From an uncultured Dokdonia sp. (GTDB taxonomy: Bacteria; Bacteroidota; Bacteroidia; Flavobacteriales; Flavobacteriaceae), in the NCBI RefSeq assembly GCF_947492535.1, contig NZ_CANLNH010000004.1, positions 124,001 to 188,000 of the forward strand: a stretch of DNA of 64,000 nt, written 5' to 3'. The notes under the pieces are model-generated. The model was given only the letters and a program-made list of their open reading frames with translations, searched no databases and was not told the DNA's origin. This document shows positions 1-64,000 of this stretch, one piece after another (the stretch's first letter is position 1; each line of letters opens with the position of its first letter). Both the position numbers and the translations under genes were made by a program.

Positions 1-2373
1 GCCAACGGTAAATTACTTATCAATGGTATCGAAATGAACAAGCAGTTTAGTGGTCGTCCTCAATGGGGAAACTGGGGAGGTCTTAATGATGTACAACGTA
101 ATCGTGAATTTACACAAGGGCTTTCTGCAAATGAATATTCTTTTGGAGGACTGGCTGGAACTACAAATATAGATATGAGAGCTTCTCAATATCGTAAAGG
201 AGGTCGTGTCTCTTATGCTTCTGCAAATCGTTCATATCAAGGAAGAATAATGGCAAGCTATAGTTCTGGAGTAAGAGCAGATGGTTGGGCATATACAATC
301 CTTGCTTCGAGACGTTTTGGAAACGAAGGATATATAGATGGAACATTATATGATGCAAATTCGTTTTTTGCTTCTGTAGAGAAAAAGTTTAATGATCAAC
401 ACAGTCTTAACTTTACATCTATTTATACTCCAAACAGAAGAGGACGTAGTACGGCTCTCACACAAGAGATTTTTAATCTTAAAGGAAGACAGTACAATCC
501 TTTTTGGGGATATCAGAATGGTCAAATACGTAATACACGTATTAGAGAAATAGAAGAGCCTATCTTAATGTTAAATCATACATGGAATGTTTCTGATAAA
601 ACAACCATAAATACAAACTTAGGATACCAAACAGGAACTATTAAGAATAGCCGAATTGATAATAATGGTACGACACTTATCCAGTCAAATGGACAAGATT
701 TTTTTGCAGGAGGTGCTCGTAACCCTTCTCCAGACTATTATCAATTACTACCAAGTTTCTTTTTACAAGATGAAAACCCTACTGCAAATGATTTTCAAAA
801 TGCATTCTTAGCACAACAAGATTTTGTAAATGATGGGCAGTTTGATTGGAACTTATTATACGAAAGTAATGCTACCTTAAGAGAGCAAGGTAGAAATGCA
901 TTATATGTTGTTCAGAATGACGTTATAGAAGATAACCAGTTAAGTGCAAACATTATTATAAATAGTGCACTTACAGATAATATTACTTTAAATGGAAATG
1001 TAAGTTACCGTAACTTGAGTAGTGAAAATTATGCAGAGGTAGAAGATTTACTTGGTGCTACGGGGTATTTAGACATCGATAACTTTACAGAAGCAGAATC
1101 TGGAGACTCATCAGGGATTATCTCTACAGCTAGTGCGCAAAGTGATGTACGTAATCCTAACCGAATTGTAGGAGAAGGAGATCGTTATAAGTATAATTAT
1201 GAAATTGATGCCGATGTTGTATCTGGTTTCGCGCAAGCGCAATTTAAATACAACAAAGTAGACTTTTATGTAGGAGGTACGGTTACACAAACTACGTATC
1301 AACGTAATGGTTTATTTGAAAATGGAAACTTTCAAAACGTAGAAGGTTCTGTAGGTTCTTTTGGTAATAGTGAAAAATTAGACTTTACTACAGGAGGGAT
1401 AAAAGGAGGGCTTACATATAAGATTACAGGACGTCATGTTATAGATGTAAATGGAGGATATTATACGAATGCACCGACGATACGTAACTCTTTTGTAAAT
1501 GCACGTCAAAATAACGAAGTGGTAGAAGGATTAGAAAGTGAGCAAATACAATCTGTAGATGTAAGTTATATTTTTAGATCACCACTTGTAAAAGGAAGAC
1601 TTACGGGATATTATACTGGATTTGAAAATGGAACAGATTTAGGATTTTATTTTACAGAAGATCTCGGAGGTTTAGGAGCAGATGGAGATGCGTTTGTACA
1701 AGAAATACTTACCAATGTAGGGAGACGTAATATGGGAATAGAGCTTGGACTTGAAGCACAAGTATTACCAACGCTTAAATTAAAAGCGGCAGCAAGTGTA
1801 GGACAGTATACATTTACAAATAATCCTAACTTATACTTACGAAGTGATGACTTTGATGGCGCGTTACGTTTTGGAGATGGTACAACAAACTTAAAAGATG
1901 TACACGTAGCAGGTGGTCCAGAAAGAGCATTCCAGTTAGGGTTTGAATATAGAGATCCAGATTTCTGGAATATTGGTGTAACAACCAATTATTTTTCTAA
2001 TGCTTATATTGATGTAAGTAATCTAGCACGTTCTGCAAATTTTGTAACAGATAGCGATGGTTTACCAATTAATGATTTTGATGCAAATGTTGCTAGAGGA
2101 TTATTAAAGCAACAAGAATTTAATGATTACTTTTTAGTAAATGTTACTGGAGGAAAGTCATGGAGAGTAAACGATTACTTTTTAGGGTTTTTTGCCACTA
2201 TAAATAATGTGTTAGATCAAGAGTATGTGACTGGAGGTTTTGAGCAATCGCGTAATGCAACATTTAGAAATGTACGTGATGATCAAGCAAGAGAAAACGG
2301 ACCTGTGTTTGGACCGAGATTTTTCTTTGGAAACGGAACTACATACTACGTGAACTTTTACGTTCGCTTTTAA
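1..2373 (+). CDS. TonB-dependent outer-membrane receptor, 5' end cut off by the window
   Basis: The reading frame is open from base 1, so the gene begins before the window and the first ATG (base 34) is internal. The visible 790 residues start near the end of a plug domain (segment around GGLAGTTNIDMRAS) and continue as a long alternating-strand barrel with many aromatic turns. The protein ends on a terminal aromatic residue (YVNFYVRF), typical of outer-membrane barrels. Receptors of this type take up large or scarce substrates using energy from TonB. The next gene (38 bases on) encodes a DUF5689-type lipoprotein, a pairing reminiscent of SusC/SusD partners, but the substrate cannot be read from the sequence. 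The family call is firm; the substrate is unknown. Confidence 0.9.
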   Translation, partial: ANGKLLINGIEMNKQFSGRPQWGNWGGLNDVQRNREFTQGLSANEYSFGGLAGTTNIDMRASQYRKGGRVSYASANRSYQGRIMASYSSGVRADGWAYTILASRRFGNEGYIDGTLYDANSFFASVEKKFNDQHSLNFTSIYTPNRRGRSTALTQEIFNLKGRQYNPFWGYQNGQIRNTRIREIEEPILMLNHTWNVSDKTTINTNLGYQTGTIKNSRIDNNGTTLIQSNGQDFFAGGARNPSPDYYQLLPSFFLQDENPTANDFQNAFLAQQDFVNDGQFDWNLLYESNATLREQGRNALYVVQNDVIEDNQLSANIIINSALTDNITLNGNVSYRNLSSENYAEVEDLLGATGYLDIDNFTEAESGDSSGIISTASAQSDVRNPNRIVGEGDRYKYNYEIDADVVSGFAQAQFKYNKVDFYVGGTVTQTTYQRNGLFENGNFQNVEGSVGSFGNSEKLDFTTGGIKGGLTYKITGRHVIDVNGGYYTNAPTIRNSFVNARQNNEVVEGLESEQIQSVDVSYIFRSPLVKGRLTGYYTGFENGTDLGFYFTEDLGGLGADGDAFVQEILTNVGRRNMGIELGLEAQVLPTLKLKAAASVGQYTFTNNPNLYLRSDDFDGALRFGDGTTNLKDVHVAGGPERAFQLGFEYRDPDFWNIGVTTNYFSNAYIDVSNLARSANFVTDSDGLPINDFDANVARGLLKQQEFNDYFLVNVTGGKSWRVNDYFLGFFATINNVLDQEYVTGGFEQSRNATFRNVRDDQARENGPVFGPRFFFGNGTTYYVNFYVRF

Positions 2374-2410
2374 TTAAAAATATCAAGAAATTATAGAATT
2401 ATATACGATT

Positions 2411-4387
2411 ATGAAAACAATAAAATTAACACAAATATTCGCAATGCTAGTAGCTGTAGTAGTACTAGTTTCTTGTGTGCAAGATGATGACTTTTCTGTG
2501 CCAGAACTAAATCCTGGAGTAGTCACAATAGAAGGGCAAAGTGTAGGTATCAGTAGTGTTGCTGGGCAAGTAGCGCAGGCTATAGAAAATGGAGATGCTA
2601 CATTTACGTATGAAGGAACAGATACATTTATAGAAGGATATGTGATTTCTAGTGATGAATCAGGTAACTTCTTTGAAGAGTTTGTTATTCAAGATAGTCC
2701 AGAAAACCCAGTAGCGGGGATTAGAGTTTTAATAGATGTAAATCCTTTATTTACGAGCTATGAAGTAGGTAGAAAAGTGTTTATTCGATTAGATGGACTT
2801 ACGGCAGGTATTTCTAATGGAGTGCTTTCATTAGGAATTGCTGATGGTGGCGCTATTGGGAAGATTCAAGCTCCTAAGCAAGACGATGTTATTGTAAGAA
2901 GTACTGATGTTGTAGATATTGTTCCTCTACCTCTTACATTTTCTGAATTTACAAATGATAAAACAAACTTATTTATTGCGCTTCAGGATGTTCAATTTAG
3001 TGCAGACGAGGTGATCAATAATCAAAGAACATATGCATCAGAAGCTCAAGATGAATTTGATGGTGAGCGTGTATTAGAAGATTGTGCAACAGGAGGAAGA
3101 ACAATCCTAAGCACAAGTACATTTTCAGACTTTAAAGCATTAACACTTCCAGCAGGAAGAGGTACTATTAATGGAATACTTACTAAAGATTTCTTTGGAG
3201 AGGTTTTTAATATAGCAATTAATGATCCAAGTAATGTGGTGTTTGTTGAAGGTGACCGTTGTGATTTATGTGGAATTGCTGATGAGGTTGGAACAGGTGT
3301 TGTATTTGCAGATAACCTAGCAAGTGGATCATTAAGTAGTGAGTGGACTAATTTTGCACAAGAAGGTTCAGAGGTATGGGAATCATTTAGTGCAGGTGGT
3401 GGTTTTGGTACTGCTGCAAGAATAGGCTCTTTTATGTCTGGTGATGCAAGTACTGTAACTTGGTTAATTACACCAGAGATTGATTTTGATGCTCAGGAAA
3501 TGGAAACACTTAATTTTGAAACTTCAAATAGTTTTGCTGATGGGAGTGAGTTAACATTACTTTTTGCAGATGATTGGGATGGAGATACAGCAACGATAGA
3601 TGATGCTAACTGGAGACCTATATTAGAAGGAACTATTGTTTCTGATGATACATTCTTTCAGGATTGGGAACCTTCTGGCAACATTGATTTATCTTGTATA
3701 GAAGGAACTGCTCATATAGCATTCAAATATGTAGGTAGTGGAGAAGAAGATTTTGATGGAACATTTGAGTTAGACAACTTTGCGATAAACAGTATGGATG
3801 ATGGTTCAACGACTGGAGGTGGAACTGTAGATTGTGGTACTGCAAGTAGTGCTGGAGGAACTGTTTTATTTGAAGACTTTTTTGAAACACAAACAGCAAA
3901 TCAACCTATTTCTGGAAATGGATGGGTAAACTTTCAAGAAGCCGGAACACAAGAATGGTCCGCTTTTTCTAGTACAGGGCAAAATCCTTCATTAGGAATT
4001 TCTGCTAGAGTAGGATCTTTTATGTCTGGTGACGCTTCTACAATATCATGGTTAGTGACGCCAGAACTTGATTTAGACGCTCAGGACGGTGAAACACTTC
4101 AGTTTATGACATCTAATAGTTTCTCTGATGGAAGTACGTTAGAACTTCTCTTTTCAAGTGATTGGGATGGAGTGCCGGCTAATATCCCTACAGCTACTTG
4201 GGATGCAATTCCTGCAGGAATTATTGTAGACGATGCAGATGATTTTGGAGATTGGATTGATTCTGGAATTGTAGATCTTTCTTGTATAGAAGGAAGTGGT
4301 TATATCGCTTTCAAATATGTAGGAAGTGGAGATTCAAATTTTGATGGAACGTACGAGCTTGATGAAATTCAAATCAATGCTCAGTAA
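2411..4387 (+). CDS. DUF5689 / choice-of-anchor-J surface lipoprotein
   Basis: A 658-residue lipoprotein: charged start, hydrophobic stretch and lipobox ending at Cys22, followed by an acidic QDDD, which suits export to the outer surface in Bacteroidota. Residues about 35-270 match the DUF5689 type (OB-like, with EGYVISSDESGNFFEEFVIQ). Two copies of a roughly 165-residue jelly-roll domain follow (about 290-455 and 485-658). Both contain RxGSFMSGDAST, then WLxTPE, then SCIEGxxxIAFKYVGSG, so the second half is an internal duplication. The gene lies just after a TonB receptor and probably encodes its surface partner (inference). A strong hairpin follows the stop codon. Confidence 0.85.
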   Translation: MKTIKLTQIFAMLVAVVVLVSCVQDDDFSVPELNPGVVTIEGQSVGISSVAGQVAQAIENGDATFTYEGTDTFIEGYVISSDESGNFFEEFVIQDSPENPVAGIRVLIDVNPLFTSYEVGRKVFIRLDGLTAGISNGVLSLGIADGGAIGKIQAPKQDDVIVRSTDVVDIVPLPLTFSEFTNDKTNLFIALQDVQFSADEVINNQRTYASEAQDEFDGERVLEDCATGGRTILSTSTFSDFKALTLPAGRGTINGILTKDFFGEVFNIAINDPSNVVFVEGDRCDLCGIADEVGTGVVFADNLASGSLSSEWTNFAQEGSEVWESFSAGGGFGTAARIGSFMSGDASTVTWLITPEIDFDAQEMETLNFETSNSFADGSELTLLFADDWDGDTATIDDANWRPILEGTIVSDDTFFQDWEPSGNIDLSCIEGTAHIAFKYVGSGEEDFDGTFELDNFAINSMDDGSTTGGGTVDCGTASSAGGTVLFEDFFETQTANQPISGNGWVNFQEAGTQEWSAFSSTGQNPSLGISARVGSFMSGDASTISWLVTPELDLDAQDGETLQFMTSNSFSDGSTLELLFSSDWDGVPANIPTATWDAIPAGIIVDDADDFGDWIDSGIVDLSCIEGSGYIAFKYVGSGDSNFDGTYELDEIQINAQ

Positions 4388-4410
4388 ATAGATACTGTAA
4401 CAGATTTAAA

Positions 4411-4440
4411 AAATCCCGATACTATAAAGTGTCGGGATTT
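4411..4440 (+). terminator. Rho-independent terminator after the DUF5689 gene
   Basis: A 13-bp stem (aaatcccgatact against agtgtcgggattt, one G-T pair) with a 4-base loop, flanked by A and T runs, starts 24 bases after the stop codon at 4387. Confidence 0.85.
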
Positions 4441-4443
4441 TTT

Positions 4444-4868
4444 ATGCTTATTTATTATGAAGTTTGGTTTTATACGCTTTCGCGAAAGCGTATAAAGAAT
4501 CATTAAAAGTCTTCCTGAATACTCTTATTTTATTGTTAATGCTATTGAAGTAACATTGTTTCTTTCTAGATATTTGATAAAATATTTGTTATAAACTGAA
4601 GTCAGAAAAGGCGAACTCGAAATCTTCTATATTCAGTATGCTTTTTTAGACTATGAGATGTTTTCTTATTATGAAAAATAATGGATAAAAATATGGGGGT
4701 CTTTTATCTTTATGAGTAAAAATTACTTTGGTGATTTTGGAAGTTACATGCTTCTTAATAAGAAGTATATAAGGTTCTGCTTATTTGTATTGTAGAATCC
4801 CGTCTATAATATTCTCATTGTATTATTCTTATACTTTTATGGATTACTTTAAATAGTGGTATATACTT
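4444..4868. other. AT-rich intergenic stretch
   Basis: Convergent gap between the DUF5689 gene and the OmpA gene. Apart from one TTTCGCGAAA palindrome (4469-4496) I see no open frame, RNA gene or repeat. Confidence 0.6.
4469..4496. repeat. TTTCGCGAAA palindrome, copy 1 (intergenic)
   Basis: A perfect 28-bp palindrome centred on TTTCGCGAAA (4478-4487), the longest perfect copy in the window. It lies between convergent genes and has no T run, so it is not a standard terminator. Confidence 0.9.
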
Positions 4869-4902
4869 AAAAAGGCTTCCTACGAGTAGAAAGCCTTTTT
4901 AA
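4869..4902 (-). terminator. Terminator of the adhesin/PorP/OmpA operon
   Basis: Hairpin with arms aaaaaggctt and aagccttttt, lying 28 bases beyond the stop of the minus-strand OmpA gene (4930). The A run on the plus strand gives a U tract in the minus-strand RNA. It may work in both directions. Confidence 0.8.
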
Positions 4903-4929
4903 TTGAGTGAGTGTTTAAACTATGATTTG

Positions 4930-6810
4930 TTATTTTACAATCTTAAAGACACAACGTCTGTTAAGTTGGTGCTCATCTTTTGAGCAAGCAGACTCTTCAC
5001 AAGAAACTGCTAGTTCACTTTCTCCTTTTCCTATTCCAGAAATGCGACTTGCATCTATTCCTTTGCTGATTACATAATCACGCATAGATTCAGCTCTTTT
5101 TTGAGAAAGTATTTGGTTATATGATTCTGGTCCACGAACGTCTGTATGACTTTCTGCAGAAATTACTAAATCTGGATATTTGTTCATAGTAGCAACAAGA
5201 CGATCTAGTTCTGCTGCAGCATCTGAACGTATATTCCATTTGTCAAAATCAAAATAAATCGGATTTAAGACAACTTCATCAGGAGTAATTGTTGGTTCCT
5301 TTTGAAGCGTGATGATAAGATTTGCAGATTTCTTAGCTACAGAAATTGTTCTTTCAGCAGGTATATATCCATCTGCAGATGCCATTACTTTATATTCTCT
5401 TTTGCATTTAGAGCTAAATAAGTATTTTCCAGTTGTAGTAGCTGTGTCAGAATCTGTAGTACTTTCAGTAATATTCATAATTTCTACTAAAGCTTTAGAA
5501 ATACCATTACCATCTGTATCTTCTACAGTGATAGTTACATCTACATCACAAGGAGGTAATTTACCTAATACGTAAATATCATCTCCACCTTTTCCTCCTC
5601 TTCTGTTTGAAGAAACATAACCAGTTCCTTTTTCTACATCTATATTTGCTCCAAAGTCATCATTACCACTATTTACACCTGGTCCTAAATTTTCAGGAAA
5701 AGAAAATGAACTTCCATTTTTCTCAGCCACAAATACATCAAGACCTCCAAGACCTAATTGGCCATTACTTGAGAAGTATAAATCTCCATTAGAAGCGATA
5801 AAAGGAAATGCTTCAGTAGCTATTGTATTAATATTACTTCCTAAATTTTTAGGCTCTCCATAAGAATTGTCAGCTTTAATCTCAACCATATAGATGTCAG
5901 ATCCACCTTGTCCTCCAGGTTTGTCACTAGAGAAGTATAATGTTTTTCCATCTGGGCTAATCGCTGGGTGACCTGTTGAATAGTTGTCATCATTAAAAGG
6001 AACAGGCTCTATATTCACCCATTCTCCAGCTACTTTTTCTGCTGAATAAAGATTAATTTGATTTACACCTTCTTCATCTTTTTCTAAATCGCCTTCATAA
6101 TAGTTATTACGATCAAAAAACATACGCTTTCCGTCTGGCGTTATAGCGATAGTCCCTTCATGGTATTTTGAGTTTACATCTCCACTTAATAATTCAGCAT
6201 TACTAACCTTAGATCCATCTGTAGTTGCAGCGTAGATATCTAAAAATGGTTCTCCATTTAAATTATGGCTTTTACGATCTGTATTTCTAGAAGATGAAAA
6301 GTAAATTTTGTTGTCTTTTGTAAATGCTCCGAAATCAGAATATTTTGTATTAATATTCCCTGCATTTGTAATCGTATATAGTGGATCACGTTCTTCTAAC
6401 TCTTCTAGGTAATCTTGATTTTTTAGGTATATAGCAGCTCTAGGGTCATTAGAATTTGCCTTTACAAAACGTTTCATCCATTTTTTATAATCACTAGATT
6501 TTCCATTTGCTTTTAAAACTTCAGCATATGCAAATAGTGTCTCAGGATTTGCTTTTTTATTTTTAACAACACGTTTGTAAAAAGATTCTGCTTTTTTAGT
6601 GTCATTAAGAATAGTATAGGTGCGTGCTAATTGTGTGTAGACGTACTCATCTGCTTTTCCTTTTTCAATAAGGCTCGTATATTCTTCGATAGCTTCTGTA
6701 TACGCTAATCTATCAAATAATTGATCTGCCTTTTTTGTGTCTTTGCTTTGTGCATTTGCAAAATTAATACTCGTAGCAACAAGTAGTATGTATATGTAAA
6801 ACTTCTTCAT
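4930..6810 (-). CDS. OmpA-family protein with TPR and PD40 repeats
   Basis: A 626-residue exported protein (signal peptide to about residue 20, ending FANAQ). Residues about 25-125 form helical TPR-like repeats (LARTYTILNDTKKAESFYKRV). About 150-415 holds PD40/WD40-like propeller blades (ISPDGKTLYFSSDKPGG, ASNGDLYFSSNG). A carboxypeptidase-regulatory-like segment follows at about 425-500. The OmpA/MotB peptidoglycan-binding domain ends the protein (IYFDFDKWNIRSDAAAELDRL, then SHTDVRG and the SQKRAESMRDYV helix). This architecture commonly accompanies PorP/SprF proteins and is thought to anchor T9SS-exported adhesins to the cell wall. It is the last gene of a three-gene minus-strand operon, 18 bases after the PorP/SprF gene. 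Confidence 0.9.
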   Translation of the reverse strand: MKKFYIYILLVATSINFANAQSKDTKKADQLFDRLAYTEAIEEYTSLIEKGKADEYVYTQLARTYTILNDTKKAESFYKRVVKNKKANPETLFAYAEVLKANGKSSDYKKWMKRFVKANSNDPRAAIYLKNQDYLEELEERDPLYTITNAGNINTKYSDFGAFTKDNKIYFSSSRNTDRKSHNLNGEPFLDIYAATTDGSKVSNAELLSGDVNSKYHEGTIAITPDGKRMFFDRNNYYEGDLEKDEEGVNQINLYSAEKVAGEWVNIEPVPFNDDNYSTGHPAISPDGKTLYFSSDKPGGQGGSDIYMVEIKADNSYGEPKNLGSNINTIATEAFPFIASNGDLYFSSNGQLGLGGLDVFVAEKNGSSFSFPENLGPGVNSGNDDFGANIDVEKGTGYVSSNRRGGKGGDDIYVLGKLPPCDVDVTITVEDTDGNGISKALVEIMNITESTTDSDTATTTGKYLFSSKCKREYKVMASADGYIPAERTISVAKKSANLIITLQKEPTITPDEVVLNPIYFDFDKWNIRSDAAAELDRLVATMNKYPDLVISAESHTDVRGPESYNQILSQKRAESMRDYVISKGIDASRISGIGKGESELAVSCEESACSKDEHQLNRRCVFKIVK

Positions 6811-6828
6811 CTTGTACTGTATTTTATT

Positions 6829-7743
6829 TTAGAAGTATCTTGGTGAGCGTAATGCACGCTTATTAAAGATGATATTATAGGTTAATATTATTTCATGTGA
6901 TGATGGGGCCACATTGTTAATTTCTGAAACAACAGCATCATATGCATATCCTATTCTTAAATCTGGAGTGGCTTGAAAACCTACAATACCACTAAAAGAG
7001 TCGTCTAATCTGTATGAGACTCCTAATTCAAATTTTTCTAAGAAAAGCGCATTAAAGTTTACATCAAAAGAAGTAGGAGCATCAAAAGCTGATTTTACTA
7101 AAACAGAAGGTTTTAGTTTTATATTCTCTGTTGCTTGAAAAACATACCCAGATGTTACAAAATAGTGACTTGTTTCTGAGCCAAATTCAAGTCCATTTTC
7201 ATCTAGGTGAAGCGAACTTAATATATTAGGAACGGAAGCTCCAAAGTAGAAGTTATCACTATATAAAAATACGCCAGCTCCTATATTTGGATTTGTTTGG
7301 CTTATGTTTTCAGAAAAGAATGGATCATTATCGTCTTGTAATTCAAGATCGGCTAATCCAATATCATGAAAAGTAGCTCCCGCTTTTAATCCAAATGCTA
7401 ATTGATAATTACTACTTACAGGGATAGTGTAAGAGAAATCTACATACGCGTTTGTTTCTTTAACAGGTCCTAATTCATCTCTAATAATTGAGATTCCCAA
7501 TCCTGTTCTTTCGCCTACAGGTGCATGCGCATTGAACGTAAATGTTTCAGGGGCTCCATCTAGAGCAGACCATTGATTTCTATACAATAAACCCAGAGCA
7601 AGCCCTTCTTGTAAACCAGCATATGCAGGGTTAACCACATTCTGGTTGTACATATACTGTGTATATTGAGGATCTTGCTGTGCTGTTGCAAAATCAACAC
7701 ATATAATGCTTGTGATAAGGGTTAATAAAAATAGTTTTTTCAT
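6829..7743 (-). CDS. PorP/SprF-family type IX secretion outer-membrane protein
   Basis: A 304-residue protein with a signal peptide ending in ATAQQ and the family hallmark at the mature N-terminus, DPQYTQYMYNQNVVNPAYAG. The rest is beta-strand rich, as expected of a barrel of about 14 strands. In Flavobacterium johnsoniae SprF is needed to export the adhesin SprB, and paralogues usually sit next to the large adhesin they serve. Here the gene follows the 1638-residue adhesin by 83 bases and precedes an OmpA gene by 18 bases, so it is probably the dedicated secretion partner of that adhesin (inference from family and order). Confidence 0.92.
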   Translation of the reverse strand: MKKLFLLTLITSIICVDFATAQQDPQYTQYMYNQNVVNPAYAGLQEGLALGLLYRNQWSALDGAPETFTFNAHAPVGERTGLGISIIRDELGPVKETNAYVDFSYTIPVSSNYQLAFGLKAGATFHDIGLADLELQDDNDPFFSENISQTNPNIGAGVFLYSDNFYFGASVPNILSSLHLDENGLEFGSETSHYFVTSGYVFQATENIKLKPSVLVKSAFDAPTSFDVNFNALFLEKFELGVSYRLDDSFSGIVGFQATPDLRIGYAYDAVVSEINNVAPSSHEIILTYNIIFNKRALRSPRYF

Positions 7744-7826
7744 TTTTAAAAATTTATTTATTGCATAAATGATGCGTTATGCGCGATAATAAATATTATC
7801 TATTAGTGTCTTTGGCTATCCTTTGT

Positions 7827-10800
7827 TTATTCTCCTCTGTTAATGTAAATCCATCCAGTAGCTTGTCTTCCATATAGAGGGTCTTCAGTTTCAAGATTGA
7901 TTACATAGAAGTAAGTACCTGTTGGAAGATCATTTCCATTATCAGTTTGACCTCTCCATTGATTTACGTAATCATTCTGTTCAAAAACTAATGTACCGAG
8001 TCTATTGTATATCTGAAGAACATCAATCCCAGATCGAGCAGCTAAAAACTCTAAGTCTAGTGTGTCATTAAATCCAGGAGAGTCATCTGGTGATATACCT
8101 TGAGTTATTATACAGTTGTCTACATCAAATAATGATACATCTATAGAATCTTCACCAGTACATCCTGCTGCAGTTGTTACAATAACAGAATATACTTGCG
8201 TTCCAAAAGCTATTTCTGGAACAGAGAAGTTTAAGGAACTAGAGGTTTCGCCTGTAATTAGATCTCCATCAAGAAACCATTGGTATGTCACATTTGGATC
8301 ATCACTAGTAGCTGTAATCGTATTAGGGAATTCTCTACAGGTAGTAAAGTCATCTCCTAATGAAACATTTACAGGGTCTGAAATAGTAACTGTGATAGAG
8401 TCGGTTACTATACAAGGTCCTGAAGTTATGGTAAGATCATACGTTCCTGATTGATCTACAGTAATAGTTTGTGTTGTTTCTCCAGTACTCCATAAGAATG
8501 TAGCTCCAGTGATATCTCCAGTAATAGATGGAATGATTTCAAATGATTCATTGTTACATAGCAATTCATCTGCTCCAAGGTCTAATGTAGGTGCTTGAGT
8601 AATGGTAAGATTTACTGTAAATGTTTCTTGACTACAAGGTAGTAACTCAACAACTACAGTATATACTCCGCCTACAGTAGGAGTAAATTGTGCGTTTACA
8701 GAGACAATGGTGCCAGAGGCATCTGACCATTCATATGTGACAGCAGCTAAATTTACACTAGGATCGACAGGTGTTGCGTCCAATACAGGTATAGTATCGG
8801 TTGAACAGATGTCAATTGTAGAAGGCAGATTGTTTGCCAATGAAACTATATCATTAAGAATTAAATCAAATTCGACGATACTAAAACAGCTTTCATCAGA
8901 TACTCGTTCTACACGCACATATATAGTCTCAGGGTCTGATGTATTTGCATATGCATTTGGTGTTGCTATAGCCATTACTCCTGCTTGTGTATCTAATAAA
9001 TCTGTATGGAATGTAATATTAAAATCTGTAGGATCTAAGCCATCTAAAATAGTTGGGATTTGACTCGTAAGATCAAAAAACTCAACCATATCAGCAAGAT
9101 CATCACAAAGCTCTAAGTCATTTGGTGTTACTATTACTGGAGGAGCACCACCAAATGAAAGTGAAATATCATCTATGGCAAGGTCGTTTCCACAACCACC
9201 TATTGAATTGTTTACCAATACAATTTGTACCGAAGTATTCATTCCAGAATTGAAATCGATAGTAAATTGTTGCCAATTTGGATCTGCTTCATTAGGAATA
9301 TCTCCTGTGTCAATTTCAGCAAGTGTAGCTCCAGTAGTGTCTTCAACTCTAAATGTCACGTTAGCTGGAATACCATTATTAGGACAAATATTTGTGTCAG
9401 TATCATATACTGTTGTAATAAATGAACTGAAAGTGTAGTCTGTATCTGTTAATAATCCATCTACAGTTCTTCTATAAAACTCATCTGTATTGAAATCTGC
9501 ATTTACAAATAGAGCACGTCCATTTACATCTCCTGGAGTATTATCTTCAAGATTGTCATGCCAACCAAAGTTTAGATCAGCAGAAGTATTGATAATAGCA
9601 TACTCACCGTCATTTACTTGATCTGGACCAGGATTAAAAGTATACTCTGTAAAAGGAGTAGATACTCGTTCAGTACCCGTTCCGAAATCTTCTAAGAAAT
9701 CTACAACAAGACATTCTGAAACAACAATACATGGGCTTTCTAAGAATGTAATTGTAATTTCATCCATCATGATACATCCATCTACTGTTACTTCAACAGT
9801 GTATGTGCCTGTTTCGGTTACTGTAATGGTATCTGTAGTTTCTCCAGTGCTCCATAAGAAAGTTGGATTGTTCACATTTCCTGTAAGTACAGGTACAATT
9901 TCGAAAGATGTGATATCGCAAAATACATCATCTTCTCCAATGTCAACATTATAATCTACCACATCTGCTGTAACGGTTACTTCATCTGTAATTGTGGATA
10001 TTGTTCCATCAGGGTTTGTAAAGGTTAATCTAGCAGTATATGTCGTAGTTTCCGTTGGACATACATTAAAAATCAAGTCATTACTTATTACATTTCCATC
10101 TTCATCTAACCAAGCAAACTCAGCATCGTCACTAACTACTCCATCTGGAATAAATCTCCAACTTTCATCAATGCCTTCCCAGTTATCAGTGTTTCTTCCT
10201 GGAGGAACTGCAAATTCAGTATTGTCGTTACCTAAAATTCCTAAAGTAGCTAAACCATCGTTCCAAGCGTCACAAACAGGCTTGTTGATAATATTAACTT
10301 CTATAACATTTAAAGATTCATAAAGTACAATTTGTTGTGAAGTCAATAAGTCATTACAACTAAATTGAGCAACCATATCAAAGTTTAGTACAAATGTTCT
10401 ATATGGTGCATCACCACTTACAAAGAAGTTAATAGCATCAGGGTCATTATTTACACCTGGATCTATATCGTGAAAAGCTCCATAAATTGTGTTGAAAGGA
10501 AATGTTGCTTGATCATCATTAGGAATTGTTTGTCCTAGATCGATATTCCAATCATTAAATTCACCTGCTAATGAAGTATCAAATGAAATTTGACCATTTG
10601 CTCCTATAACAAGACTTGTGTAATCATTCTGATAATAATTAAAAGCAAAAGGAAGATCTATGATATCACTCCATGTATCATCCATTGTTAAGTTTGTAGG
10701 ATCTCCACTTGTAGGTGGGTTTGGACATTCTATTTGTGCTATTCTATAAGAAGAAGTAGAAGTGAGTGGTAATGTAATAATAGATGCAGTTAAATCTACA

Positions 10801-12743
10801 CAAGGATTTTCACAATCTACTGCTAAATCTGGTCCAGCATCAATAGTTGTACAATCAGAAGGTTCTTCACCTTCACAAGGAGTTCCATCTGGATTTGCTT
10901 GAGTAATAGTAATTGTATCTGTATTTGAACAAATCCCAAATGTTACAGTGACATCGTATGTACCTTCTTCTGTAACAGTAAGCATAGGTGCAGTTTCTCC
11001 AGTAAGTATAGTCCCATTAAGAGACCATTCATAAGTCGCTTCAGCTGGATCAGTATTAGTAGGAGAAGCGTCTAAAGTAACAGTTTCTTCAAAACAAGTA
11101 TTAAAGTCATCACCTAATTCAAAAAGAAGTGCCAAGGGATTTACGACTACAGAGTCTGTAATGACACATGGTCCAGAGGTAACAATAACATTATAAACCC
11201 CTTCTTGAGTAACATCCAAAGTGGCTGATGTTTCTCCTATAAGGATTGCACTGTCTAAAAACCATTGGAAAGTAACCGTAGAAGGATCTACATTAGAGGG
11301 TGTTGCATCTAGTGTAATGGGATCTTCTAAACAGCTATTTATAGTATCTCCTAAATCAAAAATAGGTGCTATTGTAAAATCTACCATAATTACATCAGAA
11401 AAAGAACATCCTGAATTAAATGTAACTACTACGGCATATTCCCCAGCTTGCGTAACATCTAAAGTAGGATTAGTTTCATCAATAAGGATAGCACTATTAA
11501 AGAACCAAGCATAAGTAGCAATACCATCCATAAAGCCTGTGTCTAAAGTAACAGTATCACCTTCACATGCTTCAATATCATCTCCTAGATTTACGTCATC
11601 TGCAGTAATAAATTCAACAATAATTTCATCTTCAATAACACAATCTGTATTAATAAGATTTACTATAACGCTGTATAATCCAGGCAATGTAACATCTAAT
11701 GTTGGACCTGTTTCTCCCACTATCTCTACACCATCCATAAACCACATATATGATAATGCGTCTGGATCTTCTGCATTAAGAGTTATTGTATCTCCATCAC
11801 AAGCTGCATTTCCACTTGCAACGAGAATATCATCTCCTAAATCTGTTGCGCCAATATTAAAACTACCTGCATTTAGGAATACTGCTGAATCAAAAGAAGC
11901 ATCTCCACGATCTGAAATAACCATTTTCACAGTGTACTCTTCATTTGGTAAGATATCTATTGTAGCAGTATTTAAAGAGACGGTACGACCATCAAATTGT
12001 ATGCTATTTGTATTGTTTGCATCTTGATTACTTACGTATAGTTCAGGAAAGAAATTAACTCCATTAATTTCGGAGCCACAAGTAAAAGTATCGCTGTGAA
12101 TAGATAGCGTATTTACAGGAACGTTGTCTGAACCTACTATAGAAGCTATGTTTTGTCCGCCAAAAGGAGCGCCAGATGTGTCAGCTATACCTGGGCCACT
12201 TACTAAAAAGGCAAAACCATCTCTAAATGTATCATCACATTCAAAATCATCTTCATATTCTTCTGAAGCAAAGATAAATTCAAAGTTAATTTGATCTAAT
12301 GCAGAAGTAAAGGTAAATTCGAATACAGTAGCATTATTTGTAGCTACATTGGTTCCTGTAAAGTTATCTAAGATAGCTTCGATATCAACATCTCCAGGCC
12401 AATCAAAAAGACCATCAGAACTTCCTCCTTGATCATTAGGTCCTTGTGCGTTTACTGCAAACCCTGAAGATAATATAATCCCTTCCTCAAAAGGAAAGTC
12501 GGTGTCATTATTTCTAAAGTAACCCCAGCTACGCTCAGATAAGTCAGTAGTTCCAGTAGGGTTCTCACTTAGGTTTGTTAGCGTAATATCAACACAAGAA
12601 TTTCCATTTACTAAAACATCTTGTATAAGTTCTTCTGCAGTTAGAGAAGATTCAGGATCATTAGAATCATTAACAACTATAGATTGGGAATAGGAGCTAA
12701 TTGTAATAATTAAAATTAGAAACGAAAGTAATTGTTTTCTCAT
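7827..12743 (-). CDS. Giant T9SS-exported adhesin (choice-of-anchor L, Ig-like repeats, type B sorting domain)
   Basis: A 1638-residue secreted protein. After a signal peptide (about residues 1-20), residues about 30-295 form a choice-of-anchor-L domain (SWGYFRNNDTDFPFEEGIIL; FIFASEEYEDDFECDD). At least four Ig/PKD-like repeats of about 80 residues follow, each with LGDD-C-LDA, then WFLD-ILIGET, then TLDVTQEGxYxVxVT. Next come a C-rich middle region, a jelly-roll segment (about 1010-1170) and three further repeats (FLWSTGETTxTITV). The last 90 residues are the gliding-motility-associated C-terminal domain (LQIYNRLGTLVFEQ, then NDLPTGTYFYVINLE), a type B T9SS signal. It heads an operon with PorP/SprF and OmpA. 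The likely role is surface adhesion or gliding; the ligand is unknown. No TTTCGCGAAA palindrome occurs in it despite its size. Confidence 0.92.
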   Translation of the reverse strand: MRKQLLSFLILIITISSYSQSIVVNDSNDPESSLTAEELIQDVLVNGNSCVDITLTNLSENPTGTTDLSERSWGYFRNNDTDFPFEEGIILSSGFAVNAQGPNDQGGSSDGLFDWPGDVDIEAILDNFTGTNVATNNATVFEFTFTSALDQINFEFIFASEEYEDDFECDDTFRDGFAFLVSGPGIADTSGAPFGGQNIASIVGSDNVPVNTLSIHSDTFTCGSEINGVNFFPELYVSNQDANNTNSIQFDGRTVSLNTATIDILPNEEYTVKMVISDRGDASFDSAVFLNAGSFNIGATDLGDDILVASGNAACDGDTITLNAEDPDALSYMWFMDGVEIVGETGPTLDVTLPGLYSVIVNLINTDCVIEDEIIVEFITADDVNLGDDIEACEGDTVTLDTGFMDGIATYAWFFNSAILIDETNPTLDVTQAGEYAVVVTFNSGCSFSDVIMVDFTIAPIFDLGDTINSCLEDPITLDATPSNVDPSTVTFQWFLDSAILIGETSATLDVTQEGVYNVIVTSGPCVITDSVVVNPLALLFELGDDFNTCFEETVTLDASPTNTDPAEATYEWSLNGTILTGETAPMLTVTEEGTYDVTVTFGICSNTDTITITQANPDGTPCEGEEPSDCTTIDAGPDLAVDCENPCVDLTASIITLPLTSTSSYRIAQIECPNPPTSGDPTNLTMDDTWSDIIDLPFAFNYYQNDYTSLVIGANGQISFDTSLAGEFNDWNIDLGQTIPNDDQATFPFNTIYGAFHDIDPGVNNDPDAINFFVSGDAPYRTFVLNFDMVAQFSCNDLLTSQQIVLYESLNVIEVNIINKPVCDAWNDGLATLGILGNDNTEFAVPPGRNTDNWEGIDESWRFIPDGVVSDDAEFAWLDEDGNVISNDLIFNVCPTETTTYTARLTFTNPDGTISTITDEVTVTADVVDYNVDIGEDDVFCDITSFEIVPVLTGNVNNPTFLWSTGETTDTITVTETGTYTVEVTVDGCIMMDEITITFLESPCIVVSECLVVDFLEDFGTGTERVSTPFTEYTFNPGPDQVNDGEYAIINTSADLNFGWHDNLEDNTPGDVNGRALFVNADFNTDEFYRRTVDGLLTDTDYTFSSFITTVYDTDTNICPNNGIPANVTFRVEDTTGATLAEIDTGDIPNEADPNWQQFTIDFNSGMNTSVQIVLVNNSIGGCGNDLAIDDISLSFGGAPPVIVTPNDLELCDDLADMVEFFDLTSQIPTILDGLDPTDFNITFHTDLLDTQAGVMAIATPNAYANTSDPETIYVRVERVSDESCFSIVEFDLILNDIVSLANNLPSTIDICSTDTIPVLDATPVDPSVNLAAVTYEWSDASGTIVSVNAQFTPTVGGVYTVVVELLPCSQETFTVNLTITQAPTLDLGADELLCNNESFEIIPSITGDITGATFLWSTGETTQTITVDQSGTYDLTITSGPCIVTDSITVTISDPVNVSLGDDFTTCREFPNTITATSDDPNVTYQWFLDGDLITGETSSSLNFSVPEIAFGTQVYSVIVTTAAGCTGEDSIDVSLFDVDNCIITQGISPDDSPGFNDTLDLEFLAARSGIDVLQIYNRLGTLVFEQNDYVNQWRGQTDNGNDLPTGTYFYVINLETEDPLYGRQATGWIYINRGE

Positions 12744-13208
12744 TATGATAGAAAATTAGTTGTTGTATTCGATGCTATTGGAATAGTTCGACGAGTATCT
12801 TTTTTTGATTAGTAGGATTTATTTTTTCTAAAAACAAAAGCAACTATAAAAAAGAAGATATTTTGTCTTTTAATGTTACTAAGGTTAAACAAAAAAAGAA
12901 GCCTACAAAACGTTAACTTTTTTTTTAGATATAAAGCACAAAATCATCGACGACTAACAATTGTTATCTTCAAGATTTAAGATTTAACAATGGGTTATTG
13001 TGTTAAAAAGTATTTTTTAAGGTTTTTAATAGAGAAGTAATTCCAAAAAATAGTCTGTTTAAGCCTAACTTTTGACTTGTGAACGCTTCTTGTGATTGCT
13101 TTTTGAGAATTATGATGAATCTTATGAATTAGGGCTAATGCACTCAATAGAATTTAGTGTTTTTTTATTTGTATATTACAGATTACTAATTAATTAAACC
13201 AAAGATTT
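12744..13208. promoter_or_regulatory. Divergent control region of two T9SS-substrate genes
   Basis: A 465-base non-coding, very AT-rich gap between the minus-strand adhesin operon and the plus-strand fibronectin-III gene. It must carry promoters for both, but I find no clean TAnnTTTG box for either. A and T tracts (for example near 12890-12925 and 13008-13030) may bend DNA. No hairpin or open frame stands out. Confidence 0.5.
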
Positions 13209-15815
13209 ATGAAATTTAAATTACTATTTTCAGTATTATGTTTATTTTCTTTTTTGTCCTATGGACAAATAGAAGATAAGAAGCCTCCTTTTTTTCAAGG
13301 TAAAATATCCTCAGTAGAGTATGTTAGCTCTTTATTGTCTAGGCCTAATGACCTTGTAGCACCAGATAATTCTGTAAAAGAAGCTAAAGACAAGAGGTCT
13401 TTAGCTCCTCAAATTGTTCAAGGAAAAGATCCTCAAGTTGAGAATGATTATTTTGTAAGAAATAGGCATAAAATGGAGCAGAGTGTTCGCATGGCTCCTG
13501 CAAGTGTTGTTTTTGATGCTTATGCATCAGGATCACAACCTACAGATCCTTCGCTGGCTGTGGGTCCTAATCATGTGATGGTTGTGTTTAATACAGGTTT
13601 TGCTATTTATGATAAATCTGGGAATCAATTATTGGGACAAACTGCTCCAAATCCTGCTATTTTTCCATCTGGTGGTTGTTGTGATCTTACCGTATCTTAT
13701 GATAATGCTGCAGATAGATGGGTGCTTTCTTTCTTAGGGTCAGGAGCTCAGGTAGCAGTCTCTGATGGACCAAACCCTCTCACAGCAAACTGGTTTGTTT
13801 ATACAATTTCTGGAATACAAGATTATCAAAAATTATCTGTATGGAGTGATGGATATTATATTACTGAAAATACAGGCAGTTCAAATAGATTGTGGGCTTT
13901 AGAGAGAGATGCTATGTTAGTAGGAGATCCAAATGCTCAAATTCTAGGATTTAATCTTCCAGGGATTGTAACAAGTGGATTTTTTAGTCCACAAGCATTA
14001 AATGTAACAGATAGCAATTTACCTGCACCTGGAGGAGCAACCATTGTATATTTACAAGATGATGCTTGGAATGGGGTGTCAGTAGATCACATTAAAGTTT
14101 GGACTGCTGATGTGAATTGGTCTAACCCGTCAAGTTCAACAGTGTCTAATCCAACACAAATTAATACAACACCTTTTATAAGTGTATTTGATAATGGAAG
14201 TTTTTCAAATTTATTACAACCTGGAAATGGAAGACGTATTAGTATAGATGCATTACAAGCAACTATTATGAATCAAGCGCAGTTTAGAAAGTTTGCTACG
14301 CATAATTCGGCTGTTTTTAATTTTGTGGTAGATGCAGATGCGAGTTCTGGAGAGCAAGCAGCAGTACGTTGGTATGAATTCCGCCAGAATGGAGATAACC
14401 AACCTTGGTCATTGTACCAAGAAGGCACATATACAGCTCCAGATGGAAGACATGCTTGGAATGCAAGTATGGCTATGGACGCGCAAGGTAATATAGGAAT
14501 GGGATATACATCTATGTCTGGGCCTAATACACCATCAACAGTGTTTGTAAGTTCATATTATACTGGAAGAATGAGTACAGATCCATTAGGTACTATGACC
14601 GTTATGGAGGGATTGATTGCTAATGGTGATGCTAAAATTCCAGGTACTCGTTATGGTGATTATAGTAAAATGGATGTCGATCCTTCTGATGGTTCTACCT
14701 TCTGGTTTATTAATGAATATATGAATAGTGGAAGAAGAGGTGTTGTTGGTGCGTTTCAGTTACAAGCAGGACCTCCGGATACTGAAGTCCCATCTGATCC
14801 AACTAATCTCGTAGCTTCTAATATTACATCAAATAGTGCGACACTTAGTTGGAATGCTTCTTCAGATAATGTAGGAGTGGTTAGCTATACCGTTTCTATA
14901 GATGGGAATATAGTTGGGTCTTCAGCAACAACAACATTTGATGTAACAGGGCTTTCAGAGTTAACACTATATAATGCTTCTGTAACTGCTCAAGATGCAG
15001 CAGGAAATGTGTCGGGCGCTGCTACTACATCATTTACTACCCTCGAAGGTAATGGAGGTGCTCCAGGTGTGATTGCTGGTTATTTCTTTGAGACAGGATT
15101 TGAAGGATGGATAGATGGGGGAAATGATTGTGCAAGGCAATCTACTTCAAACTCTTTTGAAGGATCTTTCTCAATACGATTAAGAGATAATTCTAATTCT
15201 TCAAATATGGTGTCACCGGTGTTAGATTTATCAGGAAATAATCAAGTGACTATCGAATTCCATTCTTTTGCAAATAGTATGGAAAATGGAGAAGATTATT
15301 TTGTAGAATTCTTTAATGGATCATCATATCAAGTAATAGGTCAGTATGTGAGTGGAACAGATTTTTCTAATGGATCTTTCTTTACAGATACAATCACATT
15401 AGATAGTAGTAATTTTAATTTTAATACTTCAAACAGATTCCGTATCCGTTGTGATGCAAGTGCAAATAATGATCAAATATGGATAGATCAGGTGATTGTT
15501 TCTGGTGATAATACTAATTCACTAGCTTCACAAGAAGCACCAACTATTACAGCATTACGTTCGTTTACTGAAGCTTCTGAAGATAATATTAAGTTGTACC
15601 CTAATCCTACAAGATCACAATTGACAATTGATGTTCTAGATGAAATGTATGAAGAGATTATTATCTTCTCTTCTACAGGAACTATTGTACAAAAGATAAA
15701 TCCTAAGCAAGACTCCCTTTCTGTTGATGTATCAAAATTATCATCAGGGATGTACTTTGTGAGATTTGTTTCAAAAGATGGACTGGCTGTAACTAAAAGG
15801 TTTATTAAGCAGTAA
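13209..15815 (+). CDS. Secreted fibronectin-III protein with T9SS type A sorting tail
   Basis: An 868-residue exported protein with a signal peptide ending SYGQ (about residue 20). Residues about 100-525 form one large domain resembling secreted propeller-like enzymes (DPSLAVGPNHVMVVFNTGF; GYYITENTGSSNRLWALE; GTRYGDYSKMDVDPSDG), whose activity I cannot name. A fibronectin-III domain follows at about 530-615 (PTNLVASNITSNSATLSW). After it comes a MAM/CBM-like beta-sandwich at about 625-765 (FETGFEGWIDGGNDCARQ). The last 75 residues are a type A sorting domain (LYPNPTRSQLTIDV, then LSSGMYFVRF, ending KRFIKQ). It is probably an extracellular or surface enzyme or binding protein. An insertion sequence begins 13 bases after the stop codon. 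Confidence 0.85.
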   Translation: MKFKLLFSVLCLFSFLSYGQIEDKKPPFFQGKISSVEYVSSLLSRPNDLVAPDNSVKEAKDKRSLAPQIVQGKDPQVENDYFVRNRHKMEQSVRMAPASVVFDAYASGSQPTDPSLAVGPNHVMVVFNTGFAIYDKSGNQLLGQTAPNPAIFPSGGCCDLTVSYDNAADRWVLSFLGSGAQVAVSDGPNPLTANWFVYTISGIQDYQKLSVWSDGYYITENTGSSNRLWALERDAMLVGDPNAQILGFNLPGIVTSGFFSPQALNVTDSNLPAPGGATIVYLQDDAWNGVSVDHIKVWTADVNWSNPSSSTVSNPTQINTTPFISVFDNGSFSNLLQPGNGRRISIDALQATIMNQAQFRKFATHNSAVFNFVVDADASSGEQAAVRWYEFRQNGDNQPWSLYQEGTYTAPDGRHAWNASMAMDAQGNIGMGYTSMSGPNTPSTVFVSSYYTGRMSTDPLGTMTVMEGLIANGDAKIPGTRYGDYSKMDVDPSDGSTFWFINEYMNSGRRGVVGAFQLQAGPPDTEVPSDPTNLVASNITSNSATLSWNASSDNVGVVSYTVSIDGNIVGSSATTTFDVTGLSELTLYNASVTAQDAAGNVSGAATTSFTTLEGNGGAPGVIAGYFFETGFEGWIDGGNDCARQSTSNSFEGSFSIRLRDNSNSSNMVSPVLDLSGNNQVTIEFHSFANSMENGEDYFVEFFNGSSYQVIGQYVSGTDFSNGSFFTDTITLDSSNFNFNTSNRFRIRCDASANNDQIWIDQVIVSGDNTNSLASQEAPTITALRSFTEASEDNIKLYPNPTRSQLTIDVLDEMYEEIIIFSSTGTIVQKINPKQDSLSVDVSKLSSGMYFVRFVSKDGLAVTKRFIKQ

Positions 15816-15828
15816 TTAATAGATCCTA

Positions 15829-15854
15829 TGAGTCGTCCTAAAATAGGTTGACAG
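15829..15854. repeat. IS terminal inverted repeat, orfB side
   Basis: It starts TGAGTCGTCCTAAAATAGG and matches the other end at roughly 19-20 of 26 positions; the shared core is CGTCCTnAAATAnGTTGACA. Confidence 0.88.
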
Positions 15855-15866
15855 TTTTTAAATACT

Positions 15867-16712
15867 TTAATTTAATCCAGTGAAGCTAGCTTCACTGGAT
15901 TTTTTGTTATGTATAAAATTAGGTGTTTCATAGTTAAGACTCAAATGTGGTCTTTTGTTGTTATAAATAATTATTGATTCTGTGATTAGTTTTTTAAGTT
16001 CTGCTCCAGTATTACATTTATTCAGGAGGAATTCTCCTTTTAAAATACCATTAATTCTTTCTGCTAGTGCATTTTGATAACAATCGTATCCATCTGTCAT
16101 CGATGGTTTGATATTAGATTTTAGTAATTGTTTTTGATAAACAGAAGAACAATATTGTAACCCTCTATCCGAGTGGTGTATTAATGGATTTTTTGTGTTT
16201 CTATTTTTAATAGCCATTTGGATGGCTTTTACTACATTTTCTGCACTCATATCATCACTAAGATGATATCCCATGATCTTTCTACTATAAGCATCAGTAA
16301 CTAGGGAAAGATAATGAGTACGTTCTCTACTTTTTATATAGGTAATATCACTCACAAAGTATTGTTCTGGTGCAGTTGCTTTTGTTTCTTTCATAAGATT
16401 CGGATACTTTCTTAACCAGTGTTTTGAGTTGGTGGTTTTAGTATAGTTTTTCTTAGGTCTAATCAACATGGATTCAGACCTGAAATCGTCAAATAGGGCA
16501 TCTCTTCCTATTTTTATATTATTGATTCTAAACTCTTTTTTGAGCAAATAATATAATTTTCTAGTTCCTAAACGCGGCATCTCTCTTCGAATACCTTCTA
16601 CCATTGGTTTTATCTTAGAGAGTTGTTCTTGCCTAGCTATCAAACGTTTTTCAGATTGATAAATAGCTTGTCTAGAGATCCCAAACAATCGACAACAAGG
16701 TGAGAGACTCAC
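15867..16712 (-). CDS. IS3-family transposase OrfB (DDE integrase)
   Basis: A 281-residue catalytic subunit. It begins with the HTH_21-type segment (RLFGISRQAIYQSEKRL) and continues into an rve integrase core. The DDE residues are visible as D in YFVSDITYIK, D in LIHHSDRGLQYCS and E in YQNALAERINGILKGEF. The start is GTG, overlapping the orfA stop codon as GTGA (16709-16712). The frame is -1 relative to orfA, so an OrfAB fusion made by frameshifting near the A-rich stretch just before the overlap is possible, as in other IS3 members. Separate translation by coupling is the alternative. No inactivating change is seen. Confidence 0.93.
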   Translation of the reverse strand: MSLSPCCRLFGISRQAIYQSEKRLIARQEQLSKIKPMVEGIRREMPRLGTRKLYYLLKKEFRINNIKIGRDALFDDFRSESMLIRPKKNYTKTTNSKHWLRKYPNLMKETKATAPEQYFVSDITYIKSRERTHYLSLVTDAYSRKIMGYHLSDDMSAENVVKAIQMAIKNRNTKNPLIHHSDRGLQYCSSVYQKQLLKSNIKPSMTDGYDCYQNALAERINGILKGEFLLNKCNTGAELKKLITESIIIYNNKRPHLSLNYETPNFIHNKKSSEASFTGLN

Positions 16713-17107
16713 TTGTTTTTCTTGTCGGATGCATTGGATTGAATGGGAGAATACTTTTTTCTAATAGCAGTACCATATTGACTATCTGAGATATCAATCA
16801 TAGTATTGAGAATCTCATTCTTAAGTTTCTCATCTGAGAGTTCACGCTCTAAACGTTTGATCTTCTGTGCTGGGGTCTCTTTTCGCTTTGGATTAGACAT
16901 ATGATGAATCATAGGATTACTCCAATCTAAGGTACCATGTTTTCGTAACCAAACCAAAACAGTACTCCTACCTTGAATCCCATAAGCCTTTTGTGCTTGT
17001 TTATAGGTCATCTCGCCTTTTTCTACTTGAGAGATAACGGCTAATTTAAAGCCTAAATTGTAATCACGTTGCGTACGCTTATTACTTGTTTTTTTTGAAT
17101 GTTTCAT
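16709..17107 (-). CDS. IS3-family transposase OrfA (helix-turn-helix)
   Basis: A 132-residue basic protein with an N-terminal HTH (FKLAVISQVEKGEMTYKQAQ then YGIQGRSTVLVWLRKHG). A C-terminal leucine-zipper-like helix follows (KIKRLERELSDEKLKNEIL) and would mediate multimer formation. OrfA proteins bind the IS ends and regulate transposition. The gene starts 42 bases inside the element's right end, where the promoter should lie, and overlaps orfB by 4 bases. Confidence 0.92.
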   Translation of the reverse strand: MKHSKKTSNKRTQRDYNLGFKLAVISQVEKGEMTYKQAQKAYGIQGRSTVLVWLRKHGTLDWSNPMIHHMSNPKRKETPAQKIKRLERELSDEKLKNEILNTMIDISDSQYGTAIRKKYSPIQSNASDKKNK

Positions 17108-17122
17108 AAATAAGTCGAAATT

Positions 17123-17148
17123 GTGTCAACTTATTTCAGGACGGGACA
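17123..17148. repeat. IS terminal inverted repeat, orfA side
   Basis: Read inward on the minus strand it is TGTCCCGTCCTGAAATAAG and so on, ending GTTGACAC. It is followed on the outside by the CTA target duplicate (17149-17151). Confidence 0.88.
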
Positions 17149-17160
17149 CTAGTTATATAA

Positions 17161-17190
17161 AAAAAGCCTGTGAAATTTCACAGGCTTTTT
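17161..17190. terminator. Bidirectional terminator next to the insertion sequence
   Basis: A perfect 30-bp palindrome (15-bp arms, AAAAAGCCTGTGAAA) lies 5 bases beyond the stop of the minus-strand nuclease-family gene (17195). Before the IS arrived it would also have closed the plus-strand fibronectin-III gene. Confidence 0.88.
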
Positions 17191-17194
17191 AATT

Positions 17195-18175
17195 TTATGG
17201 TGTATGTTTAAAGATACAATACACAGGGAAGTGGTCACTATACCCTCCTAAATATCTTCTGCCAGCGTAGGTACGAAATGGATTCCCTTTAAAACGTCCT
17301 TTAAATTCAGTGAGGTGGTGCTCATTATAAATATCAGATTTGTCATATCTAAGAGTGTTTTTATGCATACGCATAAAATTTGCAGATAGAATAATTTGAT
17401 CAAAGAGATACCATTCAAAATCATGATTAAGACTTCCTTCATATCGGGTATTTAGAAATACCATAGGATTATACAGATCTTTTTGAACTAAATGGTTTTT
17501 GATACTTTCATTATGAGGACCATCGTTAAAGTCGCCCATAACAATAATACGTGCTTCAGGTTCTTCCTCTTCAATACGCTCAATAATCATTCGGTTTTTT
17601 TGAGCAGCTGTAATTCGTTTGGGTTGTGATTCTTCTACACCACTTCGTCGGGAAGGCCAGTGATTTACTAATACATGCGTTCTCACACCCATTAAGTTTC
17701 CAGTAACGTGTAGAATATCACGGGTATAATCACGTTCTCCAAATTCTGATTCTAAGTATACAGAAACGGTCTCACTATCTATGACTTTAAAATCTTCTTT
17801 TAGGTATAATAAACCTACATCAATACCCCGTTCATCTGGAGAATCGTAATGTACAATGTCATACCCATGGTCTTCGAGATCTTCAGTTTCTATAAGTTTT
17901 TGAAGTACTGCTTTGTTTTCTACTTCGGCAACGCCTACTAATGAAGGGGCGTTATTTGTTTCTTTGTGTCCAATTTGTGAAATCACACGACCTAGCTTGT
18001 TTAGCTTTTTAGTATATCGCTTGCTATTCCAGTTTTTATATCCTTCGGCGGTAAAATCATCATCGAGTGTTTCGGGATCATCTTGGGTGTCAAAAAGGTT
18101 TTCTAGGTTGTAAAATGCAACACCTATTTTCTTTTGTTCTGAGTGCGCTTTCGCGAAAGCGGAATTATCTTTCAT
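17195..18175 (-). CDS. Endonuclease/exonuclease/phosphatase-family protein
   Basis: A 326-residue protein of the DNase I-like fold. The domain begins with GVAFYNLENLFDTQDDPETL. Other conserved segments are VGVAEVENKAVLQ, VHYDSPDERGIDVGLLY, VLVNHWPSRRSG, IVMGDFNDGPHNESI and the C-terminal SDHFPVY, supplying the metal and catalytic Asn, Glu, Asp and His residues of the family. There is no signal peptide. The first 16 residues (MKDNSAFAKAHSEQKK) lie outside the domain and are partly encoded by a TTTCGCGAAA palindrome. An internal start may be used, though none is obvious. The substrate (DNA, phosphoester or sphingomyelin-like) cannot be told from sequence. It is divergent from hflX. Confidence 0.88.
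   Translation of the reverse strand: MKDNSAFAKAHSEQKKIGVAFYNLENLFDTQDDPETLDDDFTAEGYKNWNSKRYTKKLNKLGRVISQIGHKETNNAPSLVGVAEVENKAVLQKLIETEDLEDHGYDIVHYDSPDERGIDVGLLYLKEDFKVIDSETVSVYLESEFGERDYTRDILHVTGNLMGVRTHVLVNHWPSRRSGVEESQPKRITAAQKNRMIIERIEEEEPEARIIVMGDFNDGPHNESIKNHLVQKDLYNPMVFLNTRYEGSLNHDFEWYLFDQIILSANFMRMHKNTLRYDKSDIYNEHHLTEFKGRFKGNPFRTYAGRRYLGGYSDHFPVYCIFKHTP
18146..18161. repeat. TTTCGCGAAA palindrome, copy 2 (in nuclease-family gene)
   Basis: Core at 18149-18158. Encodes AFAKA at residues 6-10, in the N-terminal extension before the catalytic domain. Confidence 0.9.
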
Positions 18176-18226
18176 ACATATTTTATCTAGAGACTAATTT
18201 ACTAAAAAGGATTACAACCTATTCCC

Positions 18227-18234
18227 TACCTTTG
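18227..18234 (+). promoter_or_regulatory. -7 box (TACCTTTG) of hflX
   Basis: Matches the Bacteroidota -7 consensus TAnnTTTG and ends 4 bases before the ATG, which predicts a nearly leaderless transcript. No clear -33 TTG was found. Confidence 0.55.
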
Positions 18235-18238
18235 TCTC

Positions 18239-19450
18239 ATGCTAGAAACTGAACAAATAGAATATGAAAAATGTGTTCTCGTTGGGGTGACCACACGTCA
18301 TCAGAGTGAGGATAAAATGAATGAGTATCTGGATGAGCTTGAATTTCTTGCGTATACAGCAGGAGGTGAAGTGACTAAAAGATTTACGCAAAAGCTAGAT
18401 ATGCCTAATCCTAAAACATTTTTAGGAACAGGAAAGATGGAAGATGTCAAGGCATATGTAGAGCAACATGAGATAGGAACGGTCATTTTTGATGATGAGC
18501 TTTCTCCTGGCCAACAGCGTAATATAGAGCGATTATTAGCATGTAAAATTGTAGATCGCACCTATTTGATACTTGATATTTTTGCACAAAGAGCACAAAC
18601 GAGTTATGCTCGTACACAGGTAGAACTTGCGCAATACCAATACTTATTACCAAGGCTTACAGGCTTATGGACTCACTTAGAGCGTCAACGAGGAGGTATA
18701 GGAATGCGCGGGCCTGGAGAGACCGAAATTGAAACAGATAGACGTATTGTAAGAGATCGTATTACGCTTCTTAAAGGGAAGATGAAAGCGATCGATAAGC
18801 AAATGGCAACCCAGCGTGGGAATCGTGGAGCATTAGTGCGCGTGGCTTTGGTAGGATATACCAATGTAGGAAAGTCTACACTCATGAATACCTTAAGTAA
18901 AAGTGAAGTATTTGCAGAAAATAAGCTTTTTGCAACACTAGATACTACAGTGCGTAAAGTGGTGATTGGAAATTTGCCATTCTTACTTTCAGATACCGTA
19001 GGTTTTATACGCAAGCTACCCACACAACTGGTAGATTCTTTTAAGAGTACACTAGATGAAGTGCGAGAGGCTGACTTATTACTGCACGTCGTTGATATAT
19101 CACACCCTCAATTTGAAGATCATATCGCATCTGTAAATCAAATTTTAGACGAAATTAAAAGTGCAGATAAACCCGTTCTGATGGTGTTTAATAAAATAGA
19201 TGCGTATCAGCCAGAGGCGTATGATGAGGAAGATTTAATGATAGAGCGTACAGTCGCACATTACTCTCTAGATGAATGGAAACAAACTTGGATGGCTAGA
19301 ACCAATGGAGACTCTATTTTTATATCTGCATTAAATAAAGATAATTTTGAAACCTTTAGGAAGAAAGTATATGAACGTGTAAGGGAGATTCACGTGACGC
19401 GTTTTCCTTATAATAGTTTTCTATATCCAGAGTATGTAGAAGGGATATAA
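18239..19450 (+). CDS. hflX: GTPase HflX
   Basis: A 403-residue ribosome-associated GTPase of the HflX family, which splits or rescues stalled 70S ribosomes, especially under heat stress. The N-terminal HflX domain has VGVTTR and PKTFLGTGK. The middle segment (RLTGLWTHLERQRGGIGMRG, then GPGETEIETDRR) is the family glycine-rich linker. The G domain has the P-loop GYTNVGKSTLMN at about 206, DTVGFIRKLP (G3) and NKID (G4). Length is normal. It is divergent from the nuclease-family gene and is followed by a strong terminator, so it is probably a single-gene unit. The ATG sits 4 bases after a TAnnTTTG box. Confidence 0.97.
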   Translation: MLETEQIEYEKCVLVGVTTRHQSEDKMNEYLDELEFLAYTAGGEVTKRFTQKLDMPNPKTFLGTGKMEDVKAYVEQHEIGTVIFDDELSPGQQRNIERLLACKIVDRTYLILDIFAQRAQTSYARTQVELAQYQYLLPRLTGLWTHLERQRGGIGMRGPGETEIETDRRIVRDRITLLKGKMKAIDKQMATQRGNRGALVRVALVGYTNVGKSTLMNTLSKSEVFAENKLFATLDTTVRKVVIGNLPFLLSDTVGFIRKLPTQLVDSFKSTLDEVREADLLLHVVDISHPQFEDHIASVNQILDEIKSADKPVLMVFNKIDAYQPEAYDEEDLMIERTVAHYSLDEWKQTWMARTNGDSIFISALNKDNFETFRKKVYERVREIHVTRFPYNSFLYPEYVEGI

Positions 19451-19470
19451 TAACGATCTCATTATAAGAT

Positions 19471-19505
19471 AAAAAAATGCAAGTCTAGTAGGCTTGCATT
19501 TTTTT
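19471..19505 (+). terminator. Terminator of hflX
   Basis: 13-bp stem (aaaaaaatgcaag against cttgcattttttt) with a 9-base loop, 20 bases after the stop codon. Confidence 0.9.
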
Positions 19506-19559
19506 GTAACACTTTTTAAAAAATCTTTACTTATTATTGTGTAACTAACCATCACATAT

Positions 19560-20903
19560 ATGCATCCTAAACACGAAGATTCTAAGTTTAAAAAATGGCT
19601 TGACATTTTACAACAGGAAAGTTGGCAATTAGAACTCATTATTTCTGGAGTTGCTATTTTAGGCTTATTTCAAGCTTTTGAGCCTATTATTAAGATTACC
19701 AATTCGGTTGCTGCAAAAACAATAGGAAATTCAGCACTTAGCGCTATTTCTGGGATAGGCTTTGCGGCAATTATTATATGTCTTTTGTCTTTAACGATCT
19801 GTTTGATCATTCATGTTATTTTGCGAGGGCTTTGGATTGGAGCTGTAGGATTGCGTTATTTTTCTGGAGATATAGATTATGAGGTGCTTAATTATACAGA
19901 TAAGTTTAAAAACTATCTCCAAAAGCGTATAGGGTCTTTTGATAAATACATTGCAAAACTAGAAGATTATTGTAGTATCATTTTTGCGTTATCTTTTTTA
20001 TTAGTTTTTTTCTTCCTCTCTTTCTTTATAACTATTGGCGTCGTAGCAGCATTAGTGGCTATTATTGATGGCCTATTTGGAACTAGTGAAATAGGAGAAG
20101 TTATAGGTACTATCATATTAGTATTTATGTTTATTGCTATTTTCTTGACTGCTTTTGATTTTTTTACACAAGGCTTTTTGAAAAAGAAAAAATGGATTGG
20201 GGTTATATACTTTCCTATATATAGGTTAATGAGCCGTATTACATTTTCATTTCTATATAGACCATTGCTATATAATTTATTAGATAATAAACTCGGGAAA
20301 CGTATTCTAGCAGTATTATTACCTGTTTTTATAGGAGGGCTTTTATTATTTTCTGTAAATATAAGGGAGTCTAATTTTCATATAGATAGATGGGCAAACA
20401 GAGCAGAGTATGCTAGAGCTATAAATTATGATGATGAAATCGTTGATAGAGAAAGTGCATTTGTGAGAGGTGCTGCTATTCCCTCTAAGATTATGAAGGA
20501 ATCTGCATTGCCTATTTTTATAAAGCATAGGATTGCTATAGAGGATGTTATTTACAAAATAGATAGTACGTTAGTACCTGAAAACGATGAGCGTGGGTAT
20601 GAATCTGGGGGTGTTAATTTCCAGTTTAATATTGAAGATGATAGTACGGCATACCCTAAGTTTAAGAAATATATACGCTTATTAGAAGAGGTAATTACAA
20701 TTAAATTGGATGATACCATTATGCCTACTAGTTATATTATGTCACATAACCTTAAGAATCAAAGGGGGTATGAAACGGTTTTAGATTTAAAAGATGTTTC
20801 TCGAGGTATGCACACGTTGCATATCACCAGAAAAGACCAAAGAAATGATTCTATTATTACAAGAGACGTTGCTAGGATTCCTTTTTGGTATTATCCTGAT
20901 TAA
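19560..20903 (+). CDS. Multi-pass membrane protein of unknown function
   Basis: I do not recognise a named family. The 447 residues begin with a short charged segment (KHEDSKFKKWLDILQQESWQ). About seven hydrophobic segments fall within residues 20-270, for example LELIISGVAILGLFQAF, AAIIICLLSLTICLIIHVIL, LSFLLVFFFLSFFITIGVVA and ILAVLLPVFIGGLLLF. A soluble C-terminal part of about 180 residues follows, rich in charged residues, probably periplasmic. The gene stands alone between the hflX terminator and another hairpin. A transport or sensing role would be guesswork. Confidence 0.75.
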   Translation: MHPKHEDSKFKKWLDILQQESWQLELIISGVAILGLFQAFEPIIKITNSVAAKTIGNSALSAISGIGFAAIIICLLSLTICLIIHVILRGLWIGAVGLRYFSGDIDYEVLNYTDKFKNYLQKRIGSFDKYIAKLEDYCSIIFALSFLLVFFFLSFFITIGVVAALVAIIDGLFGTSEIGEVIGTIILVFMFIAIFLTAFDFFTQGFLKKKKWIGVIYFPIYRLMSRITFSFLYRPLLYNLLDNKLGKRILAVLLPVFIGGLLLFSVNIRESNFHIDRWANRAEYARAINYDDEIVDRESAFVRGAAIPSKIMKESALPIFIKHRIAIEDVIYKIDSTLVPENDERGYESGGVNFQFNIEDDSTAYPKFKKYIRLLEEVITIKLDDTIMPTSYIMSHNLKNQRGYETVLDLKDVSRGMHTLHITRKDQRNDSIITRDVARIPFWYYPD

Positions 20904-20920
20904 ATAGGGGTACTTGGTAC

Positions 20921-20934
20921 GCTTTCGCGAAAGC
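20921..20934. repeat. TTTCGCGAAA palindrome, copy 3 (intergenic)
   Basis: Core at 20923-20932, between the stop of the membrane-protein gene and the hairpin at 20942. Confidence 0.9.
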
Positions 20935-20941
20935 ATAAAAA

Positions 20942-20964
20942 AACCCACTCAAGACGAGTGGGTT
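20942..20964. terminator. Terminator between convergent genes
   Basis: 9-bp stem (aacccactc against gagtgggtt) with loop aagac. A-rich on its left side and T-containing on its right, it could serve both the plus-strand membrane gene (stop 20903) and the minus-strand DUF3078 gene (stop 20989). Confidence 0.75.
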
Positions 20965-20988
20965 CTTATATTCTAATTAATTCTTTAA

Positions 20989-21936
20989 TTAAAATGCATA
21001 GCTTAATCCAAATGTCCAATAACTTTGTATTTCGTCATCTACATTATCGTCACTTAACTCAAAAGGAGTTGCCATAGGCATTGCAGCAAGTAGTTGATTG
21101 TTTACAAAGTTTACAGTTTCTTGTCTGTTTCCTCTTAAACCAAAATCAAATCCAACTCCAATTTTCTTCCATAGTGTATAACCAAAAGAATTGGTCCAAG
21201 TCCAGTTTGATAAATCACTAGATTCATAACTTTGAAATGCAGAAAGATTAGATTTAAAATTAATCGCTCCTATTTTACGTGTATAGTCAACTAAGATTTT
21301 TGCTCCTAAAGAAGACTCAAAAACAGTATCACCACTACTAAATACAAAGTTGTAGTTTAAAGGATGCACAACCACTACTAAATTTGGTATAGGAGTCCAT
21401 GTACCCCCAACCCCAAGATCTAAATATCCAGGATCATTGAAATTGTCTAGTATCGTTGTTCTATACTCTGCAAGTCCAGAAATTGCAAAGTTCTTAGTTA
21501 TATTTCTACCATATAAAGAAGAGATGTTAAATACATCTGTTCCAGCTCTAAAGCTATCATCATCTTCAGGGTCGTCTTTATCATCAAATTTTACCCATCC
21601 TAAATTGATGTTTGCAGCGTTACGCCAGAAGAATTTTTCTTGTGTAAGATTTGCAAAACCATTTACAGTAAATGCAATATTTCCAGAAGATACATTAGGT
21701 GTTCCTTGAGAGAACCAATCACTAAACTGAGAAATACTTCCTCCTATAGTTCCGAAAGCTCCTTTTTTCCATCCAGGTAATGCATCTATTTGAGCTTGTA
21801 ATGCATCTACTTCTCCTTGAAGTTTTGCGATTTCAGCTTTTTTAGGGGCTTGTTGTTCTTTTAATTCTTCTTCTGTTTGTGCAGATAGATTGAATGTCAA
21901 GAGTATAGTTGCCGCTAATGCTATGATTTTTTTCAT
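20989..21936 (-). CDS. DUF3078 outer-membrane protein
   Basis: A 315-residue protein with a signal peptide ending NLSAQ. A coiled-coil segment follows (EEELKEQQAPKKAEIAKLQG) through about residue 55, then a beta-strand-rich barrel-like region (WKKGAFGTIGGSISQFSDWF; FAISGLAEYRTTILDNFNDP; WTNSFGYTLWKKIGVGFDFG) ending in SYAF. This matches DUF3078 proteins, thought to be outer-membrane proteins of Bacteroidota, often found next to the suf cluster as here. A TAnnTTTG box lies about 30 bases before the start, so it can be transcribed apart from the suf operon. Function unknown. Confidence 0.85.
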   Translation of the reverse strand: MKKIIALAATILLTFNLSAQTEEELKEQQAPKKAEIAKLQGEVDALQAQIDALPGWKKGAFGTIGGSISQFSDWFSQGTPNVSSGNIAFTVNGFANLTQEKFFWRNAANINLGWVKFDDKDDPEDDDSFRAGTDVFNISSLYGRNITKNFAISGLAEYRTTILDNFNDPGYLDLGVGGTWTPIPNLVVVVHPLNYNFVFSSGDTVFESSLGAKILVDYTRKIGAINFKSNLSAFQSYESSDLSNWTWTNSFGYTLWKKIGVGFDFGLRGNRQETVNFVNNQLLAAMPMATPFELSDDNVDDEIQSYWTFGLSYAF

Positions 21937-21965
21937 AAGTAAATTGGGTTTGTTAATTACTACTG

Positions 21966-21973
21966 CAAATATA
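21966..21973 (-). promoter_or_regulatory. -7 box (TATATTTG) of the DUF3078 gene
   Basis: Reads CAAATATA on the plus strand and ends 29 bases before the ATG. No convincing -33 element, so only a moderate call. Confidence 0.45.
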
Positions 21974-22102
21974 GAACATCCTTGAAAAATGCACTTTTAG
22001 ACACTGTAAAGCCTATTAATGTGTATTACGACGATAATAATAGTCTTTTTGTCGATTTGTTTTTTGATAATATGATTTTATGAGTAGCTAGGATTGCGAC
22101 TT

Positions 22103-22216
22103 CTAATCAAAAGAAGAATATTTTAGACTTAACTCTAAAACTTCTCGTACCTGAAGGCCACTAATCGCATTTTCATCATATGCTGGTTTTGCATACAAAA
22201 CCTTAATCTTTAACAA
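22103..22216 (-). pseudogene. Possible C-terminal gene fragment (37 codons)
   Basis: Within the gap between DUF2480 and DUF3078 the minus strand has an open frame without an ATG, with an in-frame stop just upstream. Its peptide looks protein-like (LYAKPAYDENAISGLQVREV, ending LKYSSFD). The composition resembles the tail of a real enzyme rather than random AT-rich DNA. It could be the remnant of a lost gene. I cannot name the parent family. Confidence 0.3.
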
Positions 22217-22255
22217 TGATAAGTCTTAGATTAGTGATGAGTTTTGTAGACCAAT

Positions 22256-22759
22256 TTATTTTTTCTTATATAATGGAACTGATGAGCAGGCTTCACCAAA
22301 GAGTAAACTTTTTACAACAGGTTGTAATTTTTCTATGAGTAATAGGTATGCATTTTCAGGAACAGGTTTGTTTGTGCATCCTTTTACAATGACGGGACTA
22401 TTTAGATAAGGAGTTGTGTCTAATGTTGAAATTGCTTCTGTAAATAGAATTGTTTCTAGTGTTTCTTGAGAACCTGTAATGGTTTTTTTTGCAATACCTT
22501 GTAATTGTGTGGCGACAAGCATATATGCCCAAGCAGGAATAATGGCATCGGTACTACAATGCAATGAAACATAGGCATCTTGATATTGTGTCCAATTATG
22601 GTTGGATACGCTTTCGCGAAAGCGTTTTTCTCGTAATATAAAACCTTCTTCTAGCCATTGTGAAATATCTACACGCTTACGATCGCCCGAAGCATATAAC
22701 TCTTCAAGATCAAATGTGATCAGTTTACTATTTGCTACTCTATTTATGATTTCATCCAT
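22256..22759 (-). CDS. DUF2480 family protein
   Basis: A 167-residue cytoplasmic protein starting MDEIINRVANSKLITFDLEE, with WLEEGFILREKRFRE, HCSTDAIIPAWAYMLVATQL and VIVKGCTNKPVPENAYLLLI. This pattern matches DUF2480, a Bacteroidota family of unknown function that regularly sits at the end of the suf cluster. The Cys in VKGCTNK and CS in EACSSVP could contact metal or sulfur, but this is speculation. The RFRES segment is encoded by a TTTCGCGAAA palindrome. The gene begins 44 bases beyond a 147-bp tandem array that separates it from the sufT-like gene. Confidence 0.88.
   Translation of the reverse strand: MDEIINRVANSKLITFDLEELYASGDRKRVDISQWLEEGFILREKRFRESVSNHNWTQYQDAYVSLHCSTDAIIPAWAYMLVATQLQGIAKKTITGSQETLETILFTEAISTLDTTPYLNSPVIVKGCTNKPVPENAYLLLIEKLQPVVKSLLFGEACSSVPLYKKK
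22609..22624. repeat. TTTCGCGAAA palindrome, copy 4 (in DUF2480 gene)
   Basis: Core at 22612-22621. Read in a second frame, it encodes RFRES within DUF2480. Confidence 0.9.
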
Positions 22760-22802
22760 GGTTTCTTAGATGTTTTTATGCCATCTTTACTTAGTATTTT
22801 AT

Positions 22803-23402
22803 TTCTTCACTCATTTGCATTTGTGTGAAACGGAAAGTTCACTATATTTTGTAAAGGAAAAAATTACAAAATCTATTGAACAACCACCAAACTCCTTTTA
22901 AGATAGTGATTGATAAGTGTGCTTATAACATTCCCAATTCTAACTTCGCTTCTTCACTCATTTGCATTTGTGTGAAACGGAAAGTTCATTATATTTTGTA
23001 AGGAAAAATTACAAAATCTACTGAACAACCACCAAACTTCTTTTAAGATAGTGATTGATAAGTGTGCTTATAACATCCCTAATTCTAACTTCGCTTCTTC
23101 ACTCATTTGCATTTGTGTGAAACGGAAAGTTCACTATATTTTGTAAATGAAAAAATTACAAAATCTACTGAACAACCACCAAACTCCTTTTTAGATAGTG
23201 ATTGATGAGTATGTTTATAACATTCCCAATTCTAACTTCGCTTCTTCACTCATTTGCATTTGTGTGAAACGGAAAGTTCACTATATTTTGTAAAGGAAAA
23301 AATTACAAAATCTACTGAACAACCACCAAACTCCTTTTAAGATAGTGATTGATAAGTGTGCTTATAACATCCCTAATTCTAATTTCGCTTCTTCACTCAT
23401 CA
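22803..23402 (-). repeat. Tandem array of four 145-147-bp units copying the 3' end of the sufT-like gene
   Basis: Units start at 22803, 22950, 23095 and 23242; a partial fifth (23389-23402) lies inside the gene. Neighbouring copies differ at only a few positions, plus a 2-base deletion in the second. Each unit contains, on the minus strand, the gene's last codons (MSEEAKLELGML and stop) after MQ, then about 100 bases of trailer. The trailer includes a hairpin ATTTTGTAA...TTACAAAAT. In the unit farthest from the gene the tail is interrupted (MQMSEEIKY and stop). There are no spacers, so it is not CRISPR. Confidence 0.93.
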
Positions 23403-23688
23403 GGTCTTGAGACCAAGGAGGGTCGAAGGTGATTTCAACTTCACAATCATTTACTCCTTTGATTGATTTTATTTTTTCTTCTACTTCCAGAGGTAGTGTT
23501 TCAGCTACGGGACAATTAGGTGTCGTTAATGTCATTAACACCTTTGTGTCATAGTCTTCATTTACAAAAACATCGTAAATCAATCCGAGCTCATAAATGT
23601 CTACAGGAATCTCTGGATCGTATATTGTCTTGATCACGCGAACTATTTTTTCGCCTAACTCTTCTGTGTTTATTGTTGTATCGCTCAT
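23362..23688 (-). CDS. SufT-like DUF59 (MIP18) iron-sulfur maturation protein
   Basis: The protein is 108 residues from the ATG at 23688. A longer frame to 23724 would add residues read from a dispersed intergenic repeat, so I prefer the internal start. The domain shows IYDPEIPVDIYELGLIYDVF, TTPNCPVAETLP with the conserved Cys59, and FDPPWSQDLMSEEAKLELG. DUF59/SufT proteins help deliver Fe-S clusters to targets. It lies downstream of sufE in the suf operon. Its last 13 codons are repeated in the tandem array just downstream, so recombination there would leave the encoded protein unchanged. Confidence 0.9.
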   Translation of the reverse strand: MSDTTINTEELGEKIVRVIKTIYDPEIPVDIYELGLIYDVFVNEDYDTKVLMTLTTPNCPVAETLPLEVEEKIKSIKGVNDCEVEITFDPPWSQDLMSEEAKLELGML

Positions 23689-23699
23689 ATTTATTTCTC

Positions 23700-23791
23700 G
23701 CGAAGGCAGGAATCTTTCCCACAATCGACTTTTTTTATTCCCACGAAGGTGAGAATCTTATGATTATTATTTCAAAATAGGAATCTCACCT
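23700..23791. repeat. Dispersed-type inverted repeat (CGAAGG...GAATCTT)
   Basis: The sufE-sufT gap holds two similar segments (23701-23717 and 23744-23760, each CGAAGG-x-AGGAATCTT or variant). An inverted partner lies at 23779-23791 (aggaatctcacct against aggtgagaatctt). This looks like an intergenic repeat element able to fold in the RNA; whether it recurs elsewhere in the genome cannot be seen here. Confidence 0.55.
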
Positions 23792-23826
23792 AAATTATCA
23801 CGAGTATTATTTTTTTGTATATAACG

Positions 23827-24252
23827 TTAATTAAGCTGCGTTTGATATGCTATTGCATATAACTTTAATTGTTTAATCATACTTACAAGACCATTAGCTC
23901 GTGTGGGAGATAAATGCTCTTTAAGCCCTATCTCATCTATAAATGCAGTATCGGCATCTATAATATCTTGAGGTGCTTGTCCAGAAAACGCTCTGATTAA
24001 AATAGCAATAATCCCTTTAGTAATAATGGCATCACTATCTGCTGTAAAATGTATAGTTCCATCTTCCATATCGGCATGTACCCAAACTTTACTTTGGCAC
24101 CCTTTAATAATATAATCGTCTGTTTTATATTGCTCGTCAATAAGCGGTAACGATTTTCCTAGATCAATCATATACTCATAACGTTGCATCCAGTCGTCAA
24201 ACATAGAAAACTCGTCTATGATCTCTTCTTGTATTTCTTTTATTGCTGCCAT
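23827..24252 (-). CDS. sufE: SufE sulfurtransferase
   Basis: A 141-residue protein that accepts persulfide sulfur from SufS and passes it to the SufBCD scaffold. The motif IIKGCQSKVWV carries the acceptor Cys52. The helical N-terminus (EIIDEFSMFDDWMQRYEYMI) and LKEHLSPTRANGLVSMI are typical. It lies 2 bases after the META-domain gene and 138 bases before the sufT-like gene, in the suf operon. Length is normal and all hallmarks are present. Confidence 0.95.
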   Translation of the reverse strand: MAAIKEIQEEIIDEFSMFDDWMQRYEYMIDLGKSLPLIDEQYKTDDYIIKGCQSKVWVHADMEDGTIHFTADSDAIITKGIIAILIRAFSGQAPQDIIDADTAFIDEIGLKEHLSPTRANGLVSMIKQLKLYAIAYQTQLN

Positions 24253-24254
24253 AA

Positions 24255-24686
24255 TTAAAATATAAAACGTGTTGCTTTTAAAACTTCTTTGCCGTCTTCA
24301 TATAGCACCAATGTATCTTCTTGGATGCTAAATTCTTTTGTAGTCGTAAAGATATTTAAAAACTGTCTTTCTTTGTTCATTACTACTTCGTCACAAAGTA
24401 TTCTCGTACCTATAGGTTGAGAAAATGTAACACTATTTTTGTTCTTTGTAAATCCAACACTATACGTATTACATCCTGAAAATCCCGAGATTTTTGATGT
24501 ACGATCATTAATTTTTACATTAAGATCATTCCCTTCTATTTCCTGACCATACAAGGTATTTACAATAAAAGTACCTGCAAAAATGGAGGTCTCATCTTGT
24601 ACACTTGTTTTTTGAGCAGTAGTGCATGAATAGGTCATGCTAAAGCCAATTAATAAGATATATAATCGTAACATCATTGTGAACAT
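24255..24686 (-). CDS. META/HslJ-domain lipoprotein
   Basis: A 143-residue protein with a hydrophobic N-terminus and Cys at about residue 21 (GFSMTYSC), compatible with lipidation. The rest matches the META domain (FSGCNTYSVGF; IGTRILCDEVVMNKERQFL). In HslJ and related proteins the domain is linked to surface or stress functions. It sits between the GNAT gene and sufE, with no known role in Fe-S assembly. A TAnnTTTG box ends 7 bases before the first ATG, so it and sufE may also be transcribed from an internal promoter. MFTMM offers three starts, and I kept the first. Confidence 0.75.
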   Translation of the reverse strand: MFTMMLRLYILLIGFSMTYSCTTAQKTSVQDETSIFAGTFIVNTLYGQEIEGNDLNVKINDRTSKISGFSGCNTYSVGFTKNKNSVTFSQPIGTRILCDEVVMNKERQFLNIFTTTKEFSIQEDTLVLYEDGKEVLKATRFIF

Positions 24687-24693
24687 ACTATGG

Positions 24694-24701
24694 CAAAGAT
24701 A
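24694..24701 (-). promoter_or_regulatory. -7 box (TATCTTTG) inside the suf operon
   Basis: CAAAGATA on the plus strand, 7 bases before the ATG of the META-domain gene. It would give a leaderless or very short leader transcript covering that gene, sufE and sufT. A -33 element is not clear. Confidence 0.45.
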
Positions 24702-24740
24702 GTGCCCAAATAGCCAACTGTCATCGTGACGGTATAGAAA

Positions 24741-25298
24741 TTATAGATGTTTATATAGATACCACATGGGTTTGTACATATCGTGTAATAATTCAAAGTC
24801 TAAATGCTGTAAGCCTCCTTTTATATATCCTAGACTATTATAGAAATTCATAGCCTGTGGGTGTTGATCCATAGCATCTAGCCAAATGAGCTGATGGCCG
24901 GTCTCTTGAGCACGTGTTTGCGCATACTGCATAAGGCGTCTCCCAATGCCTTTCCCTTGTATCGTTGTATCTAGATAAATGCGGTGTACTTTGAAACTTT
25001 GCCGATCAGGTTGTTCAGGATACGTGCAATTTTCTATTATTTTTAAGATGCCAATGGTCGTGTATTCTTTGTTGTATACGCTTTCGCGAAAGCGTACAAA
25101 GTAATAATACGATCCTTTTTCCTGAAGTTCTTTTTTAAGGTTTTCAAGAGTATATAAATTATTGATGTACCAATTCCCTTGATCCTGCCAGAAATGTTCA
25201 TAGGCAGGCGGATAGATGCGTTTCATTAGTTCGTACAGCGCTGGCTGATCTTCTAATGTGATAGGTTGCAATACTAATTGATCAGAAATAGTAATCAT
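24741..25298 (-). CDS. GNAT-family N-acetyltransferase
   Basis: A 185-residue single-domain GNAT protein. The acetyl-CoA loop is GKGIGRRLMQYAQTRAQETG, preceded by strand VHRIYLDTTIQ and followed by LIWLDAMDQHPQAMNFYNSL with GY, the usual C-terminal signature. The acceptor is unknown. It starts 11 bases after sufS and so reads as part of the suf transcript. The stretch VRFRESVYNKE is partly encoded by a TTTCGCGAAA palindrome. Confidence 0.9.
   Translation of the reverse strand: MITISDQLVLQPITLEDQPALYELMKRIYPPAYEHFWQDQGNWYINNLYTLENLKKELQEKGSYYYFVRFRESVYNKEYTTIGILKIIENCTYPEQPDRQSFKVHRIYLDTTIQGKGIGRRLMQYAQTRAQETGHQLIWLDAMDQHPQAMNFYNSLGYIKGGLQHLDFELLHDMYKPMWYLYKHL
25079..25094. repeat. TTTCGCGAAA palindrome, copy 5 (in GNAT gene)
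   Basis: Core at 25082-25091, extended on the left to TATACGC. Encodes RFRES, in the same frame as copy 4. Confidence 0.9.
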
Positions 25299-25309
25299 TA
25301 CTTAGGCAT

Positions 25310-26548
25310 TTACGAAAGCATCATCACAGCACGCTCCACACCTTTCACAAACGTATCGATCTCTTCCTTTGTGTTATAAAAGGAGAAAGAGGCTCTTACG
25401 GTACCAGGAATTTTAAAATAATCCATAATAGGTTGTGCGCAATGATGTCCTGTACGTACAGCAATCCCTAATTTGTCTAAGATAGTACCAATATCATACG
25501 GATGAATCGATCCAACATTAAAAGAAATAACAGCGGTTTTCTTTGAAGATTCTCCATAGATTTTAAGCCCTTCAATTTTAAGGAGTTTCTCTGTGGCATA
25601 TTGAAGTAATTCTTCTTCATAAGCAGCAATCACATCAAATCCTATCGCATTCATATAATCTAATCCAACACCGGTAGCAATACCACCACAAATATTTGGC
25701 GTTCCTGCTTCAAACTTGTGAGGCAAGCCAGCGTAGGTGGTTTTTTCAAAAGTGACTTGATCTATCATTTCACCACCACCTTGGTAAGGCGGTAACTTTT
25801 CTAATAAGGCTTCTTTTCCATATAGAATTCCAACACCTGTTGGGCCACAGATTTTATGAGCACTTGCTACATAAAAATCAGCGCCAAGAGCTTGTACATC
25901 TGGTTTGATGTGTGGGGTTGCTTGTGCACCATCTATCACCACAGCAGCGCCTACGTTATGTGCTTCGGCGATAATATGTTCTATAGGATTTACAGTTCCT
26001 AATGCGTTTGATACGTGATTTACAAATACCAATTTAAGGTTGGTTGAGATCGCTTTCGCGAAAGCGTCCATATCTAACTCCCCGCTTTGCGTCATAGGAA
26101 TCACTTTTAAGATAGCCCCTGTGCGTTCACAAAGCATTTGCCAAGGAACAATATTACTATGGTGTTCTAAAGCAGATACCAAGATTTCATCTCCTTTTTG
26201 AAGCAGTGCACTGTATCCATTTGCAATTAAGTTGATCGCATGTGTTGTTCCTGAAGTAAGGATAATTTCATGAGCTTTTGCAGCATTAAAATGTTTTTGA
26301 ATTTTAATACGTGCTTCTTCATAAGCATCAGTTGCTTCTTGCGAAAGCGCATGTACACCTCTATGAATATTTGCATTGTAATTAGAATAGTAATCTACAA
26401 TGGCATCAATGACTGCTTGAGGCGTTTGAGACGTAGCAGCATTATCAAAATAGATTAAAGGTTGTCCATTTACTTGTCTTGAAAGTATAGGAAAATCTTT
26501 TCGTATGTCTTGTACGTTAAACGTAGTATGTGATGTTGTTGCTGCCAT
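25310..26548 (-). CDS. sufS: Cysteine desulfurase SufS
   Basis: A 412-residue PLP enzyme (class V aminotransferase fold) that removes sulfur from cysteine to supply SufE and SufBCD. Visible are YFDNAATSQTP at the N-terminus, ILTSGTTHAINLIA, ALEHHSNIVPW, the PLP lysine in ASAHKICGPTG (about Lys232) and the catalytic loop RTGHHCAQP with Cys370. The start at 26548 (MAATTSHTTF) is preferred, since a longer frame to 26584 adds an unrelated KKK-rich leader. It lies between sufD and the GNAT gene. A 175-base leader with three hairpins separates it from sufD. The AFAKAIS segment contains a TTTCGCGAAA palindrome. Confidence 0.97.
   Translation of the reverse strand: MAATTSHTTFNVQDIRKDFPILSRQVNGQPLIYFDNAATSQTPQAVIDAIVDYYSNYNANIHRGVHALSQEATDAYEEARIKIQKHFNAAKAHEIILTSGTTHAINLIANGYSALLQKGDEILVSALEHHSNIVPWQMLCERTGAILKVIPMTQSGELDMDAFAKAISTNLKLVFVNHVSNALGTVNPIEHIIAEAHNVGAAVVIDGAQATPHIKPDVQALGADFYVASAHKICGPTGVGILYGKEALLEKLPPYQGGGEMIDQVTFEKTTYAGLPHKFEAGTPNICGGIATGVGLDYMNAIGFDVIAAYEEELLQYATEKLLKIEGLKIYGESSKKTAVISFNVGSIHPYDIGTILDKLGIAVRTGHHCAQPIMDYFKIPGTVRASFSFYNTKEEIDTFVKGVERAVMMLS
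26051..26066. repeat. TTTCGCGAAA palindrome, copy 6 (in sufS)
   Basis: Core at 26054-26063. Encodes AFAKA in SufS. Confidence 0.9.
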
Positions 26549-26581
26549 GTTCAGTCTCGCCTTCTTTTTATTAGTGAACCT

Positions 26582-26617
26582 CAATTTTGAGAAGTCTGTA
26601 AGACGTACTCAAAATTG
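26582..26617 (-). other. Hairpin 1 in the sufD-sufS gap
   Basis: 10-bp perfect arms caattttgag and ctcaaaattg enclosing 16 bases, 34 bases before the sufS start. No U tract follows on the minus strand, so this is more likely an mRNA structure than a terminator. Confidence 0.6.
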
Positions 26618-26629
26618 TAAGTTGAACTA

Positions 26630-26650
26630 ATCCCGCTTTTTCAGCGGGAT
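26630..26650 (-). other. Hairpin 2 in the sufD-sufS gap
   Basis: 8-bp GC-rich arms atcccgct and agcgggat with a 5-base loop, not followed by a U tract. Confidence 0.6.
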
Positions 26651-26672
26651 CCTGGTTTTATACCTTTTTATC

Positions 26673-26701
26673 AAAATACCCGCTTTTAGGGCGGGTATTT
26701 T
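26673..26701 (-). terminator. Hairpin 3 with U tract after sufD
   Basis: 11-bp arms aaaatacccgc and gcgggtatttt, 23 bases after the sufD stop. It resembles an intrinsic terminator but lies inside the suf cluster, so it could attenuate transcription into sufS or mark a 3' processing end. Confidence 0.65.
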
Positions 26702-26723
26702 AATATATGATTATACTATATTC

Positions 26724-28037
26724 TTATATCTCAAACCCTATGCTTACGCCAATTTTCTTGGCAATAAGTTTGGTGATACGTTGTTTTAATTGCGGAATTT
26801 TTACACTTGATAATACCGTGTTTGCAAAGGCATACATTAATAATGCTCTTGCTTCTTTTTTGGCAATACCTCTAGATTGTAAATAAAATAAAGCGCTTTC
26901 ATCTAATTGACCAATAGTACATCCGTGTGAACAACGTACGTCATCTGCAAAAATCTCTAATTGAGGTTTTGAGTTAATCGTCGCTTTATCATCTATCAGG
27001 ATATTATTGTTAGATTGATATGCGTTTGTTTTTTGCGCTTCTTTTTCTACAACTACTTTTCCATTAAAAACACCTATTGCACTATCTGCAAAGATCCCTT
27101 TGTAATCTTGATGTGATTCACAGTTGGGTTCTATATGATGTACCAATGTATTATGGTCTACGTGTTGTTTTCCTTCTATAAGCGTTACTCCTTTTAATAT
27201 AGAATCAATACGCTCTCCTTTCTGATAATAGTTGAGGTTATTACGTGTAATATTTCCTCCTAATGAAAAAGTGTGCACAGAAACAATACTCTCTCCATGT
27301 TGCTCTATTTCTGTTGTATCAACGAGAGAAGCATCTAACTTATCATTTTGGATTTTATAATAATCTATAATAGCACGTTTTGCAGCATAAACTTCAGTAA
27401 CAGAATTTGTAAACGTCGCATTATCTGATAAACTCTGATGACGTTCTATAATTTGTACTTCTGAATTTTCTTCAGCAACAATAAGATTACGAGGTTGTAG
27501 AAGTGCAGCTTCTTTTGACCCTGTTGCAAAATGAATGATCTGGATAGGCTTGTCTGCTACTTTTCCTTTAGGGATATAGATATAGGCTCCATCTCTAGCA
27601 AAAGCAGTATTAAGCGATGTTAAACTCTCTTCTTTTACAATTTTATTGAAGTATACATCAATAACTTGTTTATACTTAGATTTTGTAAGTGCAGAATTCA
27701 TTGTACATACATCGATCCCATCGTGTGTTGTAGAGGATAAGTGTGCATTAAAAACACCATCTACAAAAATGATATTATAAGTATCTATATCATTAATGAA
27801 ATAACGCTCTACATCTTTAAAATCTAAGGAAGATTTTTTAGTAGGAAAGATATTGTAGTCTTTCTTTAAGATGCTATTGAGGGATGTGTATTTCCAAGCC
27901 TCATCCTTTTTAGTAGGGAATCCTTCTGCTTCAAATGTTTTTATAGCATTGCCACGTACATCATATATGGGAGAGTCTGGATCAAGACTGTCTTGAAAAA
28001 CGATGTGTGAACTTACTAATTTATCTTTTAAACTCAT
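26724..28037 (-). CDS. sufD: SufD, scaffold subunit of the SUF complex
   Basis: About 437 residues from the ATG at 28037 (MSLKDKLVSSHIVFQD). A longer frame to 28052 would begin inside an inverted repeat that flanks the upstream gene, so the shorter start is favoured. SufD pairs with SufB and SufC in the Fe-S scaffold. Typical segments are KKDEAWKYTSLNSIL, the beta-helix region (SEVQIIERHQSL; QHGESIVSVHTFSLGGNITR) and the C-terminal DDVRCSHGCTIGQLDESALF, YLQSRGIAKKEARALL. It follows the four-helix-bundle gene and precedes sufS. Confidence 0.95.
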   Translation of the reverse strand: MSLKDKLVSSHIVFQDSLDPDSPIYDVRGNAIKTFEAEGFPTKKDEAWKYTSLNSILKKDYNIFPTKKSSLDFKDVERYFINDIDTYNIIFVDGVFNAHLSSTTHDGIDVCTMNSALTKSKYKQVIDVYFNKIVKEESLTSLNTAFARDGAYIYIPKGKVADKPIQIIHFATGSKEAALLQPRNLIVAEENSEVQIIERHQSLSDNATFTNSVTEVYAAKRAIIDYYKIQNDKLDASLVDTTEIEQHGESIVSVHTFSLGGNITRNNLNYYQKGERIDSILKGVTLIEGKQHVDHNTLVHHIEPNCESHQDYKGIFADSAIGVFNGKVVVEKEAQKTNAYQSNNNILIDDKATINSKPQLEIFADDVRCSHGCTIGQLDESALFYLQSRGIAKKEARALLMYAFANTVLSSVKIPQLKQRITKLIAKKIGVSIGFEI

Positions 28038-28044
28038 ATTTTTT

Positions 28045-28073
28045 GGTTTCAAGTTTAAGGTTTCACGTTTAAA
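28045..28073. repeat. Inverted repeat, sufD side of the four-helix-bundle gene
   Basis: GGTTTCAAGTTTAAGGTTT and the following bases. Its reverse complement nearly recurs at 28470-28499 on the other side of the gene. Confidence 0.65.
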
Positions 28074-28076
28074 GCG

Positions 28077-28469
28077 TTAACTCTTAAATTTTGTTCCTTG
28101 GTAATCTTTTTTGTTGAGATAATTTATAAAGCTGGATATACGCTTACTTAAGTATTCGCAATCAGCAATTAATTTTTCAAAAGTTATTTCATTTATATAT
28201 TCCCAGTCTAATAATCTATATAACTGAGATCTCGTTTCTCCTGCTGAACCTTTAGCTATAGCCAAAAACTGTCTAAACTCTAGGTTTCCGTCACGTTCAA
28301 AGCCTTCTGCAATATTATCCATAATAGATCCAGCCGAACTGCAAATTTGATCTTTAAGTTTAAAATTTTGTTTTAGTTCTGTTGATTTGGCAATTAGAAT
28401 AATCTCTTTGTTTAATGCATGTGCATCTTGCCATATTCTTAAATCTTCAAAACGTTTAACAGTAGCCAT
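28077..28469 (-). CDS. Four-helix-bundle protein (23S rRNA intervening-sequence type)
   Basis: A 130-residue all-helical protein: RFEDLRIWQDAHALNKEII, then LKDQICSSAGSIMDNIAEGF, FRQFLAIAKGSAGETRSQLY and the C-terminal CEYLSKRISSFINYL. This is the S23/IVP family, first known from intervening sequences in 23S rRNA genes and widespread as isolated genes in Bacteroidota. Its biochemical role is not established. Here it interrupts the suf operon between sufC and sufD, in the same direction. It is bracketed by inverted repeats (28045-28073 and 28470-28499), the right one covering the sufC stop codon. It looks like a late insertion (inference). Confidence 0.92.
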   Translation of the reverse strand: MATVKRFEDLRIWQDAHALNKEIILIAKSTELKQNFKLKDQICSSAGSIMDNIAEGFERDGNLEFRQFLAIAKGSAGETRSQLYRLLDWEYINEITFEKLIADCEYLSKRISSFINYLNKKDYQGTKFKS

Positions 28470-28499
28470 TTTAAACTTTAGACTTGAAACTTTTAAACC
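28470..28499. repeat. Inverted repeat, sufC side of the four-helix-bundle gene
   Basis: Reads TTTAAACTTTAGACTTGAAA and on to TTTTAAACC. Its reverse complement begins GGTTTAAAAGTTTCAAGTC and resembles the repeat at 28045. It overlaps the last codons of sufC (stop at 28493). Confidence 0.65.
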
Positions 28500-29242
28500 A
28501 GTTCCTCTTTAAGCCAGTCGTATCCTTTTTCTTCAAGCTCGTGAGCAAGTTCTTTGCCTCCTGTCTTTACAATCTTACCATCCATAAGTACGTGTACAAC
28601 ATCTGGTACGATATAATCTAATAGTCTTTGATAGTGAGTAATTACTAGGACAGCGTTATCTTCACTACGTAATTTGTTTACACCATTTGCTACAATGCGT
28701 AGTGCATCGATATCAAGACCAGAATCTGTTTCATCAAGGATCGCCAACTTAGGTTCAAGCATAGCCATTTGAAAAATCTCATTACGCTTTTTCTCTCCTC
28801 CAGAAAATCCTACATTAAGAGATCTAGATAAAAACTTACGATCTATTTCAAGAAGCTCTGATTTTTCACGTATCATTTTAAGCATATCACTAGCAGGCAT
28901 ATCTTCTAGTCCTTTTGCTTTACGTGTTTGATTGATAGCCGTTTTGATAAAGTTTGTAACGGTTACCCCAGGAATTTCAACAGGATACTGAAAAGATAAA
29001 AACACACCTTCATGTGCACGTTCTTCAGGATCCATTTCTAGAATAGACTCTCCATTAAGAAAGATATCACCATCAGTAACTTCATATTCTTCTTTTCCTG
29101 CTATAACAGAAGATAATGTACTTTTTCCAGAACCATTAGGCCCCATAATAGCATGTACTTCTCCAGCTTTAATCTCAAGATTGATTCCTTTTAGGATATC
29201 TTTTTCTTCTATACCTGCGTGCAGGTCTTTTACTGTTAACAT
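28493..29242 (-). CDS. sufC: SufC, ATPase of the SUF complex
   Basis: A 249-residue ABC-type ATPase. The Walker A motif GPNGSGKST is at residues 34-42, followed by the Q-loop (LSFQYPVEIPG), the signature FSGGEKKRNEIFQMA, Walker B LAILDETDSGLD and the switch His in VITHYQRLLDYI. It drives conformational change in SufBCD during cluster assembly. It follows the small lipoprotein gene by 31 bases. Its stop codon lies within an inverted repeat that flanks the four-helix-bundle gene. Confidence 0.97.
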   Translation of the reverse strand: MLTVKDLHAGIEEKDILKGINLEIKAGEVHAIMGPNGSGKSTLSSVIAGKEEYEVTDGDIFLNGESILEMDPEERAHEGVFLSFQYPVEIPGVTVTNFIKTAINQTRKAKGLEDMPASDMLKMIREKSELLEIDRKFLSRSLNVGFSGGEKKRNEIFQMAMLEPKLAILDETDSGLDIDALRIVANGVNKLRSEDNAVLVITHYQRLLDYIVPDVVHVLMDGKIVKTGGKELAHELEEKGYDWLKEELV

Positions 29243-29273
29243 AGTGTTTTTTATTACTTTTTGTTTCAGGCTG

Positions 29274-29690
29274 TTATTTTCCTGTTTCTATTTTAATAGG
29301 CTCATTTCCTTTAGAGGGGAGCACTTCAATAATCTCTTTGATAGTTACAATCTCATCCCAAACATCACTACCTTCTGGTTTAGGGTGTATTTCTCCTTTT
29401 ATAACTACAGGTACCATATCAAATTTGTCTTTTTGTTTGTCAGAGACTTGTTTGATTAGTTTTTCAGTCATTTCATCTAAAGAAACACCATAGATAAAAT
29501 TCTTACCCATAATAACACCTGCGCCGTCTACAAATAGAAATTCTCCTTCTATTGTTTTAAGGGATTCATCAGTGTTTAAGTTACCAGCTACTACGGTATC
29601 AGATTCTTTAGAGGAATCTTCTGTCTTAGTTTCATTTTTACAGCTTATGATACTTACTGCTAAAACAAATAAAATGGCTATTTTTTTCAT
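29274..29690 (-). CDS. Small lipoprotein of unknown function
   Basis: A 138-residue protein with a lipoprotein signal (MKKIAILFVLAVSIISC, Cys17) followed by a KNETKTEDSSKESD linker. The rest is an unrecognised small domain (VDGAGVIMGKNFIYGVSLDE; PVVIKGEIHPKPEGSDVWDE). It lies 7 bases downstream of the MBL-fold lipoprotein gene, so the two are probably co-expressed and may act together in the envelope. I cannot assign a function. Confidence 0.7.
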   Translation of the reverse strand: MKKIAILFVLAVSIISCKNETKTEDSSKESDTVVAGNLNTDESLKTIEGEFLFVDGAGVIMGKNFIYGVSLDEMTEKLIKQVSDKQKDKFDMVPVVIKGEIHPKPEGSDVWDEIVTIKEIIEVLPSKGNEPIKIETGK

Positions 29691-29697
29691 AGGGATA

Positions 29698-30573
29698 TTA
29701 GTTTAGTGCTTTAGGAGCTACAGGCATTTTTACAAAGTCTGCAGGCTCGTGTTGTATATATACTTTAGCGTTTTTTGCTTTCGCGAAAGCTTCAAAATTA
29801 GCAATCGCAGTTTTACTTTGATCAAGATCATGATTAAATACAGGAATTACTTTCCCATCTCGATTTTCTTGAAAATGATACATATCTCCAGATAACAACG
29901 TGGGTCCATTTTCTGGTAAATCAATAAAAAGTACTTGATGACCCGGCGTATGACCTGGCATTGATTTTATAATGACACTACCATCTCCAAATACATCACG
30001 ATCTCCTGAAAGTTCGATGACATTGGTAAGTTCTTTAAAAGAATCTGGCGCATAAAAACCGTTTCCTTTTATTTCTTCACCTATAGCAAAATTATATTCA
30101 GGTTTTTGTACAAGCCATTTTGATGCAGCAAAATGATTTGCAGCACCAGTATGGTCAAAATGGATATGAGAAAATGCGATGTAGTCTATATCTTCTTTTT
30201 TAACTCCTATAGAGGCTAATTGATTTAATATAGAATCTTTTCTAGAAATTGTAAAAGCTCCATCAGGAGTTGTATATGGCTCTTGACCTACAAGACCTTC
30301 TGGTAAACCTGTATCCCATAATAAAACACCTTTTGGATGTTTTATTACATAAAAAGCATCAACTAGCTTTTTAGATTCTCCTTTATACGTTTCTCCTTGA
30401 GCAAAAAGGTTTAAATTATTTGCTCCAACAGACCCTCCGTTAAATGTATATAACGCAACTGCTGGTTTTGCAGGAGTTTTAGTTTCTTCCTGAGATTGTT
30501 TGTTTTCTACAGAAGATTCCTTACAAGACATCATAGCTAATACAACAGCTACTAATGTGATAATCTTTTTCAT
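29698..30573 (-). CDS. MBL-fold metallohydrolase lipoprotein (AHL-lactonase-like)
   Basis: A 291-residue protein with lipobox Cys17 and a serine/lysine-rich linker. The metallo-beta-lactamase domain has the zinc motif HIHFDH (His136, His138, Asp140, His141), then MPGHTPGHQVLFIDLPENGP and GDMYHF. The arrangement (LWDTGLPEG early, HxHxDH, a later GHTPGH) resembles N-acyl-homoserine lactonases, but many MBL enzymes share it. Sitting between sufB and sufC, it is not a standard SUF component. The substrate is unknown. The EAFAKAKNAKV segment contains a TTTCGCGAAA palindrome. Confidence 0.85.
   Translation of the reverse strand: MKKIITLVAVVLAMMSCKESSVENKQSQEETKTPAKPAVALYTFNGGSVGANNLNLFAQGETYKGESKKLVDAFYVIKHPKGVLLWDTGLPEGLVGQEPYTTPDGAFTISRKDSILNQLASIGVKKEDIDYIAFSHIHFDHTGAANHFAASKWLVQKPEYNFAIGEEIKGNGFYAPDSFKELTNVIELSGDRDVFGDGSVIIKSMPGHTPGHQVLFIDLPENGPTLLSGDMYHFQENRDGKVIPVFNHDLDQSKTAIANFEAFAKAKNAKVYIQHEPADFVKMPVAPKALN
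29777..29790. repeat. TTTCGCGAAA palindrome, copy 7 (in MBL gene)
   Basis: Core at 29779-29788. Encodes AFAKA near the C-terminus of the MBL-fold lipoprotein. Confidence 0.9.
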
Positions 30574-30600
30574 GACTTTCTAAATGGTTATAGATTTTGA

Positions 30601-32046
30601 TTATCCTACACTTCCTTCTAAACTAATTTCTAGTAATTTTTGAGCCTCTACTGCAAACTCCATAGGAAGTTTATTAAGTACTTCTTTACTAAAACCATTT
30701 ACAATCAATGCGATTGCCTTTTCTGTATCAATACCACGCTGATTACAGTAAAAAATTTGATCTTCTCCAATTTTACTAGTGGTAGCCTCATGCTCAATTT
30801 GCGCAGATTTGTTTTTTGCTTCTATATAAGGAAATGTATGTGCACCACATGCATTCCCCATTAGTAAACTATCACATTGTGAAAAGTTACGCGCATTATC
30901 TGCATTGGCATTTATTTTTACCAATCCACGATATGAGTTTTGTGATTTTCCAGCAGAAATACCTTTGGAAATAATAGTACTCTTAGTGTTTTTTCCTAAG
31001 TGTATCATTTTTGTTCCTGTATCTGCTTGTTGGTAATTATTAGTTACCGCTATAGAATAAAATTCTCCTATAGAATTATCTCCTTTAAGAACACAGCTAG
31101 GGTATTTCCAAGTAACTGCACTTCCGGTTTCCACTTGAGTCCAAGAGATTTTTGCGTTTTTCTCGCAAAGACCACGCTTTGTTACAAAGTTAAAAACGCC
31201 TCCTTTTCCTTCGCTATTTCCAGGATACCAGTTTTGTACAGTTGAATATTTGATTTCTGCATCATCAAGAGCAATCAACTCAACAACGGCTGCATGTAAT
31301 TGATTTTCATCACGACTTGGAGCTGTACAGCCTTCTAAGTAACTTACATAACTTCCTTTATCTGCAATTACTAAGGTACGCTCAAACTGACCTGTCCCTG
31401 CTTGATTAATTCTAAAATAAGTAGAAAGTTCCATTGGGCAACGTACGCCTTTTGGGATATAACAGAAAGATCCATCTGAAAATACAGCACTGTTTAAAGC
31501 GGCGTAAAAATTATCTTTCTGAGGTACAATAGTACCAATGTATTTTTTAACGAGTTCAGGATGTTCCTTAATAGCCTCAGAGATACTCATAAAAATAATT
31601 CCCTTTTTAGCAAGGGTATCTTTAAAGGTAGTGGCTACAGAAACAGAATCTACAACCACATCCATGGCTACGTTTGCAAGTTTCTTTTGCTCATCAATAG
31701 AGATTCCTAATTTCTTAAAAGTCTCTAGTAATTCTGGATCTACTTCATCTAAGCTGTCATACTTAGGTTTTGAGTTTGGAGCCGAATAATAAGAAATAGC
31801 TTGAAAATCAGGTTTTTCATAATTGACATTTGCCCATTCTGGCTCTTCCATTTTAGTCCAGTGACGAAACGCCTCAAGGCGCCATTGCGTCATCCATTCT
31901 GGTTCTTCTTTTTTCTTTGAGATTGCTATAACAATATCTTCGTTAAGCCCTACAGGGAATGTTTCAGAATCAATATCGGTATAAAAACCGTATTCGTATT
32001 CTTTAGTTTTAAGTTCCTCCCTTAAATCGTCTTCAGTATATGCCAT
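30601..32046 (-). CDS. sufB: SufB, scaffold subunit of the SUF complex
   Basis: A 481-residue protein of normal length. SufB is the core scaffold on which Fe-S clusters are built with SufC and SufD. Recognisable segments are [65 protein letters not shown]-like [11 protein letters not shown] and the C-terminal [20 protein letters not shown] then GID. Conserved Cys residues in YLEGC and [15 protein letters not shown] are present. It follows the sufA-like gene by 138 bases, a gap in which I see no gene. Confidence 0.97.
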
Positions 32047-32184
32047 TTTTTTTTTGCTATGACTGATTTAAAAAATCAATCTATGTACGTTTTTAAATAA
32101 TAGATCTAATAGGGCTTAGGAGAACAAAAAGGTGGTGCGTTTATCTCTAAACTGTTTCATTCTCCCGTTGGCCCATTAGTTTTA

Positions 32185-32514
32185 TTATAATGAAAAACTT
32201 TCTCCGCATCCACAGGTACGCTGTGCATTCGGATTGTTAAATACAAATCCTTTACCATTAAGCCCTCCACTATATTCTAGGGTGGTGCCAATGAGATATA
32301 AAAAACTACGCTTGTCTACAATTAAGCGTACATCATTATCTTCAAAAACCTTATCGTCGTCAGCTTGTGATTTATCAAAATGTAAATCATATGATAAACC
32401 TGAGCATCCACCGCTTTTTACACCTACTCTTACGTAGTCTGTAGCAATGTCATACCCGTCATCTTTCATAAGACCGGCGATTTTTGTTTTAGCTTCTTGT
32501 GTTACTTTAATCAT
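32185..32514 (-). CDS. HesB/IscA/SufA-family iron-sulfur carrier
   Basis: A 109-residue A-type carrier with the three invariant cysteines, Cys37 in GGCSGLSY and Cys101/Cys103 in the C-terminal CGCGESF. These proteins bind iron or a [2Fe-2S] cluster and pass it to acceptors. It is the first gene of the suf operon and has a good promoter 20 bases upstream (TTG-N19-TATATTTG, 32534-32563). The name sufA would fit by position, but IscA/ErpA types cannot be told apart here. Confidence 0.94.
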   Translation of the reverse strand: MIKVTQEAKTKIAGLMKDDGYDIATDYVRVGVKSGGCSGLSYDLHFDKSQADDDKVFEDNDVRLIVDKRSFLYLIGTTLEYSGGLNGKGFVFNNPNAQRTCGCGESFSL

Positions 32515-32533
32515 AATGATTCTAAATAATATG

Positions 32534-32563
32534 CAAATATACGCGATAAGTAGCTTTTTTCAA
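32534..32563 (-). promoter_or_regulatory. Promoter of the suf operon
   Basis: Minus-strand -33 TTG (32561-32563), 19-bp spacer and -7 TATATTTG (32534-32541), a good match to the Bacteroidota sigma-A consensus. It lies 19 bases upstream of the sufA-like ATG. Confidence 0.72.
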
Positions 32564-32681
32564 TAGAACCTAACATTATTCTAACATATACTATGATAGG
32601 GTTTTTCTATTATGAAATAATTAGAAAAGTTTAGATAGGATTAAATGTGCTTCCAACACGTACATTACATTTTTTAAATCT

Positions 32682-33782
32682 TTATTTTTTAATAAAACGA
32701 TGTATAGTTTCTGTTTGTATTCCTTGTAGTTTTAAAAAGTACATACCTGTAGCAAGGCTTTCTACGTCAATTGTGGTATTAAAAGTATTTTGAGACACAA
32801 CACTACCTGTCATAGTCATAATTTGATAGGACTGTATACGCTCTATATGTTCTCCTGTAATAGTAAGTTTATCGGAGGAAGGATTAGGAAATAACTCAAT
32901 GAAAACTTGATCAAACTCTTCTGTGCTTAAAAAAGCATTGTTATAAAAAATACGATCTCCATTTGCATCGGTAAGGATTAAACGCCTTCCTTGTCCTTCT
33001 TCTATGATTTCATAAGAAAACGTTTTGTTTTCTAGTTGTGTTGTAAATGCAGAATCAAAAGCATTTAAACTTTCTACACCACAATCCATAGCAAGTTGTC
33101 CAAGGTAACTGATAGAAATAGTAGGTGTTCCAAAATAATCAAAAGCAGAATAAGCACCTGCACCTCCATAAAAACAAATGTAATCTTGAATTAAACCTTC
33201 TCCTTCATCAAAATGACTAATTGTAAAATCATTAAGTTGCTCTGCTTGTTGTGGAGGATAATTTTGAGCAATTCCATCTATTTCAAAATAATCTAAATAC
33301 CAAGGTTCTTGTGTGAGGTTTTGAGGGGGATTTTGATTAATAGTACTATAAATAGCTTGGTCTCCATTGCCTTTTGTAAGTATGAGTTGTGTAAATTCTA
33401 AAAAATCGTCATTTATACTATAAGAAAAATCTTGGTTCTCTGGAATACTTAAAAAATTAAAATAAGCCATTTCAAAATCAATTTCTTCTTGTGTTTCACA
33501 GAAAACAAGTGTATGGGAAAAATCAATAATGTTTAGTACCGTATCAGTAGCCCCCATCATTCCTATAAAGCTATTGCAAATTCCTATACCCATATGTTCG
33601 CTTACAGGATCTCCAACAGAAAGAGACAATGTAGGGTATCCGTCTTGAAACTCTTCGTTAGGAATAGGGACAGTATTTCCTTCAATGGTAAGTTCGGTTA
33701 AAAACCAAGTTCGATTTAAATCTTCTTGAGCATTAAGAAATACCGAAAATAATAGGAAAAATAGAATGTAATTTGATTTCAT
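32682..33782 (-). CDS. Secreted two-domain protein with T9SS type A sorting tail
   Basis: A 366-residue protein with a signal peptide ending FLNAQ. Two similar modules begin NRTWFLTELTIEGNTVPIPN and EPWYLDYFEIDGIAQNYPPQ. Both look like divergent META-type folds and each has an ICNSF or ICFYGG segment and a closing LILTxxNGDxxFY. The last 75 residues are a type A sorting domain (LFPNPSSDKLTITGEHIE, then LATGMYFLKLQG, RFIKK). It is an exported surface protein of unknown role, monocistronic, in a gap of over 100 bases on both sides. Confidence 0.78.
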   Translation of the reverse strand: MKSNYILFFLLFSVFLNAQEDLNRTWFLTELTIEGNTVPIPNEEFQDGYPTLSLSVGDPVSEHMGIGICNSFIGMMGATDTVLNIIDFSHTLVFCETQEEIDFEMAYFNFLSIPENQDFSYSINDDFLEFTQLILTKGNGDQAIYSTINQNPPQNLTQEPWYLDYFEIDGIAQNYPPQQAEQLNDFTISHFDEGEGLIQDYICFYGGAGAYSAFDYFGTPTISISYLGQLAMDCGVESLNAFDSAFTTQLENKTFSYEIIEEGQGRRLILTDANGDRIFYNNAFLSTEEFDQVFIELFPNPSSDKLTITGEHIERIQSYQIMTMTGSVVSQNTFNTTIDVESLATGMYFLKLQGIQTETIHRFIKK

Positions 33783-33900
33783 AATGATGAATGTGTAAAC
33801 TAAAAATACTAATTTATAGCTGGTTCTTGTTTTTTTAATATGTTAAAAATTAAGTTGTACCCTATAAAATTCATATTTGCTATGGTTTATATCCTATATG

Positions 33901-33924
33901 TATACGCTTTCGCGAAAGCGTATA
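33901..33924. repeat. TTTCGCGAAA palindrome, copy 8 (intergenic)
   Basis: A perfect 24-bp palindrome (core 33908-33917) in the 156-base gap between the T9SS protein gene and the hydrolase gene, 15 bases after the stop of the latter. Confidence 0.9.
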
Positions 33925-33938
33925 ATCGCAGCATTACA

Positions 33939-36311
33939 TTATTGTTTCATAAATCCTATATTATCTAATATAATTACTCCTTTTGGCGTTTTGTCAAAAA
34001 TAAAATCGATTCTTTGAATGGTTGATATATCAAACGAAGGGTTTAGTGAACGAATCTCTTCAAGAGGGTAAGAAAATGTCTGAAATATGGTCTCAGATTG
34101 ATCCTCATTTGTGATAAATTGAGATTTTAATATCCTTACTTTTAACTTTCGCTGTAAGGCTGAAAAACGACTTAAAGGGAATTGAATAAATTCTCCAGAC
34201 GCATCTGTTATTCTTATTGAAAAGTCAATAGGTTCTTTAGGTGTGTCATCTTCCTCTTTCTCTTCAGAATTGCTTTCATCACTTTCAGAAGTTTCCTCTT
34301 TCTCTTCATCTTCTTCGATTGTATCCTCTTCATTAGTATTTGAATTGACCCATTTCCCACTAGACTTTGGATTTGAATCTTCTGTAGATTCTGCCATCGA
34401 AAAGGTAAGTACATTTGTACTATCAATTGTTTTTAAGGTATTAGGGATTTGTATAGTATACCTAGCTTTAATAGTGTCATGAATAGGATCTCCTTCTTCT
34501 AAATCATCATAATGCCATCCTAGATAAGCGGCACGACTTCCTTTTTTGCGCCATTTAAGTTTGATTTCTTGTTCTCTCCAAACAGATAAACGTTCTGAAG
34601 TAAGTGTAATACTGTCTTTTGTTGCCGTATTTACATAGAAATCTTCATCAAATGAAGCCAAGACTTGAAAACTAGCATCTTCATATTGGTTTAAGTAAAT
34701 GGTTTCTGGGAGCCAGTCTTTTCCTTTTCTAGCATCTGTAAACAATGGAAGATATGTTTTGTCGTCTTTAAGAGTGGTTTCTAAGAAAGCACTTATATAT
34801 ATTTCTGCTATTTTTCGTTGATCTTCTCCTGATAATAAAGGCTTATTATTTAAAAATTTTGTAAAAACACCTATGTCATTATCTCCCCAACTCGTATTAA
34901 ACTGCCCATGATTAGCTCCTTGAACATACAGTCCTGATTTAAAGTAATGAGTACTATCGGAAAAAGAAATGCGTTCGTATTGTTGAGATCCTGCAAAAGA
35001 AGTGACATCACTATCTTGAGAACCATGTATGGTAAAATAATTAATATCCTTAAGTGAGGTGCGTGCATCTCCAGGTTCATATTGTCCATCTACGGGTGCA
35101 ATCGCTATAATAGATTGAATGTCATAGTTATAGTCTAATGAAATAGTAGCGTCGTCATAATAATACGGCATCTTGTTGAGTAATGCTGCATGTGCCACAG
35201 CTTCTCCGCCACGAGAGTGGCCTATGAGCGCTAATTTTGTAGTGTCTACTTTATTATAAAATTGACTATTTGTATCTGCATTCCATTCATGCCAAACACG
35301 TAAATGTTCTAGAAGCATCCATCCGCGGGCATCGTTTTCTTCATCTAAACCACCAGTAACATCAGTAAAAGAGCTGTTCAGAAAGTTTTCATCTACCGAG
35401 ACAAATATGATTCCGCGAGAAGCAAGCAATTCTCCAAGATACCCATAACCAACATCCGAAAAATCTTGCATCATATGATTGCCGTGTACTGTAAGTACTA
35501 ATGGAAAAGGACCATCACCTTCAGGATACCAAGCATATCCATTTACAGGTAATGCTTTCGCATCAAATCCCCAAAACGTTTCTCTATACCAACCACTAAA
35601 CCCTTTCCAATTATCAAGAAAAGGAACTCCATTTACACTGTCTGTTTTGATCGTAATCCCATCGGCAAATTCAGGCCTATGTTTATCCGTGCCACTACCA
35701 TAGGTAAGTGTTTTTACGTTATATGTTCCTTTTTCTGCTGGAGATGGTGCTTGTATATTTTGAATATCATCACTATTCTGAGAAGCCGCATTTATAATAG
35801 GTTTTACATCAAAGCCTACAGGAATATACCCTATTAACGCGCCAATGAATCCTCCTAATCCTATACACAATCCAAGTATCGTGACTGCTTTTTTAGGAGT
35901 CGTCAACTTTTTAAATGACCCTTTAAATAAGACAGCAATAGCTGCCCCAAGTAACGATATAATAACGATGGCTGCTATTACATAAATACCTTCAAATGCC
36001 AAAGTAAAAAAAAGGAGTATGATTGAGATAGGTAAAGCTCGTTTATACCCTTTAGGGATTTTATTTAATTTTTTTAAAACCCATAACCCAAGAAGTATAG
36101 CTAGAATAAAGAGTAGACCAAAACCAATAAAAAGGAGTAATAACCAGGAATCTTTAGCTTGAATGGTTGTCCAAATAGCATACCATAAGAAAAGGAGGAT
36201 AGCACTTATAAATAGTGCCCTTGTAGCTCCTTTTGTGGCCGTAGTTCCAGGTGTGATTTTAGCTAATTGGGCATACGTCCACCTCTTAAGTTTCTTAAAT
36301 AATCGTATCAT
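33939..36311 (-). CDS. Membrane-anchored alpha/beta hydrolase
   Basis: A 790-residue protein. Residues 1-165 contain about five transmembrane helices (ALFISAILLFLWYAIWTTIQ; LLLFIGFGLLFILAILLGLW; ALPISIILLFFTLAFEGIYV). An alpha/beta hydrolase domain follows (FPLVLTVHGNHMMQDF; nucleophile motif GHSRGGEA with Ser about 364; GSQDSDVTSFAGSQ). Such domains occur in PET-hydrolase/chlorophyllase-like and dienelactone-hydrolase-like enzymes. After about residue 560 comes a beta-rich region with an acidic linker of some 35 residues, mostly E, D and S (about 660-690), and a final sandwich domain. It probably acts outside the membrane; the substrate is unknown. Divergent from a TonB receptor 48-96 bases away. 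Confidence 0.82.
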   Translation of the reverse strand: MIRLFKKLKRWTYAQLAKITPGTTATKGATRALFISAILLFLWYAIWTTIQAKDSWLLLLFIGFGLLFILAILLGLWVLKKLNKIPKGYKRALPISIILLFFTLAFEGIYVIAAIVIISLLGAAIAVLFKGSFKKLTTPKKAVTILGLCIGLGGFIGALIGYIPVGFDVKPIINAASQNSDDIQNIQAPSPAEKGTYNVKTLTYGSGTDKHRPEFADGITIKTDSVNGVPFLDNWKGFSGWYRETFWGFDAKALPVNGYAWYPEGDGPFPLVLTVHGNHMMQDFSDVGYGYLGELLASRGIIFVSVDENFLNSSFTDVTGGLDEENDARGWMLLEHLRVWHEWNADTNSQFYNKVDTTKLALIGHSRGGEAVAHAALLNKMPYYYDDATISLDYNYDIQSIIAIAPVDGQYEPGDARTSLKDINYFTIHGSQDSDVTSFAGSQQYERISFSDSTHYFKSGLYVQGANHGQFNTSWGDNDIGVFTKFLNNKPLLSGEDQRKIAEIYISAFLETTLKDDKTYLPLFTDARKGKDWLPETIYLNQYEDASFQVLASFDEDFYVNTATKDSITLTSERLSVWREQEIKLKWRKKGSRAAYLGWHYDDLEEGDPIHDTIKARYTIQIPNTLKTIDSTNVLTFSMAESTEDSNPKSSGKWVNSNTNEEDTIEEDEEKEETSESDESNSEEKEEDDTPKEPIDFSIRITDASGEFIQFPLSRFSALQRKLKVRILKSQFITNEDQSETIFQTFSYPLEEIRSLNPSFDISTIQRIDFIFDKTPKGVIILDNIGFMKQ

Positions 36312-36407
36312 GAGTTGTTAGTTAGTATCTTAAAGATACCTTAATTTTCTAACTTTATTTTGAGTTTTCTATACAAGGGCGTACTTTTCAAAAAAAATAA
36401 CAATCCG

Positions 36408-38444
36408 TTGAAAAAGATTTTACGTTACTCTTTTGGTATATGCATGTTTATGGCTCAAATGAGTTATGGACAAACAGACTCCATTCCTTCACAAAAACTA
36501 GATACGATATTTATACAATCTTCTCGTATTAACAGTACCCTTAAAAAGTTACCTGCTTCGGTATCTGTATATCAAGCAACTCCAGATGATGCTACCAGAC
36601 AACAGCTTTCTTTGCAGGAATTTACACAACAAAGTCCAGGGCTGTTTGCACAAAACACAAATAACTTTGCACAAGACTTACGAATTTCTATACGTGGTTT
36701 TGGTGCGAGAGCTGCCTTTGGAATACGTGGGATAAAGTTAATTGTAGATGGAATTCCAGAAACCACTCCAGATGGTCAAGGGCAATTAGATAATCTTACC
36801 TTAGGAATTATAGATCGTATCGAAATAATAAAAGGACCTAGCTCCAGTTTATACGGGAATGCATCGGGTGGTGTGATTGATATTCAAACGATAGATAAGG
36901 TTGAGAAGCCTTTTTCTAATTGGAAAGGAAGTGTAGGTTCTTACGGGTTTCAAAACTTTCAAGCAACAGGCGGCATCAATTCAGAAAATGCTACCTATAT
37001 ATTTCATGGAAATTATGTGGCTTCCGATGGCTATCGAGATCAAAGTGGATTCAAACAAGTAAATACCAATTTTAAAGCAAAATTTGATATCAGTGATCGC
37101 CTTACCATAAAAGCACTACTTAATTATAGTGATTCTCCCGAAGCAGATGATCCTGGAAGCTTAACCTTAGAAGCCGTTCAAGAAAATAGAAGACAAGCCA
37201 GAGATCGTAATATACTCTTTGAAACAGGAGAAGCCATACGTCAGTTTAAAGTAGGCATCAGTACCACGTGGACTAAAAATAAATTTACAACCGTAGATGG
37301 TTATTTGTTTTATAACAACAGGCAGTTTGATGGGAAGTTGCCTTTTGAGTTTGGGGGTATTGTAGATTTAGGACGAGATTACTTAGGACAAGGCGCTTCG
37401 ATCACATACTCAAAAGGACGTAATACGGTAAAAGCGGGCTATGATTTTGGATATCAAAATGACAACAGGCAACGTTTCAGAAACCTAGAAGGAACACAAG
37501 GAGATCAAACCTTAGATCAGAAAGAACGATTTACAAATGTAGGTGTGTATGTGACAGATCACTTTGCAATAGATCAATGGTATTTCACAGGCGGAATACG
37601 CTTCGACTATAATAAACTCACAGCAGATGATGCCTTTTTAAGCAACGGAGACGATTCAGGCGATATTACATTAAATGCTGTAAATCCTAGTATTGGGGTG
37701 AATTATGCTTTCGCGAAAGCGCATAGCGTCTATACCAACTTTTCTACAAGTTTTGAAACACCAGCATTATCAGAACTCTCAGCAAATCCAAATGGAGATC
37801 AGGGGTTTAATGAGGATTTAGAAGCGCAAAAAGCCTCTAATTATGAGGTTGGTTTTAAAGGACAGTTTGCAAATAGATTTCGATACCAAATAGCATTTTT
37901 CCGAATAGATACCCGCGATGACTTAGTGCCTTTTGAACTGGAAGCCTTTCCAGATCGTACATTTTTTAGAAATGCAGGAAGAACAGAACGTAATGGAGTT
38001 GAGGTGGAAGGTATATACGCTTTCGCGAAAGCATGGACAATTTCGGCAGCCTACACCTATTCTGATTTTACATACGATGATTTCACAACACCTAATGGAA
38101 CCTTTGATGGAAATGTATTACCTGGAATTCCAGAGCATCTAGGAAATATAGGCATACAATACCGTTCTGAAAAAGGGTTTTACGCAGGAATTCAAGTTAA
38201 TATTGTAGGATTGCAATATGCAAATGATAGTAATGATACAGAAGTAGAAGGGTATGAAAATATAAGCCTGCGTGGCGGGTATGATTTCAATTATAAAAAT
38301 GTAACCATACAACCATATATTGGAGTAAATAACCTACTTGATCAAGAGTATACAGATAACGTACGTATCAATGCCTTTGGAGGTCGCTTTTTTGAACCTG
38401 CACCAGGTTTTAATGGATATGGTGGAGTCGTTATAAAAATTTAA
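36408..38444 (+). CDS. TonB-dependent siderophore-type receptor
   Basis: About 678 residues from a TTG at 36408, which gives a compact signal peptide (KKILRYSFGIC to SYGQ). An upstream TTG at 36360 would add 16 residues. The TonB box region is followed by the plug (LPASVSVYQATPDDATRQQL; ISIRGFGARAAFGIRGIKLI; GPSSSLYGNASGGVIDIQT). The barrel ends on GVVIKI after the NNLLDQEYTDNVRINAFGGR signature of the TonB_dep_Rec domain. It resembles FecA-like receptors without a carboxypeptidase-like N-terminal domain. Two TTTCGCGAAA palindromes lie within it and both encode YAFAKA. It may supply iron or another chelate; the ligand is not determined. Confidence 0.9.
   Translation: MKKILRYSFGICMFMAQMSYGQTDSIPSQKLDTIFIQSSRINSTLKKLPASVSVYQATPDDATRQQLSLQEFTQQSPGLFAQNTNNFAQDLRISIRGFGARAAFGIRGIKLIVDGIPETTPDGQGQLDNLTLGIIDRIEIIKGPSSSLYGNASGGVIDIQTIDKVEKPFSNWKGSVGSYGFQNFQATGGINSENATYIFHGNYVASDGYRDQSGFKQVNTNFKAKFDISDRLTIKALLNYSDSPEADDPGSLTLEAVQENRRQARDRNILFETGEAIRQFKVGISTTWTKNKFTTVDGYLFYNNRQFDGKLPFEFGGIVDLGRDYLGQGASITYSKGRNTVKAGYDFGYQNDNRQRFRNLEGTQGDQTLDQKERFTNVGVYVTDHFAIDQWYFTGGIRFDYNKLTADDAFLSNGDDSGDITLNAVNPSIGVNYAFAKAHSVYTNFSTSFETPALSELSANPNGDQGFNEDLEAQKASNYEVGFKGQFANRFRYQIAFFRIDTRDDLVPFELEAFPDRTFFRNAGRTERNGVEVEGIYAFAKAWTISAAYTYSDFTYDDFTTPNGTFDGNVLPGIPEHLGNIGIQYRSEKGFYAGIQVNIVGLQYANDSNDTEVEGYENISLRGGYDFNYKNVTIQPYIGVNNLLDQEYTDNVRINAFGGRFFEPAPGFNGYGGVVIKI
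37707..37720. repeat. TTTCGCGAAA palindrome, copy 9 (in TonB receptor)
   Basis: Core at 37709-37718. Encodes YAFAKA in a barrel strand or turn. Confidence 0.9.
38019..38032. repeat. TTTCGCGAAA palindrome, copy 10 (in TonB receptor)
   Basis: Core at 38021-38030. A second YAFAKA in the same protein, 312 bases after copy 9. Confidence 0.9.
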
Positions 38445-38520
38445 ATCACAAATCACTCTTTTGTAGGGGTATTAAAACGTCAATAGATTCGATGTGATAC
38501 TTGGTATAAACATCACTTTC

Positions 38521-38553
38521 TTGAGAGCGTTATAAGATTGTATAGTATCTTTG
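38521..38553 (+). promoter_or_regulatory. Promoter of the TauE-type permease gene
   Basis: TTG (38521-38523), 22-bp spacer, TATCTTTG (38546-38553). The box ends 6 bases before the ATG at 38560, implying a leaderless transcript. A TTG at 38551 would fall inside the box and is unlikely to be the start. Confidence 0.62.
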
Positions 38554-38559
38554 AGTTTT

Positions 38560-39318
38560 ATGACAGATATACAATTATATGTAATTGCCAGCGTAGGCGC
38601 TATGATCGCTGGAGGTATTAATACATTGGCAGGGAATGGAAGTGCGATCACACTTACGATTCTTACAGAATTATTAGGGTTGCCACCTAATCTAGCAAAC
38701 GGAACCAATCGTATCGGTGTTTTTACGCAAACGAGTGTTGCAGCAGGCGTTTTTTATAAAAACGGGAAGCTTAATCCGATACATGTAAAAAAATATTTAT
38801 GGCCTATTTTTATAGGTGCCATCGCGGGGGGTGTTCTTGCACTTAATGTAAGCAATGAGCAGTTTAGAGCGGTATTCCGTTTTATGATGGTATTTATGCT
38901 GATTGCTGTCTTAGTAAAACCTAAACGATGGTTGCGAAAAACAGATTCAGAGTATAAACCGAATATGTTTATATGGATTCCAGCCTTATTTGCTATCGGA
39001 TTTTATGGTGGTTTTATCCAGATGGGCATGGGCGTGTTTTTCCTTATTATTATGGTATTAGGAATGAAAGTAAACATTATCGAGAGTAATGCCTTTAAGG
39101 GTCTGGTCATAGGTTCATACACGCTGGTTGTACTAGCTATGTTTCATTTCCAAGGATTGGTGGACTGGAAAATAGGAAGTATTCTCGCGATAGGACAAAC
39201 CATAGGTGGCTATCTAACTGCTCGATTTGCGAGTAAAAATAAATGGGCAGATCAAATAGCTTATTATGTACTTATTGTTGTTTTACTAGCTGCTATAGGA
39301 AAGCTGTTTTTTACGTAA
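38560..39318 (+). CDS. Sulfite exporter TauE/SafE-family permease
   Basis: A 252-residue membrane protein with about eight transmembrane segments. The family hallmark near the start is GAMIAGGINTLAGNGSAITL, followed by LGLPPNLANGTNRIGVFTQT. A second half-repeat has FYGGFIQMGMGVFFLIIMVL and NAFKGLVIGSYTLVV. TauE/SafE proteins move organosulfur or carboxylate anions; the actual substrate is unknown. It is a single gene with its own promoter, 37 bases ahead of a TPR lipoprotein gene that may be co-transcribed. Confidence 0.9.
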   Translation: MTDIQLYVIASVGAMIAGGINTLAGNGSAITLTILTELLGLPPNLANGTNRIGVFTQTSVAAGVFYKNGKLNPIHVKKYLWPIFIGAIAGGVLALNVSNEQFRAVFRFMMVFMLIAVLVKPKRWLRKTDSEYKPNMFIWIPALFAIGFYGGFIQMGMGVFFLIIMVLGMKVNIIESNAFKGLVIGSYTLVVLAMFHFQGLVDWKIGSILAIGQTIGGYLTARFASKNKWADQIAYYVLIVVLLAAIGKLFFT

Positions 39319-39355
39319 GTTATAGATTATTTTCCTTTTTTAAATCAAAAGTTAT

Positions 39356-40198
39356 ATGGTATTAAAAAATAGTTTACGGTCTATACTCTTGGTAAGTATC
39401 TGTTTGACTATTTGTTCTTGTAACTATCATAAAGGACAGGCAGGATTTGATTATGGAACAAAAAATGACTCAGCCTTATTTTATTTTCATAAAGGATGGG
39501 AGCATATTATGGATAAAGGACAATGGACCTTATCTGAAGCGGCATTTAGGAAAGCAATTTCTTATGATCCTGATTTTTTAATAGGGCACAGTTTAGTGGG
39601 GAGAATAAGTAACGATCTAGAGGAACGCTTAGTCATTAAAGAATTGCTAACATCTAGAAAAGAAACCTTAACAGCAGAAGAACGATTATTGCTAGATATA
39701 TACTTGCTAAATATTGAGATTATGAATGCGCGATCGCAATCTCCAGAGAAGATAGGAACTATTATAAAAGACTTTCGTGCGTTGTCTGAAGAGAATTACA
39801 GAACATTTGTTCATAGTTTTCCAAAAGAAAGTTATATCAAAGCAGAATATATAGAAGTGTTGCATGCTAAGTATGGAGCGCAACAAGCATTGGATTCATT
39901 ACATGTTCTTGCATCACAAAAAGAGCTAGACGAACTTCCTTTCTTTAAAAGTTATAGTGCTTCTCTTGAGGCAGAATTAGGCAATTATATACAAGCATTG
40001 TCGTATGCAAACCAAGTATTAGAGATGTCAAAAGGAGAAACTATTGCCAACCCTCAGGTGGTTTTTGCAGATGTGTATTTTAAAATGGATAGTCTACAGC
40101 TTGCTCAAAAATACATAGATAAGGCAGTAGCATTAGATCCAAAGCATATCATTGCTCAGGGATTAAAAACTACTATTGAGAAAAGTATAAACGAATAA
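39356..40198 (+). CDS. TPR-containing lipoprotein
   Basis: A 280-residue protein with a lipoprotein signal (ILLVSICLTICSC, Cys at about 22). Helical repeats follow (AEAAFRKAISYDPDFLIGHS-like at about 60-80; AELGNYIQALSYANQVLEMS; DSLQLAQKYIDKAVALDPKH), that is, tetratricopeptide repeats that mediate protein contacts. It has no catalytic motif. It ends 4 bases before the stop of the convergent peroxidase gene, with no terminator between them. Confidence 0.82.
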   Translation: MVLKNSLRSILLVSICLTICSCNYHKGQAGFDYGTKNDSALFYFHKGWEHIMDKGQWTLSEAAFRKAISYDPDFLIGHSLVGRISNDLEERLVIKELLTSRKETLTAEERLLLDIYLLNIEIMNARSQSPEKIGTIIKDFRALSEENYRTFVHSFPKESYIKAEYIEVLHAKYGAQQALDSLHVLASQKELDELPFFKSYSASLEAELGNYIQALSYANQVLEMSKGETIANPQVVFADVYFKMDSLQLAQKYIDKAVALDPKHIIAQGLKTTIEKSINE

Positions 40199-40202
40199 CT
40201 TT

Positions 40203-41279
40203 CTAAAACTCAGCAAAGCGTCTGTCTTCTATAAAATCATTGTCTGTCAATGTTTTTAGAAAAGCAATAAGCTGTCCTTTTTCTTCTGCAGTAATGTCAA
40301 GTCCCAATGTACCATCAGGACGTCTAAACTGATCGTCTAATGTTGGACTATCTACCATACCATCGGTATAAAAATCAAGTACATTTTCTAGTGTTCCTAA
40401 GCGACCATCGTGCATATAGGGAAAGGTGATTTCTATATTACGTAGACTAGGAACTTTGAACTTACGGTTATCATCTGGTAACCCAGTAACACGTTCGCGT
40501 CCTATGTCATTGTACTGTGGATCTATGGGAAGTCCGTTATTACGGTAGGATTGATCTGTTTGCAAAGTGCCTGCATGACAGGAAGCACATTTAGCATCAA
40601 ATATAGCCATACCTGCGTTTTCTTCATCGGTAAAAGTGACTGACTCTCCACGTTCTAATTTGTCAAACTTAGAATTGGCACTTACCATCATGACCATAAA
40701 TTGAGATAAGGCTTTAAACAATCTATCGGCATTTACGCCTTCAGACCCAAAAGCTTCAGCAAATAACGTAGGATAGTCATCGTCTGCACTCAATTTTGAA
40801 ATCACATTAGACACCGTTTCATTCATTTCTACTTCAGCTGTAATAGGAATGATAGGTTGTGTGTCTAGGAATGTAGCGGCCCCGTCCCACGTGAACTCAT
40901 TCATAAACGCTAGATTATGTAAAGGTTGCGCATTACGTGTTCCTATTTGTCCATCTACGCCATGACTTGTAATATGCGTATGATGTGTAAATGAAAAAGA
41001 TTGGATATGACAAAACCCACAAGAAACGACTCCATCTGAAGCTAATTGCCCATCATAGAACAACTTTTTTCCTAATTCAAATCCTTTTTCGGTAGGAGGA
41101 TTTTGCGCGATACTATAGGTAGCATCAGGAAAATTAGACGGTACCGTAAAATCCAATAATGGATTTGTGACTGTCATTGGCGTATCATCATCTGTAGGTG
41201 TTATTGCATCACCATCACTAGAGTCTGAACTACAGCTCCAGCAGAAAAGGATAAGAATAAAATAGTGTGCTATTTTCAT
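40203..41279 (-). CDS. Dihaem cytochrome-c peroxidase / MbnH-like lipoprotein
   Basis: A 358-residue protein of the MauG/CcpA family with two haem-binding sites, CGFCH (Cys87, Cys90, His91) and CASCH (about 233-237), and a lipoprotein-type N-terminus (FCWSC). Other conserved segments are SFTHHTHITSHGVDGQIGTR, NLAFMNEFTWDGAATFLDTQ, FKVPSLRNIEITFPYMHDGR and TLENVLDFY. It starts where the MbnP-like gene stops (TAATG overlap), so the two are co-translated. In methanotrophs MbnH oxidises a tryptophan of MbnP to kynurenine; the pairing suggests the same here (inference). Confidence 0.9.
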   Translation of the reverse strand: MKIAHYFILILFCWSCSSDSSDGDAITPTDDDTPMTVTNPLLDFTVPSNFPDATYSIAQNPPTEKGFELGKKLFYDGQLASDGVVSCGFCHIQSFSFTHHTHITSHGVDGQIGTRNAQPLHNLAFMNEFTWDGAATFLDTQPIIPITAEVEMNETVSNVISKLSADDDYPTLFAEAFGSEGVNADRLFKALSQFMVMMVSANSKFDKLERGESVTFTDEENAGMAIFDAKCASCHAGTLQTDQSYRNNGLPIDPQYNDIGRERVTGLPDDNRKFKVPSLRNIEITFPYMHDGRLGTLENVLDFYTDGMVDSPTLDDQFRRPDGTLGLDITAEEKGQLIAFLKTLTDNDFIEDRRFAEF

Positions 41280-42043
41280 TACTCTGAAATACTAAAAGCG
41301 GTACTTGTATTTTCTGCGATTTTTGGCGCATTTACAGGATCAACCATGATCTCATTTTTTTCTTCTAAAGAGAGTGTATGGACACTATCAAAGATTTTAG
41401 CAACATCAAACTGAATTGTTTTTGAAGCTGTGTTTTCACTGTTTATTCCAAACTCGTTAAGCATAAGTGTTATTTCCTTGTAGTTGTCAAGGTTTGCTCC
41501 ATGACTTCCTACATGGTATAAGAACGGAGTTTCGTTGGTAGGATCTGTAGCATTTGCGTAGCCTCCTTCAAATTTTAAAAACTTATATCCAGCAGACCAC
41601 GTCCACAACATACCTGCTTCTTCAGCTAGGGGAATAAAATTTAATGTCCCAGATTCAATAGGGTATTTTGTTGGATCAACTCCAAAACCAAATTTAATTC
41701 CTTTATACGTATCGGCAGGAATATTAGAAAGATTTGCTGTTTTGCTTCCATCCTCATTAATTAAGAAATAACTGTCTTCTACAGGGTAGATGTACTCGGT
41801 GTTATCTGTTTTGATTAATGTAATGTTGGAGATAATATATTTTAATTCATTTACGGTATACGTCTCATCACTACTATTTGTATAGGTAGTTGGAGCCATA
41901 TCTAAGGAAGTACCATTTACGGTATTTTCGAATACTAAATTAAGATTCCCTGGGTCTTGAACTATAGTGCCAGGATCGTCATTATTATTACATGCGGTAA
42001 GTAGGATAGCAACTCCTACTATAAGTGCAAAAAATCTTCTCAT
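41279..42043 (-). CDS. MbnP-like copper-binding lipoprotein
   Basis: A 254-residue lipoprotein (VGVAILLTAC, Cys18). The domain shows LNLVFENTVNGTSLDM, YTVNELKYIISNITLI and SYFLINEDGSKT. The family region is GMLWTWSAGYKFLKFEGGYA, then FLYHVGSHG. MbnP-family proteins bind copper through an oxidised tryptophan. The two Trp in MLWTW are candidates for modification by the overlapping MbnH-like peroxidase. No methanobactin biosynthesis genes are visible, so the pair probably works outside methanobactin, as in many Bacteroidota. It lies 10 bases after the repeat-lipoprotein gene. Confidence 0.88.
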   Translation of the reverse strand: MRRFFALIVGVAILLTACNNNDDPGTIVQDPGNLNLVFENTVNGTSLDMAPTTYTNSSDETYTVNELKYIISNITLIKTDNTEYIYPVEDSYFLINEDGSKTANLSNIPADTYKGIKFGFGVDPTKYPIESGTLNFIPLAEEAGMLWTWSAGYKFLKFEGGYANATDPTNETPFLYHVGSHGANLDNYKEITLMLNEFGINSENTASKTIQFDVAKIFDSVHTLSLEEKNEIMVDPVNAPKIAENTSTAFSISE

Positions 42044-42053
42044 ATCAATGTTC

Positions 42054-43481
42054 TTAGTTTATTTTTATTAATACTGCATCTAGAGAACCATTACTACTTG
42101 TAAGTTCTCCAGTATTACTTTGTGTTTCTCCTGCTATAATGATGTCTCCTTGGTTATTTGCAGCAATTCCTAACCCAAAATCAATACCATCACCACCTAT
42201 AGCTCGTTGGTCTTGTAGATTTCCATTATCATCTAATAAGGCAATCCAAATATCATTTTGACCACTATTAGATGTAACGTCTATATCATTACTACGTGAT
42301 GATCCTGTAATGGCAATTCCATTTGTTGTTGCAACAACAGCTCTGGCAGAGTCAAAATTTGTTCCTCCTAGCGTTTTCTCCCAAAGTAATGTGCCTTGAT
42401 CGTTTATTTTGATTACCCATACATCGGCATTGCCATTAAACTCAGTAACATCTCCGTCATTACTTCGTGTGTCACCTGCAATAATATAATTGCCATCGGC
42501 TGTTTTTGTGGCAGCAAATGCGATATCAATTTCTGATCCACCAAAAGAACGTTCCCAGACCAAATTACCAGAAGCGTCTAAACGTACTGCCCAGAAATCA
42601 TAGCTTCCTTTAGGATCTGAAATATCAAAGTCATTACTTTCACTAGCGCCTACCATTAAAATACCACCGTCATCGGCTTGTACGGTTGCATAGGCTCTGT
42701 CATTATTTGTGCCTCCAAAATAACGACGCCATTCTTTGTTACCGTTGGCATCTAGTTTATGTCCCCAGAACTCACCTACGCCATGTAATGTGGTTCTTGT
42801 GTTGTTATTTCCTGGTGCTGCAAAGTCATTACCATCTCCATTAGATGCTGTTACATCTAAAAAGCCTGATGTAAAATAACCACCATCTGTGGTTTGTATA
42901 ATGGAAAATGCTTGATCAGATCCAGGGAATCCATAACTTTTTTCCCATTCAATTTCTCCTTGCGCATCTAGTTTTACAACCCAATGATCTTGAAATCCTT
43001 CATTATTACTTACGTCTCCATCACTGCTTCGGCTATATCCCGTCATCGCATATCCGCCATCTGAAGTTTGGATAACTTCTTCTCCACGGTCATCATTTGT
43101 GCCTCCATAGGTTTTTGACCATTGTATGTTTCCTTCACTATCTGTTTTGACAAGCCAGTACATATTTACTTGATTTGCATTATCTGTAATATCACCATCT
43201 ATACTTTGAGAGTATCCTAGGGCAATAAAACCGCCATCACTAGTCGCAGCTACATCGTGAAAGGTGTCATCTTCACTACCTCCATATACACGTGCAAAAT
43301 CTAATGTGATAGATACGTTTTCCGTTTCGGTGTCTGTAGTTGTATCTTCTTCTGTTTCGATGTCTGTACTTTCTGGGGGTACTACAGGAGACTCATCATC
43401 ACTACAACTTAGGATCATTGCAGTAAGTAATATAAGGCTGAGTATACGCTTTCGCGAAAGCATAAAAAGCAAATAATTCAT
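42054..43481 (-). CDS. Propeller-type repeat lipoprotein
   Basis: About 475 residues from the ATG at 43481 (MNYLLFMLSRKRILSL), with a lipobox at AMILSC and an acidic Thr/Glu linker. Six or seven repeats of about 55 residues follow, with FGGSExD, TxDGGYxxxGxSxSxDGD and DxWVVKLDxxGxxxWE, as in delta-60 or beta-propeller bacterial repeats. It probably forms a surface binding propeller. A longer frame to 43535 overlaps the preceding gene and is not needed. It lies between an LVIVD gene and the MbnP-like gene in one operon. LSRKR in the N-region is written by a TTTCGCGAAA palindrome in the third frame. Confidence 0.85.
   Translation of the reverse strand: MNYLLFMLSRKRILSLILLTAMILSCSDDESPVVPPESTDIETEEDTTTDTETENVSITLDFARVYGGSEDDTFHDVAATSDGGFIALGYSQSIDGDITDNANQVNMYWLVKTDSEGNIQWSKTYGGTNDDRGEEVIQTSDGGYAMTGYSRSSDGDVSNNEGFQDHWVVKLDAQGEIEWEKSYGFPGSDQAFSIIQTTDGGYFTSGFLDVTASNGDGNDFAAPGNNNTRTTLHGVGEFWGHKLDANGNKEWRRYFGGTNNDRAYATVQADDGGILMVGASESNDFDISDPKGSYDFWAVRLDASGNLVWERSFGGSEIDIAFAATKTADGNYIIAGDTRSNDGDVTEFNGNADVWVIKINDQGTLLWEKTLGGTNFDSARAVVATTNGIAITGSSRSNDIDVTSNSGQNDIWIALLDDNGNLQDQRAIGGDGIDFGLGIAANNQGDIIIAGETQSNTGELTSSNGSLDAVLIKIN
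43447..43461. repeat. TTTCGCGAAA palindrome, copy 11 (in repeat lipoprotein signal)
   Basis: Core at 43450-43459. Encodes LSRKR, the positively charged N-region of a lipoprotein signal peptide; the only copy in this frame. Confidence 0.9.
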
Positions 43482-43497
43482 TTTTCTTGTTCTTAAT

Positions 43498-44748
43498 TTA
43501 AGTTCCTGTTCTTCTAATGATAAATAGCCCTCCATCTATATCGCTAATGATGATGTTATTGCTGTTAAAATAAGGGTATATACTCCATACTCCATTAAAA
43601 GACGTGTTATTATTTGATGGAAATGTATCAAAAGATCCAGTGTCAAATAGATTCCCGGAGGCGATACCTGATATGTCTGCCACGCGGATGCCACGGGTAT
43701 AGTTTGATAAAAAGACTTCGTTTCCTTTTACGTATAAATTATGATCTATAGCGCCTGTATCTCCATCAAAAGATCCCGAAAATGTGGGGGTGTCTAAATC
43801 TGTAAAATCAAATAGAAGCGTTCGGGTATTAAAACCTATGTTGCTTTCATCTAGTTCGTCATTTGCTATAAAATAACGATGATTTTCTGTAAGCCATCCT
43901 TGATGTGTATATCCAATATTAGGGTAATTTACTTGAGAAATTAGAAGCACATTTGCTTTGTCAGTAACGTCAAGGATAACGACTTCATCTTCGTTACTTC
44001 CTATATAAATTTCTCTTCCTATATACTCTGTATCGGGACCATTGTACGTGACTACTTGTGCATCATGTGTATATCCTTCTCCTTCAAATCCCCCCGCAAA
44101 TGTAGGGTTTAAAGGATCACTAATATCTATAATGTGAGGACCCCCACTAAAAGTACTTGTACCTACAGCATAGGCAAAAGCCTGTTGTTCATTAATAACA
44201 ATATTATGTGCATTTCCAAACTCTGTATACACTGCACTAGGCGTGAATGTTATGTTTTGATCTGGATCTACATCTCGTAATAGAGAAAGATCAAATACTT
44301 GCATCCCATGCCCGCCAGCTTCGCTTACAATAAAGGCAAAGTCATTATATACTTTAATATCTCTCCATGCAGAAGCAACGGTTTCCGTAGGTAGAAATCC
44401 TACGATTCTTGGTTCTGTAGGTATTGAGATATCTATAAATGAAGTGCCTTCACGATGCCCAAAAAGTGCATATTCTGTACCTGTAACTGGATCTGTCCAT
44501 CCCCATATGTCATTACCTCCTGCAGAGTTTCCAAATTGAGAAAGATTAATTTGAGCCATAAGATCAAAGTCGTCACAAGGAAAAATACCTGCAAATCCGT
44601 TTTCGCATACCAGGCGGCCATCGGCAATAGGAGCTGACTCTTCTTCTGTGTCAGGAGTTACAACTATAGGTGCAGTACTATCATCATCATTACTACAACT
44701 TAGTATAATTCCTAAAATAACCAGAGAAAAGAAGCTTCTTAGTTTCAT
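43498..44748 (-). CDS. Choice-of-anchor-B (LVIVD-repeat) lipoprotein
   Basis: A 416-residue protein with a lipoprotein signal (LVILGIILSC) and an acidic DDDS linker. LVIVD-type propeller motifs follow, including GNDIWGWTDPVTGTEYALFG, WRDIKVYNDFAFIVSEAGGH, GMQVFDLSLLRDV, FGNAHNIVINEQQAFAYAVG and YTHDAQVVTYNGPDTEYIGR. It is closely related to the gene just upstream (479 residues, with a T9SS tail) but is anchored by lipid instead. The two overlap by 4 bases (ATGA), so they are co-translated. The likely role is a surface propeller for binding; the ligand is unknown. Confidence 0.88.
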   Translation of the reverse strand: MKLRSFFSLVILGIILSCSNDDDSTAPIVVTPDTEEESAPIADGRLVCENGFAGIFPCDDFDLMAQINLSQFGNSAGGNDIWGWTDPVTGTEYALFGHREGTSFIDISIPTEPRIVGFLPTETVASAWRDIKVYNDFAFIVSEAGGHGMQVFDLSLLRDVDPDQNITFTPSAVYTEFGNAHNIVINEQQAFAYAVGTSTFSGGPHIIDISDPLNPTFAGGFEGEGYTHDAQVVTYNGPDTEYIGREIYIGSNEDEVVILDVTDKANVLLISQVNYPNIGYTHQGWLTENHRYFIANDELDESNIGFNTRTLLFDFTDLDTPTFSGSFDGDTGAIDHNLYVKGNEVFLSNYTRGIRVADISGIASGNLFDTGSFDTFPSNNNTSFNGVWSIYPYFNSNNIIISDIDGGLFIIRRTGT

Positions 44749-46184
44749 TTTAATATTAATTTTTGTGTGCTATTTGCTGTTTTTACAAAATAGAGACCAG
44801 TTTGTAAGTGAGTGAGATCTAATTGTGTATCTGTAGTGGTACTTTTTGTCGTATGTACTACTTGTCCTAATGTATTGTATATAGCTATTTGACCAACAGG
44901 GGTGTTTGTATTTATGGTTACGATACCTGAAGAAGGATTTGGAAACATAGTTACATCTAGTTGATTTTCAAAAGACTCTGTAGATAGAACGTCATTTGAA
45001 GCGACTAATACAAGCCCTTGATTTTGATCTGATAAGATAATATTGCCACTTTCAAAAAAGGGATATACATTCCATACACCACCTCCAGTACCTACGCTAT
45101 TTGTATTTGGAACAGTGTCAAAAAAACCTATTTCGTTTATATTTTGGTTTGCAATATCAGATATATCTATAACTCTCATTCCTGCTCTATAACTCGCAAG
45201 ATAGAATGTGTTTCCTACAACGTATCCATTATGATCAGTAGAGGGATTTGTAGAGAAGTATTCGAAATGTACGGTAGGATTATCAAGATCTTCCATGTCA
45301 AATATAATGGTACGCGTATTGAAACCAGAGAATATCTCATCTGTTTCATCTCCTAATATAAAGAAACGATGATCTTCTGTAAACCATCCTTGATGCGCAT
45401 CACTTATACCATTATATGTCATGGTTGCTATTTCTGTAGGATTGTCTTTGTCTGTTACATCTGCAATAGCTACAATGTTTAGATTACTTCCTATATAAAT
45501 TTCTCTTCCTATATAATCTGGATCTGGACCATTGTAAGTAACTACTTGTGCATCGTGCGTATATCCATTGGTAGCATATCCGCCAGCAGGTGTAGGATTA
45601 AGTGGGTCTGTAATATCAATAAAATGTGCACCTCCAGAAAAAGTAGAAGTTCCTACGGCATATGCAAAGACACCGTCTTCATTTGCCGAATTCTCATTAA
45701 TAACAATATTATGCGCATTTCCAAATTGATTATAATGCGCATCTTCTGTAAAGGTTTCTGGAGGGTTTGGAACATCTCGTAATCTAGTAAGGTCAAATAC
45801 CTGCATTCCATGTCCTCCGGCTTCGCTTACAATAAAAGCATAATTGTTACTTACTTTAATGTCTCTCCAAAGACTTGATGTAGTATGCGTAGGTAGTTTG
45901 CCTAAGTATACGATGTCAGATGGAGTAGAAATATCTGCAAATACAGTTCCATTTCTTACACCAATAATAGCATATTCTTTTCCTGTTTCAGGATCTGTCC
46001 ACCCCCAACTATCATTTGTAAAATCTGTACCCATTTCTGCATTAGTAAGTATATCTTGAATACCATAATCAGCACAAGGAAAACCATCGGCCGTATTTCC
46101 TTCACAAGGAGTTTGCGCTATTAGTATAGAAGAAAATTGTAAGAGTCCGAAAAGGAAACATATTTTAGTTAGGTGCAATTTCAT
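44745..46184 (-). CDS. Choice-of-anchor-B (LVIVD-repeat) protein with T9SS type A tail
   Basis: A 479-residue exported protein (signal peptide to ILIAQ). The propeller region repeats the motifs of the next gene: SWGWTDPETGKEYAIIG, WRDIKVSNNYAFIVSEAGGH, FGNAHNIVINENSANEDGVF, YTHDAQVVTYNGPDPDYIGR. The last 75 residues are a type A sorting domain (MFPNPSSGIVTINTNTPV, LQTGLYFVKTAN, KLILK), so T9SS should carry it across the outer membrane. It is first in the five-gene operon down to 40203. Promoter elements upstream are not clear. Confidence 0.9.
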   Translation of the reverse strand: MKLHLTKICFLFGLLQFSSILIAQTPCEGNTADGFPCADYGIQDILTNAEMGTDFTNDSWGWTDPETGKEYAIIGVRNGTVFADISTPSDIVYLGKLPTHTTSSLWRDIKVSNNYAFIVSEAGGHGMQVFDLTRLRDVPNPPETFTEDAHYNQFGNAHNIVINENSANEDGVFAYAVGTSTFSGGAHFIDITDPLNPTPAGGYATNGYTHDAQVVTYNGPDPDYIGREIYIGSNLNIVAIADVTDKDNPTEIATMTYNGISDAHQGWFTEDHRFFILGDETDEIFSGFNTRTIIFDMEDLDNPTVHFEYFSTNPSTDHNGYVVGNTFYLASYRAGMRVIDISDIANQNINEIGFFDTVPNTNSVGTGGGVWNVYPFFESGNIILSDQNQGLVLVASNDVLSTESFENQLDVTMFPNPSSGIVTINTNTPVGQIAIYNTLGQVVHTTKSTTTDTQLDLTHLQTGLYFVKTANSTQKLILK

Positions 46185-46425
46185 TGGTGGGTTTTTATCT
46201 AGGGTTAATGTAAACTTATAAAATTTGTGTTGTACTCACGAAATATCCGATCAAGTATTACTTGTCAATATTCACTTATATAACAAACAACTCGTAAAAA
46301 ACCCCCCATGGAGATCTATAAATATTCTGAAATCAATTATAAAGCTATACCATTTCTGTTTTGAATATACGTAAAAAGATGAATTTACAGTTGAAATGGT
46401 ATTAGACCTTTAAGAGGTTGTTTAG

Positions 46426-46433
46426 TACCTTTG
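46426..46433 (+). promoter_or_regulatory. -7 box (TACCTTTG) of thiL
   Basis: Ends 5 bases before the ATG at 46439, so the transcript should be leaderless or nearly so. It also argues against starting at 46418. No clear -33. Confidence 0.55.
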
Positions 46434-46438
46434 TAGTT

Positions 46439-47488
46439 ATGTTAGAAAATAAAGATCAATCGAGAACTTCTTTAGGAGAGTTAGGAGAGTTTGGACTCAT
46501 AAATCATCTTACGGAGCATTTTAAAGTTACACAAAAAACCACAATAAAAGGAATAGGTGATGATGCGGCTGTATTATCATTTCCAGATACTCAAGTAGTT
46601 GTTACTACAGATCTTTTGCTAGAAGGGGTCCATTTTGATTTAAGTTATGTGCCTTTAAAACATTTGGGATATAAAGCGGTGATGGTCAATTTGTCTGATG
46701 TGTATGCGATGAATGCTATGGCAAGTCAAATTACAGTCTCTATAGCCGTTTCTAATCGTTTTCCGCTAGAAGCACTAGAAGATTTATATGTGGGTGTCCA
46801 AACGGCGTGTGCCAATTATAAAGTAGATTTAGTGGGTGGAGATACTACGTCATCTACTACAGGGCTTGTTATTAGTATAACAGCAATAGGGCATACTTCA
46901 AAAGATAAGATTGTGGGAAGAGATACAGCAAAAGAAGGAGATCTTCTTGTTGTTACTGGAGATATAGGAGCAGCATATATGGGATTACAAATCTTAGAGA
47001 GAGAGAAAGCGGTTTTTAAAGTAAATCCAAATAGTCAACCAGATTTAGAACAATATACATACATTGTTGAGCGTCAATTAAAACCAGAAGCAAGAAAAGA
47101 TATTGTTTTATTGCTCGAATCTCTACAAGTACTACCTACATCTATGATAGATGTAAGTGATGGATTATCTTCAGAGATTTTACACTTATGTGCAAATTCT
47201 AAGATGGGATGTAACTTATATGAGGAGAAAATCCCATTAGATCCTCAAGTAATAAGTACATGTGAAGAATTTCAACTAGATAGTACAACTATAGCTTTAA
47301 GTGGAGGAGAAGATTACGAGTTATTGTTTACAATATCTCAAGAAGATTATCCTAAAATTAAAGCAAATCCTAATTTTACAATAATAGGTCATATGACAGA
47401 AGAGAGAGAGGGGGCTCATCTTATCACAAGAGCTAATACTAAAATACCTTTAGAAGCAAGAGGTTGGAATGCACTACAATCTGAGTGA
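46439..47488 (+). CDS. thiL: Thiamine-monophosphate kinase ThiL
   Basis: A 349-residue PurM-like kinase that phosphorylates thiamine monophosphate to the active diphosphate. Visible are LGEFGLINHLTEHF, GIGDDAAVLSFPDTQVVVTT with DLLLEGVHF, VNLSDVYAMNA, VGGDTTSSTTGLVISITAIG, and the C-terminal MIDVSDGLSSEILHLC and LSGGEDYELLF. The start at 46439 (MLENKDQSRTS) is chosen because an upstream in-frame start lies before the -7 box. It is a single gene, convergent with the zinc-ribbon gene 7 bases away. Confidence 0.96.
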   Translation: MLENKDQSRTSLGELGEFGLINHLTEHFKVTQKTTIKGIGDDAAVLSFPDTQVVVTTDLLLEGVHFDLSYVPLKHLGYKAVMVNLSDVYAMNAMASQITVSIAVSNRFPLEALEDLYVGVQTACANYKVDLVGGDTTSSTTGLVISITAIGHTSKDKIVGRDTAKEGDLLVVTGDIGAAYMGLQILEREKAVFKVNPNSQPDLEQYTYIVERQLKPEARKDIVLLLESLQVLPTSMIDVSDGLSSEILHLCANSKMGCNLYEEKIPLDPQVISTCEEFQLDSTTIALSGGEDYELLFTISQEDYPKIKANPNFTIIGHMTEEREGAHLITRANTKIPLEARGWNALQSE

Positions 47489-47495
47489 TTTTTTA

Positions 47496-47744
47496 TTAAC
47501 GTGCAGCTAATCTTCTCGTGTAGAAATTTTCGTACACTTCATTAATGCGACGTAATTTTGGAGTAAGTGGTGTGTAATGACCGTATCCATCTAATGTAAA
47601 CTGCTTTTTACAATTGGCACATTCAAATTCTTTGATGTTTGATTCGTATCTTTTTGTAATTCTATACTTGTGACCAAACACTTTGCATTGTAGGTTTGAA
47701 AATGGGCTGTATGTAGGTTCTGTTTTAGTTTTAGTTGTATTCAT
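47496..47744 (-). CDS. Small zinc-ribbon-like protein
   Basis: 82 residues from the ATG at 47744. A longer frame to 47798 would begin inside a -7 box and is rejected. The pattern CKVFGHKYRITKRYESNIKE, FECANCKKQFTLDGYG gives C-x4-H (or so) and C-x2-C pairs, resembling the DUF1660-type zinc ribbon found in phage and host proteins. The C-terminus is basic (NFYTRRLAAR). It could bind nucleic acid or protein. It is a single gene ending 7 bases from thiL. Confidence 0.75.
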   Translation of the reverse strand: MNTTKTKTEPTYSPFSNLQCKVFGHKYRITKRYESNIKEFECANCKKQFTLDGYGHYTPLTPKLRRINEVYENFYTRRLAAR

Positions 47745-47797
47745 GGGGTTTGGGGTTTTAACTTGAGTACTAATGTATACAAAATCCACAAACAACA

Positions 47798-47805
47798 CAA
47801 AATTA
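47798..47805 (-). promoter_or_regulatory. -7 box (TAATTTTG) of the zinc-ribbon gene
   Basis: CAAAATTA on the plus strand, 53 bases before the ATG at 47744. The -33 partner is unclear. Confidence 0.4.
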
Positions 47806-47934
47806 TCGACGAAATACTTAAAATTTTAACATTTTCAAATATTTTCCCAACATATTAAGATAGATTTGGGAGGATATATACACTATTTACTTGTTAAAAA
47901 TATAATTGGGACGTTAGGGAATACTGTGAGTTAT

Positions 47935-48708
47935 TTATGATAAGAAGTTTAAAATATGCTCAATCATAGTTTCTTTATTAGATATATGACTCATATGTCC
48001 ACCCTTAATAATTGAAAAATAGGCTATATAGGAGTTGAATTTTTCTTCTTGTCGTTTTGCATCAATAATCCAGTCGTTTTCTCCTAAAATCATGCCTCTT
48101 TTAAATGAAGCATTTTTCCAGAAGTTTGTTGCATCTTCTCTTAAGCGCATACCTTCGTTTGAAGCAATGTATCCTTGTATAGTGGTTTGTAAGGCATGGT
48201 GTAATGCCGCTGTAATTTCATCGTGGTATGTTTCTTTGGAGGCAGGATCGAAAAGATTAATAAAAGACATGCGTACTAATTGTTCAAATTGTGTTTTAGC
48301 CATTTGATTAGCTCTGAGTCGCAATTGTTTTCGTTCTTCCTGATCTGCTTCTGGGGTAGAATTTAAGAGGCATAATGCGTTGACTTTTTCTGGGTATGCT
48401 TTCGCGAAAGCGATCCCAACATATCCCCCCATGGAATGTCCAATAAGGGTAATTTTGTGGAGATGTAATTCATGTATGACGGCGTGCAAAGCTTCTGAAA
48501 AATCCTGCATAGTATGGATATAGCCTAAACAATCAGTCTTACCATGCCCTAAAAGATCCACACAAATAACGCGATACTTTTTTATGAGAAAAGGAAGTAA
48601 ACCACCCCACATCGTACTATTTTCTAAAAAGCCATGTAGTAATAGAATAGGATCTCCCGCTCCCTGATCTGTATAAAAAATACGACTCCCTTTATGTGTA
48701 ATCTCCAT
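47935..48708 (-). CDS. Alpha/beta hydrolase
   Basis: A 257-residue cytoplasmic enzyme of the MhpC/YbfF type. The oxyanion region is ILLLHGFLENSTMW, the nucleophile elbow GHSMGGYVG and the catalytic His is in the final KGGHMSHISNKETMI. The acid residue is probably the Asp in LGENDWIIDAKR. The substrate cannot be told. The AFAKAYPEK stretch after the nucleophile is encoded by a TTTCGCGAAA palindrome. It is divergent from brnQ across a 36-base gap. Confidence 0.9.
   Translation of the reverse strand: MEITHKGSRIFYTDQGAGDPILLLHGFLENSTMWGGLLPFLIKKYRVICVDLLGHGKTDCLGYIHTMQDFSEALHAVIHELHLHKITLIGHSMGGYVGIAFAKAYPEKVNALCLLNSTPEADQEERKQLRLRANQMAKTQFEQLVRMSFINLFDPASKETYHDEITAALHHALQTTIQGYIASNEGMRLREDATNFWKNASFKRGMILGENDWIIDAKRQEEKFNSYIAYFSIIKGGHMSHISNKETMIEHILNFLS
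48398..48411. repeat. TTTCGCGAAA palindrome, copy 12 (in hydrolase gene)
   Basis: Core at 48400-48409. Encodes AFAKA just after the GHSMGG nucleophile elbow. Confidence 0.9.
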
Positions 48709-48744
48709 TTTGACTTATCTTGATGCGCAAATATCAATGAACCT

Positions 48745-50022
48745 ATGAAAATCACCAAACAAACTTTTATTACTTCTTTTGCATTGTTTTCGCTGTTTTT
48801 TGGAGCTGGAAACTTGATATTTCCTGCTTTTTTAGGTTATAATGCAGGTGATGGTTGGTTTATGGTAGCTGTAGGTTTTGTGCTTTCTGCGGTAGTGATT
48901 CCTATTTTAGCTATTTATGGACATGCGCGATTGCAAGGGACGATGATGGATTTTGGTAAAAAAGTATCTCCTACTTTTGCCTTTATATATAGTCTTATTG
49001 TATATGTGATTTCGGTTTCTTTTCCGAGTCCGCGTACGGCATCTGTTACCTATGAGATGGCTGTACAACCCTATATCGATATTCCTTCATGGGGATTGAG
49101 TACTATATACTTTATACTCGTATTAATATTTGTCCTTAATCGTTCTAAAATCATAGATATCATAGGAAAGTTTTTAACACCTGGTATTTTAATAATCCTT
49201 GGATCTATTATATGTATTGGTCTTTTTGGAACGTATGACCCTATGCATGCGTCTACTTATACAAGTAATTTAACCAGTGGTATTTTAGAAGGGTACCAAA
49301 CGTTTGATGCGATAGGAGGTGTTTTGGTAGGAGGTGTTCTTGTGATTTCCCTTAGTTTAAAAGGAATTTCTAAAGAAGAAAGTAAAGGTGTAATTGCAAA
49401 AGCAGGACTATTTGCCGGATTAGGGTTTGTGATTATGTATGTAGGCCTAATTGCTCTTGGTGCTGCAAATAGTGGAACACTTGAAATAAGTAATCGAACT
49501 GAATTATTAAGTCAGTTAAGTTATAACACCCTTGGAAGCATAGGAAGATCAGCTTTAGGAGTGCTAGTGGCACTTGCATGCTTTACCACAGCGGTAGGTA
49601 TTGTAACAGGAACCGCCGACTTTTTTAAAGGCTTGTTCAAGGATTCTCATAAGGCATATGTTATAACAGCAGTGATTAGCTGTATTCTTGGTGTAGGAAT
49701 GGGTCAGTTGGATGTGCATTCTATTATTGTAGTGGCATTACCCGCACTTATGTTTATTTATCCTATTACAATTGTGCTAATACTTCTGAATGTAATTCCA
49801 GATAAATTTGCAACACCTCTAGTCTTTAGATGGGTAGTTGCGATTACCATCTTATTTAGTTTGCCTGATTTTTTAGCTTCTATAGGTCTTTCTGAAATAA
49901 CTAAACCAATACAAGAGTTCTTGCCTTTTGGGACCGTTACATTGGGCTGGTTATTGCCAGCATTAGTTACTTTTATCGTAGTGAATCTGTTTACTTTAAA
50001 GAGAGATGTAGACAACAATTAA
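48745..50022 (+). CDS. brnQ: Branched-chain amino-acid carrier BrnQ
   Basis: A 425-residue transporter with about 12 transmembrane helices. The family signature SLFFGAGNLIFPAFLGYNAG is at the N-terminus, followed by VYVISVSFPSPRTASVTYEM and VALACFTTAVGIVTGTADFF. BrnQ-type carriers import leucine, isoleucine and valine with sodium or protons. It ends with a 4-base overlap of stop codons with the convergent ACT-like gene. Length and motifs are complete. Confidence 0.95.
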   Translation: MKITKQTFITSFALFSLFFGAGNLIFPAFLGYNAGDGWFMVAVGFVLSAVVIPILAIYGHARLQGTMMDFGKKVSPTFAFIYSLIVYVISVSFPSPRTASVTYEMAVQPYIDIPSWGLSTIYFILVLIFVLNRSKIIDIIGKFLTPGILIILGSIICIGLFGTYDPMHASTYTSNLTSGILEGYQTFDAIGGVLVGGVLVISLSLKGISKEESKGVIAKAGLFAGLGFVIMYVGLIALGAANSGTLEISNRTELLSQLSYNTLGSIGRSALGVLVALACFTTAVGIVTGTADFFKGLFKDSHKAYVITAVISCILGVGMGQLDVHSIIVVALPALMFIYPITIVLILLNVIPDKFATPLVFRWVVAITILFSLPDFLASIGLSEITKPIQEFLPFGTVTLGWLLPALVTFIVVNLFTLKRDVDNN

Positions 50023-50687
50023 GAAGTTACTTCACTTTTAAGTCCTTTAATTACAGAAAAAGCCCTGTCTACTAGATAGTCTTTTACGAGAATGGTAAAC
50101 TCATTTGTTGTAGATACTACTTCATGTAATGCGATTCCTTCCCAAGCGAGTCTTTTGAAAAGTTGATAATATAATCCTGGCACGGTAGAGTTGTCATGTG
50201 GTAAATTAATGCTAATTGCCGACAGATTTTCTTGAAGGTCTAGTTGTGTCTCGTTTGTGAAACTAGCAATTACCTTTTCTTTTTCTGAAGAAGAAATAAT
50301 AATATTACTTTCTAAAATCCCTCTTGTAAATGCATAAAAAATACTCCTGTCTGTAGAGATAAGATCTAGAATTTTTGCATGACTTCGTATTAAAGTAGTG
50401 GAGTTCTGATAGGTAAAATCAATTAAATTAGAACGTACAGTGATGTCTCCTAAATTTTTAAGAATACGTTGCATTTTCATACTGTTACTTGCATGAATAG
50501 GAGGATTATACCGGCGCAATGCCATCATAATAGCCCCCGTTTTTACAGATTTATGTAATCGTTTTTCTATAACAGGCTGTAAGTGTTCTGCTAAAGCAGA
50601 ATAATTAATAATATTTTTAGATAAACCTTCTTCAATAAAAGGTTGTGTGAGAATAATTTCTTCAACACAAGATGCAATTGTTTTCAT
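50019..50687 (-). CDS. Unnamed ACT-like protein next to aspartate kinase
   Basis: A 222-residue cytoplasmic protein. The first 100 residues are helical (MKTIASCVEEIILTQPFIEE; NIINYSALAEHLQPVIEKRL) and may form a winged helix. The C-terminal half resembles ACT domains: LSAISINLPHDNSTVPGLYY, QLFKRLAWEGIALHEVVSTT, NEFTILVKDYLVDRAFSVIK. This matches the PGLxxxLFxxLAxxGI pattern of ACT repeats in aspartate kinases. It is divergent from lysC (103 bases apart) and convergent with the amino-acid carrier brnQ. A regulator sensing lysine, threonine or branched-chain amino acids is an attractive inference, not shown. Confidence 0.65.
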   Translation of the reverse strand: MKTIASCVEEIILTQPFIEEGLSKNIINYSALAEHLQPVIEKRLHKSVKTGAIMMALRRYNPPIHASNSMKMQRILKNLGDITVRSNLIDFTYQNSTTLIRSHAKILDLISTDRSIFYAFTRGILESNIIISSSEKEKVIASFTNETQLDLQENLSAISINLPHDNSTVPGLYYQLFKRLAWEGIALHEVVSTTNEFTILVKDYLVDRAFSVIKGLKSEVTS

Positions 50688-50712
50688 TTTGTTAATTATA
50701 TAACATATTGTG

Positions 50713-50720
50713 CAAAATTA
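50713..50720 (-). promoter_or_regulatory. -7 box (TAATTTTG) of the ACT-like gene
   Basis: CAAAATTA on the plus strand, 25 bases before the ATG. No clear -33 element. Confidence 0.4.
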
Positions 50721-50762
50721 GAATAATTTTATCATTTATAAGGCTTAGATAGATGATAATAA

Positions 50763-50770
50763 TATTTTTG
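50763..50770 (+). promoter_or_regulatory. -7 box (TATTTTTG) of lysC
   Basis: Ends 20 bases before the ATG, giving a leader of about 14 bases. The box faces the -7 box at 50713, so the two divergent promoters are about 50 bases apart. Confidence 0.5.
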
Positions 50771-50790
50771 TCCCTATAAATGTTACAAAA

Positions 50791-52113
50791 ATGCGAGTAT
50801 TAAAATTTGGAGGAACTTCTGTAGGATCTGTAGAAAATATGATCCAGGTAAAAGAGATTATCAATGATCAAGACAAAAAGATTGTTGTGCTTTCGGCTAT
50901 GTCAGGTACTACAAATACACTAGTCACTATTTCTAATGATATAAAAGAAGGAAATACAGGAAAAGCTTCTGCGAGCATAGATGCATTAGAAATTAGATAT
51001 ACGACTACGATTCAATCGTTATTTTCTGATGATGAGACATTATATAATGTACAGGAATATGTACAAGATATATTTTCTTATTTAAGAACTGCTGTAGGTA
51101 AATCATACAGCCCATTAATGTATAATACGATTGTCTCTTATGGAGAGTTATTGTCTACATATATTTTTACAGCATACTTACGTCAGGAAGGAATAAAAGC
51201 TCAATTATTGCCTGCACTGGATTTTATGAGAATTGATCGTAATAGTGAACCTGATAATTTTTATATCCGTCAGAATATCCATCGTATTATTGATGAATTA
51301 CCTGTAGCAGATATATATATTACACAAGGCTTTATATGTCTAGATGTAGATGGTCAAGTATCCAATTTACAAAGAGGTGGAAGTGATTATACTGCTACAA
51401 TTATAGGAGCTGCTATCCGTGCAGAAGAAGTTCAAATCTGGACAGATATAGATGGATTTCATAATAATGATCCTCGTTTTGTAGAAGATACAACGCCTAT
51501 ATCAAATCTATCTTTTGATGAGGCAGCAGAGCTTGCTTACTTCGGTGCTAAGATCTTGCATCCACAAACGGTAAGACCTGTACGAGAATTAGACATACCT
51601 GTACGTTTAAAAAATACAATGGCACCTGCTTCTTATGGGACATTAATAACAAATAATGTACATGGAGAAGGAATTAAAGCTATTGCAGCAAAAGATGGCA
51701 TTACTGCTATAAAAATAAAGTCAGGTAGAATGCTACTGGCGCATGGATTTCTAAAAAAAGTTTTTGAAATCTTTGAGCGTTATGAGACCGCTATCGATAT
51801 GATTACAACATCAGAAATTGCTATTTCATTAACGATAGATGATACAACATATTTAGAGCCTATTGTAGAAGAGTTAGAGCGTTTTTCTTTTGTAGAAGTA
51901 GATCATCAACAATCTATTGTATGTCTCGTTGGAAACTCAATTATATATCATAGTCAAACACATAAATTATTTCAAATTCTCCAGGATGTAGCTATTCGTA
52001 TGATCTCATATGGAGGAAGTCATAATAATATCTCTTTATTGATTCATTCTGATCATAAAGTAGAAACCCTACAACGGTTACACACATACCTTTTTGATCG
52101 TGTAACAGTGTAA
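50791..52113 (+). CDS. lysC: Aspartate kinase, monofunctional
   Basis: A 440-residue kinase catalysing the first step of the aspartate pathway to lysine, methionine, threonine and isoleucine. The N-terminus is MRVLKFGGTSVGSVENM. Further segments are SYGELLSTYIFTAYL, ITQGFICLDVDGQVSNLQRG, GGSDYTATIIGAAIRAEEVQ, IWTDIDGF and FGAKILHPQTVRPV. Two ACT-type repeats follow (GITAIKIKSGRML; SIVCLVGNSI, HKLFQILQDVAIRMISYGGS), which bind feedback inhibitors. The class (lysine- or threonine-sensitive) cannot be told. It is followed by a strong terminator. Confidence 0.95.
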   Translation: MRVLKFGGTSVGSVENMIQVKEIINDQDKKIVVLSAMSGTTNTLVTISNDIKEGNTGKASASIDALEIRYTTTIQSLFSDDETLYNVQEYVQDIFSYLRTAVGKSYSPLMYNTIVSYGELLSTYIFTAYLRQEGIKAQLLPALDFMRIDRNSEPDNFYIRQNIHRIIDELPVADIYITQGFICLDVDGQVSNLQRGGSDYTATIIGAAIRAEEVQIWTDIDGFHNNDPRFVEDTTPISNLSFDEAAELAYFGAKILHPQTVRPVRELDIPVRLKNTMAPASYGTLITNNVHGEGIKAIAAKDGITAIKIKSGRMLLAHGFLKKVFEIFERYETAIDMITTSEIAISLTIDDTTYLEPIVEELERFSFVEVDHQQSIVCLVGNSIIYHSQTHKLFQILQDVAIRMISYGGSHNNISLLIHSDHKVETLQRLHTYLFDRVTV

Positions 52114-52153
52114 AATAAATGAAAAAGGAAGTTAAGTTAGTTTAGTTATTGTT

Positions 52154-52182
52154 GGGAGATTGCTAGTTTTTAGTAATCTCCC
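52154..52182 (+). terminator. Terminator of lysC
   Basis: 12-bp stem (gggagattgcta against tagtaatctccc, one G-T pair) with loop gtttt, followed by a T run, 40 bases after the stop. Confidence 0.92.
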
Positions 52183-52187
52183 TTTTT

Positions 52188-52234
52188 TATACGCTCCTGA
52201 CTACCGGCAGGCAGGTTCGTGAAAGCGAAGTATA
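52188..52234. repeat. Degenerate TTTCGCGAAA-type repeat split by a 20-bp palindromic insert
   Basis: TATACGCT (52188-52195) and TTCGTGAAAGCG (52216-52227) are the halves of the long palindrome. Between them lies CCTGACTACCGGCAGGCAGG (52196-52215), itself an imperfect palindrome. Removing it restores a near-standard copy. Confidence 0.6.
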
Positions 52235-52580
52235 CATGCAACCCTCTGATGTATTGTAACAAAGCAAGAAACTACGCACTTTACATCTTATGTGTAAAAT
52301 TTCACAGAAGATATCATAAAACAAGACCATTTAAAAAGATAGAATAGAAACAATATCTATGACTTTTTAATAACATAACCGTTTTAAGGTTTACATTGTT
52401 TAATGTATTGTCAATATTTCTTTTACAAAGAGGTGATTAATTATTTAAATAGCTATTTTATTGAGTAATATACGTTAAATAATGTCAATTTTCCAAAAAT
52501 AAAGATTAAGTTTGAGTAATTACTATATGTTTTTGTAGGATATATAGTACTCAAATATGCTATTTGTTAAATCAAAGATT
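52235..52580. other. AT-rich intergenic stretch before the peroxidase gene
   Basis: No convincing open frame, RNA gene or hairpin. A promoter for the peroxidase gene should lie here, but I find no clean TAnnTTTG. Confidence 0.5.
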
Positions 52581-53927
52581 ATGAAGAAAGTTATTTTTGG
52601 ATTGGTAGTTTTGACAACGTTTATGTCTTGCCAAAATGATGATGATTATCAAGAGATTGACCAATCTTTACTAGATGATACATTACGTACATTAATAGTA
52701 GAAGCTTCTCAAGGTGAAGGAAATTCTTTTTTTGTGTTACCAGATAGTGATGACTTTATAGCGATTCCTCAAGATCCTTTAAATCCCATTACATCTGCAA
52801 AAGTTGCCTTAGGACAATTATTATTACATGATACGGCAATGGGTGGAGATCCAAAAATAGAGGGACGAGAGTTTCAATTTGCTTGTGCTACATGTCACCC
52901 CGTAGCGGCTGCTTTTAATGCAGGAAGAAGACAAGGAATCGGAGAAGGAGGAGTTGGTTTTGGGCTTAGTGGAGAAGGACGTTTTATTGATCCGTTAATG
53001 CCTATAGATTCAGTAGACATACAGCCTGTACGTGTTCCTACATTATTAAACTTAGCGTATCAAGATGTTGCTTTATGGGATGGTCGTTTTGGAGGTACAG
53101 GAACCAATGAAGGTACAGAAGCCGGATGGGATCTTATTCCTGAAAACTTTGAAGGATTTCAAGGAATTGAAGTGCAAGCGATGCAAGGACAAGACGAACA
53201 TAGACTTCTAATAGACGAAGCCTTTGTAGATACACATAATTACAGAGACTTATTTGATGCTGCGTTTTCAAATATCCCTCAAGAAGAGCGTTACTCCAGA
53301 AGAACAGCAGGACTGGCTATTGCAGCATTTAATAGAACCGTATTGTCAAGCAAAGCTCCTTGGCAAGAATACCTCAAAGGAGATATAAGTGCGATGACCA
53401 AACAACAAAAAAGAGGTGCCATTGTGTTCTTTGATCAAGGGAAATGTGTACAATGTCATACAGGACCTGCATTAAAAGATAAAGCATTTCATGCCTTTGG
53501 ATTTGGAGATTTTGATGGAAGCCCAGATGCCGTTATTAGACCCGATGTAGATATTGCCGCAGTAGCAAGAGGAAGAGGGAATTTTACAGGAAATGCAGCA
53601 GACGATTATAAATTTAAAACACCAACGCTGTATAATCTAGTAGACGGAGGTTTCTTTGGGCATGGAAGTACATTTACTTCGGTAAGAGATGTTGTTGCTT
53701 ATAAAAATGAAGGCGTTCCTCAAAATACAAATGTTCCTTCTGGTCAATTAGCAGATCAGTTTGGAGGATTAGGACTTACAGAAACACAAATAAATGATCT
53801 TACCGCATTCTTGTCAGATGCACTTCGAGATCGTGATTTAACTAGATATGTTCCTGAAGCATCCAACAGTGGTTTGTGCTTTCCTGCAAACGACCCTCAA
53901 GCTAGGATAGATATAGGGTGTGATTAA
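52581..53927 (+). CDS. Dihaem cytochrome-c peroxidase lipoprotein
   Basis: 448 residues from the ATG at 52581 (MKKVIFGLVVLTTFMSC, lipobox Cys), preferred over a start at 52557. It belongs to the CcpA/MauG family: first haem site CATCHPVAA, second CVQCHTGPAL, then FKTPTLYNLVDGGFFGHGST. Segments NLAYQDVALWDGRF and QEERYSRRTAGLAIAAFNRT are typical. Located in the periplasm or outer membrane, it would reduce peroxide or oxidise a partner protein. It is distinct from the MbnH-like enzyme at 40203. No MbnP gene is beside it, so plain peroxidase activity is likelier. It stops 4 bases from the convergent DUF1330 gene. Confidence 0.9.
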   Translation: MKKVIFGLVVLTTFMSCQNDDDYQEIDQSLLDDTLRTLIVEASQGEGNSFFVLPDSDDFIAIPQDPLNPITSAKVALGQLLLHDTAMGGDPKIEGREFQFACATCHPVAAAFNAGRRQGIGEGGVGFGLSGEGRFIDPLMPIDSVDIQPVRVPTLLNLAYQDVALWDGRFGGTGTNEGTEAGWDLIPENFEGFQGIEVQAMQGQDEHRLLIDEAFVDTHNYRDLFDAAFSNIPQEERYSRRTAGLAIAAFNRTVLSSKAPWQEYLKGDISAMTKQQKRGAIVFFDQGKCVQCHTGPALKDKAFHAFGFGDFDGSPDAVIRPDVDIAAVARGRGNFTGNAADDYKFKTPTLYNLVDGGFFGHGSTFTSVRDVVAYKNEGVPQNTNVPSGQLADQFGGLGLTETQINDLTAFLSDALRDRDLTRYVPEASNSGLCFPANDPQARIDIGCD

Positions 53928-53931
53928 GGTA

Positions 53932-54363
53932 CTATTCTAAACGAACTTTAGAAGCGACAGGTAGTAATCGAGAATCTTCAAGAGCAGCCGTACGATGACC
54001 AGCAATAGAAAGATAGGCTTCATTTTGAGCAAAAGCGAGAAAAGTTGCTGCATCTTTATGTCTTACTAATAAAACGAGATCCCAATCTTCATGAGATGGT
54101 CCTATTAGGAAAGAGCTGGATGTTCCGCTGAATAGAACCTCACTGCCCACTTCTTTTAAAAAAGGAAGTGTATGTTTCATATATAACGCATAGGCCTTTT
54201 TTCCAGAAATTACTGCTTCAGGAGCAATAGCAGGTGTCTGAGAATAATCTGCAAAGTCTTTAAATTTTAAAAGATTAAGCATGACGATTTCTCCTTTAGG
54301 CGGATTGGAGAAAAATTGTTTCCCAGCCTCTGGAGTCACGTCTAGAAAAGGTGTTCTTGACAT
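53932..54363 (-). CDS. DUF1330 family protein
   Basis: A 143-residue protein of ferredoxin-like fold (dimeric alpha-beta barrel). IVMLNLLKFKDFADY, SGKKAYALYMKHTLPFL, GTSSSFLIGPSHEDWDLVLL and ATFLAFAQNEAYLSIAGHRT fit the DUF1330 pattern. Catalytic function is unknown. No signal peptide. The gene is short and stands alone between the peroxidase and aminopeptidase P genes, with a TTTCGCGAAA palindrome upstream. Confidence 0.85.
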   Translation of the reverse strand: MSRTPFLDVTPEAGKQFFSNPPKGEIVMLNLLKFKDFADYSQTPAIAPEAVISGKKAYALYMKHTLPFLKEVGSEVLFSGTSSSFLIGPSHEDWDLVLLVRHKDAATFLAFAQNEAYLSIAGHRTAALEDSRLLPVASKVRLE

Positions 54364-54394
54364 GTGTTGTTTATTAATAATTAGAAGTGTCTAT

Positions 54395-54416
54395 ATACGC
54401 TTTCGCGAAAGCGTAT
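54395..54416. repeat. TTTCGCGAAA palindrome, copy 13 (intergenic)
   Basis: A perfect 22-bp palindrome (core 54401-54410) in the 79-base gap between the DUF1330 start and the aminopeptidase P stop. Confidence 0.9.
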
Positions 54417-54442
54417 ACATCAACCAGTATTTTAAAAAGTGA

Positions 54443-55735
54443 TTATTTGTTCATCAAATCCTCAATCTCCTCAACAGTAATAGGGATATCACGCATTAAG
54501 TTGAAAGGCGCTCCGCTTTCTTGAATCACAACATCATCTTCCAGTCGAATGCCAAAACCTTCGTCAGGAAGGTAAATACCAGGCTCTACCGTAAAGACAT
54601 TATTTGCTTGCATAGGTTCATGTAAGAGTCCGTAGTCATGTGTGTCTAGTCCCATATGGTGACTGGTGCCGTGCATAAAGTATTTTTTATACGCAGGCCA
54701 ATCAGGATTTTCATTTTGAACATCAGCTTTATCTAAGAGCCCTAAGCCTAATAGTTCAGAAGTCATAAGTTTGCCCACTTCTATGTGATATTGTTCCCAA
54801 TATGCTCCAGGGACAAGCATTTTAGTAGCTTCGTCCTTAACACGTAAAACAGCATTGTATACTGCTTTTTGACGCGCTGTAAAACGACCATTTACTGGAA
54901 TAGTACGAGACATATCACTAGCATAGTTAGCATATTCAGCACCTACATCCATCAAGATCAAGTCGCCATCTTTACACTGCTGGTTATTTTCTATATAATG
55001 CAGCACATTTGCATTACTTCCAGAGGCTACAATAGGTGTGTATGCAAATTTTTTAGAGCGATTACGTAAGAATTCATGGATATATTCTGCTTCAATTTCA
55101 TATTCCCACACCCCAGGTTTTACAAACCCTAATACACGTCGGAATCCTTTATTTGTAATATCACATGCCTGTTGGATCAAGTCTATTTCAATTTGATCTT
55201 TTACAGAACGTAAACGCTGTAAAATAGGATTGCTTTTTGCAACACTGTGCGCAGGATATTTAGCTTTCCACCACTTTGTAAAACGGTCTTCACGCGTTTC
55301 TGTTTCTACAGCCGCACGGTAATGCTCATTGGTGTTTACATACACAGTATCTGCATAGGTCATTAATTCTGCAACTATTTTTTCTAAATCTTGAAGCCAA
55401 AATACCGTTTTAATACCTGAGGTTTCTAATGCTTTTTCTTTGGTAAGTTTTTCACCTTCCCAAACCGCAATATGCTCATTGGTTTCTTTTAAGAACAAGA
55501 TCTCGCGATATTTTTCTTTTGGACAATCTGGAAATACGACCAAAATAGACTCCTCCTGATCGACACCACTTAGATAAAAAATATCTCTATGTTGCTCAAA
55601 AGGCATCGTACTATCTGCACTGATAGGATAGATGTCATTACTATTAAAGAAAGCAAGACTATTTGGCTTCATTTGCGACATAAAGTTTTTGCGATTCTTT
55701 ATAAAGAGTGTGTTGTCTATTAGGTGGTATTTCAT
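54443..55735 (-). CDS. Aminopeptidase P-family protein (Xaa-Pro, M24B)
   Basis: A 430-residue protein with an N-terminal AMP_N domain (PFEQHRDIFYLSGVDQEESI) and a C-terminal pita-bread fold. Metal ligands are in LILMDVGAEYANYASDMSRT (two Asp), HGTSHHMGLDTHDYG (His), VEPGIYLPDEGFGIRLEDDV (two Glu). It should remove N-terminal residues preceding proline and take part in peptide turnover. No signal peptide. A TATTTTTG -7 box lies 30 bases before the ATG (55765-55772). It is divergently arranged ahead of the Crp/Fnr gene. Confidence 0.93.
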   Translation of the reverse strand: MKYHLIDNTLFIKNRKNFMSQMKPNSLAFFNSNDIYPISADSTMPFEQHRDIFYLSGVDQEESILVVFPDCPKEKYREILFLKETNEHIAVWEGEKLTKEKALETSGIKTVFWLQDLEKIVAELMTYADTVYVNTNEHYRAAVETETREDRFTKWWKAKYPAHSVAKSNPILQRLRSVKDQIEIDLIQQACDITNKGFRRVLGFVKPGVWEYEIEAEYIHEFLRNRSKKFAYTPIVASGSNANVLHYIENNQQCKDGDLILMDVGAEYANYASDMSRTIPVNGRFTARQKAVYNAVLRVKDEATKMLVPGAYWEQYHIEVGKLMTSELLGLGLLDKADVQNENPDWPAYKKYFMHGTSHHMGLDTHDYGLLHEPMQANNVFTVEPGIYLPDEGFGIRLEDDVVIQESGAPFNLMRDIPITVEEIEDLMNK

Positions 55736-55807
55736 AACAGTGGTATTTCTAAATTAGATATACCCAAAAATAAGGATTGCAATTTTTAATAAATACGCCA
55801 AATGGCA

Positions 55808-56389
55808 TTATTTTATATTTTTTCGAATTCTACTCATATGTCTCAGAGAAATCCCTAAAAAAGAAGCAAGATAATGTAATGGTACTTTTTGAAGTAAGGT
55901 TGGTTCAGTGTGTAATAGCTTTTGATACCGTTCTTCGGGAGTTAATATCAATAAATCAATACGGTGATCGTCTATTTTATAAATCTGATTTTCAATAAGA
56001 TTATAATAAAACGTATAAAATGCTTGATTGTGTTGCATCAGATATTCAAACTCCTGAATGGTGATGACTTGCAATACACAATCGGTGAGGGCTTTGATAT
56101 TCTTTCTGGAAGGGAGGTTGTTTTTAAAACTATTCAGTGCGGCAGTGCAAGAATTTTTTAATGCTAAATACGTGGTTTTTTCTTCTTCTAAAACGTCTAG
56201 TGAATGTTGTAAAATACCAGATTCTATATAACAAAAGTATTTACAGATAGATCCGCTAGTGACAAAGAACTCATTTTTTGATAATTGAATTTGAGAGAAC
56301 GTATCTAAAACCTCAGGAACAAGATGATTGAGTGAGGTATCATTAATGACAGTGAGTAAGTAAGCTTCAAAAGAATTGTTAACTGTCAT
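55808..56389 (-). CDS. Crp/Fnr-family transcriptional regulator
   Basis: A 193-residue protein with an N-terminal cyclic-nucleotide-like barrel (LSKNEFFVTSGSICKYFCYI; ESGILQHSLDVLEEEKTTYL) and a short C-terminal helix-turn-helix (VPLHYLASFLGISLRHMSRI). Bacteroidota have many such single-input regulators; most do not bind cAMP with the classical motif, and the ligand here is unknown. Its targets are unknown. The gene faces a 576-base AT-rich gap and the BLUF gene upstream. Confidence 0.9.
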   Translation of the reverse strand: MTVNNSFEAYLLTVINDTSLNHLVPEVLDTFSQIQLSKNEFFVTSGSICKYFCYIESGILQHSLDVLEEEKTTYLALKNSCTAALNSFKNNLPSRKNIKALTDCVLQVITIQEFEYLMQHNQAFYTFYYNLIENQIYKIDDHRIDLLILTPEERYQKLLHTEPTLLQKVPLHYLASFLGISLRHMSRIRKNIK

Positions 56390-56907
56390 TGTAATATTGT
56401 CGGTTTTGGAATGGATTAAAAGTACAAAAGCATCTTAGTATTAGGAAAAGAATTTTTGCTTCTAATTAGAACGTATTCAGTAGTGTACATTGAGCTGATT
56501 TCAGTATCTAGCGAAATCTTGATTTACTGCCTCGATTCTTAGGTCGATTCCTTTTATGAGGTCCAGAGTTTACCTTGAGCTTTAATACCATATATTATCA
56601 TAAAAAAGAGGTGTTGATAGGAATGTTTCATTTTCAAAAAGTTAAACAAAACATGTTGTTTGATAGCGTAAAAATATTTTTGTGTTTTAATGTCGACAAT
56701 AAATTTCTAAAATTGCGTATAGTGAAAATATGCTCTATTTTTTTTGTAAAATAGTAAAATAGATAATTTTAAGTATTTGAATTTAAATAATTTATATATA
56801 ATTCTCTAAAAATAGATAATTTTATAATTACATGTTATTTCCTTTTTTAATGGAAATTCAGTAGTGTAAAAACACTGTAGTAGTAAGAAAAAAATAAACT
56901 TCTCTTT
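56390..56907. other. AT-rich intergenic stretch upstream of BLUF and Crp/Fnr genes
   Basis: Very AT-rich, with long A and T tracts at 56660-56800. A minus-strand 27-codon open frame (56508-56591) is unusually rich in K and R (LKVNSGPHKRNRPKNRG). It may be a gene remnant or chance. No RNA gene seen. Confidence 0.5.
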
Positions 56908-56937
56908 TTTGAAAATATGCTTGAATTTTTATATTTG
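56908..56937 (+). promoter_or_regulatory. Promoter of the BLUF gene
   Basis: TTTG (56908-56911), 18-bp spacer and TATATTTG (56930-56937), the best Bacteroidota promoter match in the window. An in-frame ATG at 56909 lies within the -33 element, so the start is the later ATG at 56966. Confidence 0.72.
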
Positions 56938-56965
56938 TTTAATCTTTTGTTATAGGTTAAAAGGT

Positions 56966-57361
56966 ATGATTCAAAATATTATATACATTAGTAAAGCAGA
57001 TAAAGAACTGTCCAAATTTGAAATAAAAGAGCTTGTTTTTTTTGCTAGAGTAAAAAATAGAGAAGAAAAAATAACAGGATTTTTAATTCACCAAAATGGA
57101 TATTTTATTCAATGGATAGAAGGTCCTTCTGAAAATGTGCTGCATCTTTTAGAAAAAATAAAACAAGACTCTAGACATCAATCTCTTAAAGTACTTGTGA
57201 ATCGCAAATTAGAATCCCCTGTGTATAACAATTGGAGAATGCGTTATTTGACAGATATAGAGAAATTAAAGATTGGCGATTTTGAAAGTCTATATAGTGA
57301 GTCAGGCGGTAAGGATATAGTAGATATTTTAAATAAGATTATGTTAGATTTTGTAGCTTAA
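56966..57361 (+). CDS. BLUF-domain blue-light photoreceptor
   Basis: 131 residues forming essentially one BLUF domain, which senses blue light through bound FAD. The residues known to handle the flavin are all present: Tyr7 (IIYISKA), Asn31 (ARVKNREEKITGF), Gln49 (GYFIQWIEG), and Trp90 and Met92 (YNNWRMRYL). The usual tail helices follow. There is no output domain, so it must signal through a partner protein, as short BLUF proteins do. A dedicated promoter lies 29 bases before the start. The next gene is a secreted protein with no evident link, so the output is unknown. The Crp/Fnr regulator upstream and divergent is one candidate (inference). Confidence 0.95.
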   Translation: MIQNIIYISKADKELSKFEIKELVFFARVKNREEKITGFLIHQNGYFIQWIEGPSENVLHLLEKIKQDSRHQSLKVLVNRKLESPVYNNWRMRYLTDIEKLKIGDFESLYSESGGKDIVDILNKIMLDFVA

Positions 57362-57536
57362 TTACAAATACATAATGTGAAATAATGCTTCATAGAAAGA
57401 CCCGATATTGGATGTGATATAGTATCGTAAGTCACACTGACTATAAATAGTAGATAATAAATAGTTAAACTCCTTCCAAAAATTTTCACATAATTTCACA
57501 TTTCCGTACTTTCAAGGCGCTAAAACAAAAACCAAC

Positions 57537-60386
57537 ATGAAATTACGCACTTCCCTCTTTGTAGGTGTTGCTGTATTCGCTTTCGCGAAAGCGTACCCAC
57601 AACAACCTGCAACCTCGGCAGCTCAAGTACAACAAGGCATTGCTCAAAAACGTACTGCACAACAAAACTCACTCGTTAAGAATCTTCCTTTTGAAAATAT
57701 TGGTCCTACCGTGATGAGTGGTCGTGTGGTAGATCTTGCCGTAAATCCTGACAAGCCTTCGGAATTTTATGTAGGCTATGCCAGCGGAGGTTTGTGGTAT
57801 ACAAATAACAACGGAACTACATTTGAACCTGTATTAGATACTAGTGATACACAAAATGTAGGTGATATTGCTGTTGATTGGAAAAATGGAACCATCTGGG
57901 TAGGAACAGGAGAAAATAACTCGTCACGCTCTAGTTATGCCGGAATCGGAATCTTAAAATCAACAGATAAAGGGGCTACTTGGCAACATGTAGGTCTTGC
58001 AGATTCACATCATATAGGACGTATCCTAATCAATCCATCAAATCCTGATGAGGTAGTGGTTGGTGTGACTGGACACTTATATTCTTCTAATGATGAACGT
58101 GGTGTGTATAAAACCACCGATGGTGGAAAAACATGGAACAGAACACTTTTTGTTAATAATGAAAGTGGTATCATTGATATAGATCATGACCCTGCAAATT
58201 TCAATCTGATGTATGCATCGGCTTGGGATAAAGATCGTAAAGCATGGCATTTTGAAGGTAGTGGTTCTGGATCTGGTGTTTATAAAAGTACAGATGGAGG
58301 GACTACGTGGCAAAAGCTAGATGGATTCCCTTCAGGAGATGGTGTAGGACGTATAGGAATTGCAGTGTATGATGCCAATACTGTATATGCGGTACATGAT
58401 AGTCAGTTTAGAAGAAAAGGAGCTGATAAAGGGAGTAAGAGTGGTGGAGCATTAACAAAAGATGACTTCAAAACCATGAGTAAAGATGCGTTTCTAGCAT
58501 TAGATAATAAAAAACTTAACGGGTTTTTAAAACGTAATAATTTCCAAGAAAAATACCGTGCAGAAAACGTAAAGTCAATGGTACGTAATGGATCAGTACA
58601 ACCAACCGATCTTGCAAAATATTTGGAGACAGCAAATACGCAATTATTTGACACTCCTGTCGTAGGTGCCGAAGTGTACAGATCTGACGATGCTGGAAAA
58701 ACATGGAAGAAAACACATGATGGGTACCTAGATGATATCTATTACAGTTATGGATATTACTTTGGAGAGATTCACGTAAATCCACAAGACGATCAAGATA
58801 TTTATATCTATGGGGTGCCTATTGTTGCCTCAAAAGATGGTGGAAAAACCTTTAAAAGTATTGGAGCAGAAAATGTGCATGCAGATCATCATGCTCTGTG
58901 GATCAATCCTAAAAATGAAAAACATCTCATTAATGGAAATGACGGAGGTGTAAATATTACGTATGATGATGGTGAAAATTGGATCAAAGCCAATGACCCA
59001 TCTGTAGGACAATTTTATTCCATTCAAGTAGATAATGAAGAGCCTTACAACGTGTATGGAGGACTTCAGGATAATGGTGTTTGGGTAGGTGCAAATACAG
59101 CGCAAGAAAACAAGAGTTGGCACCAAAGCGGTCAATACCCATGGGAAAGTATCATGGGCGGTGATGGGATGCAAGTGCAAGTGGATAATCGGGATGCCAA
59201 TGTGGTATATACAGGATTCCAGTTTGGGAATTACTTTAGAATCAACCGTGAGACAGAAGATTTTAAACGTTTTAATATCAAGCATGAATTAGGAGAAAAA
59301 CCTTACCGTTTTAACTGGCAAACACCTATTTTATTAAGTCCGCATAATCAAGATATCTTGTATTTAGGAGGTAATAAATTAATGCGTTCTATGAATCAGG
59401 GAGATGATTGGACGGCTATCAGTGATGATCTAACCAAGGGAGGAAAAGATGGAAATGTAGCGTATGGAACGCTCGCAACGATTAGTGAGTCTCCTTTTCA
59501 GTTTGGATTAATTTATACAGGAAGTGATGATGGAAAAGTCTATGTTACCAAAGACGCCGGAGGAAGTTGGACAGATATTAGTGCTAGCTTTCCAAAAGAT
59601 CTGTGGGTGTCTCGTGTAGTGGCTTCTGAGCATAAAAAAGAACGCGTATATGCAACGCTAAACGGATACCGTTGGGATGATTTTAAAACCTATGTATATG
59701 TGTCTGATAACTATGGACAAACATGGAAAAATATTTCTGGAAATATCCCAATGTCTCCTGTAAATGTGATTGTGGAAGACCCTAAAAAAGAAAATATTAT
59801 TTATGTAGGAACTGATAATGGTGCCTATGTAAGTGTGGATGGAGGTAGTAGTTATCACGCTTTCGCGAAAGGACTGCCAGCTGTAGCAGTACATGACATG
59901 AAAATTCAAAAAAGAGAAAACCACCTCTTATTAGGAACACATGGAAGAAGTATTTATAGAACAGATATCACAACCATCCAGCAAATGGATGCCTCTCAAA
60001 ACGTACAATTATTTGAAGTAGCTTCCTTACGTAACTCACCACGTTGGGGAAATAGTTTTAGTATGTGGGGAGATGCTTTTGAGCCTTCTGTAGCAGTGTC
60101 TTATTTTTCAAGTTATGCAGGTAAATTCTCTATGGTGGTCAAAGATGCCAACGGAAAAGAATTACAGCGTATGCCATTAGTGCCTCAAGCAGGAATCAAT
60201 GTAATTGATTATGATCTTTCTATTACCGAAAAAGGGAAAAAAACATTAGAAAAAGCAAACACAGAACTCAATATTAGAAAAGCCAGTAATGGTAAATATT
60301 ATTTGCCTAAAGGAACATATACGATTGAACTCGATGGCGGTGGCGGAAATGCTTTAGCAATAACTACAAAATTAGAAGTGAAGTAA
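57537..60386 (+). CDS. Large secreted beta-propeller (VPS10/sortilin or BNR-repeat) protein
   Basis: A 949-residue exported protein. The signal peptide ends AFAFAKA (about residues 17-23), giving an AKA cleavage site that is encoded by a TTTCGCGAAA palindrome. About residues 50-830 are propeller blades in WD40/YVTN/BNR style with many TDGGKTW-like loops (STDKGATWQHVGL; KTTDGGKTWNRTLF; SKDGGKTFKSIGAE) and the typical VPS10 segments NGNDGGVNITYDDGENW and GLQDNGVWVGA. A beta-sandwich-like C-terminus follows (FEPSVAVSYFSSYAGKF; LPKGTYTIELDGGGGN). No T9SS tail is seen. It probably acts in the periplasm or on the surface, possibly in protein or polymer binding or hydrolysis. Confidence 0.85.
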   Translation: MKLRTSLFVGVAVFAFAKAYPQQPATSAAQVQQGIAQKRTAQQNSLVKNLPFENIGPTVMSGRVVDLAVNPDKPSEFYVGYASGGLWYTNNNGTTFEPVLDTSDTQNVGDIAVDWKNGTIWVGTGENNSSRSSYAGIGILKSTDKGATWQHVGLADSHHIGRILINPSNPDEVVVGVTGHLYSSNDERGVYKTTDGGKTWNRTLFVNNESGIIDIDHDPANFNLMYASAWDKDRKAWHFEGSGSGSGVYKSTDGGTTWQKLDGFPSGDGVGRIGIAVYDANTVYAVHDSQFRRKGADKGSKSGGALTKDDFKTMSKDAFLALDNKKLNGFLKRNNFQEKYRAENVKSMVRNGSVQPTDLAKYLETANTQLFDTPVVGAEVYRSDDAGKTWKKTHDGYLDDIYYSYGYYFGEIHVNPQDDQDIYIYGVPIVASKDGGKTFKSIGAENVHADHHALWINPKNEKHLINGNDGGVNITYDDGENWIKANDPSVGQFYSIQVDNEEPYNVYGGLQDNGVWVGANTAQENKSWHQSGQYPWESIMGGDGMQVQVDNRDANVVYTGFQFGNYFRINRETEDFKRFNIKHELGEKPYRFNWQTPILLSPHNQDILYLGGNKLMRSMNQGDDWTAISDDLTKGGKDGNVAYGTLATISESPFQFGLIYTGSDDGKVYVTKDAGGSWTDISASFPKDLWVSRVVASEHKKERVYATLNGYRWDDFKTYVYVSDNYGQTWKNISGNIPMSPVNVIVEDPKKENIIYVGTDNGAYVSVDGGSSYHAFAKGLPAVAVHDMKIQKRENHLLLGTHGRSIYRTDITTIQQMDASQNVQLFEVASLRNSPRWGNSFSMWGDAFEPSVAVSYFSSYAGKFSMVVKDANGKELQRMPLVPQAGINVIDYDLSITEKGKKTLEKANTELNIRKASNGKYYLPKGTYTIELDGGGGNALAITTKLEVK
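57579..57594. repeat. TTTCGCGAAA palindrome, copy 14 (signal-peptide cleavage site)
   Basis: Core at 57581-57590. Encodes AFAKA at the end of the signal peptide, so the palindrome writes the Ala-X-Ala cleavage site. Confidence 0.9.
59859..59871. repeat. TTTCGCGAAA palindrome, copy 15 (in propeller gene)
   Basis: Core at 59861-59870. Encodes AFAKG; the right arm stops after the core (GGACTG follows). Confidence 0.88.
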
Positions 60387-60408
60387 AGAACCTTTCTTTT
60401 TAGATATG

Positions 60409-60442
60409 CAAAAAGCAGTTAAGGATTCTTAGCTGCTTTTTG
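60409..60442 (+). terminator. Terminator of the propeller gene
   Basis: 14-bp stem (caaaaagcagttaa against ttagctgctttttg, one G-T pair) with loop ggattc and a T run, 22 bases after the stop. Its arm recurs in the terminator at 63778. Confidence 0.9.
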
Positions 60443-60467
60443 TTTTTGAATAACATAAACGAGCACT

Positions 60468-61295
60468 ATGTCTGGATATTTCCATTACTACAAGATTGAT
60501 CAATCAAAAACAAAGACAGTTTTATATAAAATAATTACGAATAAGAATATTGAACCAAAATTCAATATTAATATGATGGCATATTATAAGAATCAAAAAG
60601 ATCAAGATGGAATAGATGAAACGTCTATTTCAAAGGAGAATGGATGGGTAAAAAGTTATCATGAATATATGGTGTCGGAAAAACGAGAACTTACTTATAA
60701 TACAATTGTTCAAAAAGTGAAAGAAGATTTTAATACACTTACTCATAGTGAATTTGAAGATCTTACAGGTTGGTGTTTGCGATATTTTATTGATGAAAAA
60801 GGCAATTATCAATACGATGAAGAAGAGAAGTTGGGTCTTTATGATATCGGATATCTTTTTAGTAAAAATGAGATTTTTATGTTCGAGGTGCTAGCTAACA
60901 ATGGTATAGATGAATACTATTATAAATTAAAAGATGGAGGTAAAGATGATTTTTGGACATTTTTGAGTCCTCCTTGTAATTATCTAGAATTTAATCTTGC
61001 ACTAGATTTACTCATACTACTTTGTTATAAAATAAATAGTAAAAAAGAGATTCTCACTAGTCGTGATAATCAGTTAATGGATAAACTGAAACTAAACGCT
61101 AACTTTATTTTATTAGACAAGAGTACAGATGCTTATTTGGAAGATATATTTGCTCAGCGTACAGAAAGTGAATTTGATAGAGAATGGGAATTGTATCTGA
61201 TTGATTGTTCTGAGACTCTTATTTATAAATTTAGTTCCATGAAAGAAGGGATAGAAGGTTATAAGGGAAAAATATTTAGGGTAGATGGTATATAG
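60468..61295 (+). CDS. Hypothetical cytoplasmic protein
   Basis: A 275-residue protein that I do not recognise. No signal peptide or transmembrane helix is seen. It is acidic and aromatic-rich (SGYFHYYKIDQSKTKT; MMAYYKNQKDQDGIDETSIS; LYDIGYLFSKNEIFMFEVLA; LDKSTDAYLEDIFAQRTESE). The composition is more AT-biased than its neighbours and the predicted fold is mixed alpha/beta. It sits between two regulatory or envelope genes with its own flanking terminator upstream. Homology searches would be needed; I give no function. Confidence 0.6.
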   Translation: MSGYFHYYKIDQSKTKTVLYKIITNKNIEPKFNINMMAYYKNQKDQDGIDETSISKENGWVKSYHEYMVSEKRELTYNTIVQKVKEDFNTLTHSEFEDLTGWCLRYFIDEKGNYQYDEEEKLGLYDIGYLFSKNEIFMFEVLANNGIDEYYYKLKDGGKDDFWTFLSPPCNYLEFNLALDLLILLCYKINSKKEILTSRDNQLMDKLKLNANFILLDKSTDAYLEDIFAQRTESEFDREWELYLIDCSETLIYKFSSMKEGIEGYKGKIFRVDGI

Positions 61296-61373
61296 TAAAG
61301 CTTGTATCTTTTATAAGCTTTCATCCAATCCTATTGTTTATTCGTACATTAATAGTATATAAATACCTACGCA

Positions 61374-63065
61374 TTGGATTGGAATATTGGAAATAGCACC
61401 ATATTTATTTTATCATCACTACTTGTTGTTTGTGCTATATGGCGATTGTTAAGGGGTGGTAAGAGGGTAGCCACTAGTAAATACCTTAGTTGGCTCCTTA
61501 TTACATCAGGGATGACCATTATTCAAGTGATACTCGTGGATGCTAAAGTGGTGAATACTTTTCCTATATTTTATATTTTTTTCATTCCATGGCAATTTTT
61601 AGCACCTGTCTTTTTCTCATTATTCATATGCTCCTATCTGGATAGAATGTGGGAATTCAAAAAGTATAAAGAGCTTTTACTTACTCCATTTGTGCTATTC
61701 TTCATTCTATATATCGTTTTAAAAGTAAATGCTTTTACTGGGTATACTTTTTTTTCAAAAGAGATATCACTTACCATCGGTGCCGAGTGGGATGAAAACT
61801 TAGCTGTTCTTTTTGCTTTTATTAATGGAATTTGGAATTATAGAACGATTAAAAGTTACGAGCGAAGTTTACTAGGCGCATCCTATAAAACAGTTATAGA
61901 AAAAACAAACTGGTTGCGAATTATGTATACATTGTTAGTGGTATTATGTAGTATTTGGATACTGGTAATATTGTATCTTAAAGTGACAAAATTTGAAAGA
62001 GGGATGATGGCTTATTATCCGCTGTGGTTTTTATTTCTAGGGTTCTATTTTGTCTTTTTATACATAGGAGATCGTCATTTAAAAACAAAAAAAGAAGAAG
62101 AGAAAAAAAGACAAGTAGCTTTTGAAAGTATTGTTACAGATTTTCAGATAGAAGGGCTAAATAAAATTTTCGAATCAAAAGAGTTACAAAATGTCATAGA
62201 TGCTGATACCTATGATGTCACCCGAGTATTAAGTTATTTTGCAACCTCACTTTTTGATAAGCGTACAGTAGATGATGTGCTTTGGGATATTGTAAGAAAT
62301 GCCATTGGAAAATTAGACTTAGAAGATTGTGTCATTTATATGTTAGATACAGAACGTAATGTATTGGTGCAAAAAGCTGCCTATGGAAATAAAGATAAAG
62401 GAACCCGAAAAGTAGTAAGCCCTATAGAAATTCCTTTTGGAGAAGGGATTGTAGGTGCTGTTGCAAAAACGTGTAAATGGGAATGTATTTCTGATGTAAA
62501 TCAAGATGCTAGATATGTAATAGATGATATGCAACGGCAATCAGAACTTGCTGTTCCTATTCATGATCAAGGAACTATTTTAGGAGTTCTAGATTCTGAA
62601 CATTCTGAAAAAGAATTTTTCAAAAAGCAACATATATTCATCTTTCAACTTATTGCTAAACTTACAGCTACAAAAATCAAACAACTTGTAAAAAAAGAAG
62701 TTACAACAATCACTAATGATAATGGGTATTATAAAGAACTATGTTTTCTGCTTGAGAATGAGAAAATCTATAAAAATCCAGATATAAGTTTAGGAAGTAT
62801 TGCTGCAAGACTAGATATAAGCGTTACCTATCTATCTCAACTCATTAATAGAATAAGTGGCGTTAATTTTTCTGATTTCATAAATGAATATCGTGTCAAA
62901 GAATCTCAACGATTACTCACACATCCCAATTATACGGGATACGCGATTCTTTCTATAGGATTAGAATCTGGCTTTAATTCGAAAAGTACGTTCTATGCTG
63001 CCTTTAAAAAGCATACAGGCGTTACTCCTTCCGTTTACAGGGTAAAAGCCCCATTTGAGTCCTAA
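61374..63065 (+). CDS. Membrane-bound GAF/AraC-type transcriptional regulator
   Basis: 563 residues from a TTG start (no in-frame ATG before residue 48, so TTG is likely). Six or seven transmembrane helices occupy about residues 10-225 (NSTIFILSSLLVVCAIWRLL; FPIFYIFFIPWQFLAPVFFS; LRIMYTLLVVLCSIWILVIL). A GAF-type sensory domain follows at about 285-445 (VDDVLWDIVRNAIGKLDLED; VGAVAKTCKWECISDV). The C-terminal AraC HTH pair ends the protein (SLGSIAARLDISVTYLSQLI; GYAILSIGLESGFNSKSTFY). A membrane signal would reach DNA directly. Genes under its control are unknown; the following lipoprotein is a candidate (inference). Confidence 0.88.
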   Translation: MDWNIGNSTIFILSSLLVVCAIWRLLRGGKRVATSKYLSWLLITSGMTIIQVILVDAKVVNTFPIFYIFFIPWQFLAPVFFSLFICSYLDRMWEFKKYKELLLTPFVLFFILYIVLKVNAFTGYTFFSKEISLTIGAEWDENLAVLFAFINGIWNYRTIKSYERSLLGASYKTVIEKTNWLRIMYTLLVVLCSIWILVILYLKVTKFERGMMAYYPLWFLFLGFYFVFLYIGDRHLKTKKEEEKKRQVAFESIVTDFQIEGLNKIFESKELQNVIDADTYDVTRVLSYFATSLFDKRTVDDVLWDIVRNAIGKLDLEDCVIYMLDTERNVLVQKAAYGNKDKGTRKVVSPIEIPFGEGIVGAVAKTCKWECISDVNQDARYVIDDMQRQSELAVPIHDQGTILGVLDSEHSEKEFFKKQHIFIFQLIAKLTATKIKQLVKKEVTTITNDNGYYKELCFLLENEKIYKNPDISLGSIAARLDISVTYLSQLINRISGVNFSDFINEYRVKESQRLLTHPNYTGYAILSIGLESGFNSKSTFYAAFKKHTGVTPSVYRVKAPFES

Positions 63066-63148
63066 ATCTTTCAGACTGTATAATTACGGACACGTTTGAA
63101 AGAAGTCCAATCTAAGTTTGCTGCATTATTAACTATAAAATTTTTATA

Positions 63149-63742
63149 ATGAAAAATGCAATGCAATTTAGCAAACAACTATTAACTGTAATACTACTAA
63201 TTAGTTTCGTAATGAGCTGTTCTCCAGAAGATGGGGACATTGGACCAGAAGGACCACAAGGGCCACAAGGAGAACAAGGAATTCCAGGACCTGAAGGTGA
63301 ACAAGGTGAACAAGGAGAAACAGGAACCGCAAATGTGATTTATTCAGAATGGATACCATCAGGGTTTGCAAGTCCTATTACTGATGATTTTGATCAATTT
63401 GAATTAGACGTACCACAACTAAATGAAGTGCTTCAGGATTCAGGAGTGATATTAGTATACGCTCGTAGATCAACATTAATTTATCCAATTCCTATTACCT
63501 TTTTTGGAAGTCTGGATGAAAACTATAATTGGAGATTATTAACAACAAACGATGATATTATTGCTGTTCGAGTAAATTCAACCGATGGTGGAGTGATAGG
63601 AGAACCCTTTTTAAATGATGAATATCGTTATGTGTTAATTCCAGGAGGGCAAGAAGCAGAAAGCGGGCGTTCAATGAGTACTCAGGATTATCAGAATATG
63701 AGTTATGAAGAAATTGCCCAGTTATTTAATATTGAAGATTAA
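63149..63742 (+). CDS. Collagen-like lipoprotein
   Basis: A 197-residue lipoprotein (LLISFVMSC, Cys at about 24). Ten or so Gly-X-Y triplets follow (GPEGPQGPQGEQGIPGPEGE, QGEQGETG), enough for a short collagen-like triple helix. A globular C-terminal domain of about 135 residues follows (VIYSEWIPSGFASPITDDFD; DSGVILVYARRSTLIYPIPI; EYRYVLIPGG). Such short collagen-like lipoproteins are frequent in Bacteroidota and their function is unknown. It has its own terminator and follows the AraC-type regulator by 83 bases. Confidence 0.87.
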   Translation: MKNAMQFSKQLLTVILLISFVMSCSPEDGDIGPEGPQGPQGEQGIPGPEGEQGEQGETGTANVIYSEWIPSGFASPITDDFDQFELDVPQLNEVLQDSGVILVYARRSTLIYPIPITFFGSLDENYNWRLLTTNDDIIAVRVNSTDGGVIGEPFLNDEYRYVLIPGGQEAESGRSMSTQDYQNMSYEEIAQLFNIED

Positions 63743-63777
63743 GATCACAAACGCAATCCTTTTATTCCCTAATTATC

Positions 63778-63807
63778 AAAAGCAGTTAAGATGTATTAAC
63801 TGCTTTT
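63778..63807 (+). terminator. Terminator of the collagen-like gene
   Basis: 12-bp stem (aaaagcagttaa against ttaactgctttt) with a 6-base loop and T run, 35 bases after the stop and only 15 bases before the next ATG. Confidence 0.88.
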
Positions 63808-63822
63808 TTTGTATTTTAGAAT

Positions 63823-64000
63823 ATGGCGCATCATCACAATCATACACATGGTCATACTCACGATACAGGTAATATTAAAGTTGCTTTTTTTATCAATCTG
63901 CTCTTTACTATTATTGAGGTCATTGGGGGTGTTCTGACGAATAGTGTCGCTATTCTATCAGATGCAGTGCACGATTTAGGGGATAGTTTGTCACTAGGTC
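63823..64000 (+). CDS. Cation-diffusion-facilitator (CDF) transporter, 3' end beyond the window
   Basis: The window ends after 59 codons and one base. The frame begins ATG and reads MAHHHNHTHGHTHDTGNIKV, then AFFINLLFTIIEVIGGVLTN, SVAILSDAVHDLGDSLSLG. The N-terminal His cluster and the first helices with the DAxHD-like SDAVHDLGDS zinc-site segment identify the CDF (CzcD/ZitB-type) family, which exports Zn and related metals in exchange for protons. Only 15 bases separate the ATG from a strong terminator hairpin, so its promoter must overlap that hairpin or the gene must be read through it. Confidence 0.85.
   Translation, partial: MAHHHNHTHGHTHDTGNIKVAFFINLLFTIIEVIGGVLTNSVAILSDAVHDLGDSLSLG

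Follow-up and report, generated by a model that had tools for sequence, protein, structure and literature searches.

A palindromic word kept at hundreds of sites per chromosome in Dokdonia and relatives: a possible self-DNA uptake signal

A palindromic word, TTTCGCGAAA, is kept at hundreds to about 1000 copies per chromosome in Dokdonia and some related genomes, and no account of it turned up in literature searches. Gains and losses of the word are mainly substitutions, and individual sites are preserved to the letter. Because its traits match those of the uptake sequences of Pasteurellaceae and Neisseria, we favour, with confidence a little short of even, the reading that the palindrome is a self-DNA uptake signal.

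In the window (the whole 64-kb stretch of Dokdonia DNA that was analysed), the 10-mer TTTCGCGAAA occurs 15 times against an expectation of 0.02, and none of 100 dinucleotide-preserving shuffles of the window reached 15 copies. A sequence-only reading of this DNA had given the same 15 coordinates, all exact, and its coding counts were reproduced as well: by mechanical ORF calls, 11 sites lie in ORFs and 4 in gaps, and the peptides at the 11 coding sites are AFAKA/AFAKG (8), RFRES (2) and LSRKR (1). Perfect symmetry reaches 18 to 28 bp at five sites, as listed below, and 12 to 16 bp at the other ten. That reading had also held that many copies extend to a longer form; ACGCTTTCGCGAAAGCGT does occur, in full at 5 of the 15 sites, so that "many" was generous. 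The sites, with their state in genomes G011 and G014, are as follows; no strand is assigned to them.

Site 1, 4478..4487: convergent-gene gap; 28-bp perfect palindrome; same place in G011.
Site 2, 18149..18158: coding, AFAKA, from the sixth codon of an ORF on the minus strand; intact in G011 and G014.
Site 3, 20923..20932: convergent-gene gap; intact in G011, unaligned in G014.
Site 4, 22612..22621: coding, RFRES; 18-bp perfect palindrome; intact in G011, replaced in G014; G425 (another genus), G006 and G009 have a site at the equivalent aligned position.
Site 5, 25082..25091: coding, RFRES; 20-bp perfect palindrome; intact in G011 and G014.
Site 6, 26054..26063: coding, AFAKA; intact in G011, replaced via substitutions in G014.
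Site 7, 29779..29788: coding, AFAKA; intact in G011, while G014 has two silent changes.
Site 8, 33908..33917: gap; 24-bp perfect palindrome; unaligned in G011 and G014.
Site 9, 37709..37718: coding, AFAKA; 10-mer intact in G011 and G014.
Site 10, 38021..38030: coding, AFAKA; intact in G011, absent via substitutions in G014.
Site 11, 43450..43459: coding, LSRKR; intact in G011 and G014.
Site 12, 48400..48409: coding, AFAKA; intact in G011 and G014.
Site 13, 54401..54410: gap; 24-bp perfect palindrome; in G011 an insert lies within the aligned palindrome, with TTTCGCGAAA at the insert edge; unaligned in G014.
Site 14, 57581..57590: coding, in an N-terminal stretch (VFAFAKAYPQQP); intact in G011 and G014.
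Site 15, 59861..59870: coding, AFAKG; intact in G011, replaced in G014.

The over-representation claimed from the window extends to the genome and to related species. The 10-mer has 1094 copies in the window's own 4.86-Mb Dokdonia genome, far over the 21 of a reversed control, which rejects base composition as the cause; CTTTCGCGAAAG has 852 copies against 0 for its control. The 12-mer was found in bulk in all 18 Dokdonia genomes searched, in the genus g26 (probably Nonlabens) and in g201, a sister of Dokdonia (RpoB was adopted as phylogenetic marker; SufB was rejected as too conserved and possibly displaced). Its density in these groups is about one per 3.5 to 7.4 kb, and that of the 10-mer in G000 about one per 4.4 kb. 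The 391 other genomes of the 397 in the family hold 0 to 21 copies, and the clusters examined among them are transferred islands. The genome G425, from another genus, carries a scattered remnant, mostly of one-letter variants: 85 sites lie within one mismatch (control 16), 20 of them exact, which gives 3.25 one-offs per exact copy, and 5 of 18 comparable sites fall on a Dokdonia site. The idea that other genera have a dialect of their own was rejected: in 16 non-carrier samples of 11 to 20 kb, which are small and several of which were picked for holding this word, no other palindromic 10-mer exceeded 4 copies among the matches listed. One protein search on plasmids matched weakly three times, each in another genus.

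The word is highly pure. In 464 kb of G000, 82 copies of the 14-mer GCTTTCGCGAAAGC are exact and 12 one-off; in 400 kb of G016 the counts are 129 and 6. Exact 12-mers exceed one-offs in all 22 carriers, with 0.10 to 0.56 one-offs per exact copy over whole genomes, even though 36 one-off words are possible; purity is not the same everywhere, g201 having 248 one-off and 445 exact copies. Of 109 TTCGCGAA in G000, 107 lie inside the full 10-mer, as do all 141 in G016. Redfield et al. single out the surplus of perfect copies over those with one mismatch as what is puzzling about the uptake signal sequence (USS) of Pasteurellaceae and the DNA uptake sequence (DUS) of Neisseriaceae, and regulator sites lack it (PMC1626085).

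The earlier reading had likened the palindrome to HIP1 of cyanobacteria. The likeness holds in that the word, as described for HIP1 (PMC4390886), is palindromic, iterated, clade-limited and present in genes and gaps, which would suit a word that arises as a side effect of methylation of DNA and the repair of mismatches. However, Elhai describes one-off HIP variants as common in many cyanobacteria (the comparison number is absent from section 13 of the article), and reports that every cyanobacterial genome in which words are highly over-represented has a putative methyltransferase to match (PMC4390886). One-offs of the present word are few, and the two methyltransferase families PF00145 and PF01555 do not track it: PF00145 is found in 6 of 15 carriers and PF01555, over the cut-off, in 2 of 15, and both are at least as frequent in non-carriers (12 and 6 of 20). 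Among 11 Dokdonia tested, PF00145 is present in 4 and missing from 7, the window's genome among them, and PF01555 is over the cut-off in none, with weak sub-cut-off matches in 2. The constrained word, comprising the full 10-mer, is also long for a methyltransferase site. We consider an origin of this kind very unlikely, and neither these two families nor the word length supports the modification target that had been proposed.

Around the core TACGCTTTCGCGAAAGCGTA, the symmetric word has C-poor, G/T-rich flanks that reach about 27 bp on each side of the centre, where the bias ends, so that the site is symmetric over about 54 bp. On both sides, the G/T-rich, C-poor strand is the one ending 3' at the site; the 3' flank is A/C-rich. 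USS likewise carry flanking segments (PMC1626085). A longer hidden palindrome was rejected, as left and right flanks showed no covariation. The C-tolerant flank positions (-9, -15, -21 and -27) showed an apparent, weak 6-nt recurrence in both genomes, clearest at -9 and -15. An RNA hairpin or terminator might be suspected from the palindrome and its density past stop codons, but real flank pairs (-11.10 kcal/mol) had no extra stability over permuted ones (-11.27 ± 0.18 kcal/mol), and selection for a hairpin was rejected on this ground. The 3' flank also has no T run, and 178 of 319 sites lie within ORFs in every frame, making such an RNA role highly improbable.

Conservation acts on the individual sites. 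From G016 to G006, at 77% identity, 16 of 17 sites were letter-perfect (control 10.6%); the corresponding values were 13 of 14 from G000 to G011 (control 25.1%) and 6 of 8 from G000 to G016 (control 4.9%). In 62 site/no-site alignments, which are ordered genome pairs among which sites recur, 50 showed substitutions without a gap and 12 a gap, so the choice between clean insertion and point change posed by the earlier reading falls mostly on point changes. A mobile or self-copying, REP-like insertion element would fit the high purity, the copy number, the use of gaps and the 12 gapped cases. It is contradicted by the 50 ungapped ones and by coding sites that replace existing codons, as at 29779, where G014 differs by two silent changes; we regard it as barely credible, and the self-spreading element suggested earlier is not supported. 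For USS, an origin by substitution was argued in Redfield et al. (PMC1626085).

Placement also points to the DNA. The 178 coding sites use all three frames (95, 42 and 41), which rejects a peptide motif as the cause. Site density per kb is 0.18 in coding sequence, 1.1 to 2.2 in gaps, 3.7 in the 25 nt past stop codons and 0.44 in the 25 nt ahead of starts. The frames, the use of gaps and a conservation far above background strongly support the earlier claim that selection is on the DNA and not on a peptide. Spacing is more even than chance (CV 0.68, under all 5000 random draws), with a dispersion of 0.39 over 39 stretches. Around one complete chromosome, 20 stretches of 20 kb hold 5 to 9 sites each and show no trend between origin and terminus; the bias raised by the earlier reading is thus not seen, and a role as an origin/terminus marker was rejected.

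Against the uptake reading stands another view of even spacing, which Karlin (cited in PMC1939737) took to indicate replication, repair or compaction. The palindrome could bind a protein of the nucleoid or of segregation for which sites must recur at intervals of a few kb, consistent with the even spacing and uniform density, the wide, symmetric footprint, and the retention of sites within the genus, some being common to another genus. However, the origin/terminus trend is lacking, the binding protein is only postulated, and the word has the strong consensus of uptake sequences as opposed to the relaxed one of regulator sites (PMC1626085); we judge this reading unlikely. A broader possibility, less probable in our view than uptake, is a new chromosome-wide landmark: a clade-specific dimeric protein would read hundreds to a thousand evenly spaced, symmetric sites, each about 54 bp long, and so mark DNA as self or organise the chromosome, with lasting selection per site and with no need for pili or the tested methyltransferases. 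If so, the 6-nt recurrence in the flanks would hint at a repeated DNA contact of the reader.

A recombination or repair signal was also considered, namely a two-way counterpart of Chi, at which an exonuclease-helicase arriving from either side would be stopped or switched and the G/T-rich, C-poor strand ending 3' at the site would offer RecA a loading tract free of structure. RecA prefers GT, and the Chi density in E. coli resembles that of this palindrome. The spacing of the 10-mer in G000, the irrelevance of orientation for a palindrome, the independence from origin and terminus, the flank polarity on both sides and the lack of sites in two isolated phages fit such a signal. However, the RecC family PF04257 is absent from all 44 genomes, carriers and non-carriers alike, and a link to RecC was rejected; the flank bias is short for a loading tract; the Chi words known to us are unpalindromic and 5 to 8 nt long, and none that we know of has comparable purity. 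We hold a Chi-like role to be improbable.

Among the causes listed by the sequence-only reading, the DNA-uptake-type signal and the chromosome-organising site survive; self-spreading is not supported, nor is modification for the two methyltransferase families tested. Under the uptake reading, a clade-specific, probably dimeric DNA-binding protein is predicted to read the word and thereby to recognise self-DNA during uptake in natural transformation. Site-bearing fragments would be taken up and recombined more often than others; this bias would push the exact word into any part of the chromosome that tolerates it, with copies some kb apart, and the word would decay in lineages that lose the predicted reader. 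H. ducreyi, in which competence genes are broken and USS are few and weak (PMC1626085), parallels the relic lineage G425. For Riemerella columbina, a preference for self-DNA in transformation is reported in PMC7965970, which places the species in the Flavobacteriaceae. The isolated Nonlabens phages held no site in P12024S (35.7 kb) or in 30.0 of the 35.65 kb of P12024L. Against uptake we count the 3 and 4 sites on two other phage contigs, the impure 12-mer in g201, and a transferred island in G108 whose sites are not clearly decayed (7 one-off, 19 exact). T2SSF, the type IV pilus/type II secretion family taken as marker of pilus uptake machinery, is present in 5 of 15 carriers and 5 of 20 non-carriers; 10 of 15 carriers, and the window's genome, have none. 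A signature scan for ComEC and DprA gave no match in about 27% of G016 and about 10% of G000, and says little because of this coverage; the same kind of scan does recover RpoB signatures. We are aware of no reported competence in either Dokdonia or Nonlabens.

To our knowledge, uptake sequences are described only in Pasteurellaceae and Neisseriaceae, so that this may be the first uptake signal in Bacteroidota. If true, it would be a third case, palindromic and in an unrelated phylum, and a clean comparative system, with carrier lineages, lineages in which the word is confined to transferred islands and others that appear to be losing it. The uptake reading predicts a specific reader protein, retrievable with one oligonucleotide. 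The palindrome is also a tracer for DNA moved from carriers into other genera.

Compared with known systems, the word resembles HIP1 and alternate HIPs in being short, palindromic and repeated genome-wide, in genes as well as gaps; it differs in its longer constrained word, fewer one-offs, G/T-rich flanks and two tested methyltransferase families that do not track it. It shares with Chi a similar density (E. coli) and G/T-rich polarity near the site; unlike Chi, it is palindromic, long and pure, in genomes that have no RecC. The parS and Noc sites are likewise palindromic with TTTC...GAAA arms, whereas the present sites are hundreds to a thousand, evenly spread, with a different centre and spacing and no origin bias seen. 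USS and DUS match it in genome-wide spread, exact copies with few one-offs, mainly substitution origin, presence in genes and gaps, limitation to a clade and a related lineage with a weakened set, and USS also in flanking segments. USS and DUS occur about once per 1 to 1.3 kb, and how such words spread is debated. In contrast, the Dokdonia word is sparser, T2SSF accompanies it in only a third of the carriers, its uptake role is putative, and it is palindromic, as no USS or DUS known to us is.

All 15 copies of the palindromic 10-mer TTTCGCGAAA listed by the sequence-only reading were present in the window against an expectation of 0.02, and none of 100 shuffles gave a count as high as 15. The division of these copies into 11 in open reading frames (ORFs) and 4 in gaps was also borne out, as were the encoded peptides (AFAKA/AFAKG, RFRES and LSRKR). 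The over-representation extended to the whole 4.86-Mb genome (G000), which contained 1094 copies compared to 21 of a reversed control, and 852 copies of the 12-mer CTTTCGCGAAAG compared to 0 for the control.

The 12-mer was found at 383 to 937 copies in each of the 18 Dokdonia genomes searched. In a sample of 397 family genomes out of a larger group, six had more than 400 copies (two Dokdonia, three of genus g26 and one of genus g201), and the remaining 391 had only 0 to 21. Four of eight named Dokdonia loci matched the DNA of genus g1 that was compared (the best of them at 95.4% over 8 kb to genome G016, another of the four at 76.8% over 7.8 kb to G000), and for the remaining four no counterpart was found in that portion. 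These matches indicate that g1 is Dokdonia. A 22-bp form matched at least 110 stretches in a scan of named genomes, and the 80 listed were from Nonlabens and Dokdonia, plus one uncultured Aquimarina, from which we infer that g26 is Nonlabens. RpoB sequences from 30 genomes gave a tree with g201 as the sister of Dokdonia (support 100/99) and no firm place for g26, and the word may have had a single origin. No report of the word, as TTTCGCGAAA, as CGCTTTCGCG or CGCGAAAGCG, or as palindromes in Dokdonia or Nonlabens, was found in titles and abstract openings of the open-licence papers listed, and publication elsewhere is possible.

Six Dokdonia regions gave 30 ordered, non-independent pairs with 620 site comparisons, of which 308 aligned across the site and 312 unaligned ones were excluded. 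The site was intact in 246 of the aligned comparisons and lost in 62, with a gap in 12 of the losses. From G016 to G006, 16 of 17 sites were intact, compared to 10.6% of control 10-mers; the values for G000 were 13 of 14 to G011 (control 25.1%), 6 of 8 to G016 (4.9%) and 6 of 11 to G014 (9.3%). From G006 to G009, 22 of 25 sites were intact (control 58.6%), and all three losses were single substitutions. The lowest intact fraction was 2 of 6, from both G006 and G009 to G014 (control 6.3%). At window position 54401, the aligned palindrome was split by an insert in G011, with TTTCGCGAAA at the insert edge. SufB (window 30601-32046) had a closer match in many other genera than in Dokdonia G012, which suggests that SufB of this genome may have been displaced or transferred.

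The site core was TACGCTTTCGCGAAAGCGTA, and TTCGCGAA lay within the full 10-mer in 107 of 109 cases in G000 and 141 of 141 in G016. Copies with one mismatch (one-offs) were few: the exact to one-off ratio of 14-mers was 82:12 in 464 kb of G000 and 129:6 in 400 kb of G016, and 10-mer one-offs, background included, numbered 25 to 107 exact copies and 25 to 141, respectively. Beyond the core, from about -11 to -26 on the 5' side, C was avoided and G and T were favoured, in both coding and intergenic sites. By eye, the flank tolerated C at -9 and -15 and, to a lesser degree, at -21 and -27 (G000, G016), an apparent 6-nt recurrence. Left and right flanks showed no co-variation, and hairpins from real flank pairs were no better than those from permuted pairs. 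In 53 pooled intact comparisons, the core within 8 bp of the centre was over-conserved, and the flank bases overall evolved no slower than average and faster at 12 to 20 bp from the centre. In the 1.32 Mb scanned, the repeats TGCCGGCAGGCAGG and GAGCGCAGTCGAAG each occurred in two places, all four of them in G000 and within 30 bp of a TTTCGCGAAA (contig C1 stretches L016 18522, L028 9498, and L017 11789 and 15551).

Placement was measured in G000 and G016 (1.32 Mb in all) with mechanically called ORFs. Coding DNA had 0.18 sites per kb, a density that rose to 0.41 (35 sites) in the initial 75 nt of ORFs, and tandem, divergent and convergent gaps had 1.57, 1.12 and 2.19, respectively. The density peaked at 3.7 per kb in the first 25 nt past stop codons and was as low as 0.44 in the 25 nt ahead of starts. 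This pattern is that of a signal put where it is least harmful and not that of promoters. The excess at ORF starts perhaps arises because AFAKA fits the end of a signal peptide (window 57581; L031 16764-19544). The 178 coding sites from five genomes, some of them orthologues of each other, were read in frames of the AFAK (95), FRES (42) and LSRK/N (41) types. Within 400 kb of a single contig, site spacing had a CV of 0.68, lower than all 5000 random draws, and gaps below 500 bp numbered 3 compared to 9.8 expected. The dispersion index over 39 stretches of 20 kb in G016 was 0.39 (lower-tail p 0.0003), and site density showed no origin-terminus trend over 20 stretches. A chromosome landmark is a serious rival reading of the word.

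Part of the low-count genomes of other genera were examined. In G108, all 19 exact 12-mers lay within a single 78-kb stretch (contig C3:32332-110017), and stretches with DNA in common among G110, G119, G133, G240, G044 and G357 accounted for at least 21 of the 39 exact copies in these six genomes. The exact to one-off ratio was 20:5 for 14-mers in the shared stretches of these six genomes and 19:7 for 12-mers in the G108 stretch. The shared stretches of G110 encode what we take to be copper and heavy-metal resistance proteins. Such stretches resemble islands that were acquired by transfer from a carrier, that is, a genome with the word in bulk, and the word in metal-resistance-like islands is a tracer of the donor. 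Such islands with the word were common to several Flavobacteriaceae genera (L227 to L232; G108 C3:32332-110017), and a site pair 933 bp apart recurred in G108, G110, G119, G133 and G240. L228 (9249-11684) encodes a multicopper-oxidase-like protein with PAGQAG, which, at the protein level only, may be an in-frame reading of a CTGCCGGCAGGCAGG-type repeat.

G425, a genome of another genus, had 20 exact copies scattered over 17 contigs and 85 copies at up to one mismatch including these (control 16), giving 3.25 one-offs per exact copy compared to 0.10 to 0.56 in 22 carriers. In the 41 sites viewed in context (20 exact and 21 one-offs from retrieved stretches), the flank bias was weaker than that of Dokdonia. 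For 18 sites, the DNA examined from Dokdonia or Nonlabens contained a homologue that spanned the site at 45% identity or more; 13 of these had no site at the corresponding place, and 5, including window site 22612, coincided exactly with one, 2 of them being one letter off in G425. Since these 5 coincide, the comparison indicates that some sites predate the genera. G425 appears to be a lineage in which the means of maintaining the sites, whatever it is, has been lost; alternatively, this lineage may still be gaining sites.

Of 15 carriers, 6 (among them 4 of 11 Dokdonia) had methyltransferase family PF00145, as did 12 of 20 non-carriers, and PF01555 scored above cut-off in 2 of 15 and 6 of 20, respectively, with none of 11 Dokdonia above and two weak matches below it. 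Both families were absent from G000. A third of the carriers (5 of 15) and a quarter of the other genomes (5 of 20) had T2SSF. A Chi-like role in repair is also a serious rival reading; RecC was absent in all 44 genomes. Two word-bearing viral contigs contrast with two isolated Nonlabens phages that lacked the word, P12024S (35.7 kb; 59 features, no integrase named) and P12024L (30.0 of 35.65 kb examined). IMGVR_UViG_3300039191_000362 had 4 sites in three separate stretches (L120, L137, L142; 27.6 kb) and encodes a transposase and a baseplate-hub protein, and is presumably a Mu-like phage. IMGVR_UViG_2617271332_000001 (L150), with a head maturation protease, had 3 sites in 11.3 kb.

Our tentative choice, held at somewhat below an even chance, is that the word may be an uptake or self-recognition signal, because traits of the uptake sequences (USS) of Pasteurellaceae have counterparts here, two traits of the cyanobacterial palindrome HIP1 fail as far as examined, and Riemerella columbina prefers its own DNA. 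The relevant part of PMC7965970 describes this preference in transformation, and candidate uptake repeats, putative there, that are A/T-rich. For HIP1, the part of PMC4390886 drawn on reports that one-offs are common and that there is a putative methyltransferase to match the word; judged from the one-off counts and from PF00145 and PF01555, neither trait holds for the Dokdonia word. The sections of PMC1626085 used here describe USS as originating by mutation and as having flanking segments, and H. ducreyi as having inactivated competence genes and sparse, weak USS copies. As far as those sections go, mutational origin, flanking segments and a weak-copy lineage are each matched by a counterpart in the Dokdonia word.
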